From contig CM037587.1 of NCBI GenBank assembly GCA_021018995.1, forward strand, positions 60,238,104-60,302,103: DNA of 64,000 bases. The letters run 5' to 3'. Below are positions 1 to 64,000 of this stretch, one piece after another. Origin of the DNA: Chloranthus sessilifolius. Its lineage: Eukaryota > Streptophyta > Magnoliopsida > Chloranthales > Chloranthaceae. The translations under genes were made by a program, and so were the position numbers. Every line of letters begins with the position of its first letter. The stretch's first letter is position 1. The notes beneath the pieces were generated by a model. The model was not told where the DNA came from. It searched no databases and was given only the letters and a program-made list of their open reading frames with translations.

Positions 1-89
1 AGTCCCCTTTCAGTTTAAGGCGATGTAACCAGCTCTCGTCAGACCAAGGCCAGTGCAAAGAGCAGGGAATGGACAAGGGGTACAAATGA

Positions 90-535
90 CCTCGGAGAGG
101 AGAGCCCGTTATGATCGTGTTTTTATGCCCTTGGGGCAATATTTAAGTGTACTTTTACCTTTATTAATTAAAAAGGGATTAGGAACTGCGCTCCAACCAT
201 GACCTCCTCCCAATTTGATTCTATATAATTTTGACCCAAATACTCATTGTAATTTCCACTAAGGTCCGGGGCACCCGACTAATCGCTACTTCCCATTGAA
301 GCACGCGATCCAAGATTTAATCGATACTGGGAAGATCATTCCCCCTGCACCCACTCAGGCAAACCAACATGCGAATATTCACCAGGTGCCTTTGCCACCA
401 CACCCTATCGGAATAGTAGGTCCTAGACCCACCATAGAGATGGTAGAAGAAATTGAGGAAGAGTATGAATTCAAACCCTCTAATTACATCAGTAACAGAG
501 AAAACTTTATGATCCCAAGGCAGCGAGACTGAGAA
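90..535 (+). pseudogene. gag: Tat-lineage Gag C-terminal region (fragment)
   Basis: The translation contains the Tat/Ogre-type Gag signature with GPGHPTNRY followed by LKHAIQDLIDTGKI. In relatives this is a zinc-knuckle-like C-x2-H...GH...C motif followed by a basic helix. Here a stop lies inside the knuckle and the last Cys is Tyr, so nucleic-acid binding is probably lost. The clearest open stretch is residues 1-78 at 296-532. Everything upstream, including the Gag capsid part and the 5' LTR, lies outside the window. The assignment rests on the motif and on the pol order that follows. Confidence 0.75.
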
Positions 536-1176
536 GAAAGAATTAGTGGGGTGATTGAGCCCCTGAATCTGGTAGATTATTTTCCTACCCCTACACCAGC
601 AGTTGAACCCCTAGGTCTTAAGGCCTATTTTCCACCATCCACTCCCATAAATTACATACAAATAAATGCGTATCAACCATATTCCACCACCCCCATCAAT
701 TACCCAATAAACTAACAGGCCCCTAATCCTCCACCACCAATGAACTACCAATGGCCTGCGCCCACCCCATTACCCTCGGTTCAACCACCAGCAAACTCCA
801 CCACCCCCGTCAATTACCTAATGGCCCATCAAACCCACGATCCCCTGCCCGCACCTATCAGCTACCAGTGGCCTACTTTTACCCCCTTTCCCCCAGTACC
901 ACCACCCTCAAGCTTCACCACCCCCATTTGGCCCAATTTTATCTCTCAACCAACTACCACTGAGAAAAATCAAATATTGCCCACACCTCCTGAGCCATCA
1001 GTACATGCACTTCAGGTGCCAGCAGCCATTCCTTTCCAGCTCTCAGGACCAACCTATGACCCTCATCAGATCCCGCTAAGCTATGAGCAAACCAATGCTA
1101 ACGCCGACAGCAGCAATAGAGAGGGAGTCGTGGACTTTGTTACTAGGTCGAGGAAGATATTGAAATAGTCTGAAGC
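536..1176 (+). pseudogene. Proline-rich Gag-protease linker of the Tat element
   Basis: Low-complexity coding stretch rich in Pro, Thr and Ser, open from 740 to 1168. Short units resembling TTPINY and SYQWPTFTPFPP are reiterated (INYQ, MNYQWPAPTP, PVNYL). In Tat elements a flexible proline-rich segment commonly joins Gag to protease. An in-frame stop near 711 separates two halves that continue the same repeat pattern, so this is one broken reading frame. No enzymatic function is expected. Confidence 0.6.
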
Positions 1177-1900
1177 AGTAGCAGCGGCACCAGCACGGCC
1201 AGAGGGGAAGGACAGTGCAGTCCACCCGTTTGAGAAGATGAGCCGGGAGCGCATTCTCGAGACTCAATTAAGAAGGATGCCAGTCCATATCATTGTCTGG
1301 GATATTCTAATGACGTCCCCACTCCATTTCCAAGCTTTAATTTGTGCGTTAAAGAATGCACATGTGTCCCAACAAGTGAGCTTAGATGAGGTCGGGTAAA
1401 TAATCGGACAGGCGATGGCACCCAATGCCATTTCATTTTCGGACGCGAATCTACTTGAGGAGGGAAACAGTCATGCTAAATCCATCAATATTACTATTGA
1501 ATCCGGGAACATGATAATTCCCTTGGTTCTAATTAATAACGGGTCAACTCTGAATGAGTGCCCATTGAGGACTGCCACCAAGATCAGTATGGACCCCTAT
1601 ATGCTAAGGTCGACAAGGACTAGCGCTCGTGGATTTGATAATACAAGAAGAGAAATAATGGGAGAGGTCAATCTGGAATTAGTAATTGGGCCCATGACTT
1701 CTCTATACCTTTTCAAGTGATGGGTATCAAATCTTCTTTTAATTTGCTGATAGGACGCCCGTGGTTACATGAGGTCAGGGCGATACCTTCTATCCTCCAT
1801 CAAAAGTTAAAATTCATATCCTGGCAGAAGGTGATCACCATCATTGGTGAAGGGCACGATGAGAAAGACAAGGCCACCCAAGCATTGAAAATCCTAAAGT
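1177..1900 (+). pseudogene. Tat-lineage aspartic protease domain, decayed
   Basis: Two frames together give the usual Tat protease landmarks: VLINNGSTLNECPL (active-site loop), then FDNTRREIMGEVNLELVIGP, then LLIGRPWLHE and ILHQKLKF. The family active-site triplet is normally D-[NST]-G; here it reads NNG, so the catalytic Asp is lost. A frameshift near 1715 moves LIGRPW into another frame, and a stop sits near 1398. The domain would have processed the Gag-Pol polyprotein. It is certainly inactive in this copy. Confidence 0.85.
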
Positions 1901-1901
1901 A

Positions 1902-2340
1902 GTGGGTGTGCCACATACTGAGGAAGACACCGACCTCCACAGTTTTGAGTATGAGGTGTCAGCAGTAGGCCCGAAACCCCCGAGAAACATCACTCCCACT
2001 ACTAGCAGCAGAATAGAAGTGGTTGTGGCCATGCTCCAGAAATGGGGCTATCAGAAAGGCAGAGGACTAGGGCCCAGATTGGAGGGCAAAAGAGAGCTAG
2101 TCGTTGCCAAGGGGTAGAAGGTTCGATTTAGGCTAGGATACAAGCCCACAGAGGAAGAGGTTCGAGAGGCCAAAGATAAAGCCAGGATCATTGCAGCTAC
2201 AAGAGCTCGAGGAATCAACATAGAAGAGAAACCTCACCCTAGGCCGCACATCAGGGAATCCTTTTTCAGCGTTGGGTTCATAAAGATCGATCAAAATGGG
2301 ATAACCCATTTGACCCCACACAAACCCATAACCCCCTGTC
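1902..2340 (+). pseudogene. G-patch domain and following linker of the Tat polyprotein
   Basis: Translation contains MLQKWGYQKGRGLG, matching the G-patch pattern of an aromatic residue plus spaced glycines (xxxGYxxGxGLG). It is followed by GYKPTEEEVREAKDKAR and RPHIRESFFSVGFI, segments that sit between protease and RT in plant Tat elements. G-patches bind nucleic acid or stimulate RNA helicases; in retroelements the domain lies next to protease. A stop at 2115 divides the region, and beyond about 2340 stops become frequent. Confidence 0.8.
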
Positions 2341-2939
2341 CATCCCACCAATCCCCACATCTCCCTTCCCAACCTTGAAATAGATCTGGCTACCCTATCC
2401 CTATTTGAGGAGCAGCATTCCGTACCAAAACGAACTCCTCCTGTGGTAAACCACCACAGGACCCTGCTGATGTTTAAGGATGAAATCTCAGACGAACCTA
2501 TGGTCAATATGATAAAAGTCAGTCCAGAAGTGTCACACTCGCCAGCCTCCTATATCTAAAAAGGTAAAGGGGTAGCAAGTCAGGTATGCAATTGGGCATC
2601 TTTGCCCCAAACTCTGGAAGCAGGGAGTGGCCTATAATTTGGCACCTGTTTTCCAAAAAAAAATAACCTATAAAAAGTGAGATAAGCCCTTGACAGGCAA
2701 TACCTTGTATATACACAGACTCGTGCTGCTAAGGGTCCATCTCCGAAGAAAACAAAAATCTCAAAAACATTGGAAAAATACAAAATCTCAAAAATATCAA
2801 AAAAATGCAAAATCTCAAAAACATAGAGAAAATACAAAACCCAAAAATATGGTCTTTTAAGATTCCAGATAAAATCACACAAAAAGATGCCTTAATCTAA
2901 TTACCCGTCCCACATAGAATCGACCCCTTCCCTGTAGAA
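2341..2939 (+). other. Stop-rich spacer with A-rich reiterated segment inside pol
   Basis: No usable reading frame. Positions 2750-2850 contain three or four diverged copies of a unit of about 30 bp resembling CAAAATCTCAAAAACATNG, purine/A-rich on the + strand. The similar word AAAATCTCAAAAA recurs near 6550. Nothing coding is seen. Confidence 0.55.
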
Positions 2940-4362
2940 ATGCAAGGAGAGGTAGGTGTTACGAGTCTGGACGAGGATATCCCTTTAGAGGAGCTCCCCA
3001 ATGAGCTCCTTAACCAGTTTGCCGAATTTGAGCATGGCCCTACTCCCATTGTCGAAGAAACTGAGGACGTTAATCTAGGGACTGAGGAGAGTCCCCGCAT
3101 TACCAAAATCGAAATGTCACTATCTCCCGAGGAAAGAAAAAGCATGATTGATTTCCTTCGGTCATACCAAGACATTTTTGCCTGGTCATATGAGGGCATG
3201 CCTGGTATGGACACCGAATTGGTCGAGCATGAGTTGCCTCTCTACCATGATATGAAGCCGGTTAAGCAGAACGTCTCTGACCCAAGTGGATGTTGAAATT
3301 CAAAGACGAGGTCATCAAGCAGTATGACATGGGGTTTCTCATGGTATCTAAGTACCCGCAGTGGCTAGCTAATATTGTGCTTGTGCCGAAGAAGGATGGA
3401 AAGGTTCGCATGTGCATCGACTTTCGTAATCTGAACAAGGGGAGCCCGAAGGACGATTTCCCATTACTACACATTGATATATTAGTCGATAACACTGCTA
3501 AGCACGGGATGCTTTCTTTTATGGACGGATTCTTAGGTTATAATCAGATAAAGATGACAGAGGCAGATCGAGAGAAGACTGCATTTATCACACCTTGGGG
3601 CACCTTTTGCTACCGAGTCATGCCATTTGGGCTTAAGAACACCGGCGCTACGTATCAGAGAGCAATGACGGCACTATTTCACAACATGATGTACCAAGAG
3701 ATTGAAGTGTATGTCGATGATATGATAGCCAAGACACCAGAGCATAGCAATCACTTGGTAAACCTTCATAAGCTATTTAAGAGGCTGAGAAAGTACAGGT
3801 TCGTCTGAATCCACAGAAGTAATCATTTGGTGCGATGTCAAGGAAATTGTTGGGATTCATCGTTAGCAGGAGAGGGATCGAGGTCGACCCAGTCAAAGTT
3901 AAATCCATCACTGAAATGCTACCACCGTCTATTGAGAAGGAAGTTAGAGGGTTCTTGGGCAGAATACAATATATCAGTCAGTTCATTGCACAGCTAACTC
4001 CAATCTACACGCCAATCTTCAAGCTACTACCGAAGAATTCACCCGTTGAATGGAATGATGATTGTCAGGCAACGTTCAATAAAATCAGAAGCTACCTCCT
4101 TCACCCACCAGTGTTGATACCACCTGATCCAGGAAGACCACTCTTGATGTATCTCTCCACAACAGAAGTCTTGAAGGGATGTGTCTTAGGGCAGTATGAC
4201 GAGACGGGAAGAAGAGAGCAGGCCATCTACTATCTGAGCAAGAAGTTTAATGTTTATGAAAAGCGTTATTCTCATCTGGAGAAAGCATGCCTGGCTCTTA
4301 TATGGGCTACTCAGAAGCTCCGCCATTACTTGCTATCCCAAGCTGTTCTACTTTTGGCCTGA
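2940..4362 (+). pseudogene. pol: Tat-lineage reverse transcriptase and first RNase H, two frames
   Basis: From 2940 the frame gives the pre-RT segment (FLRSYQDIFAWSYEGMPG). From 3290 come the RT fingers and palm: VPKKDGKVRMCIDFRNLN, FMDGFLGYNQIKM and MPFGLKNTGATYQRAM, with the catalytic YVDDMIAK intact. After a frameshift near 3810, 3835-4362 gives the thumb (LLGFIVSRRGIEVDP, RGFLGRIQYISQF) and then the first RNase H (YYLSKKFNVYEKRYSHLEKACLAL). The RT active-site aspartates are present, but frameshifts near 3295 and 3810 and a stop at 4360 disable the polyprotein. Confidence 0.93.
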
Positions 4363-5220
4363 ATGGACCCGTTGAAGTACTTATTCGAAAAGCTGGCTCT
4401 CACTAGATGAAATGCACGCTGGCAGCTCTTGTTATCTGAGTTCGACATCACGTACGTCACTCAAAAGTCAATCAAGGGGTAGGCACTTGTTGATCATCTT
4501 GTTGATAATCCTTTGCCAAATTATGAACCTTTGAAAACTGAGTTCCCAGATGAAGATATCCTGTTCAGGACGGAAGACGATACCGAGGAAGCAGAAGAAT
4601 CATGGGTAATGCACTTTGACAGGGCATCAAATGTCAAAGGTCAGGGAGTCGGCGCCATTTTGATTTCACCAAAAGGATCCCACATACTTGTCTCTATCAA
4701 GCTCAACTTCCCTTGCATTAACAATGAGGCCAAGTACGAAGCCTACACCGCCGGCCTACAGGCTGCTCTCGATCTGAATCTAACCCACCTTCGAGTGTTT
4801 GGCGATTCACAGTTAATTATATGTCAGACGAATGGTGACTGGAAGAAGAAAGATGAGAAACTGATCCCTTGCTATGAACACCTCAAGGATCTGAAAGCTA
4901 GCTTCCAAGACAAGACATTCTCATATTTCCCCCGGATAAGGAATCGCTTTACCAACGCACTAGCCACTTTGGCGTCAATGATAGAAATCCCATATGGTGT
5001 TGAGATGAAGTCAATCATGATCGAGCAAAGGAATGAGACGGCCTTATGCCTCCAGATTGAGGAACCTACCAAGCCTGATGATGAGCCACCTTGGTTCTCA
5101 GATATTAAGAATTTCTTCGAGACACTAACTTTCCCTGAGGGTACGTCCAAGACAGACCGACGAACCATTCAACATCTAGCAGCAAGCTACGTCATTTGCG
5201 GAGAATGCCTTTACAAGTGA
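4363..5220 (+). pseudogene. pol: Second (archaeal-type) RNase H of the Tat element
   Basis: After a short stop-containing connector (DPLKYLFEKLALT), 4513-5220 is open for 235 codons. It reads MHFDRASNVKGQGVGAIL, then NNEAKYEAYTAGLQAAL and LRVFGDSQLIICQ. This is the archaeal-type RNase H domain that diagnoses the Tat lineage, which carries two RNases H in tandem. The usual DGA of the first acidic motif reads DRA here; the E of NNEAKYEA and the D of GDSQLI are kept. It would degrade the RNA strand during reverse transcription. Confidence 0.9.
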
Positions 5221-6315
5221 TCTTATAATAACATCTTACTCAGGTGCCTTACAAAAAATGAAGTGATCAATATCATGAAGATCCACGAGGGAGTATGCGG
5301 AGCCCACATCAGCGGTCACATGCTTGCTAAGAAAATTCTACGATAGGGATACTTTTGAACCACTATGGAATCAGATTGCTACAAACATGTTTAGAAATGT
5401 TACAAGTGTCGAGAACACTTCAATCTGATGCATGCCCTTGCCATCGATCTTCACTGCATGACCACTCTTTGGCCATTTGCTACCTGGGGTCTTGACGTCG
5501 TTGGAATGATTAATCTAAAAGCATCAAACGGACATCGGTTCATCCTCTTCGCCATTGAATACTTCACCAAGTGGGTAGAAGCGGCATCATATGCCAACAT
5601 CATGGCCAGTCATGTCGAGAAGTTTCTCAAGAATAATATTGTGTGCCGATTTGGAGTACCCAAGGATATTATCACGGACAATGGCACAAACTTTGTGAAT
5701 AAGCACATCTGAGCCTTCTACGAGCAATACAAGATCAAGCACCATCGCTCATCCCCTTATCGACCTCAAACAAATGGAGCCGTGGAAGCTGCAAACAAGA
5801 CAGTCATCCGCATCCTTGAGAAGATTGTTGTCACTTACCGAGATTGGAGCGAAACGCTTCCATTTTCTTTATGGGCCTACAGAACATCAATCCATACTGC
5901 TACAGGGGCAACACCATTCTCTCTTATGTATGGAACCGAGGCCATCCTACCAGTTGAGGTTAAAGTACCCTCACTCTGAATGTTTATAGAATTAGGCTTA
6001 CTCCAATCAGAGAGAGAGAGAGAGAGATCCCGCTTCGAACAATTAAACTTATTGGACGAGAAGAGACTCCTAGCCTTGTGTCATACTCAAGTCTACCAGG
6101 GGCGAATCGCACGCGCTTACAATAAACGTATCCGCAGTCGAGATCTAAAGATAGGAGACACTGTGTTGAAAAAGATCTTTCCATCCCTCCATATCGATCC
6201 GAGAGGGAAGTTCAAGCCGTACGTATCTGCCTCGCCACCATGGACTGTGGTCATCTTCCTGAGCCCATCAATGCTGGATACGTTAGATGATTCTACGCTT
6301 AGTCTATCACGATAA
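5221..6315 (+). pseudogene. pol: Tat-lineage integrase, interrupted by stops
   Basis: An HHCC zinc-binding region is recognisable at 5240-5420 (IHEGVCGAHISGHMLAKKIL ... CYKC), with three stops. The catalytic core follows: WGLDVVG and IITDNGTNF supply the two aspartates, and PYRPQTNGAVEAANK supplies the glutamate, i.e. a complete D-D-E. A stop at 5710 separates core halves. The C-terminal part (5980-6315, ARAYNKRIRSRDLKIGDTVL) is open but short. A (GA)n run at 6008-6027 is probably a small insertion. Confidence 0.92.
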
Positions 6316-7764
6316 GGTAAGTATTGGTGAAATAAATACGTGACTGCTTAAGAACCACTCAAAAGAGGCCATCATTCTAAGCACAGTAGCTAAAAAGCAT
6401 CCCTAAAAATGATGATATCCTTTGCTACCCCATTTGAGTCTGAGCCTTTCTTTTAATAAACCCCTTCCCCGAAAAAGAAAAAGTGAGTACATATAAAAAA
6501 AAGAGAGGAAGTAGAATTACTATAAGAAAATCAAAAAAAAATTAGAAAGGCAAAATCTCAAAAAGAGATTGCCTGAAATAAAGATAAAGTAAAAAAGGAA
6601 AAAATAGAAGAATCATGGGGCGTGTACAGTAAAATCCCCCAAGGAAGAAAGTATGTTGTGAAAAACTGAAGCTGTATCAAGAAAATCCTTTTAGCCCAGC
6701 ATACCTTCAAATCCTAACCTAACCCATGGCCAAGTTACGCCCTGAAGAAAGCCCTCTTTTTAGGTTCACAAGTAGTCATAATATCTGTTAAGTCAACATG
6801 AGCCGAGTTGCGAGACGACACTAGAACCCTATCTAGCCGGCTATGACGAAATCGACGTCTATGTCGTGGCTTTTAAAAATGAAATAATAAAAGAATAATG
6901 AAAAAAGAAAAAATAAAATAAAATAAAATACAAGCTCAAAGCAAGATGGACATGGTGAAAACCCAAAAGGGCGCTACGGGTAAAAAATAGCGAGTTTGTG
7001 CGGACCAGGTGAAAACCCGAAAGGGCGCTTGGGGTAAGAGAGCTAAACCCATGGACGTGGTGAAAACTCGAAAGGGCGCCATGGGTAAAAAAGGAGATAA
7101 AAAAAAAAAAGAAGAAAGAACAAAAAAAAAAAAGAGGAAAGGTTTGAAATGATTGATTAATGTTTGAGGAGCCCTCTTGGTCACTCTCCCTTATCCCCTT
7201 TTCTAGGCCGCCCATGTTAGATCAAATCGGGTCCCGACCAAGTGTGTCTTCAGAACTACTTTGTCAAACGTATGACTCGAGGTAAGGAGAAGGGTTTGAC
7301 TCTGTCCAAGGGGATTGGCATTCCGGTGTTGGTAAAACTGTTGAAACTCTCTCAGACCCAACCATTTAAAAGGGGGTTCGACCATGCTCAAAAGAGGACC
7401 CGAGACCTTACCCAGTGATTAAGGCACCACACCCAAAAAATACACAAAACAAAAAGAACAAAAAAGTCTATGTAAATATATAACTTCCCTTCTTTTACAA
7501 ATGTACCGCTTACACCACATCCCAAAAAAAAATAGTCGGTGTGATGTCTAGCGTTCTTTCTTTTCTTTCTTACAAACAACAACAAAAACATAAAGAAAAT
7601 ATGTATACCAAAAAGATGTGTGTGTCTATAAAGGATGTGTGTATCTGATCTATGAAAAAAGATATGATCTGTGCATCTGATCTGTGTAAAAAGTTATGTG
7701 CAGGAAGGAATCAGCGGCCTAGCTCGCACTTCAAGGCACTAATCTCAGCACAAAAATCATCTTC
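6316..7764 (+). other. Non-coding spacer between Tat pol and the antisense gene
   Basis: No gene supported. The stretch is A-rich, with homopolymer runs near 6530-6600, 6900-6930 and 7095-7135. It contains the three-copy repeat listed separately. The reverse strand shows T-rich ORFs that are composition artefacts. Around 7560-7690 there are short GT/TG-rich reiterations (GTGTGT, TCTGATCTGTG). Confidence 0.6.
6945..7095 (+). repeat. Three-copy repeat, core GGTGAAAACCCGAAAGGGCGC
   Basis: Three copies of a roughly 45-bp unit start near 6945, 6998 and 7051. The core GGTGAAAACCCGAAAGGGCG is followed by a variable Y-rich triplet and GGGTAA. In each copy CCCGAAAGGG is a small palindrome (one copy CCCAAAAGGG, one CTCGAAAGGG). 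Similar repeats occur downstream of pol in other plant Tat elements, from my recollection of the family. No function is known to me. Confidence 0.8.
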
Positions 7765-8570
7765 TCAGACATTCCGCTCAGTCAACCAACGACCATGCAA
7801 GCTCTTATACCTCTTCTGAGAAGTATCAGCGGCTCCAAGGGCAACACTCAAGGATCCTTTCAGACGATGGACCTCGCTCTCTGCTATCTCTGCTCTAACA
7901 TTTTCCTGTGCTAAAAGCTCGTGCAAGACCCTCTTCTCAACCACTAGTAGCTCAATGCGGGCTTGGAGTACCGTCTTTTTCTTTGGCCAAGGGCCTCCCG
8001 TGTCAATACTCTTTGCTAGATCCAGACAATCAGCAACAGGCTGCTCAGACAATAGCCAAGCCTCATACTTGGGAGAAGATTGAACCAAATCTCCTTGCTC
8101 CATATCACACATCAATGTCGACTAACGCGTCTCCCAAAGAGCGGCAATCTGATCTATGTCCCCAAAAGACCCTCTAGAAAAAATCAAGTCGCATTGAGGG
8201 GGTTTTGCCTCGCAAGGCACCTGCTGAGAACAGTCGAACTGACGCAACACCCGGAATGGGAAGTAGAAGGTGCTGTCAGTCAATCCTAGGAGGGTGATGC
8301 CCTTATGGTCTCTAGAGTGAATTATTGGGAAGGTCCGGTCCAACCAACGAAGCCTCCATATCAGCTCTGCGTTGGTCAACCAAAGCTTCAAAGCTGACGA
8401 ATTGCCCTTCGGAAGCAAGTGACACCTACCCGCAAAACATCGACCTGTCTCACCTTGAGTGATGTAAAAGCATGGCACGGGATCCAAGATAGCGAGATGC
8501 TCACCTAACCAGACTTGAAGCAGCAAAGGGCATCCCCTGAGGTTCTCCATCTTGCCCAGAGCAAAGGCAT
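7765..8570 (-). pseudogene. Antisense plant mobile domain (PMD) C-terminal half plus coiled coil
   Basis: Reading leftward from about 8570 the frame gives LRGCPLLLQVWLGEHL and later YFPFRVLRQFDCSQQVP. These resemble the second half of the plant mobile domain (PF10536 / aminotransferase-like family: GGCxxLLQxWxxEH ... RVxRQFGxxQxVP). A single TAG at 8122-8124 interrupts the frame. Without shift it continues as a 116-residue segment ending in a predicted coiled coil (RIELLVVEKRVLHELLAQ ... HRLKGSLSVAL). PMD proteins are nuclear silencing-related factors in plants, and some are carried by transposons. Position and strand make this the 3' part of an antisense gene inside the Tat element. Confidence 0.7.
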
Positions 8571-9828
8571 CAAGGCATCAATATAGTTCAATAAGGACCA
8601 GGTGCATCACTGATCGGCCCTCCACCACTCAGTCAAGACGTAGCAAAGAGCCAGGGAGAAGCTCTCTCCCCCAGTAAAGAAAAGGGCTTCTGAAATGAGA
8701 CCGAGAGCGAAGGCTTTCACATTGAAAATATTCCTAACTAGCAATTTTCGGAGACTTTCATCACCAAAAATTTCTTTGAGGAATTTTAGCGAACACCTTA
8801 TGGGCCCACAACAAGACTTTTCTCATATTCAAATTTCTTCAAACCGAGGTTAAGGTGAGCGGATTTGGAATAGCCTGACCTCGACGTGACTCTGGCAAAG
8901 CCTCTATGAAGCTTTAGACCGAACAAATTGGATAGCTACTCAAGGGTTGGAGTTAGCTCCCGCTTTCCAAAACGGAATACATGGATATTTGGATCCCAAA
9001 ACGAAGCGGCGGCGTGAAGAAGGCCCTACCGTGGAAGAACATCAAGGAAGAAGGGAAGGAGTGATAGGCCAAGCCGCTCGAGCTCAGCAAGCTCGCTCTC
9101 ATTTAAACTCCCAAGCCAACTTCTAAGAAAATTGGGCCCCAAGCCCAAGGAGATGAATAAATTGGTTTCGAGCCCTCCATGTTTGATCCTACATCAAAGC
9201 ATGCAACCGAAAAGGTCACTTTCTGTAAACATTTGGCAAACACATCCTGCAGAAAAATAGATACGGTACAAGGAAACCATGGCATACAATCAAGACAAAG
9301 CACTAAAATATTTCCAAAATAAATCCACAAAGTGCCACATCATCCATCCCAAACTTACTAAAATTTCAAATCATCAATCCCAAAAGTACTAATGTTTAAA
9401 AAGCAGAAACTGAGGCCTATTCCTTGTCTGCGCCCTTTGACTTCTTCCAATGATGAGAGGAGCCCTGGTAAGTCCGCATATCCCCCACCCGGGACCAGGC
9501 CTGAGAAATCCTACTAAGCAAAGATCGTGGCTCCTTGGCACGCGCACGCTGCAAGTTAGGGCTAAAAATCAGGGATCAGGGCCAATTGAGGGACAAGAGC
9601 AAAAAAGTGAAGGAAGCAAGAACAGGAAAAGAGGAACAACAGAATACTCACTATCTCCACATCCTTAAGCTCCGTAATGTTTCGATGATATGTCGCATAC
9701 TCCATAGCCGAATCAAAGTTCTACATTCAGAGGGATACAATGTCAGCTATCAGGGCAATCATAAGACATGTGCAAAAAGGAGGCCAAAATAAGAGAGAGA
9801 CAGGTCGTCATAAGGCTTACCCCTAGGA
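8571..9828. other. Region without supportable gene inside the antisense unit
   Basis: No convincing coding sequence on either strand. The stretch may be an intron of the antisense gene or an insertion, since it separates PMD half-domains. It has a fairly even base composition and no clear repeat. Confidence 0.45.
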
Positions 9829-10680
9829 TTACCTCAGGAGGAGGGACACGGGCCACTTCAGCAGAGATACGTGCCTGCCTGTCCACATCGGCACACAGGC
9901 CCGAGAGAAAGCTGTCATCAAGGTGTCAAAAGGTCCTATAGACCACAGTTGGATCACCCCAGGAGCACCAGCTTGAGAAGTACCCGACAGACCAACGCCG
10001 AAAGAACCCACACTAGAAGGGCCCTCACCAGAAGGACCTGCCCTTGAGGAATCTGCGGTACCCGCCGCTACCTCACCTTCGTTATCTGAGCAATCCCGTT
10101 GAGCGAACTATGGACACAATAAGGATCTGCTTAGGAAGAATAAGGGCCAAATTAAAACAAAGGGAGACTAATCTGAAAAGAGAAAGGAGAGTTACCTGCC
10201 TAAGTGGGTCGCCGAATGTAAGAAAGTTAGCGCTAGGGACGAAGCGCAGCAAGATGAACTGATATGGCAGGCACTCGTACCATATGTGATAATTATCGGG
10301 CACAAAAAGGGCATGGATAAGGAGCCCATTATTGAGATAAGCCACTGTGAGCTCCTCAAAGCTACCAGCAGGGTCCAAAACATCGGTAGGAGGGTCCGTG
10401 GGTATGGCATGATAACCCTGATGCTGGTGCACCACCCGCTCCCCCAAATAGTAAACCCTCACCCACACCCCATAAAAGAAAATGATGCGGCGGTTATGGA
10501 GAAGGCACGATGGACCCATGGTTGCCCGATCTCAGAAGGCCGAATTGAGGTACGGATCATGGAGGATCTGTCCAAATCAAGAGGTAACCAAGCAATCAGA
10601 CACACAACATAGCAAATCAGGGAGAATTTCTGAGCTTAGGTAAACAGAGTTGAAAAGGGCTTTACCTGCTCAGGGACCAT
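9829..10680 (-). pseudogene. Antisense gene middle part (unassigned, possibly PMD-linked)
   Basis: Reverse-strand reading from 10519 to 10082 gives an open segment of 145 residues: MGPSCLLHNRRIIFFYGVWV, ERVVHQHQGYHAIPTDPPTD and YHIWYECLPYQFILLRF. A shorter Gly/Ser/Ala-rich piece follows at 10011-9829. I do not recognise a domain with certainty. Similar strings follow PMD domains in transposon-borne copies, and the strand and position fit one gene with flanking pieces. Several stops and frame changes occur. Confidence 0.4.
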
Positions 10681-11594
10681 CAGGTCAAGTTGGGACCTCA
10701 GGCCCATCTCTAGGTGCTTCAAACCCACATCATGGTGCCGGGCATGGTTCCAGTTGCTAAGAAGAGGGTAGGTGAATGCATCTGAGTGAAGGAGTGGACA
10801 TCCTGGGTGAAAATGATGGTACCCCCATACCTAAGAGGAGCAGTGTGCAAGAGAACAAGTCAGTAACATACAAAGTCATCCAAATACAACTGATAAAAGC
10901 AAAATGTTAGGAATTACCTCCAGGGCTGCTCAAAAGCCAACAACGGATTTGGCTTCCCCGATAGCAACATGGGGTATGCCGTACATCAACCATGCGTATC
11001 TAGCCCCACCCCAGTCATTCCTACGGACATCGCCCTAGTTGTCCAAAACGCTCAGCAATTCTAGGCTAACTCGGTCCCTACTCGCATTGGTAAAAAGGGT
11101 CTTACCTAGCAATAGCAGGATAGTGATGTGGGCCAAGATGATCACCCACTCGGGCGTAATATAGAGCTCCCTATCCAGTGGCCTCAGATCCACCAACTCA
11201 CCATCCGCGAAGAGGGTAGACAACCAAGACATCTTAACCTCAGTGTCGTGTATCTGACCTCGAGGGGATAGACCCCTATCAGTCGAACAATGTCCTCTCT
11301 AGTCGGTACCACGAGACCGGCTATCGATACGCGCCCCATCCTAATACCCTTAATCATTGCCCAATCAACGAGTGTCAAGGCCATCTTAGCGTACGGCATA
11401 TGGAAGGTCATGGTCTCGGGGCGGAATCGCTCAATTAGCGCCTTCAGGTACGCCGCATCGGCTCTCATAGGCGGGCAGGATAGAAATTCCCCAAAGCCCA
11501 CCTGCGCCAGTAAGAACTTCACCACGGGGGGGACATAGAGGAAGAAATCATGGAAATCAAGCCACCCCCCGCGGAATACGATAGTAGGCAGGTC
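10681..11594 (-). pseudogene. Antisense plant mobile domain, N-terminal half
   Basis: On the minus strand the frame begins after a plausible splice acceptor (TGCGCAG, ending at 11595) and reads YLKALIERFRPETMTFHMPY, then KMALTLVDWAMIKGI. This is the PMD signature (RFRPETHTFHLPxGEMTxTLxDVAxLxGL). After a frameshift near 11230, PLDRELYITPEWVIILAHIT and LLLLGKTLF appear, followed by DWGGARYAWLMYG, which fits the PMD middle part. It lies antisense to the host Tat element, in the slot where Grande-type Tat elements are known to carry an antisense ORF. Frameshifts and stops make it non-functional. Confidence 0.8.
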
Positions 11595-11675
11595 CTGCGC
11601 ACCAAGAAGAAAATGCATCAGAGTAATGGAAGTAAAGCAAAGCTGCACGAAAGGAAGAACCGAACCTTCTTTTAC

Positions 11676-11873
11676 CTTTCCCGCTATGCCAAAATTTAAA
11701 ATATGGGTGCACTGCTAATGTAGGAGGCCGACTCGGTGGCCTCGCCCTGCATTTCGAGCCAAGGGCCCGCTTTTCGCTCTACCTAAAAGAACTGCTCTCC
11801 CCATGAACCGTAGACTATCTCGGACCCCCCCTCCTGGCACTCCTCGGGAACATGCTCATCACCACCCGACATG
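11676..11873 (-). pseudogene. Putative first coding exon of the antisense PMD gene
   Basis: An ATG at 11873 (minus) opens MSGGDEHVPEECQEGGSEIV and is followed by YGSWGEQFF, then a stop. It resembles the short acidic leader found before PMD domains. A GT donor (GGTAAAAG, at 11675-11674) and a CAG acceptor ending at 11595 would define an 81-bp intron. The exon call is inference from position, start codon and splice-like sites. Confidence 0.4.
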
Positions 11874-11973
11874 CTAAGGCAACAAAAAACAATAACATCA
11901 GAGCAGATCAGTGACAAAAAAACCATTTTATGCGACGCTGCAAAGGAAGATAAGTAGCGCTCACCCTTTTTCT

Positions 11974-12420
11974 TTCAGAAACTAAGATGCACACACAAAA
12001 ACAAAAACCAAAAAAAAAATCCCTTTACTTTATGTGCAAAAATAAAAACAAAAAAAAATCCCTTTACTTTATTTACAAAATCAAAACAAAACAAATATAT
12101 AAACAAAAACCAAAAAAAAATCCCTTTACTTTATTTACAAAACAAAAAAATAATAAAAACAAAAACAAAAAAAAAATCCCTTCATTTTAGTTGCAAAATC
12201 AAAACAAACAAAAAAAAAATTAAAAACCAAAAAAATCCCTTTACTTTATATAAAAACAAAAACAAAAATAAAAACCCTTTTTTTCTATTTTGCATAAATA
12301 AAAGAAAAAAAAAAAAAACACAAAAAGAAAAAAATAAACAAAAAAAAATAAACAAGAATAAAAGCCCCTTTCTCATATGTACAAATAAAAACAACAAAAA
12401 AAGGGGGGAGAGCATACAAA
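11974..12420 (-). repeat. A-rich imperfect tandem repeat (AAAAATCCCTTTACTTTAT unit)
   Basis: Five to six copies of a 50-60 bp unit containing AAAAATCCCTTTACTTTAT, a short TTTACAAAA-type word and a run of AAAACAAAAACC. On the transcribed strand of the antisense gene this is a T-rich tract just upstream of the putative first exon, so it may lie in its leader or leader intron. ORFs here are compositional. Confidence 0.75.
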
Positions 12421-12811
12421 TATATTTTAGGCATCAATAAAATCTATAAAGCAACAAAAAAGAGGGCATTATTCGTAAAAATTATCAACACATCATCAAT
12501 AAATTTGTTTACAATAAAAATAAATCATTCATCATCTAAAAGTACAAGATCATGATCATATTTGCAAGAAAAATCAAATAAAGCGAGTTTTAAATAATTA
12601 CCTTTCAAGAAAAGAGGTCTTTGATCTAGCGCAAGCCGGCAATCGATCAGCACAAGCAAGCAACGGCAATGAGGCACGTGTAGAGGCAATGTAAAGGAAC
12701 CCTAAGAGGTGTCTGTTTTCGATTTTAAAGAGAAGGGGGGAGAAAATTTTCAAAAAAATACCCTAGAGCCCGAACCCGGGCTGTTTAAATTACTCCCCAG
12801 CCAAGCTTGGC
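12421..12811 (-). promoter_or_regulatory. Putative leader / promoter-proximal region of the antisense PMD gene
   Basis: Between the palindrome triplet (12813-12928) and the first exon. On the minus strand it contains CCCGGGTTCGGGCTCTAGGG, then a purine/pyrimidine leader with AAACAGACACCTCTTAGGG and CTTGAAAGGTAATTAT near 12600, a plausible leader splice donor. No canonical TATA box was found. The transcription start is inferred, not seen. Confidence 0.35.
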
Positions 12812-12812
12812 T

Positions 12813-12928
12813 CAACTATTAGTTGTCTCAGGGAATCTTGGAGCACTTTTTGGCTTGGAACAACTATTAGTTGCGCCAGGCAATTTTGGTCTCTTTCTGG
12901 CTTGGCGCAACAAATAGTTGCGCCAGCC
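12813..12928 (-). promoter_or_regulatory. Three palindromes upstream of the antisense PMD gene
   Basis: Three imperfect inverted repeats share the core CAACT-att-AGTTG or a variant: 12813-12825 (arms CAACT/AGTTG), 12854-12880 (12-bp arms with a few mismatches, ending AGTTGCGCCAGG) and 12899-12928 (GGCTTGGCGCAAC / GTTGCGCCAGCC, one-base bulge). The same word occurs three times in the 3' LTR of this element (15034-15205). On the antisense gene's strand they read AACTAATAGTT, as in the LTR. See findings. Confidence 0.8.
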
Positions 12929-14595
12929 ATTAGTAGGTTCAATCTTTGGCCTGGTACGGGTCAGATGCCTAACCCGGTCCCCCTCTCTTCGTTTTATTTA
13001 CTCCCAACATATGCATGTGCTCCCAGGAGATTTGTCAATCTTCGTTCAACCTACCTAGGAAGCCACGCTAAGAACAAAGTGGACCGAGAGCAATAGGCAT
13101 CCCAATCCTACATAGAAAAAATATAAGAAAATCCAAAAAATGATAAAAAAATCCCCACAGAAAAGCCAAAAAGATAATTCACATAAAATGTTAGAGTAAT
13201 TCGCATAAAATAATAACTTTAAAAAAAAAATGAGAAAAAAGAAAACAAAAACAACAAAAAATCCATGAAATGATAAACAAAGAAATAATAACCTTGAAAA
13301 TCTAAAAAAAATCACACAAAATGACAGAAAAATCACAAAAATAAACAACCTATTTGTGTTTCCCACAGAGCTACGCACATGCATAATGCAGTAAAAGGTC
13401 AATGTTTATCAGCAATGCAGCGGTGCCATATTAAAGTCCCAAGTCTAGGGTTCGCCTCGGATTTTTGGATCCTGCTTTAAAGTAGGAGCAACAGTGTCAG
13501 TCATGATCAAACCGTCAATGTTTCGATCAGGACGAGTCCACTGCTAAATCTTCAAGCTAAGCGCTCTGTTTTGGATTCATATGAACTTAAGTATCTTAAG
13601 CTTTAGATTCTTCGGAGAAAGGTCAATCGTTGGTTGAGACCAACCTATTGAGAATGCGATTACGTATCAATCAAACTATGTACAACCATGCATCCAGAAG
13701 GGTTCATTTCCCCTTTATTTTCTGCAAGCTTAAAACCTGTATTGGCAGCGATATCCCTGTAAAGTGTACGCCATGCATCTAGGTATCCGTATGATGGTCG
13801 TTTGTTCCCATAAATTATACTCGGGTAGGTCCGGGCCGGGGCTTCCATCGCCTTTGTTGCTTATCGCCCCTAATGGGTGCATGATTATGCATAGTTAAAT
13901 GATGTTTATAATCATTATTAGCAGAGACCAGGATTGGATGTCCCTTTTGGGAGATACCCAATGTTTGGTTGGACCTGATCAAGGTAGTTGAAGCTGGATG
14001 CTCTAGGTCGTGTTGATCTGGGGCATGTTTTCAAAAAAGGCACGTACTCTCCAAAAAGCGTTGTGACCTCTATTCGCTTCGCTCGGGTAACCATGCTAAA
14101 TAAACTACGGGATCGATGGGTTCGCCCAAATATTTCAAACCCTACCTCAAGCAAGGGCACCCACGAACAGTCAGATGGGGCAATCAAATGCCTCGTAGGA
14201 TTGGACGCAAACTATGGAGCCTTGCGTATGTTTACTTTGCGCCTATCTTTGAATGTGGGTCGATCACCCCTCTTACTTGCAAAGCTGTTGTATTCAGAAT
14301 GAATCTTAAACAGCAAATACCTTTATGTCATCTCGAGAAGTGAATGTTTGGCCTGGCATACAGGGCTTTCACAACTTGTTCCACCTCGGTTATGCCCAGT
14401 AATGTCGCTAAGCGCTTGGGGACCATTTAACTTGAGAAATGAATGCTTGGCCTGTCATGCAGGGCTTTTGTTTTCTCACCATTTTACTCATCGAATGTTT
14501 GAAGTTCATTATGAATACAGCGAACTTGTCAGTAGTGCCTTGGGCCTCTTCGGATGTCTCTTGTCTTTGGCATTAGATCATTAGTAATCGGATAC
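12929..14595 (+). other. Tat element 3' non-coding region
   Basis: No supportable gene. 13100-13345 is A-rich. Two copies of a segment of about 36 bp, GAATGYTTGGCCTG followed by CATRCAGGGCTTT, lie at 14342-14370 and 14440-14469. The open frames at 13918-14340 overlap on both strands and have no recognisable domain. The region ends at the polypurine tract before the 3' LTR. Confidence 0.6.
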
Positions 14596-14609
14596 CAAAG
14601 AGGGACATT
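14596..14609 (+). promoter_or_regulatory. Polypurine tract of the Tat element
   Basis: CAAAGAGGGACAT immediately precedes the LTR start TGTAGACACC. A purine-rich AAAGAGGG-type tract in this position primes plus-strand DNA synthesis in this lineage. It fixes the element's orientation as + and the LTR start at 14610. Confidence 0.8.
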
Positions 14610-14904
14610 TGTAGACACCTAAATTTAGCCCAAGGCCTGATCGAGATACATTTCGAGAGAGGCACACCTCTGAGTTGTTGATGGCATGCGTGAGACCCTT
14701 AAGAACCTTACTGAAACCCTAAGAGCCATCCCTAACCCTTAGGAATCACCCTAGATCCCTTAGGAACCTTCCCAAACCCTTATAAACCAAATCCCCATCC
14801 TTAGAAGCCATTCCGAACCTAACCCTAGCTTTCTCCAGTAGTGGATGAAGAGTGGTGCACCAGAGCTACCTACGGCCTTCTACTATAATCAAATCATATA
14901 CCAT

Positions 14905-15205
14905 TGAAAAGTATAAGTCGTCATCTTTCTAACGGGCCAAGAATCACTCCAATCGGAGCTATGTGCGAAGAGATATGCGATCCAAAGTGTAGCGGCAAAA
15001 AGGTAAAAACACACTAAAACTCCCCTAGGGTCCGCAACTAATAGTTGCGCCAGACCATTTTTTCCTCAGAAATGGCTTGGCGCAACTAATAGTTGCTCCA
15101 GTTATAAGTGGATCCCCCGCGGGCAATCAACTTCCCAAGGTCACTATGCAGCACTATTTTACTGTACATATGCTTGGCGCAACTAATAGTTACGCCAGGC
15201 ATATG
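14905..15205 (-). promoter_or_regulatory. Palindrome-plus-module cassette, Tat LTR copy
   Basis: On the minus strand, palindromes come first: 15205-15167 (18-bp arms, 16 matching, loop of 3, around CATATGCTTGGCGCAACT), 15100-15078 (10-bp arms) and 15050-15034 (arms CGCAACT/AGTTGCG). After about 45 bp follows the module: CTCCGATTGGAGTGATTC, then TTGGCCCGTTAGAAAG. The cassette is inverted relative to the LTR. Confidence 0.75.
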
Positions 15206-15477
15206 ACTAGTAACCTCTGGCTTTGCCCCAAAAATTGTGATTGGGGTTTGACTTGTTGACCACCTAGGTCTTTGGGGTGTGTTTTAACAGCACTGTTACA
15301 CCCTTTTAAAGCTTATTTGCAACCCCTAAGTGCCTTAAAACCTCTACGCTATCATCCACCATTAGAGCTTCATTTCACACATCTCCAAGCTCTCAAAACC
15401 CTAGGAATCTTTATATGTTAGATTACCTAATGACTAAACCCAATTAGCATCTAAACACTCCTAATCCATCCTTTTCC

Positions 15478-15486
15478 TATAAATAG
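15478..15486 (+). promoter_or_regulatory. TATA box of the Tat 3' LTR
   Basis: TATAAATAG followed by AGGCCCCCTCCC. The equivalent TATAAATAGAGAG in the inverted related LTR (16437-16425, minus) supports a conserved core promoter. Transcription would start roughly 30 bp downstream. Confidence 0.7.
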
Positions 15487-16031
15487 AGGCCCCCTCCCTT
15501 TGGTTTAAGGGTTGAGAATTTTTGCCTAAGAGAGAAAGAGCTTAAGTGAGAAGATCTTTCTCCCTTTGGTACATATTTCTCATACAAAAACCAGAATTCA
15601 AAACCTCCTTCCCACCCTTGCCTTTCATCAAAAGCATTTAGGTTAGATGTGGGTTCTATATTTTTGTTAGAGAGCGCATCATCGCAACGTGATCGTCAAA
15701 AATCCCACAGTTGCACACAACCATGGACTTCACGAGTCCATCGCGACGATGTGCACTCTCTTTAAAAAGATGGAGTCACCACCCGGAGCTTTTGGTGACC
15801 CGAGATACCTCAAAAATCAATATATGAGCACCGAAGTGTAACAATATGACTCTGATTTATCGATTTTTGCCAAAGGCTCTTGGGTAAGGGCTTCGATTAT
15901 CGATTGAGAAGGTGTTAGGCACCCAATCAACCCATTCGTAAGCGGTCTCTACTTATTGCCAAAATAAAAAGATAAATAGCACTCATCCTTGCCCGAAGGC
16001 ACTACAATCCAATTTGAGCCCCCCGCAATCA

Positions 16032-16059
16032 CCGAAATTTTGGCGACGTAACGGCTCAA
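16032..16059. other. Junction between two inverted Tat-type LTRs
   Basis: Contains TGGCGACGTAACGG at 16041. Its first seven bases agree with the usual Tat primer-binding site, but the rest does not. The exact ends of the + LTR and of the inverted LTR cannot be fixed by eye. Confidence 0.3.
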
Positions 16060-17240
16060 ATTCTAAGACGAAAGGAAGGCAAAGAAGATAGAGGAATTGA
16101 GGGGAGAGCCGGAGCTCTCTGGGCCTTGTAGCACCGCTGTTGACCTTTACGTGGGTGCACCTTCAGTGACCTGTTGATGACAAACGAGTTGTGGGATGGA
16201 TTTGAACCTCTAAGGCTTGGTAGCTAGAGGGTAGGAGAGGTAGGCTAAGGCTTTGATCTTGGCAAACCTAAGGGAGTTATGATGGAAGATGGGTTGTCAA
16301 CGATGAACTTCAAATATGGAATTTCTATGGATGAAATGCTAAAATTGGAGAAAAGGGATCACTTAATCTTTTTTCTCTCTTTTGAAAATTTTCCAAGCCC
16401 TTAAGCAAGGGGGGGGGGGGGGCGCTCTCTATTTATAGAAAAGGGGGTGATTAGAAAGGGATAATTGGGTTAGCAATTAGGTAATCCTAGATCTAAGGTT
16501 TTCTAGGTTTTTAGAAGCTTGGATGGGTGGGAAATGGGTTTAATGGTAGATGATAGGGTGGGGTTTTAAAAGGCTAGAGGGATGCAAATAGGCTTAATGA
16601 GGGTGCAACAGTCCTAAAGAAACCCACCCTAAACATTGAGGTGGTCAACAAGTCAAACCCCAGAAGTGATTTTCGGACATTTTCCCAAAAAACACTAGCT
16701 AAGCCTAGCGTGTGTATTATACACACTAGGCATAGGAACAGTACTCTGAGAAGTCCAGAGCCCGTACTTGAGCTCCAAGCTGGAGGAAGGAGGCACTTTT
16801 GCCCAGCGTGTATATTACATACGCTAGGCCAATTTTAGTGAAAATTTGGCCTAGCGTGTATAATATGCAAGCTAGGTATAAATTCTTTCATTTCAGCCCA
16901 ATTTTCAAACTACCATAACTTCCGATATACAACTCAGATTGAGGCGATTTTTGGCCCGTAGTAAAGCTGGGATCATCCTCTTTTCAAAGGTATAGGACTC
17001 GTCTTCAACAAAGGTATTCATAAACTTAGGAATTCCTCCTTTCAACCACTGCTTGGGAGGGTCAAAAAAAGGGTCCAGGAAGGATTCTACGGGTTAAGGT
17101 TGGTTCCTAAGGGTCTGGAAAAGTTCCTAAAGGTGTAGGTTAACTGCTTAGGGTTTGGGGAGATGCTATCAAAAGTTCGGGGGTGCGCCCTTCTCGAAGT
17201 ACGTGTTGATCGGGCCTTAGGCCAAATTTCAGTGTCTGCA
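16060..17240 (-). mobile_element. Inverted, related Tat-type LTR
   Basis: On the minus strand the LTR begins at 17240 with TGCAGACACTGAAATTTGGC, matching the start of the + LTR (TGTAGACACC..AAATTT). It then follows the same order: module, three palindromes, TATA box at 16437-16429 and a C14 tract (G14 on +, 16409-16422) just downstream. Homologous blocks such as CCACCTCAATG...GGGTGGGTTTC and ATTACCTAATTGC pair with the + LTR. It interrupts the 3' region of the Athila element to its right. No internal region in this orientation is seen, so it may be a solo LTR or a fragment. Confidence 0.7.
16703..16975 (+). promoter_or_regulatory. Palindrome-plus-module cassette, inverted Tat LTR copy
   Basis: Three palindromes: 16703-16731 (GCCTAGCGTGTGT / ACACACTAGGC), 16801-16829 (GCCCAGCGTGTAT / ACATACGCTAGGC) and 16850-16877 (CCTAGCGTGTATA / TATGCAAGCTAGG). 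From 16911 the module follows: CCATAACTTCCGATATACAA, then CTCAGATTGAGGCGATTTTT. The palindromic word GCCTAGCGTGTA is unrelated to the GGCGCAACT word of the sister LTR, although the positions correspond. Confidence 0.75.
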
Positions 17241-17658
17241 GATACACACACTCCACCCTTGATATGAATTAAAATTAGAGAGTTCTGATCAAGGATAACT
17301 GCTAGGATGGAAAGCAAAGGGTGCTAGAATCATGTTTTTGAAACCTATAATAGCCATATAACGATTAGCACTTAACTGTTTAGTGTAGAATCTAGTTTAG
17401 AAATTTTAAATTTTTCTTTTTTACTTTTATTTTAAGAAAATCTTTGAAAATTTCAAAAATATTTGAAGTTTATAAGTAACTTCACTGAAAACCTTCAGTA
17501 GACTATAACTCCTCCACTAGAGATCACCTAGGGGTTTAAAGACTTGTTGTATCTGCTAAATGCAATCGTGCTCCCTACAAAAGTGGCATTTTAATTCATA
17601 GTTTAGACTAGTTTTCTTTCCTTGCTTGCTAGGGACTTGCAAAGTATAAGTTTGGGGG
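17241..17658 (+). mobile_element. Athila-family 3' untranslated end with polypurine tract
   Basis: Matches 48620-49015 in order and sequence: a GATCAAGGATAACTGCT-like word, then CTCCACTAGAGATCACCTAG, then GCAATCGTGCTCCCTAC, ending in AAGTTTGGGGG (17648-17658), an Athila-type polypurine tract. The part further left has been displaced by the inverted LTR. Confidence 0.75.
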
Positions 17659-19067
17659 TGTGATCAGTCACAGAATATGCCACTTTACCACCCTCAACTT
17701 AGTGATGCTAGACCCTAATTTGTTACTAATATAATGCTATGTGCAGATATTCAGAATAGTAAGCAGGATAGAGCTGAAATGATAATCTTTGCCAAAACTA
17801 TCTTAAAAAAGAGCAAGAAGTACGATCGTGTGAAGAAACCCTCCACTTGAACGAAGGACCAATCAACAAGTGAAGAAAAAGAAATATTGAACGAACGAAA
17901 ATCTCGAACGAGCAAAAAAGAAAGAAAGAATAAGAAAGTGTGATTCTCAAACATACGAAAGAAGCTACGACTAGAGGAACCAAAGTAAAATCATGGACAT
18001 TCAAAAGAGCAAAAATCATATAGAATGAAGAACAATCGTACACACAATTGTACGAAATAAAGCTCATGTTGCTGATCACATGAAGAGTACACCGCCATGC
18101 ACAGAATTAGAAGATCTCTTTGATTAAACGACTAATAACTTATGGATCTGAGAAGATTAGCGAAACAACCTTGAAGATCTCTACTGCTACTGAAATAAAG
18201 GAGAACGATCCTGCAAACATCTATCATTCAAAGCAAGGAAGAACTAGGATTAGAAGTTAGAGTTATACTAGGAATCTTTTATTTTAGTATTTTCTTTTCC
18301 TAGAATTCAAATACTATAAACCGACCCCTTATGATCTATAAATAAGAGGGCTCGACACATAGGAAAGCTTATCGAAGGAACTCTCAGCATTAATTGATGA
18401 TTGAAGTTGGATTTTCTTCCAATCAACTAAGTTTAGAGTAGTTTAGTTTTTATCAACTAACATCATTCACAGCTCTCTGAAAGTCTTGCCTGACAACTAA
18501 GACCGAGGAAGCTGAAAGACAGACCCTTTGGATGGTTCTACTTTACTTTCTAGTTTGGATTTATTTTCATGCACTTTTACTGCTTTGTAAACATCTATGA
18601 ATTCATAATTTGAATTGACGACTCAGATCGAGAGTTTGTAAATTAGTGTAATTGTTTTAATTTCCCATCTTCAATTTTCTTGAGTTTGATTGACGCCCAA
18701 ATTTTGGGAAGATTGTTGATATAAATCTGTGTTAAGAAATTCTAGTTTTTTATTGACGCTCAAATTCTAAAGGACTAAGATACGGTGTAACGGTACTTTA
18801 TTTTGTAAATATCCGAGAACTAAATGATTGTGATTGACGACCATAATCTGGAAGGAGGAGGATTTATTTTTATTTTCTGTAATTAGTTTAAATACCCATT
18901 CTTTTATTCTTATTTCTCCCGTAGATTAGATTCTTAAAAGATAAATAAAAAGTTTTCACAACATATGAATTTCGACCTTCCTTGTGGGAACGATCGTATA
19001 CTAGTGCTGCAATTTCCATTGTGCGCTTGCAATAGGTTAAGACTTTAGTACAATTATAGCCACATCA
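17659..19067 (+). mobile_element. Athila-family LTR, left copy
   Basis: Starts TGTGATCAGTCACA and ends ...CACATCA after GTGCGCTTGCAATAG. TATA box at 17-18 kb: TATAAATAAG at 18337. It pairs with 49016-50325 through the shared start, TATAAATAAG followed by AG.G.TCGACAC, the reiterated AATTGACGACT.A words and the GTGCGCTTGCAATAG end. It is preceded by a polypurine tract but not followed by an Athila primer-binding site, so it behaves as a 3' LTR. The cassette found in the other families was not seen here. Confidence 0.75.
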
Positions 19068-20961
19068 CCTACCTGCGCAGCCAATTAGCAACCTGAGAGG
19101 GAAAATGTTAATGGGATAGACATCTGCTCCCACTAATCCAAATTGAATTCCTCAAGGACCCGTCGAGCTACGGACTCATCAGTAGCAAGATTTTGTAAAT
19201 TATGTGAATTATTTTTTCTGTTTTTAGGAATTGTGTTGAAATAAGTATCTTACGATTTAAATCATGGTAAAACATGATCAATCGTAACGTACTTTCTTAT
19301 GTAAACTATTACTATTATGAGTAATTATATGGATTTACGATTGTTTATATCTTTCTCTTCTTTGTAAATTATTTTGCACAGTCAAATCATAGTGATTATG
19401 ATTTGAATACTATGGGAATCTATTCCGTCAGAGAAATGTGTATCTAGAATCATAACTTACAATTCTAGGGAACAAGAGAGTGTGGTGACCGGTCCTGTCA
19501 GTTACCTTGGAAATTGAACCCATTTATTCATAGAGGAAGTGAACATGCATCGCATTCATGACTGCCACCTGCCCCCTACACAAGCTTAAATGCCTAGACC
19601 TTGAAATTTAATTCGAAGTGACATTTCGAACCCTAGCCTTTATAAATCCACATCTCTTCATAAACCCTTCCCATTCCAAACCCATCTTCTTCCTCCCCCC
19701 TATTCCTATTCCCATGGTAGAAGAACCATACAATGACGAGCTCAGTAGAAGCCTTGACCAAATCCTTAAGAAGCAAAGGGCTGAACTTCTTGTTGCAATA
19801 AAAAAATTAGAAAAGTTGAAGCGCTAGCGACCCATCCCAGACATTGAATCGTCTACCGAGACCCCCCATTGCCATAAGCCTCGTCCTAAACCGACCCCTT
19901 TTTCCAACTCCTCACCTTCTCCCACTTCTTAACAATCTCACCATCAAATACCCCCCTGAGTGCGAGTTCCTCTACGAGGATGATATGTTGGAAATTCCTC
20001 CCAGCCCCTCAACTTCTTCACCTAAATGTAGTGTACTCTCTTCACCAAGAAGCAGTTAGGGATATCTAGAAGACAGGGGATGTGACTCTGACAGGCAGGA
20101 AAATTTTGAAGACCCCGAGGCTGATCTCCATCGCAAACTTTAGCACCTCAGTAGTCGTTGTCGGTGTCCCTGTTAGTCCGTGTCTAGATTTTTCCTAGAA
20201 TTTACTTTGTGTAATCAATTTCTTAGTTAATATCTGTAAATATTTATTTCAATATTAATAAAATTTTCTGTTTATGTCTATTATTTTCTTCTTATATTCT
20301 CTTCTTGGTGTTGTTCTGGGTAGATACGCCGGATGTGATCTCTCCCAAGTTTAGGGAGGTTATTGATTTTCTTTGCAAAATTTATGCCCGGTACTGTTGA
20401 CACCATGATAAAAAAAAATTGGGTATCCCCTGTTCTATGCACAATGAGGACATTGTCCTATTTAAGTTTGGGGGTACACACAATTTGTAAATTATTATTG
20501 CATATATATAAATAAAAAATTTAGATTAATTTTAGTTTTTAGTTCTGTTTTTAGGAATTATTTTTAGACTTTTAGATTTTTAAAGTTATTTTTGTTTTCT
20601 TTCTAATTAACCAACACATGTGAGTAATGATTAGATTAAATATGATTCCATACGCATTACCATCATCTTAGTAGAAGTTCGAATATCAATGATAGAAGTA
20701 GTTAATATTCATGTTTAGCCCATTTGCACATTATATCATAAATGAATTTTTGAACTATACATTGTTTTACATTGCAGAATTTAGATTATAGTTTCAGAAT
20801 AATATACCCAGTGAACTTTTGGACTTATTTCCTGTCATTGAGAGAGATTGCTATGTCTATCCGAGTTAAATATTTACTTGAATTTCATGGCTATATTTTA
20901 ATGAAATCTCATATTGTTGTGTTTATTTGAATCAAATATACTACGATTTTGTTAACTGTTT
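19068..20961 (+). mobile_element. Athila internal remnant left of the chromovirus insertion
   Basis: No gag-pol signature. A short open frame (ATG at 19714, stop at 19825) encodes MVEEPYNDELSRSLDQILKK plus a Lys/Leu-rich tail, a short amphipathic helix-like peptide. After one TAG the same frame runs on with a Pro/Ser-rich sequence to about 19930. At 20444-20477, CAATGAGGACATTGTCC is followed by AAGTTTGGGGG; the same pair occurs on the minus strand near 34500 in the other Athila element, after pol. This is therefore the 3' non-coding part of an Athila element, broken at 20961 by the next insertion. Confidence 0.6.
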
Positions 20962-21859
20962 TGTAACGACCCTAATTTACCCTAATTATTACTGGCGTTG
21001 AATCGTTGACTTTCAACGCTGATACGATTTGCTTTGACCCATTTGACTTGGTCAAATCATTAATGACTATGATGGGGCCTCTGACCCATCCACCTTGATT
21101 GGGTAAACGCATCCAATATCCAAATTCTGAGAATCAATGCCTAACTCAAACACTGAATCGAAACCCTAACCCTTGTGACAAGTGTGTTGCAAACGACTTG
21201 AATACCGGGATCGGACTAAGTTTGACCCCACCCCTTTCAAACACAATAATTATAACACATAGGTCCATTTAGTTATTATTATTAATAAATAAATTTAAAT
21301 GAAAAGGATGGTGTATGTGTGATCAAGGACGATCATGTGCACCCTAGGCACAAACCTGACCCAACCCTAATATTTTCGAACACTCGTGCGTCGATTAGTT
21401 TCAGAATCGGGTGAGACGTGCGTCATGCACCATGAATAGACCGATTAGTCAGTGGCAAGAGAGCCAAATAGATGTACGATTGTGTAAAAAATCAAGACCC
21501 ATTAGTTACCTATTATTTGTGTCCCTTGAGATGGCACCATTGTTAGGGGCTTGCTTGGCAAATTGGAGATTTAGGGATCAAGTCCCGATAAGTGAATCTT
21601 TAGAACTCTTTGTGGACCTTTAGATAAGAACCTATGCACCGAATCTCAGCGTACCCACTTAACACCCTAACGACCCCATTGATTATAAGAAAACCGTATG
21701 TGGAGATGGATTGTAAAATCCATTTGAAAGGGAGGGCTCGGTCATAGGAAAGAACCGAAAGAGGGAGAGAAGGAAAAGGGCTACCCATCATCTTCTCCTC
21801 ACTTGTTTTCCCTTAGTGAAACCCAACAATCGATCTCCTCCCAAACCCCTTCCATCCTA

Positions 21860-22114
21860 TTTTATGCCGTGAGAGGTGCCATAAGAACCATTGACTTCGA
21901 CACCGTACAATCAAAGAGAGAAGCAAAATTTGAGTCATTGGATGAACGACGAGCTTCGGAGCCGATTCCTTCGATTTTAGCTATCGTAGTCTCCACATGC
22001 ATGAGTTAAGATGGTAAACTCTGAAACCCTTCGCATGTGTGCCTAGATCATAGGATGATCATGGGATTTGAGCTTGATTAGTGTGTGTTTTTGGATTGCA
22101 TGCAAGGTTTGGGA
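21860..22114 (+). repeat. Left arm of 255-bp inverted repeat in LTR
   Basis: Reads TTTTATGCCGTGAGAGG at the outer end and TGCAAGGTTTGGGA at the inner end. It is nearly identical to the reverse complement of 23493-23747. Confidence 0.9.
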
Positions 22115-23039
22115 AATCCGTAATTTGAATCGGTGTCAGATTCATTCTCGACTCCGAGTACTTATACATAGTCTAGATTCAGATTCAATTATAGATTCAC
22201 ATACAAAGTTTCGAATTATATGTCAGATTCATATTCATATCAAATTTCGTGCGAACACATATTCATGTCAAGTTCATGACTCATAGCAAATTCATGTATG
22301 ATGTCATATGCGAATTTAATTCATGGTTCTTATTTTCATAGTTCATATTCCAATTCATATGTCACATTCGGACTTAAGATTCATGTTCAAAGGTTCGAAG
22401 TTCGATACAGTCAAATTTCAAGGACTCGATATTTCAAAGTTTTTGAAATCAAACTCATAATTAAAAAATCTAATTTCAAAATCAGTTCTAATGATCACAT
22501 TCGAAGTTCAAATCTAGTGAAACATGCGAGGTTCATATTTGAAGTTCAAGGAGTCCATTACTTAATAAAAATTCAAGAAATTTCAATGATCAAGCTGATT
22601 TCATTTCCAAAAGCAATAATTCAGTTCAAAATTTAAGAAAGTCAAAAATCATATTCAATTTTCAATTATGCAGATTCAAAGTCCATTCTCAAAACAAATC
22701 ACGACTTATCAAACACTTGCCATGCAAGTCTACGAATTCAAATAAGAAATGCCATTGGTTAATGTAGTTCCCCTACCTCGGTTGGGAAATTACGCAAAGT
22801 CGAGCAAAACGGTTCAAAAATCCTCACGGACGTTCCCAAACCTTAACCTACATTATAAGACATTCGTATATTCATATATTAGTGACTAAATATCACACAT
22901 GTTAAAGCTCCTAAAGTTTTCTCCATACTAGGGCGAAAAGGACGAGTTTACGTTGACTTTGGATCATGTGAAACTTTCCGCTAATTTCCACTAAATTTTA
23001 TCCTTTTAAACATTAGATTCATAAACTTATTAATTCATG

Positions 23040-23300
23040 AAAGTTATAGGACTCGTTGTCCCCTTTCCAATGCATCAATAATCGTGCCAATTAGAGTTTT
23101 GGGGTCAAAAGTTATGACCAAAATATCGAACTAGTGTCCTGGAGCACTAAGAGCAGTAGCTCGCCGAGCATGAGAATGTAGCTCACTACGGCGAGGCCAT
23201 CAGGAAGCAATAGCTCTCCTCGGCTAGGACGAACAATGCCATTTTTGGCTTGTTTTTCCATGTAGCACTCGTCGCAGTGAGTGCTTCAGGTAGGGTCTCG
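23040..23300 (-). promoter_or_regulatory. Palindrome-plus-module cassette in the inverted LTR segment
   Basis: On the minus strand: AGCACTCACTGCGACGAGTGCT at 23285-23264 (9-bp arms, one mismatch, loop of 4), further GGCGAG / CTCGCC words to 23160, then the module (GGTCATAACTTTTGACCCC, ..TTGGAAAGGGGACAACGAG) at 23118-23045. It has the same order as in the right LTR, but reversed with the segment. Confidence 0.75.
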
Positions 23301-23492
23301 CCGCCGCAGTTTCTATGGCTCGTTTCATGCGGGTTTTTTCCCTTTCGATTCGAATCACCCAAAATCAATTTCTAAACTAATTTCACCATATTAAAACATA
23401 AATCTTACCTTTTAAAGCATGTATACAGGGTCCACGATGGCCAACTCAATAGAAATCGACACTGAAGCTCTCCACCTCTCACTTGACCTCAG

Positions 23493-23747
23493 TCCCAAAC
23501 CTTGCATGCAATCCAAAAACACACACTAATCAAGCTCAAATCCCATGATCAACCTATGATCTAGGAACACATGTGAAGGGTTTCAGAGTTTACCATCTTA
23601 ACTCATGCATGCGGAGACTACGATAGCTAAAATCGAATGAATCGGCTCCGAAGCTCGTCGTTCATCCAATGACTCAAATTTTGCCTCTCTCTTTGATTGT
23701 ACGGTGTCGAAGTCAATGGTTCTTATGGCACCTCTCACGGCATAAAA
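23493..23747 (-). repeat. Right arm of 255-bp inverted repeat in LTR
   Basis: Reverse complement of 21860-22114 with about 5-7 visible differences. Together with the inverted 1.38-kb loop it replaces the normal middle of the LTR. Confidence 0.9.
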
Positions 23748-24374
23748 CTTTGTATATCTCGTTTGATATAAAAATGACTTGACTATTTTGAGCTAAAAAC
23801 AGCTTTGAAGCATGTACTCGTTTTAGAATGAAATGCTTTTGAAAATATGTATTTAAACTTGTGTCTGATGTGAAACTGCTTTAAAATCTTGTCATTTGAA
23901 TCTATGCATAAGATGATAAATGTAATTGTTCTTGGGTTCCTCTACTAAGCTTGGACTGTAGCTCACCCCTCGACTATACGTCACAGGTGCAGGTCTTGAG
24001 TGAGAATCCGGAGCTTGGGGTGAATCTTTTACCACTGACCGGTGGATTTAATCTCGATTTAGTTGTAGATTTTGAGGTTTGGACTTGGTACGTCGAATCA
24101 TCTTGTAGACTGGTAGAATAAGATTTTTATTGGACACCACTATTTTGGTGATGGTTGGCCATCACCGATGGTTTTATATTATTAACCCGTATTTTGTATA
24201 AGGATAGGATCATCTTTTTTTACCATGCGTATCTTATGCTTTGATTTTTCTGCATGTGTTTGCGAATGTACCATGTATGTCTCTGTATTCGGTTGGTGAT
24301 GTGCGACCCGACGGTCTGAGTTTTTCTAGTTGGTCAAAAAAAAAGTGTGTCGGGAAAATCCGGGCTGACACAAG

Positions 24375-24399
24375 TTGTATCAGAGCCAGGTTTCGATCC
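24375..24399 (+). promoter_or_regulatory. Primer-binding site, initiator tRNA-Met type
   Basis: TTGTATCAGAGCCAGGTTTC followed by GATCC. This is complementary over about 24 bases to the 3' end of plant initiator tRNA-Met (expected TGGTATCAGAGCC...), with one mismatch at the second base. It confirms the LTR end at about 24372. Confidence 0.85.
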
Positions 24400-27089
24400 T
24401 GGGACCTATGGGTTATGGGCCCACTGTTATTCACTGAAAAGTACCACTTTTCACCTCTTAACCTAGCCTTTGCTGGACCTTGAAGCTAGCTAATAACTCT
24501 TTTTTAGCTTATTTTATTATTAGTAATAAATTGTGCAGCTTACCACAAAGTCTATGCTTTGGTGCCAAGAAGAGAGAGAATTCAAGCAAGAGATGATAGT
24601 TGGACCAGAAAGTGATGGAATACCATAGTGGTAGACACCATAGTGGTAGACACCATAGTGACTATTTTGCATGTCACAATGGACCAAGACAGTCTAGCAG
24701 ATGAATCAAGTATAGGTGAGTGTGGAGGAAGCTGCAACAGAAGCATGTGCATAGCAGCAGAGGAGCCAATGACCTATCTCACACAGTTGAGGTGCTGCCT
24801 CGTGCTATTCAATTCACTGGCAAAACTCCCTCGCGCAGCTAAGACATACAGCATATTAGAGCTCGCGAAGAAGTCGCGCAGCTCAATGAAGGGGTTATCA
24901 TAATGCAACCTCTCGTGCAACAGTCGCGTACTTCAACTGCAATCAACATGTGAAGAAACTCGTGGAGCTCTCGCACACTAAGCCTCCAAAAATACAACTC
25001 GCGAGGTTCTAGCGAGGATCAAGCCTTAATGCGAGCGCGCGCACTATCTCGTGAGACCAATTGGCATGAACAACAGTAAAGACCTTGCGAAGTTCTCGCA
25101 TGGCTCTGAAAGAGAGAGACACCCAGAAATTCTCTCGCGTAGCTCTCGCGCGCTTAGAAGCTTAATCCTGAACCGAGTGAGATGCAAAGGCATCCGTGTG
25201 AGTACCTCGCGAAAGAAAACTTCTGAAGCTCTGCTGCGCGAGTGCATTCAAAGCTAAAGCAGCTGCGCGATCATCCAAAGTCCCACTATGCGAGATAGCA
25301 ATATTCAAAGCCAAACTCTACCCCCAAACATTCTACAGCTGCGCGACAGAAGTGATATGTAGGAGCCAGCCTCGCGAAGCTTGAGCTCTCTACTTCTCAA
25401 TCTTAACTTAAGGACCTTTTAGGGATTTCCCCAGGTCTAGGGCACGCACCCTGAGGCATGGATTCCGATGCATGCATCCCAAGACATCCAAGGTTTGTAA
25501 CAGTGCCACATTTGCTTGAAAAAAAATTAGGGTTTACTCTCCTCTCAGCCACAGCATTGGAACTAAGTATATAAGTTGTGCTTGTAACTAAGAAATCATC
25601 AATCACTCTTTCCTTCAACCTCTGTTGGCTGAGAGCTCAAGCAGATTAGGGTTAGGGTTAGGGTTTGATCACTTGTTTTTTCATTCTTTCTTCTCTCTTA
25701 GCCCAGCACTTGCTGGCTAAATCTTTGGTAAGCATTTAGGTGTAGTTTCCTTTAAGTTTTGTAATAGGTCATTTAAACATTGGGATTTTGTGAAGAGCTA
25801 TTATGCACAAGGCTGCTGCCTTGAGAAATTTCACTGTTGGTAATATAGATAAATGGAATTTGTATTTGAATGCTTACTTAATCTATTATTTTCCTATATG
25901 CCCATAGTTTTGTTCAGGCTATAGCATGTATTTAGGATTTGAGCTTATTGAAAGGCCCATGGAAGCTTGAGCTTGTAGCCCTGGGACCATGGTGGCAGCA
26001 GCAGTTTACATATTCTATCTCATCATTTATGGGTAAGGGAGCCTCTGTGGATATCCTGTAACCATTAGAGTGGACAAACTATATCCCTAGGGCAATCTTG
26101 GTCACAGATTTGAGATGGATTCTTTTTCTCTGCACTTGAGCTTGTAGCTTAGTGAGAGATTGTGCAGGAACAAGCTCCCCTCTGTCTTACTTGACCACTA
26201 TCAGATGTTAGATCTAGCTTCTCTATAGTGATTGCAGACTTGGGGGGCTGAGTCATTGTAGGCCTTTTGTAGCAATGATCAGTCGAATCTAAGTCCTTAT
26301 TCAACTTGTTGCTTTTCCTATGTGTTAGCATCATTGTATTGATGGCCTTTGATAAACACATAGGATTTTATGGGTTGGAACTCCTATGAATGTCTGCCAA
26401 ATCTGTACGCAGATCTGGGGAGATTGTAGCCCGGTAAACATAGTGTCTGCAATGGTATTCATGGCCTGATTTGATTCATTGGATTAGGTTTGATCAACCT
26501 ACTCCTTTAGATTAGGTTAGTTTTTCTGACTCAATCAATGGGATTTGGCAGACTCATTGGATAGTCTGTGGCCATTTAAGTAGATAGATTCTAGCCTTAA
26601 GAGCAGTCTAAATGGCATGGGTTAAGTTGGATTCTTCTACCTTGCTGAGGTTATTGATAGCACTTCAGTAAGAATTTGCTGCAGAGACAACCCTAAATTT
26701 GAGTTACATAACTAAATAAACTTTAACCTAAACTGCTTACTTCCCATCCTTTTATCTTTATTTTAACACACCATCATCACCTTCTTCATAACCCTTTCTT
26801 AGGATAGGACTAAACTTTATTTCTTTTCTTTTTAGTAGGTAATTTAGTATAGTTGTGATACCCAACTCCCTTTCTTTAGGATTGTCAGATCTATAGCCAG
26901 ATCTGGAGGCCTACTATTATAGCTCATTTTGGGTTCTAGATCAATTTCTCTGTGGGACAAACTCTTACTTATCAAAACTTGCTATAATAGCCCTGTATCT
27001 TGCAGGCTTATGATTATTTTAGTCGTGCTATTTCCATCTTTTATTTTACTTTGATTTTTAATTTGTTCTTACCACACAATAAAATCAGC
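24400..27089 (+). other. Unclassified LTR-like segment
   Basis: No protein gene supported. It contains 2.7 copies of GTAGACACCATAGTG at 24619-24660; a CpG-rich stretch of scattered TCGCG/CGCGA words at 24830-25380; a TATA-like AGTATATAAG near 25567; and GATTAGGGTTAGGGTTAGGG at 25646-25665. The end CTGTGGGACAAACTC ... CTTGCTATAATAGCC.TGTATCTTGCA at 26950-27004 looks like an LTR 3' end. I infer an LTR of another family or a fragment, but no target-site duplication was found. Confidence 0.4.
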
Positions 27090-27164
27090 ACACTGGAAAA
27101 CCAACAACACCCACCACGCTTCCGCGGCGACCAAGAACCTTGCCGCGACGAGACCCTACTGGAA

Positions 27165-27288
27165 GCACTCACCACGGTGAGTGCAGCATGGAAAAACAAG
27201 CTAAAAATGACAATATTCGTCCTCGCTGCGGCAAGCTATTGCTTCCTGAAGACGTCGCTGGGACAAGTTACATTCTCGCCGCAGCGAG
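27165..27288 (+). promoter_or_regulatory. Palindrome part of the cassette, split by an insertion
   Basis: Palindromes at 27165-27184 (GCACTCACC-AC-GGTGAGTGC, 9-bp arms perfect) and 27275-27288 (CTCGC-CGCA-GCGAG). The module belonging to it lies at 29594-29690 (GGTCATAAGTTTTGACCC, ..CTGATTGGCGCGATTC), displaced by the 2.28-kb insertion. Confidence 0.75.
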
Positions 27289-27293
27289 CTACA

Positions 27294-28297
27294 TGTCACG
27301 GGGTCGCACTTTTGCAACCTCAGTCCCGTGTGGCACCTAACGCACACTTCGCTAGGTCAGCCTACTTTTGATACCAACAGTCGCGAGGCGTCCTTCGACG
27401 CGCTTTCAATTCGCGTGGTCCTTCGCTACCGCATGTAACGAAGCTAACCCATCTACACATCAGCTCTGATACCACCCGCCTAGAGGACGGGAACTCTCCC
27501 AACATGGTTACCTCTATTTCACGGCCTACCATCCAATCGTACCATGCTCCTTATGACATGCCATCTGCACCACTGTGCTAAACTTGGCTCGCCTGCTTCA
27601 CCACATGCATTGCACTAGTACCTGCTTCATAGCCTTGGCATGGCATGCGACTTCCACCATGTCTTGCTCACATACCAAACCAAGCCCACAGCCTTGTGCC
27701 TCGCACTCGCGTGCTCAACCGAGTCCCACGCAGCCTGCCTTCGTGTGCATTCCGAATTACTAGCACGAGTTCATCCTTGGCCCATGTGCTGTCGTGCTCA
27801 ACTGAGTCCCACGCAGCGTTGGTGTTCTCACGAGGTTGCCCAGCCGTATGCACCGCGACACATGGTCCGGAGCCATACATCAACCTCCCTTGGGTTCCAC
27901 ACGGCATCGCTGCATCGACGTCCTAGGCCCACCCTTTCGGGCCTAGGAGACAGTTGCGCCTCCTCTGGCAACGCAAGGCCCCGTGTCCGGGGAATAGCTC
28001 TCTAGCTCCCTTCCCTTATATAAGGGTAAAATAGTCATTCAACCAGAATGGCAGGAGGACCTCAAACCCCTTGGTTTGACATACCGCAACGCCTCTTGCA
28101 TCGCTAGCCCACCTTGGCTATGTCGCGTCCGTGTCGCGACCGTGTCGCCCCCGCGTCCATCCCCCATGCGACCGTGTCGCGTCCTTGTAGTGCGACCACG
28201 TCGCCAGGCCCACTTGGCCCCATGTCGCGTGCCCTCCTAGCACCACATGTCGTGCCACACGCACCATGCTGCAAGCTCGAGTATTGGCCCCATCACA
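27294..28297 (-). repeat. 3' LTR of the miniature element
   Basis: Pairs with 28592-29574. It has an internal TATATAAGGGTAAAATAG-type promoter motif near 28016, preserved in both copies. Copies differ by many CpG-type transitions and a few indels, such as a 15-bp GTGTCGCGACC-type extension near 28130. Confidence 0.85.
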
Positions 28298-28312
28298 TCC
28301 TCCACAACTCCA
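28298..28312 (-). promoter_or_regulatory. Polypurine tract of the miniature element
   Basis: Minus strand GGAGTTGTGGAGGA, directly upstream of the 3' LTR start. Confidence 0.65.
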
Positions 28313-28573
28313 TAAATATCAACGTCCTCGTTGACGCATTATCACAGTGAACTAACCCCGCCAACTCCTCCCAGCCTGTTAGCATCACATTTCTAGTTCT
28401 TAGGTCCGCACCTTCCCACTAGCTCCCCACTGTCACCTCGGTCGGGTCAACTTGGTTCTGCTGTCACAAGGCCCTCACTTGTTAACTAGCTCAGGGATGT
28501 CACGTGCCCTCTTGACACCACATCGCGTGCCTTCACACCAATTTTTCAATAGCATCATCGCTTCTGGATCGAA

Positions 28574-28589
28574 CTTGGCTCTGATACCA
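28574..28589 (-). promoter_or_regulatory. Primer-binding site of the miniature element
   Basis: Minus strand TGGTATCAGAGCCAAG, two bases from the LTR edge. Complementary to initiator tRNA-Met over 14 bases. Confidence 0.85.
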
Positions 28590-28591
28590 AA

Positions 28592-29574
28592 TTTCACGGG
28601 GTCGCACTTCTATAACCTCAATCCCGTGCAGCACCTAACGCATGCTTCACTAGGTCAGCCTACTTCTGATACCAACAGTCGCGGGGCATCCTTCGATGCG
28701 CTTTCAATCTGTGCGATCCTTCGCTACCGCATGCAACGAAGCCAACCCATCTACACATCAGCTCTGATACCACCAGCCTAGAGGACGGGAACTCCCCCAA
28801 CATGGTTACCTCTGTTTCATGGCCTACCATCCAATCGTACCATGCCCCTTACGACATGCCATCTGCACCACTGTGCTAAACTTGGCCTGCTCAAGCTTCA
28901 CCCTGTGCACTGCACTAGTACCTCGTCATACCTTGGCATGCCACCATGTCTCGCTCACATACCGAACCAAGCCCACAGCCTTGTGCCTCAAGCTCGTGTG
29001 CTCAATCGAGTCCCACACAGCCTGCCTTCGTGTGCATTCCTAATTACTAGCACGCATTCATCCTTGGCCCACGTGCTGTCGTGCTCAACTGAGTCCCACA
29101 CAGCGTTGGTGTTCTCACGAGGTTGCCCAGTCGTATGCACCGCGACGCATGATTCGGAGCCATACATCAACCTCCCTTGGGTTCCACATGGCATCGCTGC
29201 GTCGACGTCCTAGGCCCACCCTTTCAGGCCTAGGAGACACTTGTGCCTCCTCTGGCAACGCAAGGCTCCGTGTGCGGGGGAATAGCTCTCTAGCTCCCTT
29301 CCCTTATATAAGGGTAAAATAGTCATTCAGCCAGAATGGCAGGAGGACCTCAAACCCCTTGGTTTGACATACCACAATGCCTCTTGCATCGCTAGCCCAC
29401 CTTGGCTATGTTGCATCCGTGTCGCCCCCGCGTCCTACCCCCATGGGACCGTGTCACGTCCTTGCAGCGCGACCACGTCGCCAGGCCGACTTGGCCCCAT
29501 GTCGCTTGCCCTCCTAGCACCACATGTCGTGCCACACGCACCATGCTGCAAGCTCGAGTATTGGCCCCATCACA
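28592..29574 (-). repeat. 5' LTR of the miniature element
   Basis: Pairs with 27294-28297. Starts at 29574 on the minus strand with TGTGATGGGGCC. Confidence 0.85.
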
Positions 29575-30639
29575 TACTGCTCATAGTGCGTCAGGACACC
29601 TATTTGGTATTTTGGTCATAAGTTTTGACCCTAAACTCTGATTGGCGCGATTCTTAATGCATTGAAAAGGAGACAATGAGACAAATAACTTTCACAAATT
29701 AATAAATTCACGAATCTAATATTTAAAAGGTTAAACTTTGGTGGCAACTAGGGGAAAGTTTCACATGATCCAAAGTCAACATGAACTCATCCTTTTTGCC
29801 CTAGTTTAGAGAAAACTTTAGGAGCTTCGACATGTGTGATATTTAGTCTCTAAAATGTGAGTATATGAATGTCTTGTAATGTAGGTTAAGGTTTGGGAAC
29901 GTCCATAAGGATTTTTTCATGATTTTCGCGACTTTGCTTAATTTCGCAACTGAGGTAGGGGAACATCATTAACTAATGACATTTCTGATTTGAATTCATA
30001 AACTCGCATGATGAGTGGTTGATAAGTCATGATTTGTTTTGAGAATGGACTTTGAATCTATATAATTGAAATTTGAATATGAGTTTTGGCTTCCTCAAAT
30101 TTTGAACTGAATTATTGCTTTTGGAAATGAAATCAGCTTGATCATTGAAATTCCTTGAATTTCTGTTAAGTATTGGACTCCTTGAACATCGAATATGAAC
30201 CTCGCATGTTTCACTAGATTAGAACATCGAATGTGATCATTAGAACTGATTTTGAAATTTGATTTTTGAATTATGAGTTTGATTTTGAAAACTTTGAAAT
30301 ACTAAGTCCTTGAAATTTGACTGTATCGAACTTCGAACCTTTGAACATGAATCTTGAGTCCAAATGTGACATATGAATTGAAATATGAACTATGAAAATA
30401 AGAATCGTGGCTTAAATTCGCATATGACATCGTACATGAATTTGCTATGAGCCATGAACTTGACATGAATATGTGTTCGCATGAAACTTGATACGAATAT
30501 GAATCTAACATATAATTCGAAACTTTTTATGTGAATCTAAAATAGAATCCGAATCTAGACTATGTATAACAACTCAGAGTCGAGAATGAATCCAACACGA
30601 ACTAAGAACTCTATGTGTGAATTGTGAATCCATTGAATC

Positions 30640-30860
30640 CGTAATTTGAACCGGTGCGATAGTGAATCCATAATTTGAACCGGTGCGGCGATTAACCCGT
30701 AATTTGAATCGATGCGGCGGTTAATCCATTATTTGAACTGGTGCGGTAGTTATTCAAAGAGACTGGTACAGCAGTATATCTGTAATTTGAATCTGAGACT
30801 GGTACAGCAGTATATCTATAATTTGAATCTGAAATCTCAAACTATGAATCAGCACGGCAG
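30640..30860 (+). repeat. Tandem repeat in LTR: TAATTTGAACCGGTGCGGCG units
   Basis: Four to five units of about 31 bp (TGAATCCGTAATTTGAA.CGGTGCGGCGGT), then two of GAGACTGGTACAGCAGTATATCT type. The same block is at 46550-46720 in the right LTR and absent from the left one. Confidence 0.8.
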
Positions 30861-30925
30861 GATATCCGTGCTTTGAACATGTAATCTATGTAAGCGAACC
30901 AAAACTTAAGTCAGAAAAAAAAATT

Positions 30926-31012
30926 GATGTGGACCACTATGGGGGGAATATTCTTGTGGACTGCTATGGGCGAAGTTTTCGTACAATGGTGGACCGCTAT
31001 GGGCGGATTTAA
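30926..31012 (+). repeat. Tandem repeat in LTR: GTGGACCGCTATGGGCGGA units
   Basis: Three units here, five at 46811-46950 in the right LTR, so copy number differs between LTRs of one family. Confidence 0.8.
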
Positions 31013-31750
31013 ATGTAAAATAATCTAACATGATCTTGAATTCAAATCATGCTTGATTCTGAACCGTGTGAAACTCGACTTAAGACACGTGATTTTCAAA
31101 TTCGTTTTGACCTGATAAAAAGCCTTTGTATATCTAGTTTGATATGAAAATGACTTGACTGTTTTGAGATGAAAACGGCTTTGAAGCATGTACTCATTTT
31201 AAAATGAAATGCTTTTGAAACTTGTATTTAAACCTGTGTCTGATGTGAAACTACTTTGAAATCTTGTCATTTGAATCTATGCATAAGATGATAAATGTAA
31301 TTGTTCTTGGGTTCCTCTATTGAGCTTGGACTGTAGCTCACCCCTCGACTATACGTCACAGGTGGAGGTCTTGAATGAGAATCTGGAGCTTGAGGCGAAT
31401 CCTTTTCCATTGACCGGTGGATTTGATCTCTATTTAGTTGTGGATTTTGAGGTTTGGATTTGGTATGTCCAATCATCTTGTAGACTAGTAGAATTAGATT
31501 TTTATTGTACACCACTATTTAGGTGATGGTCGGCCATCACCGGTGATTTTATATTGTTAGTCTGTATTTTGTATAAGGATAGGATCATCTTTTTTTACCA
31601 TGTGTATCTTATTCTTTGATTTTTCTGAATGTGTTTGCGAATGTACCATGTATATCTCTGTATTTGAATCATGATGTGTGATTCGACGGTCCGGGATTTT
31701 CCAGTTGGTCAAAAAAAAAAGTATGTTGGGAAAATCTAGGCTGTCACAGG

Positions 31751-31762
31751 TGGTATCAAAGC
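31751..31762 (+). promoter_or_regulatory. Primer-binding site, initiator tRNA-Met type
   Basis: TGGTATCAAAGC, two bases after the LTR end TGTCACA, with one mismatch to the standard TGGTATCAGAGC. Confidence 0.8.
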
Positions 31763-32138
31763 TAAGTATCTTGGCTTTCCCTACCCCAAAGCTTAGGCTT
31801 TATGTCTTCTAGGAACCCAAAGCTATGTAAGTAGATTCTATCAGGGCATAGGAGACCCAACTGTGATTCTGTCACAGTTGATATCAGAGACTAGGCTTTA
31901 GGTCTCATGAGAGACTCTGAGACATAGCCTGGAGTTTAGATATATGGCATTAGATCCCGTCAGAACTTAGGAGGGATCCACGATCCCTATTCTGCAAGTC
32001 TTTCGAGGGCTCGAAGCCAGACCCCTAAATGGCTTTCAATTTTGTCGAATCGTAGGAAACTCTAACCAATGTTTGAGTGAGATTCTAGTTTCACGATCGC
32101 TTCTGACTACAATGTTTGTTTGATCGTGACAGCTCACT

Positions 32139-32752
32139 ATGGCCACTCGAGATAGATCCAGGAGAGTTCGCCCTAGGGACACGTCAGGTAATGAAGAAAT
32201 CACCATGGGTACAAACAACACTCCTTCAAGAGGAGTAAATAATAGCAGTCGCATCAAGCAGTTGCTAGAAACCATGGTCAACCAACAAGCTACACTTCTA
32301 GCAGAAAGACGCCAACCCTCAGGATTCCAAGAATTCAAGAGGATGAGACCCCCTAGCTTCTATGGTCAAACCGACCCGTTTGAGGCGGAAGCATGGTTAA
32401 ATCAAATAGAAAAGACCCTCCAAAGAATTCCTTGCACTGAAGAGGAAAAAGTGAGTTGGGCTTCCTTCCAACCCGAAGGAGAGGCAGATCAGTGGTGGAA
32501 ATCTGTCCCAAGTACCCAAGCACCAGGGAAACCTTGGACCTGGGCCGAATTTATTGAGGTTTTTAATGAGAAATACTTTCCGGCACCGGAGAGACGTCAA
32601 ATGGAGATCCAATTTGTAAATCTGGTACAAGGACTGATGACGGTTCGTGAATATGAGTCAGAATTCATGAGGCTCTCTAGGTTCGCATCACTACTAGTGG
32701 CCACCGAACTAATGAAGGCCCAAAAGTTTGAGTACGGCCTGAAACCGGGTAT
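32139..32752 (+). pseudogene. gag: Chromovirus-type Gag, 5' part (interrupted by insertion)
   Basis: The open frame starts at ATG 32139 and encodes a basic N-terminus, then a retrotransposon Gag domain: PPSFYGQTDPFEAEAWLNQI, then KVSWASFQPEGEADQWWKS, TWAEFIEVFNEKYFP, and TVREYESEFMRLSRFA. It has no internal stop up to KPGI at about residue 204, where the minus-strand Athila element begins. The remaining Gag lies at 42903-43346. The homologous Gag in the right-hand chromovirus (56123-57335) shows the same order. The protein would package element RNA. Confidence 0.93.
32748..32752 (+). repeat. Target-site duplication GGTAT, left copy
   Basis: GGTAT immediately left of the element end TGGTCGTTTT; the identical copy is at 42903-42907. 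Confidence 0.9.
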
Positions 32753-32777
32753 TGGTCGTTTTAAAGAGTAACCCTTG
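32753..32777 (-). repeat. 25-bp remnant of the Athila 3' LTR
   Basis: Identical to 41096-41120, the terminal 25 bp of the 5' LTR (TGGTCGTTTTAAAGAGTAAC and on). It directly abuts 3' non-coding sequence at 32778. Confidence 0.9.
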
Positions 32778-34815
32778 TCGTAGGGAGCACGATTGCACTT
32801 AGCATGTGCAACAAGCCTTTAAACCCCTAGGTGATCCCTAGTGGAGGAGTTGTGTCTCCTGAGGGTTTACAGTGAAGTTACCCACAAACTTTAATACATT
32901 TTTGAAACCATCTATAAAATTGAGTTTTCAAAATATGATTTTGATAGCATATATATTATTCAAAAATAAAAATATTAATTGTTTCAATATGTGAATCATC
33001 AATCTTTAATATTAATGTCATGTCAATCATGCTAGTATCCATTCAAATTAATCTAATGCTTAAATTGTTAGATAATTCATCCATTCATGCCAAAACGTGA
33101 AGTGTGTGCATACCTAAACCAAGATTCATCCATCTCGGAACTAGTCCAAACGGAAAACCGTCGGATCTGTTGTCTCGACTCAATCCTCACTTTAGGTATA
33201 CTCTCGAAATAAAATCACTCCAATGATGGGTAATCTTTCGCACACATGTGAGAGATCAATACAAAACAAGCAAAAAGGTCTCACATGATAAATGAAACAT
33301 GATGTAATCAATGAACAAAATCAAATCTCATAAGAACAGATACTTGTATATCCTAAGCATCTCATATCAAGTGTAATAAGTATCACATATTTACTCTCCA
33401 CAAGGCAGTTACCAATGCAAGATCAGATCATGAAGGTCTTTTGTAGGGTTGTAATGGGGCTCAAGAAAGGGTAAGAAAGAAAGGGAATTGAGATTCAAAA
33501 TTTCTGAGAAATTGGAAAAGAAACAAACTTTTGATTTTTCTATTTCTCTTCTTTTTCTTTTCTAATCTCTCACTATTTTTCTCAATATTTTTCTATTTTT
33601 CTCAACTTTCTTTTTCTTTTGAATTTTCTTTTCTTGAAGCACCTCATATTTTTTTATTATTTTTCACAATTTTCTTTTTCTTTTTCTCCCCCTTTTTTCT
33701 TTTATATTTTTGCCATACACTCTCAGTAAACACCACAACTCAGTATCTCTCCACTTACTCTCTTTTCGTTCATTTTCATCCCTCGTTCCTAATTTCTTAG
33801 AAATAAGAAAGGTAAAGCTGAATTTTCATAAATGGTGAAGGGTTAAAGGTTAACGTGGCTTATCAAAGAATGTATAAAGGTAAATTTTTTTCAATAGGCT
33901 CAAAGGGGTACTAAAAGGACAAATTTATATGAGGTGGGGCAATTAAGCACAAACGAGCCAAAGATGGCCTTCAATCATTTCCTTAAAAGATGGTAACCTT
34001 GCCTATTTGTCTTGAGTAGATATACAGTACGTTCTAACACAATAATATGAATTTGATATCATGCAAAGTCACAAGTCAAAATAAAATATATGAGATTGTG
34101 CAAGATAATTCGTATTCAAAGAAAACTCTGAGTTTATGTATTCACTCATTAATGACGGGAAATTAGCTCTAAATCTCACCGGATTTAGACTCCACTAAGA
34201 ACCTAAGATTCACAATTCAAAACAGTTCATTGATTTCTGAGTCTTAGCTTGGTATAAGTGTAAAAATTCTAAACATGAATATCAAAATTACCTACAAAAT
34301 ATCACATTAAGCTTCATTATCCTAGATACAAGCATTCAAAATCTGACATCGATATTCTCAAAATTAAATTCACATACATCATCAACTAAAGTTTGAAAAC
34401 TATCAAAAAATAATTCATATATGATGGTTCAAAAAAATAAAATTTTTTTTTTTTTTTTTTATATGAAGAAAAATAAGAAAGTGACGCAAGATAGAGAATC
34501 ATACCCCCAAACCTAAAAATGACAATGTCCTCATTGATTAAAATAGGTATTGCACCCCCAAACCTATTGAAAAGTACCTCAACACAAAGATCAGGTGCAG
34601 AGAATATGTGCATAAAATTAGAACATGACCAAAAATAGATTGAAGGTAATGTGGCTACACTAATTTGGAAATTAAAAACAACCTAAACTAAACTAAAAAC
34701 TAATATTCTAGAACTAAACATTCGAAAAGAGAAATCCTAAATCATAAATCCTAAACTAAACCTGAGTCCAACTCCTTTAATCTGGGTCACTGAGGTGCAT
34801 CGCCTCAATTCCAAA
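32778..34815 (-). other. Athila 3' non-coding region
   Basis: On the minus strand it starts after the integrase stop and carries CAATGAGGACATTGTC followed by AGGTTTGGGGG near 34530-34504. It ends with CTCCACTAGGGATCACCTAG and GCAATCGTGCTCCCTAC (32860-32785), matching 17510-17580 of the other Athila. A poly-T tract lies at 34442-34460, and CT/T-rich sequence at 33525-33720. No gene. Confidence 0.75.
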
Positions 34816-36318
34816 CTAGGTCATCAGCTCAAACATTGGTTTAAGACGTTGCCCATTGACTTTGAAGACTTGATTGTCCTTGAGATTTCGGATCTCAATC
34901 GCACCATGCGCACTAATAGAAACAACCTGAAACGGGCCTTCCCATCTAAATTTTAGTTTCCTCGAGTGGAGCTTAAGTCTGGAGTTGAACAGCCAAACTT
35001 TTTATCCAATATGGAACTCTTTCTGAGAAATTGACTCATCATGCAGCTTCTTGTACCTTTCTTTGTACATCTTAGAGTTTTCATACGCATCATAGCGTAG
35101 CTCTTCCAATTCACTCAGCTGTATCCTTCGATTTGATCCTGCCGCTTGCATATCAAAGTTAAATCTTTTGATAGCTCAAAATATCTTATGCTCCAATTCA
35201 ACAAGAAGATGGCATGCTTTCCCGTAGATAATTCTGAACGGAGACATTCCAATTGGTGTCTTGAAGGCGGTACGATAGGCCCAAAGAGCATCAGATAGCC
35301 GGTTAGACCAATCTCTTCTATCCGATCGCACCATTTTTTCTAAAATTCGTTTAATCTCTCGGTTCGACACTTCCACCTGACCACTAGTCTGTGGATGGTA
35401 CGGCATTGCGACCTTGTGAGTGACGCCATATTTCTTCTTTAAAGTAGCAAAATGGCGGTTGCAGAAGTGCGAACCGCCATCACTAATGATCGCTCGTGGA
35501 AACCCGAATCTGTTAAAAACATTTTCTTTCAGAAATTTGACCACAACTTTGTGGTCATTCGAATGGGTTGCCACAGCTTCAATCCATTTGGAAACGTAGT
35601 CAACAGCTACAAGAATATATGAATACCCAAAAGATGGGGGAAAAGGACCCATGAAGTCAATCCCCCAAACATCAAAAATTTCAACAATCAAAATCGGGTT
35701 AAGGGGCATCATATTTCGTCGTGAAATATTTCCCAGCTGTTGACATCGTTGGCATTCTTTGCAAAATCGAGCAGCGTCACGAAAGATGGAGGGCCAGTAG
35801 AATCCGCTTTGAAGGATTTTTTGTGCGGTCTTCTGTCCTTCGAAATGGCCTCCACAGGCTCCAGCATGGCAGAAATTTATGACGCTTAGTTGCTCTTCTT
35901 CTGGTATACATCTCCTGATGATTTGATTGGAACAGATTTTGAATAATTGTGGTTCATCCCAAAAATAGTATTTGATTTGGGAGAAAAAGAGATGCTTATC
36001 ATTCTTACCCCATTCAGTAGGGATTCTGCTAGTGACCAGATAATTCACGATATTAGCAAACCAAAGAGCTTTCGTAGCCATCGCATCAATTGCCATTAAT
36101 TGCTCATCTGGAAAAGTGTCCCGGATAGGTTCAAGTGCAGAAGATTCTTCAGGCAAAATGCGAGACAAGTGATCAGCCACAACATTCTCTACTCCCTTTT
36201 TATCTTTGATTTCGAAATTGAACTCTTGAAGGAGCAAGATCCAGCGGATCAATTTTGGTTTGGCGTCCTTCTTTGCCAACAAATATTTCAATGCAGAGTG
36301 GTCTAAAAAGACCACTAT
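34816..36318 (-). pseudogene. pol: Athila integrase
   Basis: From a TAA at 36316-36318 leftward the frame is open for 379 residues. It starts with the RNase H end ([28 protein letters not shown]), then the HHCC zinc finger ([17 protein letters not shown] ... [11 protein letters not shown]). The catalytic core has all of [24 protein letters not shown] and [20 protein letters not shown]. After a stop at about 35174 the same frame runs on with YENSKMYKERYKKLHD, another stop near 35008, then [17 protein letters not shown] to TAG at 34816-34818. The two later stops look like single-base changes. Confidence 0.95.
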
Positions 36319-36845
36319 TTTTTATCCAAACAGATAAGATCGAAATTTATCGAGAGCATACACCACAGCTAACAACTCTTTCTCAGTGGTGGTGTAGTTA
36401 AGTTGTGCATCGATCAATGTCTTACTGGCATAATAAATTACATGAGGTAATTTGTTCACCTCTACGCCTAAGACTGACTACGATAAGCGTAATCAGATGC
36501 ATCACACATGAGTTCGAATGGTAAAGAATAATCCGGTGGTTGGATTATCGGTGCATTTGATAAGAGCTCGCGTAATTTCAGAAATGCTTTCATGCAATCA
36601 TCATCGAAGTCAAAAGGAACATCTTTGCCAAGCAAGGTACACAATGGTTTAGCCACCTTGCTAAAATCCTTAATGAATCTTCTATAAAATCCAGCATGAC
36701 CCAAAAATGATCGAATTTGTCGAACACTCTTCGGTGGGGGCAAATTAGCAATTAGGTCGACTTTGGCCTTATCAACTTCGATTCCTTTCTTGGAAACAAT
36801 ATGCCCGAGAACAATTCCTTGTTGAACCATAAAATGGCTCTTTTT
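36319..36845 (-). pseudogene. pol: Athila RT thumb and RNase H
   Basis: 36830-36468 gives GIVLGHIVSKKGIEVDKAKV, FLGHAGFYRRFIKDFSKVAK and the RNase H start MCDASDYA. The frame then shifts near 36470; the continuation (KLPHVIYYASKTLID, TTTEKELLAVVYALDKFRSY) is in another frame up to the TAA at 36316. RNase H acidic residues (D of CDASD, E of TEKELLA) are retained. Confidence 0.93.
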
Positions 36846-37661
36846 CTAGTTGAGAACAAGTTTAGAATCAACACAACGTTGTAACACTTGTGCAAGGTGG
36901 TTCAAACATGAACCAAATGTTTTCCCAAAAACAGAGAAATCGTCCATGAACACCTCGATGAATTTGTCAATCATATCCGAAAATATGGCCAATATACATC
37001 GTTGAAAAGTAGCAGGTGCATTACATAAGCCGAACGGCATCCTTCGATATACAAAAGTACCGTAAGGACACGTGAATGTCGTTTTCTCTTGATCAGGTGG
37101 AAAAACGGGCACTTGATTGTATCCCGAATAACCATCAAGAAAGTAATAAAACTCCTGTCCTGCTAACTTCTCAAGAATTTGATCAATGAACGGAAGGAAA
37201 AAATGATCCTTTCTGGTAGCTGTGTTCAATTTTCTATAATTAATGCAGACACGCCACCCAGTAGTTTCACGAGTAGGGACCAATTCTCCTTCAGTAGTTT
37301 CTTTCACAGTGATTTCAGACTTTTTCGGAACAATTTGGACTGGACTTACCCATTCACTATCAGAGATCGGATAGATGATTCCAGCATCGAGAAGTTTAAT
37401 GACTTCCTTTAAAATGACTTCTTGCATGTTCGGATTAAGTCGCCTTTGCGGTTCCCTCGATGGTCTACTCTCATCTTCCAAATGTATTTTATGCATACAT
37501 ACTGATGGGTCAATCCCTTTTAAATCAGCTAGGGTCCATCCAATAGCCTCCTTGTGATCTTTAAGCACTTTCAACAAGTCATGCTCTTGTTCTTCCGACA
37601 ATGTGGATGAAATTATCACCGGAAACGTTTCTCGTGGCCCCAGAAAAACGTATTTGAGCGA
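36846..37661 (-). pseudogene. pol: Athila reverse transcriptase
   Basis: Frame from 37619 to a TAG at 36846-36848. Landmarks: SEWVSPVQIVPKKSEITV, TGWRVCINYRKLNTATRKDH, YYFLDGYSGYNQVPV, YRRMPFGLCNAPATFQRC, and catalytic FMDDFSVFGKTFGSCL. The insertion between VPKK and WRVC (ITVKETTEGELVPTRETT) is typical of Athila. The terminal TAG replaces a Trp codon expected in LVLNWKK; the downstream frame continues in register. Confidence 0.95.
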
Positions 37662-38582
37662 TTAGCAAATCGCTTCAATTCCACCCTTAATTGATGGAGT
37701 CGGTTCAGCTTTTACCTCAATGGGTAACGGTTCTATCTTAGTCACAACTTCACATAAGTTATCATCTGGACATGATGAACTTGACTTATTCTCCTCTGAT
37801 TGCTTCCTTTTATATCCCTTTTCCTCATAGATGTCTAACAAAGCAGTTTCAAATTCTTCTTTGGTGAGCATTGATAGTAATGCTTCATCCACTACTTCGT
37901 CCATCTGATCGATGTAAAAACATTCGACCTCATCCTCGTTAGGGAAATGGTTCATTGCATGAAATATGTTCAATCTGACCTTCATGTTCCCAAAAGAAAC
38001 GTCCATGACTCCCGTTCGACAATTAATGCAAGTGTTGGCAGTAGCGAGAAACGGACGTCCAAGGATGATGGGGACTTGATTAATTGATTTAACAGGTGGT
38101 TCCATGTCTAAGACAACGAAGTCCACTGGAAAGACAAACTTGTCTATTCCAACCAAAACATCCTCGATAATACCCCTAGGTCTTCTTTCTGACCTATCGG
38201 CCAGTTGGAGTGTGACCGTCGTGGGTTTCAATTCGCCTAATCCGAGTTTCTCGTACATTGAGTATGGGATTAGATTAACACTTGCTCCCAAATCCAATAA
38301 AGCTTTTCCAATTGGCTGCCCACTAATGACACATGGAACTGTTGGGACTCCAAGGTCTTTCAGTTTCTGTGGGGTTTCCAATTGCAACATCGAACTGACT
38401 TGATTAGTCAGGAACACTTTCTTTGAAACAAGAGTACGTGCCTTTCTCTTATGCGTGCACAAATCTTTGAAAAACTTGGCATACTCAGGAACTTGTTTGA
38501 TTGTTTCAAGTAATGGAATATTTATCTTTACTTGCTTGAATGTTTCAAAAATGTCTTCCATTTTTGTCGGTCCCTTTCCCAT
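37662..38582 (-). pseudogene. Athila aspartic protease and linker
   Basis: 306 residues open from ATG 38582. Central protease: VPCVISGQPIGKALLDLGAS followed by VNLIPYSMYEKLGLGE, and later VPIILGRPFLATANTCINC. The active-site motif is DLGA (D-x-G), so the catalytic Asp is present. The C-terminal acidic/Lys linker leads to RT through a single TAG at 37662. Gag-Pol would be one polyprotein without these stops. Confidence 0.93.
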
Positions 38583-38666
38583 TCTAGATGGAGGAGTTAG
38601 GCATTGAGGGAATGGTGCCTTTGGGACATAAGGTGCAGATTCAAGTTTCGATTCTTTTTCACGTCC

Positions 38667-39361
38667 TTATTGGACAATTGAAAGTGACACTTCCTCTATT
38701 TCTTTTTCTTTTCCCTTCTCTCTTCCTTTCCCTTTCTCTTTCTCTTTTTCTTTTTCATTCTTTTTTCCTTTTCCTTTATCTTTTCTTATCTCTGATTCTT
38801 TCTCTTTCTCTGCTTCTCTTTCTTCATCAGCTTCCTCAAGCATTTCCACTTGATTATCAACCTCTCGTCCACTTCTCAGCACTGTAACAGCTTTCAACTG
38901 TTGACTATTTAATGGTCCTTCATCAGATGATGCTTGGCCTCGAGGATTATTGATGGGTTGGCTAGGGAGCCTACCTTCCTCTCGTTGACTCAACTGATTG
39001 GCCAATTGACTAACTTGGTCCATTATCATCTGCTGAAAAGATTGCATGCTTCGCATCACCTTTTCTTTCAGATCAGAATCTTTTGAAACGGTGGTATGAG
39101 ATTGATTAAATTCTGATTGAAATTTTGATTTTTTTGGTATTCAGTATTTGGATGATAATACGGAGCATTCTGCTGAAAATTGGAATTCTATTGGAAATTA
39201 GAATTCTGCTGTGGGCGGAAATTTTGCTGAAAATTTGGTTGAAAAGTTTGTTGTTCACTCATTGTGTTGGCTCAGATCATGGTTTTACCCATCCCTCCCC
39301 ATCCTAAGTTGGGGTGATTTTTCCATTCCGGATTGTAGGTATTGGAGTACATGTTTCTACC
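38667..39361 (-). pseudogene. Athila Gag C-terminal extension
   Basis: 39059-38667 encodes QQLKAVTVLRSGREVDNQVE, the Athila post-knuckle signature (usually LKAVTTLRSGKxxD), followed by a Lys/Glu low-complexity tail. 39360-39060 contains several stops and Gln/Asn/Phe-rich reiterations (EFQFS.., QNF..). It links Gag with protease. Confidence 0.8.
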
Positions 39362-40378
39362 CTACCGCTGATAAGATTGAGTCACATTGACCTGCTCTTG
39401 AGGAGTAGGTTCATCTGGGATGAATGACAAAGTAGTTGGGCACTCATTAGCAATGTGACCTGGGTGGTCACAAATTGAACACACAGTGGGGGTGATAGGA
39501 GCTTTAGCTTGCTTGGTAGCAGCTAAGAACATATTCATTTGCTTGGACAACATGTCAACCTTTGTTGATAGATCAGAGGTATTATTGTTGACATCATATA
39601 ATCCGTCTTTTGTCAACATATGAGATTTAGGTGCCAGGTCCAAGTTAATTCGCCCCAATGTTGCATTTTGTATCGAGGTTTGATTCAACTTCTCAAACAA
39701 TGCCCACAATTCGTCGGCTTCCTTTGTGGCACATGATCCACCACAAGATGCATCAACCATGCATCTCTCTTCAGGAATCAGTCCATTGTAAAAACTCTGG
39801 ACTTGTTGCCACCTTGGAACTTGATGATTGGGACAACTCTTAATCAATTCCTTAAAGCGTTTCCAACATTTATGGAATGTTTCTGTAGGTTGTTGGGAGA
39901 AAAATTGAATTTTCTGACGCAACTCAATGGCTTTAGTCATGGGAAAATATTTTTTAAGGAACTGACGATGTAGCTCTGCCCAACTTTGGATAGATTGTGA
40001 TTCTAAGGAATAGAACCACGTTTTTGCCTTATCTCTTAAAGAGAAAGGAAAGGGTCGTAGCTTAGCTATCTCATCAGTGACATTGTGGACTCTGAACATT
40101 TTGCAGACCCCAGTGAATTCATTTAGATGAACGTGCAGATTTTCATTTGCTAACCCATGGAAAATATGTAGCATTTGAATCATTGCCGATTTGAATTCAT
40201 AGTGGTTCCCTGGAATGGGATCATGCATGATACTATTCTGATCCTCGTAAAAACCAGGATCATTATAATATTTGAGTGTTCTAGGGCCCTCATTGTAATT
40301 GTTATTCCCATTATTTCCATTATTTGCATCATTGTCATTCTGGTTGTTCCCATTCATTTCTTGCCTTTGATCAGCCAT
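39362..40378 (-). CDS. gag: Athila Gag
   Basis: 338-residue open frame starting at ATG 40378. Residues 1-30 form an Asn/Gly-rich N-terminus (NNQNDNDANNGNNGNN). They are followed by the Athila capsid region: FKSAMIQMLHIFHGLANENL, LRPFPFSLRDKAKTWFYSLE, WAELHRQFLKKYFP. Next come FHKCWKRFKELIKSCPNH and a complete zinc knuckle CSICDHPGHIANEC near residues 302-315. It ends at a TAG in a place where relatives continue, so the C-terminal extension is cut off. Otherwise the frame is undamaged, and this is the best-preserved protein of the element. It would assemble virus-like particles in the cytoplasm. Confidence 0.9.
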   Translation of the reverse strand: MADQRQEMNGNNQNDNDANNGNNGNNNYNEGPRTLKYYNDPGFYEDQNSIMHDPIPGNHYEFKSAMIQMLHIFHGLANENLHVHLNEFTGVCKMFRVHNVTDEIAKLRPFPFSLRDKAKTWFYSLESQSIQSWAELHRQFLKKYFPMTKAIELRQKIQFFSQQPTETFHKCWKRFKELIKSCPNHQVPRWQQVQSFYNGLIPEERCMVDASCGGSCATKEADELWALFEKLNQTSIQNATLGRINLDLAPKSHMLTKDGLYDVNNNTSDLSTKVDMLSKQMNMFLAATKQAKAPITPTVCSICDHPGHIANECPTTLSFIPDEPTPQEQVNVTQSYQR

Positions 40379-41070
40379 GGTATCAGTATGATGATACAGA
40401 TTCCTTTGAATTCTACGATTCTCTCTACAAGATCTTTCGATCTCAAGATTAAACGGTTGCAGATGTGGGTGATGAGATCGAGTAAAGCTCGTGCACCACG
40501 CTCACAAACAAGGATTGATGAATCCACAATAAACCCAAAATATTCAGCTTCAATCGATTAAAGCAAAGATTTTCAATTGATTGACACAAGCGCACAAATT
40601 TTTTTTATTTTTTTTTTTTAATTAGATTAAAATTTTGAATTTAAAATAATTTTATTTTTATTTTTTTTAAATAAAAAAAAAAAAAAAATTTTTTAATTCG
40701 AAAATTAAAAATTAAAATTAAAATTTTAAAACCTAAAGACAATCCTACAAAATCCTATAAAATCTTTCCTAAAAGAGAAAAATAAGGAAAAGAATAAAAG
40801 ATTCCTAAATTTCCTAAGAAAGGTATCCTAAAAATCTAAACTTCCTAAAAGGACTCCTACAAAATCTAAAATAAAAAGCCTAAAAATCTCAACTTCCTAA
40901 AAGACTCCTAAAAAAAAAAACGTACCTAAGAGAGAAAAATAAGGGAAAGAATTTCAAAATTTTATTTTATTATTATTATTATTTTTTTTTTTTTTTTTTT
41001 TTATTATTATTATTTTTTTTTAACACAAAACACACAAATCCCTATCCGAATTAATCAAAATTTCGCCGAT
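40379..41070 (-). other. Athila 5' leader, A/T homopolymer-rich
   Basis: Between primer-binding site and gag. It contains long A and T runs (40600-40700, 40980-41025) and four to five copies of a CCTAAAA.TCT...CTTCCTAAAAG-like unit at 40720-40930. No ORF. Confidence 0.6.
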
Positions 41071-41090
41071 CTCTCCGGCAACGGCGCCAA
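41071..41090 (-). promoter_or_regulatory. Athila primer-binding site
   Basis: Minus strand TTGGCGCCGTTGCCGGAGAG, five bases from the LTR edge. This is the standard Athila-type site (TGGCGCCGTTGCCGGGGA), usually ascribed to tRNA-Asp. Confidence 0.85.
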
Positions 41091-42110
41091 AAACTTGGTC
41101 GTTTTAAAGAGTAACCCTTGCAAGTGCACAAGATCTATTGCAGTATGGCAAGAACAAGGGTGTCAAACCCACAGGGAAACGTGAATTTTAATTAATTCTT
41201 TTAGAGATTTAAAAACGTCCCCAAAGAAGTACCAAAGGGCAGATTCAATTTAACCAAAAATTTATCCCTTTTTCTAAATGCAAGAAAAATAAATTAATCT
41301 AAACAACTAATTACTGATGAATCTAAGAACAGTATTTAAAGATGATCAAGGAATATGCTATCCCAGATTTGTACCTCTTATCTACCATTAAAACCCACAG
41401 TTTCATTAAAGCATCATTCACACCATCATTCAACTATAGAGATGATTCGTAATAAAATATGATCATCAATCCGGCATACCCTATCTAAAAATAATGACTC
41501 AGCCTATCATTGCGGTATGAGTCATGTAAGAAGCATAGCGTATCTCATGATGTTTAGATCACAACAGTAAACACATAATCGCTCTGTAACCTAGATCAGT
41601 CTGCAGGTCCAGATCTAGCGATTATAGCCGTTGATACGCGCAATCAACGGTCATAACAAGCATTCAATATATTTTCAATAATACCAACTTTGAGCAAAAG
41701 GATTCCATGATGACATAATAGACTATGGTATTAATCATAAATATGGGTACTTATCTGGGGATCGCATCTTCCCCGATCAACTGATTTAGCCCCTCATTTT
41801 TGGTGTATGATCTCCTTGTTCATTCAAAGTCATTCCACTTTTCATTTCTTTCAAAAAATCTTTGGTTACAATGTCTTTTCCTAAATACAATCTATGAATG
41901 TAAAAGAAAGACAGTGCAAATCCTAAATACAATCTACCCAGATCAATCCCTAGAAGGAGAAAAGAAGAACTCTTAAAAAGATGCCTAGGGGAGTCTAAAA
42001 CCAAAAATAATAATAATGAATAATAATCCTAAAAAAGTCTTCTCTAAAAAAAACTCTGAAAAAGAAAAGCCAAAACTAACTCTCTAATTATCTATCTCTA
42101 ATTTTTTTTT

Positions 42111-42336
42111 CCCGAAGTGTTTGATCCGCTTTAAATAGATTCTCAGTCGCGAAAGTTTCCCAGCCGCAAAGGTGTTCCAACTCGAAAATTTAGGGTCGAT
42201 GCATCGACCCTAAATTTTTTTTTCCCGAAGTGTTTGATCCGCTTTAAATAGATTCTCAGTCGCGAAAGTTTCCCAGCCGCAGAGGTGTTCCAACTCGAAA
42301 ATTTAGGGTCGATGCATCGACCCTACAAAGATCCCT
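42111..42336 (-). repeat. 113-bp tandem duplication of promoter and palindrome
   Basis: Unit begins CCCGAAGTGTTTGATCCGCT; copies at 42111 and 42224 differ at about one base (GCCGCAAAGG / GCCGCAGAGG). It includes the TATA-like TTTAAATAGA and the palindrome with GGGTCGATGCATCGACCC. Confidence 0.9.
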
Positions 42337-42660
42337 AAAAATATGCTTTACAGTGTCAGGTTCGTGTCTGACACTTCTTGTGGCTCGATTAATCGACCAA
42401 AAAGGGTCGATGCATCGAGCCTGCAAAAGTTTCTAAAAATCAGCTTTAAAGTGTCAGTTCTGTGTCTGACACTTTTTTGTCCTCAATTAATCGACCAAAA
42501 GGGTCGATGCATCGAGCTCCCAGAAATCCGTGAATTCCAGCCCACTTTTTGTATCAGACACTACTTCGGTATTTTAGCCATAACTTTCTGTCTCGAACTC
42601 AGATTTAGGCGATTCCTATGCCGTTGGAAAGCTGACAGAAAGCTCTATAACTTTTGTGTT
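42185..42660 (+). promoter_or_regulatory. Palindrome-plus-module cassette, Athila LTR copy
   Basis: Palindromes: 42185-42218 (34 bp, perfect, centred on GTCGATGCATCGAC), 42304-42325 (22 bp, perfect), 42353-42374 (GTGTCAG/CTGACAC), 42382-42398 (GGCTCGATTAATCGACC), 42402-42421 (AGGGTCGATGCATCGAGCCT), 42451-42472 (GTGTCAG.. again) and 42485-42520. The module follows from 42567: CGGTATTTTAGCCATAACTT, CTCGAACTCAGATTTAGGCG, CGTTGGAAAGCTGACAG. Confidence 0.85.
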
Positions 42661-42902
42661 TTGATAATTTCATAATTCGGCCATATTAAAGGTCCAAATT
42701 GAGCTATAAGTCACACCAAGTTCTAGATGACACAAAGTTGCAGTGTTTTGACATTATTTTCAAAATTCTTGGGTTGTTTTCTGCACTTGGCTTGTATTTA
42801 CCTGAAACACTTTAAATCTAATAATTCTTATCAGATAGCCTTCATCGGATAGCTAAATGTAGGTATCTAGGAGTGAATATCATCATATTTCACTACTCAT
42901 CA

Positions 42903-42907
42903 GGTAT
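42903..42907 (+). repeat. Target-site duplication GGTAT, right copy
   Basis: GGTAT directly right of the element end ...CTACTCATCA. Confidence 0.9.
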
Positions 42908-43346
42908 CAAGGAGAGAATTTTGATATTTTAGGCAATGACCTATGCACAAGTCATGAGGTTGGCCCTCATTGCCGAAAGAGATTTGGACGACGTGCACAA
43001 GGGAAGGAAAGAACAAATTCACAATACACCAAGCCGAGCGCAATCTTATGCCTTCGAGCCTGCCAATGAGAACCTGAGGTTCTTGATGCCAACACCTAGT
43101 CTGTCTACTCAGACTACGTATTCGAGGCCGCCTACATCTGCACCCTTAAGGCCTTTCCGTCTTTCAAATCCTGCTACGATAGGGGCAGCAAGGGTCCAAC
43201 AAACTGCACGCGTCGCTCCATCCACATCCGTTCAGTCATGCTCAAGATGTGGAAAGCCACATGAAATAAAGAGTTGTAAGTGGACAACAAGTGCATGTTT
43301 CAAGTGTGGCCGGACAGGATATCGGATAAAGGACTGTCCCAAGTAG
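42908..43346 (+). pseudogene. gag: Chromovirus-type Gag, 3' part
   Basis: Continues the Gag split at 32752. From 42936: MRLALIAERDLDDVHKGRK, a Ser/Thr/Pro-rich spacer, then two zinc knuckles. The first, CSRCGKPHEIKSC, is a short C-x2-C-x3-H-x4-C form. The second, CFKCGRTGYRIKDC, has Tyr where the zinc-binding His is expected. A frameshift or stop lies just after the junction (42908-42935). Stop at 43344. No protease or RT follows. Confidence 0.9.
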
Positions 43347-44276
43347 AAGAAGAAAGAAGGGACAATTTAATGCACAAAAATATAAATGTTTCAGATATTT
43401 TATTCTAACAGTAGTGTGCTTGTCTCTTAACAGTTCAGCAGTTACTGATTAAACTTTTGATCCTGAGTTAATTTGATGGATACTTTGATGCCTAGAATTG
43501 AAAGATCAATTTGTGCTCATGGTATGGCTTGGCTTATGGCTAGCTTTGGTTGTGATATTCAAAGCTTCTTATGGTTATTGGAGTCTCTAGGAGGTTGCAG
43601 GGTTTACTTGTGAGTAGGGATAAGAGATACCATTGTATCAATGGTTATGGTAAATAGTTGATGGTTTACACCTTGTGGCGTTTGTGAGCATTGATCGACT
43701 TTATCTTCGTAAGCATAGCAGATAATAGTAGACCTTGCTATATAGTTACCCTTTGATGATTCATAGGATATTTGTAGAGGAATATTGTTAAAATCCCGGT
43801 CGTTACAAGAGCTGGAACTCGATACTAATTGGTTTCGTTGTGAGAACTAGACAGTTTTGAACGTTTTGATGAGTACCATGAGAATTTTTAGGGATTCTAA
43901 TTTCAGTATCGACATGTCTTTTATGATTTATTATGGGCGTGATTTTCGATTACTTGCGGGCATACTAGTTGTGTTTAATAATCATTGGACAATTGAATAA
44001 GTATTGACTTTTACTAGCGAATAGACTTGATGAATCATTAGCGAGATGAATAAATAAGACCTTCATGTCTTCTCATAGTATTTAACTTTGATTGATTCAC
44101 GTCGTGAATTTTCGAGGACGAAAATTCCTTTAAGAATGAGAGAATGTAATGACCCTAATTTTTGAAGATGTTGAATCACGGACTCTCAAGGAGAACGTGA
44201 CTGATTTTATTTGGAACTACCAAATATTCATACCTCATGTAAATTTTTGAGGACGAAAATTCTTTTGAGGGTAGAA
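43347..44276 (+). other. Non-coding remainder of the gag-only element with two polypurine-like tracts
   Basis: No pol motif in any frame. Near 43795-43806 AAAATCCCGGTCGTTAC resembles an LTR start region in reverse. Two copies of TTTCGAGGACGAAAATTC / TTTTGAGGACGAAAATTC lie at 44111-44130 and 44245-44263. Each is followed by a purine-rich stretch and AATGTAAYGACC; only the second directly precedes the LTR. Confidence 0.65.
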
Positions 44277-45369
44277 TGTAACGACCTTGATTTTCCCTAA
44301 TTTTTACTGGTGTTGAATAGTTGACTTTCGACGCTGATATGATTTGTTTTGACCCATTTGACTTGGCCAAATTGTTGATGACTATGATGGGGTTTCTGAC
44401 CCATCCACCTTGGTTGAGTAAATGCATCCAATATCCAAATTCTAAGAATCGATGCCTAACTCGAACACTAAATCGAAACCCAAACCATTGTGACAAGCGT
44501 GTGTTGCACACGACTCGAATACCGGGATCGGACCAAGTTCGACCCCACCACTTTAAATGAAAAGGATGGTGTGTGCGTGATCAAGGACGATCCCGTGCAC
44601 CCTAGGCACAAACCTGACCTAAGCCCCAATATTTCCGAACACTTGTGAGTCGATTAGTTTCGGCATCGGGTGAGACGTGTGTTGTGCACCGTGAATAGAC
44701 CGATTAGTCAGTGGTAAGAGAGCTGAATAGATGTACGATTGTGTAACAAAATCAAGAGCCATTAGTTACCCATTATTTGTGTCCCTTGAGATGGTACCAT
44801 TGTTAGGAGTTTGCTTGGCAAATGGGAGATTTAGGGATCAAGTCCCGATAAGCGAATCTTTATAACTCTTTGTGGATTGTAAAATCCATTTGAAAGGGAG
44901 GGCTCGACTGTAGGAAAGAGCCAAAAGAGGGAGAGAAGGAAAAGGGCCAAGAGGAAGAAAACCCCCATCATCTTCACCTCACTTGTTTTCCCTTTGTGAA
45001 ACCCAACCATCGATCTCCTCCCAAACCCCTTCCGCCCTATTTTATGCAGCGAGAGGTGTCATGGGAAACCATTGACTTCGACATTGTACAATCAAAGAGA
45101 GAGGCAAAATTTGAGCCCTTGGATGAATGGCGATCTTCGGAGACGATTCCTTCGATTTCGGACATCGTAGTCTCCGCATGTGTGAGTTAAGAAGGTAAAC
45201 TCCGAAACCCTTCGCATGCGTGCCAAGATCGTAGGATGATCGTGGGATTTTAGCTAGATTAGTGTGCATTTTCGAATTGCATGTAAGGTTTTGGAAATCC
45301 AAGATCGGGTGAAGGTGGAGAGCTTCAGCGTCGATTTTTGTCGATTCGACCGTCGTGGACCCTACCTGA

Positions 45370-45600
45370 AGCACTCGCCGCAGCGAGTGCTACTTGGAAA
45401 AACAAGCCAAAAATGGCACTGTTCGTCCTCGCCGCGGGGAGCTATTACTACCTGAAGGCCTCACCGCGGTGAGCTACATTCTCGCCACGGCGAGTTACTT
45501 CTCATAGTGTGTCAAGACACCTGTTTGGTATTTCAGTCATAACTTTTGGCCTTGAACTCCGATTGGCGCGATTCTTGATGTGTTGGAAAGGGAAAAACAA
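45370..45600 (+). promoter_or_regulatory. Palindrome-plus-module cassette, chromovirus LTR copy
   Basis: Four palindromes: 45370-45391 (AGCACTCGC-CGCA-GCGAGTGCT), 45429-45441 (CTCGCCGCGGGGAG), 45460-45473 (CTCACCGCGGTGAG, perfect) and 45481-45494 (CTCGCC-AC-GGCGAG). The module starts 25-30 bp later: TGGTATTTCAGTCATAACTT, TTGAACTCCGATTGGCGCGA, GTGTTGGAAAGG. The cassette has the same orientation as the LTR. Confidence 0.85.
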
Positions 45601-46549
45601 GACCTATAACTTTCATGAATTAATAAATTTATGAATCTAATATTTATAAGATAAACATTTAGTGGCAAGTAGGGTCAAGTTTCACATGATGCAAAGTCAA
45701 CGTGAACTCGTCCTTTTCCCCCTAGTTTGGAGAAAACTTTAGGAGCTTTGCCATGTGTGATATTTACTCAATAACATGTGAGTATACAAATTCCTTGTAA
45801 TATAGGTTAAGGTTTGGAAACGTTCGTGAGGATTTTTGCACCATTTCGTATAACTTTGCATGATTTCGCAACCAAGGTAGGGAAACTTCATTAACCAATG
45901 GCATTTCTGATTTGAATTCATAGACTTGCATGATGAGTGTTTGATAAGTCATGATTTGTTTTGAGAATGGACTTTGAATCTGTATAATTGAAAAATGAAT
46001 ATGAGTTTTGGCTTCCTCAAATTTATAATTGGATTATTGCTTTTGGAAATGAAATCAGCTTGATCATTGAAATTCCTTGAATTTTTATTAAGTGTTGGAC
46101 TCCTTGAACTTCGAATATGAACCTCGCATGTTTCACCGGATTTGAACTTCGAATGTAATCATTAGAACTTATTTTAAATTTTGATTTTTGAATTATGAGT
46201 TTGATTTCAAAAACTTTGAAATATCGAGTCCTTGAAATTTGACTGTAACGAACTTCGAACCTTTGAACATGAATCTTGAGTCCGAATGTGACATATGAAT
46301 CGGAATATGAACTATGAAAATAAGAACCGTGAATTAAATTCACATATGACATCATACACGAATTTGCTATGAGCCATGAACTTGACATGAAAGTGTTTAC
46401 ACGAAATTTGATACGAATATGAATCTGACATATACTTTGAAACTTTATATGTGAATCTGTAATTGAATCTGAATCTGGACTATGTATAAGAACTCGGAGT
46501 CGAGAATGAATCCGACACGGACTAAGAACTCTATGTGTGAATTGTGAAT

Positions 46550-46950
46550 CCATTGAATCTGTAATTTGAGTCAGTACGGCGGTGAATCTGTAATTTAAAC
46601 CGGTGCGGCGGTTAACTCGTAATTTGAATCGGTGCGGCGGTTAATTCGTAATTTGAATGGGTGCGGCAGTTATTCAATGAGACTGGTATAACAGTTATCT
46701 GTAATTTAAATCTGAAATCTTGAATTATGAACCGACATGGCGGGATATCCATGATTTGAACATGTAATCTATGTAAGTGAATCGAAACTTAAGTCAGAAA
46801 AAAAAATTTGATGTGGACTGCTATGGGCAGAATATTCTTGTGGACCGCTATGGGTGGAATATTCTTGTGGACCGCTATGGGCGAAATATTCGTACAATGG
46901 TGGACCACTATAGGCGGATTTGTTCGCACAATGGTGGATCGCTATGGGCA
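46550..46950 (+). repeat. Two tandem-repeat blocks in the right chromovirus LTR
   Basis: 46550-46680: four units of about 31 bp (GTAATTTGAATCGGTGCGGC). 46811-46950: five units built on GTGGACCGCTATGGGCGGA. Confidence 0.85.
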
Positions 46951-47662
46951 GAATTAAATGTAAAATAATCTAGCATGATCTTCAATCCGATCACGCTTGA
47001 CTCTGAATCGTTGGAAACTCGACTTAAGATACGTGATTTTCAAGTTTGTCTTGACATGAGAACAAGCCTTTGTATATCTCGTTTGATATGAAAATGACTT
47101 GACTGTTTTCATATGAAAATGGCTTTGAAGCATGTACTCATTTTAAAATGAAATGTTTTTAAAAACTTGTATTTAAACTTGTGTCTGATGTGAAACTGCT
47201 TTTAAATCTTGTCATTTGAATCTATGCATAAGATGATAAATGTAATTGTTCTTGGGTTCCTCTACTGAGCTTTGACTGTAGCTCACCCCTCAACTATACA
47301 TCACAGGTGCAGGTCTTTACCACTAACTGATGGATTTGATCTCGATTTAGTTGTGGATTTTGAGGTTTAGACTTGGTATGTCCAATCATCTTGTAGAATG
47401 GTAGAATTAGATTTTTATTGTACACCACTATTTAGGTGATGGTCAACCATCACCGATGATTTTATATTGTTAGTTCATATTTTGTATAAGGATAGGATCA
47501 TCCCTTTTTACAATGTGTATCTTATGCTTTCATTTTTTCGTATGTGTTTGCGAATGTACCATGCATGTCTCTGTATTCAGATCTTGATGTGCGGCTTGAC
47601 GGTCTAGGTTTTTCCAGTTAGTCAAAAAAAAAAAGTGTGTCAAGAAAATTCAGGTTGTCACA

Positions 47663-48052
47663 GTTTTTCTAGAACTGTTTGTTATATTCATCAAAACCAG
47701 ATGACATTTTTGCTAGTGAATTTGGAAATGATTACATGCCTTCGTTTTATTCGTTTGAGCAATAAAGTCAAAATCTCAAAATAGTATACCTCTTGAACCC
47801 ATATTAGAGCCTAAACCGAATTTCTTTATACCAAAATTTTATAAACCCTTAACCATATGTATTGCCCAAATCTTTCGGTCTTTTTACCCTTGTGTTTCTA
47901 AGAATTTAGAACAGAGAGAAAAATAGGAGAGTGGAAGGAGTATACAGAACCAAATAAGGGAAATGCTAAAAAAGGGTACAGCTACCGAAGAAATAAAAAT
48001 AGAAGTATGAAAATATAGGAGAAAAAGAGAAGCAAAGATGCTTCCAAAACTG

Positions 48053-48113
<61 letters not shown>

Positions 48114-49015
48114 TTCAAAAGGATATCTGAAAAAAATCGAGAAAAGGGATTTACTGAAAAATATTTGTATACGGGAAGAAGTGATCCAACTTTTTGGATC
48201 CTTACTGAAGCAGAAAGAAGAAAAAGATGGAAAAAACTAAGTGACAAATGAACTGAAATCTCAAAACTTTGAATCATTTTACCTTTCTTTGGAACCTTTA
48301 ACCCACAACCCCATTATAAGCCGAATAAAGACCTTTTTGATTCACGATTTGCAACAGTAAGAGTCTAGAAGAGATATATATGATAAATACTATGGAGAAT
48401 CTGAAAGCATAAGAATAGAATTGATTATCCTTTCTATGAGATTTATCTTTTTGTCATATATCCTTAAAATTATTCATCATATATATACATCATTGTGAGA
48501 AATCGAATGATTTCAATATTCTTTTTTAGAGTATGCCCTAATGAAAGTTTGGATGAAAGTATTTTCTACATCTGCAGTTTAGAAAAATTTATAATGAATG
48601 AATTCTTCATTGGTACTCACACACTCCACGCTTTATATGAGTTGAAATTTTTGAGTTTCTGATCAAGGAAAACTGCTCAAATGGAAAGTAATGACGGAAT
48701 GGAATCTTCTTTGTGAAAATCGTAACAATCATGTGTTGATTGATTAGTGAACCAAAAGTAGTTTAGAATTTTAAAAGATTGCTTTCTTTTAAAAAAATTA
48801 TAAAAAAAATCAAAAATATTTGAAGTTTCTAGGTATCTTCACTGAAAACCTTTAAGAGACACAACTCCTCCACTAGAAATCACCTGGGGGTTTAAAGGTT
48901 TGTTGTACCTACTAAATGCAATCGTGCTCCCTAAGAAAGTGACATTTAATTTGTTTAGTTAGATTAGTTTATCTTTTCTTGTTTGTTAGAGACTAACAAA
49001 ACTTAAGTTTGGGGG
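47663..49015 (+). mobile_element. Athila 3' non-coding region, right of the chromovirus insertion
   Basis: Continuation of the sequence broken at 20961. It carries CCCATTATAAGCCGAATAAAG, a (TA)n tract (48055-48107), CTCCACTAGAAATCACCTGG, GCAATCGTGCTCCCTAAG and the polypurine tract CTTAAGTTTGGGGG (49002-49015). No gene. Confidence 0.75.
48055..48107. repeat. (TA)n microsatellite
   Basis: About 26 uninterrupted TA units, ending TATATGTATAT. Confidence 0.95.
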
Positions 49016-50325
49016 TGTGATCAGTCACATAATTTACCATTTTGATACCCTTAACTTGGTAACGCTAGACCCCAGTTTGCTACTAATGAAATGTTCATGT
49101 GCAAATATTTAGATGAGTAAGCATAAAAGAGCATAAATGATAATATGCGCCAAAATGCACTCCAGAAGCAGTAGAAAGACGATCGCACAAAAATATGATT
49201 CAAATCATAGTAGAAGAATCATCGATCCGAACTAAAAGAAGAAGATGATTCAAATTGTAAAGAAGTCTGAGCCAAAGCTTAAGAAGAAAAGAGAATCGTG
49301 CTCTACGATTCTGCAGAAAAAAGCTCATAAATGGGAGAGATCGAACTGAATTATGAGCGATCGAGAGCAAAAAATCATACTGAAGAAATGAAACAAAATC
49401 GTAACTTCGATTTTGAAATATATAGCTCAAGCACTGTTGGAAGTCACGTGAGAGTTGTAAAGCCATACATAAAATCGAGTACTCTTAAATTAGAAGTTCT
49501 ACACTCCACGGATCTGACAAGATTAGCGAAGATCTCTGCTACTAGAAATCAGGAACAAAAGTCTTGCACGCATCTACTATTTGAAGCAAGAAGGATATGA
49601 TTTAGGAAGTTTAGAATTTTAGGAATTTTTAGTTTTAAAATTCTACTTTGTTTGGAGTCCGAGAATAATGTAACCAACCGGTTATGGTTCTATAAATAAG
49701 AGAGTTCGACACTCAAAATAAGCATCCAAGGGTTCTCGAAATCAATTGACAACTGAGATTGAGAGCTGGAAGATCAATCTTAGGATTTATTTATTTTCCT
49801 TTCTAGTTTAGAGTGTCTAAAGTTTCTCAAGAGCAATTGACGACTGATCTTGAGAGAAAGAAAATCAATTTACTTGCTTTCTAGTTTAGATTTATTTTAT
49901 ATAATTTTCCTGCTTTGTAAATATCCAAATTTTCGTAATTTTAATTGACGACTAAAGTTGAAAATTGGAGGATCTTAGTGTAACGATTTTTATTTTCATA
50001 AATTTATACATAATTCTTGGTTTTAATTGACGCCTAAGATCTGGAAGATTGCAGATTAGTGTAATGGTATTTTAATTTCGTAGGTATCCGAGAATTGAAA
50101 GAGACTAATTGACGACTAAAATATGGAGGAACAAGGATTTCGATTTATTTTCTTGCAATTAATTTTCCCGCAGTTAAGTTTAAATAATCATTCTTTATTC
50201 TTTAAAGGCAAATAGAAAAATTTTATATCAAAGTCTTCCTCATGGGACCGATCCTGTACTAGTACTGTAATTTTTATTGTGCGCTTGCAATAGATTAAGA
50301 CAGAGCATAATTTTAAGAGCTATCA
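49016..50325 (+). mobile_element. Athila-family LTR, right copy (3' LTR)
   Basis: Starts TGTGATCAGTCACAT after the polypurine tract and ends ...GAGCTATCA. TATAAATAAGAGAG near 49692. It contains four to five diverged AATTGACGACTNA words (49745-50120). Homologous to 17659-19067 but clearly diverged, so this insertion is old. Confidence 0.78.
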
Positions 50326-51010
50326 GGTAGCGTTATCTGCACCCATTTTTTCTATGAAGAACAGACGCATTTCCACCATAAAAAATCATTGACTACTTTG
50401 AATCAGACGATGAGATCGTTTTTTGTCCCAATCTTCCACACAATAGATCTTGAGATCACGGCGCACCTATCAGACAGTCAGATCTTAATTTTGTGTGGCA
50501 CACATCCCAAAAAGTGATACTTGAGAGCCCTTTCTTAGGGTATGCATGTGATCATGGTCACTTTTGGAGATGTATGCTTCATCAATTTCTTATGATGGGA
50601 ATGCTTGTGCTCTTCACAGGAAAAATGGGTGCAAATAATATCACCCTTATTAAAATGGGTGGAGTTATTTGCACCCGTTTTTATGTGAACACACGCATTT
50701 CCATCATAAAAAACCGTTGGCTGCCTTGAATCAAACGATGGAGATTGTTCTTCGTCCCAATCTTCCACACAATAGATCTTGAGACCATTCCGCACCTATC
50801 ATACGGTCACGTGTTGATTTTATGTGACACACATCCCCAAAAGTGATCACGATCATGATTGTACTATTCGACGATCACTTTTGGGGATGTGTGCATGAAG
50901 ATTGGAGCAAAAAATGATCTTCATCGTTTGATTTAAAACAGTCAATGATTTTTTTATGGTGGAAATGTGTATTTTCTTCACGGGGAAAAATAGGTCATAA
51001 AATGCCACCG
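50326..51010. repeat. Foldback repeat with direct and inverted copies
   Basis: Unit CGCATTTCCACCATAAAAAA, then TCATTGACT, AATCAGACGATGAGATC and CCCAATCTTCCACACAATAG occurs directly at 50365-50520 and 50690-50850 and inverted at 50870-50990. A perfect 21-bp inverted repeat (CACACATCCCCAAAAGTGATC, 50828-50848 and 50873-50893) forms the centre. Related pieces lie at 52610-52790 and 53020-53275. This looks like a MITE or foldback family rather than genes. Confidence 0.75.
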
Positions 51011-51222
51011 TTTTAACAATTATAACTATTTTAAATCCCTCTAATTTGTTTGTCAATGTTTTCTGATTTTTTCGAGAATCATTTATGTGAGTTCAACCGA
51101 ACTGAAATATCACCGAATGATTGCAGAGTCTAAGCCCATGACTCGAGAACTGTTAGAAATCCACGTTCTTCCATGATTACAGCAAACACCATTAACATCT
51201 CACCACCACTTAGCAAAAAGGT

Positions 51223-51227
<5 letters not shown>

Positions 51228-51263
<36 letters not shown>
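51228..51263. repeat. (TA)n microsatellite upstream of the membrane protein gene
   Basis: About 18 TA units, roughly 130 bp before the start codon. Confidence 0.95.
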
Positions 51264-51266
<3 letters not shown>

Positions 51267-51391
51267 TATTTTTTAAATAAACACAGCATTTCCCTCCTTT
51301 CCAGACCAAATAAAGAAAAACCAGTTTAGACTTAAAGAGAGAACACAGGCAAGAACCCAGAACATAAAAGAAAGAATTGCTTCGAGGAGCC

Positions 51392-52501
51392 ATGCCCATC
51401 CAGGCGTACGTTATAACACACCTCACCTACTTCCTCCTGGCTTTCATCCTCGTAGTCCTCCGTCACACCGTTGATTACAAAACCCTCGTTTTTCTCTCTT
51501 TGATCGAGCCCGTCGATTCCGGCCAACCTACGGTCAAAATAATGTTCCATATGACCAATATGCCTGAACCATTCTCAAAATCTCCTGAGATCAAAGGCTG
51601 TATATCTTGGAAAGAAATTTCTACCCAGGCCACAGAATTCAGGTTTCTAGAAGATCAAGATTACGAAGGAGATCAACGGCTGAGAATGCCTGAACCCCTC
51701 AAATATTCTGTTCCCAATGGCAGTTCCGTAAATCTTGGAGATGTTTTTACCTGGGCCAAGAAATTTGTGTTTCTTGAACATCAAGAATATGAAGGTGGTC
51801 AACGGCTGAGATTTAATTTCTGGTTCTATCTGGATGAGTGGTTGAGATCTTTCCTTTTGCTAGTTATTGTGTATGTGTTCGTATATTCCTCCGTGTTCGG
51901 CATCGTATTCTTCGCTTATTTTAATCAGATTAATAGGAACCACTCGTTCCTAGGGGTGTTAGTCCGCGGAGTTGGGTTGGGTGTCCGAAAGCTTTGGTTT
52001 CATATGACCGTTCGATATTTCACGAGATGGGTTTCGCTCAACTGGTTCGGAGCAAAGCGTTACGTGGCTTTCAAAGAAAATGACGGTAGCAGATCATTCT
52101 TGGAATTTATCATACGGTTAAACTCTATTTTGTTGACCTCAAATTTCGATTGGGACTTGCTTTCGGTTTTGATCCCGTGGATACTCTTGGACACTGTTCT
52201 GTGGTTTGCATTCGAGATGTATTGTTGGATCAAGATCATGGATCGCAAAGACAAGAGGTGGGTGATCTTTAGAAGATGGTATTGTTTGAAGCCGTTGCTT
52301 TTTAACGAGGCGGTGGCGATTCTTGTGTTTGAATTTGTGTTTGCTAGTATGATTGCCAAAAGGTTGTTGGAAGTAACATTTGGAAGTGAGTTTGTGTTGG
52401 TGATCCAGTGCGCTGGCGAGATTTATGTAATGGTGTTGTGGTTGTCGTTGTACCTATGGGAGTTGACGACTGAAATCGACGGTGGAGATGAGGTGGATTG
52501 A
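51392..52501 (+). CDS. Unknown multi-pass membrane protein, intronless, with internal duplication
   Basis: ATG at 51392 (context GGAGCCATGC) opens an uninterrupted frame of 369 residues; no retroelement motif. Hydrophobic segments near residues 8-23, 153-176, 255-281, 303-322 and 334-355 suggest five membrane passes, the first possibly a signal anchor. Residues 57-98 and 99-140 are tandem copies of 42 residues, each starting MPEP and ending with FLExQxYEGxQRLR, from an exact 126-bp unit duplication (51560-51685, 51686-51811) now diverged. The C-terminus is acidic (EIDGGDEVD). I do not recognise the family. A 1.1-kb frame without stops, in a window where most frames are broken, argues for a host gene under constraint or a recent copy. 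No TATA box or poly(A) signal was certain. Confidence 0.7.
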   Translation: MPIQAYVITHLTYFLLAFILVVLRHTVDYKTLVFLSLIEPVDSGQPTVKIMFHMTNMPEPFSKSPEIKGCISWKEISTQATEFRFLEDQDYEGDQRLRMPEPLKYSVPNGSSVNLGDVFTWAKKFVFLEHQEYEGGQRLRFNFWFYLDEWLRSFLLLVIVYVFVYSSVFGIVFFAYFNQINRNHSFLGVLVRGVGLGVRKLWFHMTVRYFTRWVSLNWFGAKRYVAFKENDGSRSFLEFIIRLNSILLTSNFDWDLLSVLIPWILLDTVLWFAFEMYCWIKIMDRKDKRWVIFRRWYCLKPLLFNEAVAILVFEFVFASMIAKRLLEVTFGSEFVLVIQCAGEIYVMVLWLSLYLWELTTEIDGGDEVD

Positions 52502-53280
52502 ATTGATAGAATCACATTACGAGATTGTTCGAAAGGATCAAATGTAATAACTGTAGAATATATGGGAAAAGCATCTTCAATACAATTTATGAGTACCTTT
52601 AAATTGGCCCACTTCATCATGTTCAAACGAGATCACTTTTTTGGGATGCCTACCATCTAAAATAAGTAAAATAAATGATCTTGAGATTCTCAAGATCATT
52701 CATGTTGAAAGATTGGGATGAAAAATAATCTCCATCGTCAAATTCAAAACAGTCCATGGGTTGATAAATTTGAAGGTACTCTTTTTTAATATCTTGTATT
52801 TTTTTCCTGTAGTATTTGTGATGGGACTTCATCTAGCATAGCCGTGGCAGATATCACCAATGATACCCATGGCATCAGATACCACATGAGAAACAGTTGT
52901 TTTTCATAGAAGTAGAACCTTGGCTTTGGCGGCTCTGTAATGTGTTACCTGACTTCGGTAACTCAATTCAGATCTAATGCTTTTTAATTTAAACGTACGC
53001 GACAACACTATGAATCTATATGGGTAGCTATGTTCGCACCAACGCCTTATATGAAAGCTTCTACATTGAAAATTATTGATTGCTTCGGATCAGATGATAG
53101 GGATCGTGTTTCACTGTGGTCTTTCATACAATAGATCTTAAGATAATGAAACAACTATCAGATGGTCACTTTTTTATTCCATGTGTAAAATTTTTTAAAA
53201 AAATGCCCCTAAAATCACATTTGAGCGTGATGTGTGTCATATGATTGAATGTCCGTTTTTTGGGGATCTGAGACATATGT
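52502..53280. other. Downstream region of the membrane protein gene with foldback-family fragments
   Basis: No gene. Holds a palindrome with perfect 13-bp arms at 52674-52700 (AATGATCTTGAGA-T-TCTCAAGATCATT) and pieces of the same repeat family as 50326-51010: AATCTCCATCGTCAAATTCA at 52729 and CTATCAGATGGTCACTTTTT near 53155. It ends where the right-hand chromovirus LTR starts. Confidence 0.6.
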
Positions 53281-55949
53281 TGTAATAACCCAGATTTTTA
53301 AATTTTATTTAATGGTATTAGATGATGAACCACACAATGCGTGGTGCTAACGCTCCACACCGGAATATACTCACTTTAGAAATAGTCTAATTTTTTATAT
53401 ACATATCAATATTAGACTCATTGCGGAGTACTTGTCGATACGATTCCAACGATATATAATTTGTCGATTTTCGATAAGAATATAAAAAGTTATGCCCGTT
53501 TGAAGAGTGAAGCGGGTTAAAGGGCACAATTGTAAATTCGGGAGAGAATCACCATTTACCTGGCTAATAAAGCTAGAAAACCTCTTCTCGGCTTTTCAAG
53601 TCACGTATGAATTCTACTTGCACGTAAAAACTACTATTTTATTAAATCTTATACGGAAAATCTTAATTAGAGTTAACTCATATGGAATTAGATATATATT
53701 ACTTCTTCTCTCATTGTCTTTCTTTATTCCTCTTCTCGCAAAAGCTCTCGACAGCCATCTTTCATAATTCCTCGGGATCTCTATCGATGATCTTATCGAG
53801 AATCTTACACCATCAAAGTTTCATCGTCGTACCAATTTATCGTAAGAAAGGAATTCTCATGAAAAGACGGGCATATCGTCTCTCGAATCCGATCTCCATC
53901 AACCCAAATCATCGTAGGATTCGAATCACGCTTCAACAGGTGGGTGTCTCTAAATCCATCTTAAATTATTCAGTTATTTCTTAAAAAGAAAACCCTAATT
54001 TTTTCTTAAGTTTTGATAAATTTTGGGTCTTAAAAACATAGAAATTAGGCCCAAAATCGATAGGATCGTTTTTCCCAGATTTTCGTGAAATTCGGCCAAA
54101 CTCTTCAACAGACATAGCCTCGGTATTTTGGCCATAACTTTTTATCCCGAACTCCGATGATGACGATTCTTTTTGAGTTGGAAAGCTAATAGAAAAATCT
54201 ACAACTTTCATGTTTTGACCAACTCATGAATCAATCGTCTTGATGGTTAAAAAAATATGAGAATGTTACGTCAAATCGCTCGAGCGAGCTATTATCATCG
54301 CTCGAGCGAGGTATCACCGAACTCCGATATTACCTTAATATTTTAGTCATAACTTTTTATCCCGAACTCCGATTAAGAAGATTCTTTTTGCGTTGGAAAG
54401 CTAATAGAAACATCTACAACTTTCATGTTTTGCCCAACTCATGAATAAATCGTCTTGATGGTTAAAAAAATATGAGAATGTTACGTCAAATCGCTCGAAC
54501 GAGCTATTATCATTGCTCGAGCGAGGTATTGCCGAACTCCGACATTGCCTTAGTAGTTTAGTCATAACTTTTTATCCCGAACTTTGATTGAGACGATTCT
54601 TTTTGCGTTGGAAAGATAATAGAACAATCTACAACATTCATGTTTTGACCAACTCATGAATCAATCGTCTTGATGGCCAAAAATATATGATAATGCTACG
54701 TCAAATTCTAGGATTGGCGCAACTTGCCTGTTTTGACTTGTTTTTGAGGAAACACTTAAATAGATCTATATTATTAGTAATTAGAGTTAATCTTAATGCA
54801 TGAACGTATATTGTGATGTAGATTGAGGGCGAGAGGCCATCAATAGGACCTTGCTTGACTTCGCATTACTCCGAGTTTTGGTAGGAGAATCTCATCTTTA
54901 CAGTATTTTATTTTAATTCGCATGAATATTTTGAATTAAAATCTTTAAATTTGCATATGCCATTGAAATCACATCTGTAAACTGAAATGGATATGAATGA
55001 CTGAAAATCTAAATCTACACCGAATCTCAAAACCTCGAATCCTTAAGCTCGAAAATCAAATCAAGAACCCGAACTATGTATAAGAGACTTGTATCTCGAT
55101 TATATTAGTATCTCAGATTTGTTTTATGATTGACCGAACGACCCTCAAAAAATTCCGAACAACTTCCGACACAAGTTTCTCATTACGTAGGGCTTGTTGC
55201 ATCCGAAAAAGGGTTCATGAACGACGATGGTAGGTAGGGTTCCATCGGCTATATTCCCGCTTCTCGAGATATAGTTTACTTAGGTATTTTAAGTTGAGGA
55301 TTAAGTCATGAATTCTTGAACTTTGTATATAAAGTTAGAGAAACTAAGACATCAAACACTGATTCCGTTTGAAACTGCTTTTCACACATTAAGAAATAAA
55401 TCTTACATATGATTTCCGCACCTAAATTTAGTTTATTATCTGCTTATATGTTTGACAAGCTATATTCCCATATTTGTTTTGAAACCATGTTAGTTAAAGT
55501 AAAATGCCGTAGAAGTCTTTCTTCTACTGAGCTTTGTTGGTTAGCTCACTCCGACTATACGTCATGAGTTCGAGTATTGACGTGGCTATTCGTGTGAGTG
55601 ATCACGACTACGTGCTACGAGGAAGAGCTTGAGGTTCCTCCCGAGGAGTTTTTCGATATAGAACTTCTTGATTTTCTTATTTGTGGTGAGAGTTAGACTT
55701 GAATTTGTGGGCCCATTTTAGTTGGATACCATAGTTCTATATTTGACATTGTTTTCGTTATGAGTTATGTTTCGATGATGGTGCCATCATCGGTGGTTCT
55801 TTACTTTTAATTGCTTCCGCATTTATTTTAGCTATGGATATTTATTGCGCTTTACTCTGATATGTGCCCTGTTTGTCCGGCTCATCGTTTATTCGATAGG
55901 TTGGCGAACCGGCCTTTCCTATACCTTAGGGATTGGAAAAGTCGGGTCA
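53281..55949 (+). mobile_element. 5' LTR of the right-hand chromovirus
   Basis: Starts TGTAATAACCCAGATTTTT and ends near GGAAAAGTCGGGTCA. Paired with 61442-64000. It contains three repeats of the module with two palindrome pairs (54119-54660). Confidence 0.88.
54119..54660 (+). promoter_or_regulatory. Palindrome-plus-module cassette, amplified (right-hand chromovirus)
   Basis: Modules at 54119-54215, 54340-54430 and 54548-54640, each with CATAACTTTTTATCCCGAAC ... GTTGGAAAG.TAATAG. Between them lie palindrome pairs TCGCTCGAGCGA at 54276-54287 and 54298-54309, and diverged copies (TCGCTCGAACGA, TTGCTCGAGCGA) at 54492-54526. The repeat unit is about 205-210 bp. Confidence 0.88.
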
Positions 55950-55956
55950 ATTAAAT

Positions 55957-55972
55957 TGGTATCGAGCCATGG
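55957..55972 (+). promoter_or_regulatory. Primer-binding site of the right-hand chromovirus
   Basis: TTGGTATCGAGCCATGG. Initiator tRNA-Met type with A>(deleted)/G changes relative to TGGTATCAGAGCC; seven bases separate it from the likely LTR end. Confidence 0.75.
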
Positions 55973-56122
55973 TTTTAGATTCTATGACCCATGAGAACTA
56001 ACCATGACCCGCATACTCGTGACGTAGTCATGTCGTTAGGTCCGTAATCACTAGTATCGCTTTGTAATTGTCTTTACAATCAATGTTGACTGAAGTTGTG
56101 GTGTTCACAATAACAGCTCAGT

Positions 56123-57335
56123 ATGGCCCCAAGATTTAGAGGCAGAGGCAGGTAGGGCGGTGCCTTTAGAGGACATTCTGAAGGTGTCGGTACATCAAGG
56201 GAGTTGCCTTCGATCCGGTTCTAATGCGGTCCCTATAGGAGCCGGAGTTGATAGAGGTCAGGTGAAAGAATGGAACAAGTGTTGGAAAGCCACCAACATC
56301 TCGCATCTGTCGCAAAGCGTAGCCGATTACCGGACAACAACAACAATCATCGATTCATCAAGAATTCGTGGAGGATGAGACCTCAATTTTTCGATGCCGA
56401 CCCGATGGAAGCTGAAGGTTGGTTGGATGAGATGGAAAAGATCTTTGAGGTGCTTCAGTGCACCGATGTCGAGAAGGTTAGATGGGCAACCTTCAAACTG
56501 GATGGACAGGCTGGACCATGGTGGAAGTCCGTGGCTAGACACCGGGAGCAGGAGTTTCCCAATACTCCTTGGACATGGGCTGAGTTTATCGAAGCATTCA
56601 ACGATCAGTACTTTCCCAAGATCGTTAGGCATCAGATGGAAGTTCAGTTCATCGAGCTCAAGCAGGGGACAATGTCAGTGCGTGAGTATGGAGATGAGTT
56701 CACGCGACTTTCAAGGTTTGCACCTCAACATGTGGCCACCGATATGATGAAGGCCAGAAAATTTCAGCTGGGTCTTAGGCCGAGTATACAGGAGAGCGTG
56801 GCTATGTGGGAAATGGAAACATATGGAGGAGTACTGTAAAAGGCCCTCATAGCAGAAGAAGAAATTCAAAAGCGGTTTTTGAGAAGCAGTCAGCCGAACA
56901 AGGATAGGGTTGTACAAGGGCAGTCAGGTACTTATGAAAATAAGAGGGCCAAGTTTACAAAGCCGCCAGTGAACCTTACTCAACCTGCATTTTCTAGACC
57001 AACATTTTCTTCTGGACCGACCCCTTATCGGAGATTGGCAGCATCATCACCTGTGCAATCCGTACGACCAGCGGGTTCTAATGCTAGTGGAGCTTCAGTG
57101 GCACAGGGATCCTCTCGTGCACCATCTTTTGTTTCGGTCACTATGTGCCTAAGGTGCGGGAAACCACACAAGACCGAGGATTGTAGGAGGAACATCGAGC
57201 GTGTTGTCGGTGTGGCGCAATCGGACACATGGTTAAGGATTGTCCTCAGGAGGACAAGGGAAGAACTAGTTCAGCTTCTACTCAAAGATCGACCCGACCT
57301 ACTGTTCAAGGTCGAGCTTATGCCGTGATGGCTCA
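56123..57335 (+). pseudogene. gag: Chromovirus Gag, frameshifted
   Basis: ATG at 56123 (MAPRFRGRGR) but stops follow at once; the main open part is 56270-56839. Landmarks: RPQFFDADPMEAEGWLDEM, VRWATFKLDGQAGPWWKS, TWAEFIEAFNDQYFP, VREYGDEFTRLSRFAP. A stop at 56837 interrupts it, and 56879-57328 gives the Ser/Pro-rich spacer and knuckle CLRCGKPHKTEDC. Comparison with the Gag at 32139 shows the same domain order. At least four frame breaks. Confidence 0.92.
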
Positions 57336-58020
57336 AGAAGCCGAAACGTCGAACGACGTGATCCAAGGTATTATTAAAAGTTGAGATGTCTTCTTATTTT
57401 ATGTGTTATATATAATTGCTTGATATTTAATAAATTTTGTTAATAAGTTATGGATGAATACACATGCTTAGAAACTTTTAATTGAAACGCTTGTCTAAAC
57501 TAAGGTACCCTTTTTATGCATCGGGGGAGCGATGTAAGCAAAACCGGTTGAGTGTGATAGACCCGGTCTACACATTCTTTTGTTACTCCATTGTTCGCTG
57601 AGAAGTTGGGAATCATTCCCAAGGCCCTTGATTTCATCTTGGCAGTGTCAATTCCTACGGGCAACTCAGTGAGCACCGATACCATGTATCAATCAGTGAT
57701 TGTGATGGTCGAAGACCACGAGACAGTGGCTGATTCGATCATTTTGAGCATGGAAGGGTTCGACGTGATACTAGGGATGGATTGGTTATCTACTTACCAT
57801 GCGAGCGTGGATTGTCTTCGAAAGATTGTAACATTCCGCCCGCCGAAGAGAAAATCTTTTCGATTTTACGGAGTCAAATCTTGTGTGATACCGTTTATCT
57901 CTGCCATTCGAGCAGACCGTATGATGAGGAACGGGTGTTGTGGTTATCTGGCCTACTTGCAAGATCATAAGGAGGAGAAGAAAAATATTACATATATTAT
58001 GATTGCTTGCGAGTATTCAG
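57336..58020 (+). pseudogene. Chromovirus protease region
   Basis: 57591-58020 gives FAEKLGIIPKALDFILAV, GFDVILGMDWLSTYHASVDC and KSFRFYGV, the conserved strand pattern of chromovirus proteases. The preceding active-site DSGA motif is expected at about 57560 but reads through a frame break near GTGTGATAGACCCGG; the motif is therefore damaged. An AT-rich insert of about 100 bp precedes it. Confidence 0.85.
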
Positions 58021-59350
58021 ATGTTTTTCCTGAAGATCTACCTGGATTACCACCTGATAGGGAGATTGAGTTTGCGATTGAATTAGTGCCGGGTACTGAA
58101 CCAGTATCAAAAGCTCCGTATCGAATGGCGCCTACAGAATTGAAAGAGTTGAAGGAGCAGCTTCAGGAACTGCTAGATAAGGGCTTTATTAGACCGAGTG
58201 TGTCACCCTGGGGAGCACCGGTTCTATTTGTAAAGAAGAAAGACGGTTCAATGCGGCTTTGCATCGCCGACTAAATAAGTTGACAATTAAGAACCGTTAT
58301 CCACTTCCAAGAATTGATGATCCGCTCGATCGCCATAAAGGAGCAAGGTTCTTCTCAAAGATCGACTTGAGGTCGGCTACCATCTTGAAAGTTAAGTCCA
58401 AGACATTCAAGAGCGCTCGTAACCCGATATGGGCACTACGAAGTTCTTGGTCATGCCATTTGGGTTGACAACGCACGCGGCCATTTATGGACTTGATGAA
58501 CCGGATATTCAAATCACATTTGGACAAGTCAGTAGTAGTTTTTGTAGATGACATCCACAACTATTCAAAGACACGAGAAGAACATGAGCAGCATCTACGA
58601 GTGGCTCTACAAATCCTCAGAGACCATCGCTTATATGCAAAACTTAGTAAGTGTGAGTTTTGGCTTGAGGTTCCTAGGCCATGTTATCTCCGAGACCGGT
58701 ATTACAGTTGACCCAAACAAGATTGAGTCGTTGATGAATTGGGAAATGCGACCAAAGATCAATGAGGTTTGTAGTTTCCTCGGTTTGGCAAGGTGATACT
58801 ACGGAAGGTTTGTGGAGGGCTTCTCCAAGATATCGTGTCCTCTTACACAACTTACGTAAGAAGAATACTAAATTTGATTGGACAGAGCAGTGTGAGCAAA
58901 GTTTTCAGGAACTCAAGAAACGATTGACTATTGCGCTAGTACTTGCTATACCATCAAGCAGGGGAGGCTTTGCAGTATACAGTGATGCATCATATGGGGT
59001 TTAGGGCTGTGCTTAACCTAATGAGAGAGTCATTGCTTATGGGTCTAGACAAATTTGAAAGACCATGAGAAGAATTACCCGACGATGATCTTGAGTTGGG
59101 CAGTGATTTTGCTCAAGATCCGGAGGCATTACCTTTATGGGGAGACCTTGATATATTTACCGATCATAAGAGCCTCAAGTATCTCTTCTCACAAAAGGAG
59201 TTGAATATGAGACCGTCGATGGATGGAGTTCTTGAAAGATTATGATTGTACCATCCAAAGACCACCCCGTGAAAGCAAACGAGTGGCGTATGCGTTAAGT
59301 CGAAAGTTCTTCGCTTCATTATCACATCTCACCACAAGGGTGCGACGATG
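58021..59350 (+). pseudogene. pol: Chromovirus reverse transcriptase and RNase H, many indels
   Basis: Pieces in order: [59 protein letters not shown], then after a deletion [27 protein letters not shown], the catalytic FVDD (about 58540), and [12 protein letters not shown]. RNase H signs are FTDHKSLKYLF..KELN and MEFLKDYDC. At least seven frame changes; RT motifs around LRSGYHQ are partly deleted. Confidence 0.92.
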
Positions 59351-60330
59351 GCATCTTTTGGAAGATATGGCTCTAAGTAGCATGAGATTTGACGTAAAAG
59401 GTTCAGTGCATTAATGGCTATTGGGTGATTCGCTCCACCCTATATGAGAACATTTGCGGACTTCAGATGACGGATGATGAACTTATGGCTATCGACGGGG
59501 ATGTGATTGGGGAAGCAAAATAGATTTTTCTATCAAAGATGATGGCACTTTGTTGTTTAGAAACTATGCGTACCAACTAGTACCGAGCTTGGGACACTAT
59601 TTTGGAAGAGGCTCATAAGTCTATGTACGCTATTCACCCCGGCAAGATACAAGATGTACCAGACTTAAAGAAAAGCTTCGTGGAGAGGTTTAAAGAAAGA
59701 TGTCATTGTGTATGTCTCGAGATGTCTTGTGTGTCGCAAGTAAAGATGGATCATCGAAATCCGGCAATCAACCACTACCGATACCGAGTGGAAATGGGAG
59801 GCCATTTCTATGGACTTTATTTTGGGATTGCCAAGAACATTAAGAAAATACAATGCCATCGGGTCATTGTGGATCGATTGACTAAGTCCGACACTTCCTT
59901 CCTTATAATACGTCCGATACCGCCAACAAGCTCGCAGAATTATATATCAAGGAGATAGTTTTGCATGGTATACCCACAAGATCGTATCGATAGAGACCGA
60001 TGTACACATCTCGCTTTTGGCAACGATTTCAAGAAGGAATGGGCTCTAGGCTTCGATTATAGTACAAAGATTCCATCCTCGACCGATGGGCGAATCGAGA
60101 GGGTAAATCGATTATAGAAGATATGTTACGTGCTTGCATGTTAGATTTTCAGGGTCATGGGACCAACATTTACCGATCGAGTTCGCCACACAATAACAGC
60201 ATTGTGCTAGCATCGGCATGGCACCTACAAGCTTTGTATGGACGACGATGGTGTCTCCGCTTAATTGGGAAGAAGTGGGTGAGAAACTCATTTTAGGTCC
60301 CGAGATCGTGGAGAATACAACCAAGAGCTT
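59351..60330 (+). pseudogene. pol: Chromovirus integrase, many indels
   Basis: 59602-59960 has EEAHKSMYAIHPG (HHCC start), CVSQVKMDHRNPA and VIVDRLTKSDT. Catalytic core motifs are split over frames, with GRIERVNRL (near 60095) corresponding to the Q-x-ERxNR glutamate segment. Core aspartates cannot be placed with confidence. Not functional. Confidence 0.85.
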
Positions 60331-60830
60331 CGGTTAATCCGTGAGAGACTACGCATTGCTCAAAGTCGTCAAGAGCTACGCCGATCCGAAAAGAAATCAT
60401 ATTGAGTTTAAGGTGGAGATAACGATTTGTCAAAATCTCTCTACAAAAGGTGTGATGCGTTTTGGGAAGCGTGGAAGTCGAGTCCGCGGCTATGTTGGAC
60501 CTTTCGAGGTAGTCGGCGAGGTTGCCTATCGAGTAGCCTTGCCACCAGCCTATCGAAATGCACAACGTGTTTCATGTGTCCATGTTACGAAGATATGTTA
60601 AGGACCCGACTCACGATTGACTACTACCCATTGAGCTCCAAGAAGACCTATCCTTGGTTGAGGAACCGAATAATCTTGGATCAGAAAGAACAAATCTTAC
60701 GGACAAAGAACATTCCCTTAGTACTGTGAAGTGGCGGTACCATTCTTGAGAGGAAGCCACATGGGAGCGTGAAGCGGAGATTCGCGAGCAATTTCCACAA
60801 CTTTTGAGTGAAGGTATATTGTAAACTATA
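60331..60830 (+). pseudogene. Integrase C-terminus and chromodomain remnant
   Basis: 60341-60600 gives YVGPFEVVGEVAYRVALPPA and CVHVTKIC, the GPF/Y module that ends chromovirus integrases. Downstream, two frames give QILRTKNIPLVL and EEATWEREAEIREQFPQLL, the signature of a chromodomain tail (VKWRxxxxEEATWE). It places the element among chromoviruses, Tekay-like by this motif. The domain would tether integration to modified chromatin. Confidence 0.88.
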
Positions 60831-61441
60831 GTTATATAAGAAAACCATACGCACTTTAAATTCTTAAATTTGCTTCCAAAAAAAAAAGAAAAAAAAGGAG
60901 AATTTCTTCAAATTCTTCAATGTTAAATTGGTTCATAACATCGATGCTTTACATATATATCTATAACGATCACACAATAAAATCTTAAATGTCATATTTA
61001 TTCATTCTCGCTAGAACCAGATTGCTGGAACCCGTGTCATCGCTTAGAACATATTACTGCATACGTGATCATGCTTTTGAATAAGTGTTCGATTCGACAT
61101 CCAAATTTCGCCAAATAATTACCAAAAGGGTGAGGTAGGTGTGTGCTAGGTTTGTGTCATGGTGAAGTATATTTCAGCACGTGACACTTGGGAAGGTATG
61201 CATCCATGTACGGATGCAATCCTCTATGGCGATATGGGGGATGCCACACGCAAGACATCCAGTTACTACGGATCCCGACCCTTGAAAGCGTGCTTGGTGA
61301 AGCCTCGATCGCTAACCAAAGTTCTTTGACTTTAGATGTTTTGATTTTGCTTTATCTTGGTGTTAGGATAAGGACTTACCGTGATTCGGTTTAGCTTATC
61401 CGTATATTTTCGAGGACTAAAAATATTATAAGGGGAGAGAA
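60831..61441 (+). other. 3' non-coding region and polypurine tract of the right-hand chromovirus
   Basis: No gene. TTTTCGAGGACTAAAAATAT and AAGGGGAGAGAA at 61408-61441 form the typical pre-LTR block with polypurine tract. The LTR start TGTAATAAC follows at 61442. Confidence 0.8.
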
Positions 61442-64000
61442 TGTAATAACAGATTTTTGAATTTTATTTAATGGTATTAGATGATGTACCATACAATGCG
61501 TGGTGCTAACGCTCCACACCGGAATATACCCACTTTAGAAATAGTCTAATTTTTATATACATATCAATATTAGACTCATTATGAGTACTTGTCGATACGA
61601 TTCCAACGATATATAATTTGTCGATTTTCGATAAGAATATAAAAAGTTATGCCCGTTAAAGTGAAGCACAATTGTAAATTGGGAGAGAATCACCATTTAC
61701 CTTGTGCTTATACAAAGCGGAGCAAAACCTCTTCTCAAGCTTTTCAAGTCACGTATGAATTCTACTTGCATGTAAAACTACTATTTTATTAAATCTTATA
61801 CTAAAATCTTAATTAGAGTTAACCTATCATGGAATTAGATATATATTTACTTCTTCTCATTGTCTTTCTTTATTCCTCTTCTCGCAAAAGATCCGATTCA
61901 TCTTTCATAATTCCTCGTCGGATCTCTATCGATTTTCGATCTTATCAGAGAATCTTACACCATCAAAGTTTCTCATCGTTGCGACCAATTTATCGTAAGA
62001 AAGGAATTCTCGCGAAAAGACTCGGGCATATCGTCTCTCGAATCCGATCTCCATCAACCCAAATCATCGTAGGATTCAATCACGCTCAACTCTAAATCCA
62101 TCTTAAATTATTCAGTTATTTCTTAAAAAGAAAACCCTAATTTTTTCTTAAGTTTTGATAAATTTTAGGCCTTAAAAACATAGAAATTAGGCCCAAAATC
62201 GATAGGATCGTTTTTCCCAGATTTTCGTGAAATTCGGCCAAACTCTTCAACAGACACAGCCTCGGTATTTTGGCCATAACTTTTTATCCCAAACTCCGAT
62301 TAAGACGATTCTTTTTGCGTTGGAAAGCTAATGGAAAAATATACAACTTTCATGTTTTGACCAACTCATGAATCAATCGTCTTGATGGTTAAAAAAATAT
62401 GAGAATGTTACATCAAATCGCTCGAGCGAGCTATTATCATCGCTCGAGCGAGGTATCACCGAACTCCGATATTACCTTAGTATTTTAGTCATAACTTTTT
62501 ATTCCGAACTCCGATTAAGAAGATTCTTTTTGCGTTGGAAAGCTAATAGAAAAAAATACAACTTTCATGTTTTGACCAACTCATGAATCAATCGTCTTGA
62601 TGGTTAAAAAAATATGAGAATGTTACGTCAAATCGCTCGAACGAGCTATTATCATCGCTCGAGCGAGGTATTGCCGAACTCCGACATTGCCTTAGTAGTT
62701 TAGTCATAACGTTTTATCCCGAACTCCGATTGAGACGATTCTTTTTGCGTTGGAAAGATAATAGAAAAATCTACAACATTCATGTTTTGACCAACTCATG
62801 AATCAATCGTCTTGATGGTCAAAAATATATGAGAATGCTACGTCAAATTCTAGGATTGGCGCAACTTGCCTGTTTTGACTTGTTTTTGAGGAAACACTTA
62901 AATAGGTCTATATTATTAGTAATTAGAGTTAATCTTAATGCATGAACGTATATTGTGATGTAGATTGAGGGCGAGAGGCCATCAATAGGACCTTGCTTGA
63001 CTTCGCATTACTCTGAGTTTTGGTAGGAGAATCTCATCTTTACAGTATTTTATTTTAATTCGCATGAATATTTTGAATTAAAATCTTTAAATTTGCATAT
63101 GCCATTGAAATCACATCTGTAAACTGAAATGGATATGAATGACTGAAAATCTAAATCTACCTGAATCCTGAAACCTGAATCTGCTTAAGCTCTGAAAATC
63201 TGAAATCAAGAACCTGAACTATGTATAAGAGACTTGTATCTGATTATATTAGTATCTGCATTTGTTTTATGATTGACCTGAACGACCCCTCAAAAAAATT
63301 CCTGAACAACTTCCTGACACAAGTTTCCCTCATTACGTAGGGGCTTGTTGCATCCTGAAAAAGGGTTCATGAACGACGATGGTAGGTAGGGGTTCCCATC
63401 GGCTATATTCCTGCTCTCGAGATATAGTTTACTCGGGAAGTATTTTAAGTTGAGGATTAAGTCATGAATTACTGAACTTTGCATATAGAAGTTAGAGAAA
63501 CTAAGACATCAAACATCGTGATCTCGTTTCAAAACTGCTTTTCACACATTTAGAAATAAATCTTACATATGATTTCCGCACCTAAATTCGCTTTTATTAT
63601 CTCGCTTATATGTTTGACAAGCTATATTCATATTTGTTTTGAAACCATGTTAGTTAAAGTAAAATGCCGTAGATGTCTTTCTTCATCGAGCTTTGTTGGA
63701 CTATAAGTCAGTGTTCGTGTATTGACGCGGCTATTCGTATCGTGAGACTGATCCTGACTACGTGCCTGAGGAAGAGCTTGAGGTTCCTCCTGAGGAGTTT
63801 TTCCCAGTATAGAACTTACTGATTTTCTTATTTGTGGTGAGAGTTAGACTTGAATTTGTGGGCCCATTTTAGTTGGATACCATAGTTCTATATTTGACAT
63901 TGTTTTCTGTTATGAGCCATGTTTCGATGATGGTCGGCCATCATCGGTGGTTCTTTACTTTTAATTGCTTCCGCATTTATTTTAGCTATGGATATTTATT
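61442..64000 (+). mobile_element. 3' LTR of the right-hand chromovirus, cut by the window end
   Basis: Collinear with 53281-55845. Cassette at 62262-62830 with palindromes TCGCTCGAGCGA at 62418-62429 and 62440-62451. It differs from the 5' LTR mostly by small indels, many at CG or CTG sites (see findings). Confidence 0.9.

Follow-up and report, generated by a model that had tools for sequence, protein, structure and literature searches.

In the LTRs of Ty1/copia Sireviruses, palindromic repeated motifs (RM) lie upstream of the TATA box and have been proposed to be cis-regulatory, with at least eight motifs per element and a sequence that varies between elements (Bousios et al., 2010; PMC2829016). 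In the chromovirus Del, the 5' half of the LTR contains the so-called plastic 5' CpG island, which is rich in CpG and variable and was not found in the eudicot group of that study (Cruz et al., 2014; PMC4029996), while the Tat-clade element Retand carries family-specific tandem repeats between pol and the 3' LTR (PMC11963269). As far as the available parts of these reports go, the Sirevirus palindromes and the Del 'plastic CpG islands' are precedents for the cassette of palindromes and a conserved module described below.

The DNA analyzed here (the window) is a 64,000-nucleotide stretch of Chloranthus sessilifolius contig CM037587.1. Four of its LTR families, Tat, Athila and two chromovirus-like families named here F and X, have in common a non-coding module of about 110–185 bp, which has palindromes beside it in Tat, in Athila and in some copies of F, is free in its orientation and adjoins a fast-changing zone. 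Judging from the accessible text, the Sirevirus RM resemble the present motifs in being short palindromes that form arrays within the LTR and differ in their letters among elements. An upstream position relative to a TATA box, as in the RM, was seen here in both Tat LTRs of the window and in two of nine other Tat copies, while the F and Athila LTRs of the window had no strict TATA motif. The hosts here, in contrast, are Ty3/gypsy elements (Ty3-type gag; Athila or Tat pol and PBS), the number of units is about 3–4 per LTR (3–4 matching units in the window, hence 6–8 for two LTRs) compared to at least eight per element, there is no general CGG-CCG core (by eye, it was absent from most units), and the palindromes adjoin a conserved module, which the available part of PMC2829016 does not mention. 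The accessible part of PMC4029996 likewise mentions neither palindromes nor a conserved module and, unlike the Del island of chromoviruses, the present layout also occurs in Athila and Tat. Retand, according to the portion of the report available, is similar in its Tat-clade host, repeat-rich non-coding parts and antisense ORFs, but its repeats are internal, while the cassette is in the LTR. Stretches like GGCCATAACTTTT or GCGTTGGAAAGCTA are shared with the module by Calendula Cal 43 (PMC10708038), Dasypyrum CL95 (PMC12737168) and Populus pPD349 (PMC8584087), which, in the accessible text, are described as satellites, without a palindrome cassette in the probe, primer or short units. No description of the compound cassette was found in the literature covered, which was mostly outside subscription journals.

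To our knowledge, LTRs of different lineages are expected to share no sequence. The module was present, far above chance, at the places named in the original prediction: leave-one-family-out HMM profiles recovered it in each family (E from 1e-5 to 3e-28), while shuffled sequence topped out at 10.4 bits. Module identity among Athila, F and X was 62–78%, and the core pattern had 5787 matches in the C. sessilifolius genome compared to 23 for the reversed control. Viral contigs scanned with three module patterns produced no matches, and one pattern produced nine in prokaryotic genome contigs, close to the chance expectation (11); one of them, L004, located in a cyanobacterial MAG, was a plant-type LINE with a module-like stretch before ORF1 scoring 19.3 bits, compared to at most 10.1 bits for the other eight. 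Rfam models at the gathering score gave no RNA family match across the window, and a protein-coding role of the module was rejected, as two ORFs spanning it had no homologue found.

In the first Tat LTR the module was located at 14880–15031 on the minus strand (leave-Tat-out HMM, E = 1.2e-5; limits from the all-family HMM), next to palindromes at 15031–15196 (units at 15031, 15079 and 15176 in the unit scan; side test p = 0.002) and with a TATA box, CTATAAATAGAG, at 15477–15488 on the plus strand. The second Tat LTR, extending approximately over 15793–17240 on the minus strand according to homology limits and sequence, begins with TGCAGACACT, ends near TCACCA and has a PBS-like TGGTGACTCC at about 15772–15781; its TATA box, again an exact match, occupies 16427–16438 (minus strand), its palindromes 16703–16890 (side test p = 0.002) and its module 16864–17015 on the plus strand (leave-Tat-out HMM, E = 3.5e-7). 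These two LTRs are mirror images and not a direct-order pair, and in both of them the palindromes lie between the module and the TATA box. They hold the only two exact matches of CTATAAATAGAG in the window (0.03 expected), and a similar TATA box at a similar place was found in only two of nine other genome Tat copies. The Tat PBS TGGCGACTCC was present in three of nine other genome copies, window copy 2 differing from it by one letter. The Tat pol showed RVT_1, RT_RNaseH_2, RVT_3 and rve in this order, with a second, archaeal-type RNase H, and may belong to a separate element from the 15–17 kb LTRs. The dual RNase H and another PBS set Tat apart from Athila, and pairwise identities (35% between the RTs of Tat and Athila) place the pol genes far from each other.

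The Athila 5' LTR (TGATGAG...CGACCA) occupied 41096–42902 on the minus strand, with a 5-bp target-site duplication, GGTAT, at 42903–42907 and 32748–32752 and a PBS at 41089, which we take to be of the Athila type; PBS, gag-pol, LTR ends and target-site duplication all fit this assignment. Four palindromic units (GGGTCGATGCATCGACCC and kin) were arranged in tandem repeats at 42193–42518, followed by the module at 42515–42699 on the plus strand, inverted relative to the LTR (leave-Athila-out HMM, E = 2.7e-28). The predicted inversion of the cassette in Tat and Athila was borne out, the module strand being opposite to the LTR strand, as was its absence from the Athila-type LTRs at 17659 and 49016, whose palindrome scores in the blind scan (14 and 16) were below the 95th percentile of 28. 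The distance of the module from the LTR start was alike in Tat (226–377 bp) and Athila (204–388 bp). Among 28 Athila copies, 27 of which were picked by a 16-letter pattern, the palindrome zone (positions -150 to -51) was only 0.20–0.51 identical, compared to 0.68–0.93 from -50 to the LTR start, while the module was conserved no better than its LTR neighbours.

The F family, with a PBS presumably of the iMet type, was represented by three copies. The module of the first (F23) was found at 22994–23180 on the minus strand (leave-F-out HMM, E = 1.7e-20), within an inverted LTR segment at 22130–23747; it was flipped within its own LTR, so that the orientation is not fixed even inside one family. 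In the second copy (F29), a nested insertion at about 27293–29578, as seen in the repeat map, separated the palindromes (27139–27288; unit scan, p = 0.05) by 2.3 kb from the module at 29575–29737 on the plus strand (leave-F-out HMM, E = 2.9e-14). The third LTR (TGTAACGACC...TTGTCACA, 44277–47662, plus strand) contained four palindromic units (CTCGCCGCGGCGAG and kin, 45374–45494) and the module (F45) at 45480–45658 on the plus strand (leave-F-out HMM, E = 6.2e-22), and its CpG observed/expected ratio was 1.1–1.4 in windows starting at 801–1101 of 3388 bp. Genome copies of F, chosen by module similarity, were 0.14–0.58 identical 5' of the module. In X, the aligned part of the 5' LTR (53281–55846, plus strand) was 92% identical to 61442–64000 and contained three modules in a 215-bp tandem at 54071–54684 (plus strand), with palindromes TCGCTCGAGCGA between them (54275, 54297, 54490, 54512), while three modules with palindromes were present in the 3' LTR at 62213–62826 (plus strand). 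No integrase was identified in the pieces of F scanned, and the integrase end of X matched only SH3_Tf2-1 (E = 2e-4, below its cut-off); from their sequence, both families look chromovirus-like. The gag identity was 48% between F and X and 28% between X and Athila.

Palindrome scores 5' and 3' of the module were compared against 500 dinucleotide shuffles. The 5' score exceeded all 500 shuffles (p = 0.002) and the 3' score was zero for the two Tat copies, for Athila and, of the three F copies, for F45. For the first module of each X array (54071, 62213) the 5' score was zero and the 3' score 28, and F was mixed (zero for F23; p = 0.05 for F29), so the predicted order of palindromes followed by the module in all families did not hold, while a shared module with neighbouring palindromes in LTRs of different lineages did. 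A blind scan in 300-bp windows had cassettes at its top three non-overlapping places and at six of its ten best, the fourth cassette tying at rank four with two other places. Palindromes at 12857–12924 had no module match nearby. Genome-wide, the 5' excess of palindromes that had been anticipated was evident in Athila (24 instances, none reversed and three ties among 27 picked by the module alone) and in Tat (9 to 0, the query for these copies having itself covered part of a palindrome), and the polarity was not upheld in X (4 to 2 among 14 instances) or F (5' excess in 6 and 3' excess in 3 of 12 copies, with 3 ties); the F and Tat copies were selected by module similarity, which inflates their 5'/3' contrast. 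Eight of nine sampled single-module copies with the X 5' flank scored zero for 5' palindromes.

We favour, with confidence reaching about halfway, the reading of the cassette as an orientation-free cis-acting control region in U3 of Ty3/gypsy LTRs, composed of a shared core and a changeable palindromic zone. The core, i.e., the module (about 110–150 bp) common to the lineages, would work at the level of double-stranded DNA whichever way round it lies, presumably through the binding of host proteins, with an enhancer- or silencer-like function. The palindrome zone beside it in most families seen would keep its symmetry while its letters turn over fast. Escape from silencing may drive this turnover, part of which may instead be due to CpG decay and slippage of repeats. 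In the Tat LTRs of the window the cassette lies upstream of a TATA box. The module may have come to be shared by descent with one flip or by exchange. The flipped F23 copy illustrates a route of orientation change. Counting against a control region are the lack of polarity in X, the 3' excess of palindromes in three of 12 F copies, the missing strict TATAWAW (none in the window F and Athila LTRs) along with the TATA boxes in only two of nine other Tat copies, and the RNA fold of the X module. With rather less confidence, a single ancient module of chromovirus-like, Athila and Tat LTRs, perhaps also of LINEs and satellites, can be proposed as a putative docking site for one host factor. Selection on the zone coupled to it would act on palindromic symmetry as such rather than on sequence, leaving its letters free to keep changing. 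A shared non-coding stretch beside a changing palindromic zone suggests that several lineages of plant retroelements depend on the host in a common way, and the module profile offers a handle for locating LTR control regions, for testing whether palindromic zones change to escape silencing and for annotating LTR-derived satellites.

It is possible, albeit not probable, that the module is a portable unit exchanged between lineages in plant genomes by recombination, with or without palindromes. The Athila–X module identity (75–78%) was above that of F–X (64–72%), despite the opposite relation of their gag proteins, and the AU test on 66 rows rejected X+F as a clade (p = 0.007), and likewise Athila+Tat (p = 0.0004); after removal of eight unassigned or long-branch rows, however, the best tree of the remaining 58 included both clades, weakly (61/90), and the alternatives were not rejected. 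Nine sampled LTRs were mosaics in which the module has the X 5' flank on one side and a different 3' flank on the other, the latter with short Athila-like matches in six cases, and exchange is also consistent with the module-like stretch in the L004 LINE and with the similar words in the available text on plant satellites, but the orientation flip is not produced by template switching alone.

A role of the palindromes as RNA hairpins in small-RNA silencing, packaging or processing, with the module as a mere neighbour, seems improbable compared to the control region. The palindrome zones of the window folded far better than shuffles (z from -4.0 to -11.7), the mean fold z of 54 genome instances was -2.48 on the 5' and -0.92 on the 3' side (lower 5' in 42 of 54) and, in the accessible part of a maize study, small RNAs map in excess to the palindrome clusters of Sireviruses (PMC10760457). 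Good folding is, however, expected of any palindromic DNA, and hairpins leave both the shared module and its free orientation relative to the LTR unexplained. The folding of single modules was close to that of shuffled sequence for Tat, F and Athila (z from -1.2 to 0.7), while one X module folded better (z -3.4). A conserved RNA structure of the module itself was rejected, with no covariation and -0.63 kcal/mol on the plus strand, the only one analyzed.

Still less probable is a satellite-prone repeat useless to the element, patterned by tandem growth and drift: the 215-bp tandem repeats of X, the module words in FISH satellites of Calendula, Dasypyrum and Populus (in the available text) and the unexceptional conservation of the module within Athila would fit, but useless sequence is expected neither to stay similar across four families nor to lie at comparable distances from the start of the LTR in both Tat and Athila. 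Chance similarity or low complexity, suggested by the short AT-rich words that recur in plant DNA, has a negligible probability and was ruled out by the shuffle ceiling (10.4 bits) and the reversed control (23 vs 5787). Finally, the stretch GCGTTGGAAAG may resemble part of the CENP-B box.

The window is, overall, a nest of plant LTR retrotransposons, and a conserved non-coding module is shared by the LTRs of four families, Tat, Athila and the chromovirus-like F and X. Comparison of the window with itself matched 42518–42664 in the Athila LTR to 54073–54218 and 62215–62360 in the X LTRs at 74–75% over 147 bp; 45525–45637 in the F LTR also matched the X LTRs. A profile of the Athila, F and X rows detected both Tat places, from which it had not been built, at E 1e-6 and 9e-6, as well as two further F copies in the window. 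All families were recovered by leave-one-family-out profiles, with E values of 3.5e-7 and 1.2e-5 for Tat, 6e-22, 2e-20 and 3e-14 for F, 2.7e-28 for Athila and 4e-25 to 2e-18 for X, the top score in 20 dinucleotide-shuffled control windows being 10.4 bits. The alignment contained a homologous block of ~185 columns with words common to the families, and core identity was 75–78% for Athila-X, 64–72% for F-X, 62–70% for F-Athila and 49–67% for Tat against the others. The module text is probably frequent in plants; in this plant's genome, the pattern CATAACTTTN{1,30}CGAACTC gave 5787 matches versus 23 for its reversal.

The Athila element is read on the minus strand, where gag, protease, RT and integrase occupy 35176–40501; it has a PBS at 41089 and a 5′ LTR at 41096–42902 (starting TGATGAG, ending CGACCA). 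Its 5-bp target-site duplication, GGTAT, lies at 42903–42907 and 32748–32752, and a deletion has left the final 25–26 bp of the 3′ LTR beside it (32748–32777). These limits place the module inside the Athila LTR, inverted, 204–388 bp from the LTR start. A Tat pol with dual RNase H is located at 3281–5712 and is the putative owner of the LTRs at 15–17 kb, a mirror pair with copy 2 running from 17240 to about 15793. The PBS TGGCGACTCC was present near the limit of shared sequence in three of nine other Tat genome copies (L044, L046, L047) and TGGTGACTCC at the matching place in window copy 2, which supports the identity of the Tat stretches as LTRs. The F family has an LTR at 44277–47662, a Ty3-type gag and PBS at 24375 and 31751 that we take to be of iMet type, the lineage names of PBS types being presumed throughout. 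The X LTRs begin at 53281 and 61442 and accompany pieces of gag, protease and RT. In pairwise comparison, gag identity was 48% for F-X and 28% for X-Athila, and RT identity 35% for Tat-Athila. A zinc-knuckle gag remnant was recognized by eye between the Athila and F elements (43161–43346).

The original prediction had palindromes preceding the module in every family. When the 200-bp flanks of each module were compared with 500 shuffles, this order held for Tat1, Tat2, F45 and Ath42 (module copies named by family and number or kb position), whose 5′ palindrome score exceeded all shuffles with 0 at 3′, but failed in the first X modules (0 at 5′, 28 at 3′); the later X modules had palindromes on both sides. 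F23 and F29 scored 0 on either side, the F29 palindromes (27139–27288) being separated from the module by a nested insertion. This insertion, an element with ~1-kb repeats (27293–29578), lies at the F palindrome edge. In a blind scan with 300-bp windows, cassettes (module plus adjoining palindromes) took ranks 1–3, tied with two non-cassette places at rank 4, and made up six of the ten best places. The two Athila-type LTRs that lack the module (17659 and 49016) scored just 14 and 16. Tat-type palindromes also occur at 12857–12924, with no module match close by. The palindrome letters vary among families and subfamilies (TCGATGCATCGA, TCAATCGATTGA, CTAGCGTGTATAATATACACGCTAG, CTCGCCGCGGCGAG, TCGCTCGAGCGA).

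In the genome, the 5′ position was upheld for Athila and mixed for F and X; for the pattern above, 40 of the 100 listed places, on a single contig, were sampled. Among 27 Athila instances, assigned by at least 166 bp of common 3′ flank (Athila gag or pol was also present at 5 of 20 long loci), the palindrome excess was 5′ in 24 and 3′ in none, with three ties. It was 5′ in four and 3′ in two of 14 X instances, and 5′ in two and 3′ in none of four without family assignment. All nine Tat copies had a 5′ excess, the query itself containing ~50 bp of the palindrome zone. For F, a module-only query was used and 12 of 40 scored matches were examined: six had a 5′ excess, three a 3′ excess and three were tied, with shuffle p < 0.05 in five. 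Sign tests on such counts overstate independence because copies share kinship; clustering of the non-X instances by 5′ flank gave 11 clusters, nine with 5′ excess, none reversed and two equal (Wilcoxon p = 0.002).

The palindrome zone (−150 to −51) varies strongly among copies. Its identity among 28 Athila copies was 0.20–0.51, against 0.68–0.93 from −50 to the LTR start, a stretch in which the module (0.72–0.87) was no better conserved than the remainder. Module identity was 0.69–0.83 versus 0.28–0.54 in the zone among 11 Tat copies, and 0.80–0.92 versus 0.14–0.58 (5′) and 0.46–0.69 (3′) among 13 F copies, both contrasts being inflated by the copy selection method.

Outside the window, five of the 14 X instances belonged to palindrome-bearing tandem arrays (L030, L053). 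The other nine (L018, L021, L027, L048, L052, L055, L059, L061, L062) had the X 5′ flank but no match to the X 3′ flank; six carried 41–163 bp resembling the Athila 3′ flank at 70–80%, and eight had a 5′ palindrome score of 0. These nine look like possible mosaic LTRs with the junction at the module, and together with the high Athila-X identity they would speak for exchange of the module between families. A 12-row module tree did not separate descent from exchange. In a 66-row set, X+F was rejected by the AU test (p = 0.007), as was Athila+Tat (p = 0.0004). After removal of eight unassigned or long-branch rows, the best tree contained both groupings with weak support, and this cleaned tree would speak for descent.

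The module is inverted in the Tat and Athila LTRs relative to F and X. The F23 LTR segment (21860–23747) has itself been inverted in place between two 255-bp inverted repeats of 98% identity. In both window Tat LTRs the palindromes sit between the module and a TATA box, CTATAAATAGAG, on the LTR strand, a sequence that has no other exact match in the window, for which 0.03 would be expected. Of nine other Tat copies, two had a similar box at similar distance, two a different TATA-like site and five none. In the X LTR, TATATAAA lies at about 2048, beyond the modules (791–1404), which other TATA-like words precede; the strict TATA motif was absent from the window's F and Athila LTRs. The palindrome zones fold strongly as RNA, and no conserved RNA fold of the module was found on the one strand tested. 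The simplest reading is that module and palindromes constitute a DNA control region within U3 that works in either orientation, for which we infer a binding partner, a direction of effect and a cause of turnover.

Among the papers listed in literature searches, none gave an account of a palindrome-adjoining module common to Athila, Tat and chromovirus LTRs. The two nearest precedents are the palindromic motifs of Sireviruses (PMC2829016) and, in Del LTRs, the plastic 5′ CpG island (PMC4029996). Satellites published for Calendula, Dasypyrum and Populus (PMC10708038, PMC12737168, PMC8584087) have words in common with the module. A module-like stretch also lies immediately upstream of ORF1 in L004, an L1 LINE of plant type that has two long open reading frames and is located in a GTDB cyanobacterial MAG, a location that makes it resemble contamination. 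Two further ORFs were noted in the window: one at 51368–52501 that codes for 377 aa and contains Pfam DUF7813 (PF25105), and one at 8122–8577 (minus), antisense and downstream of Tat pol, with a plant mobile domain match under the Pfam cut-off, comparable to the antisense ORFs of Retand elements (PMC11963269).
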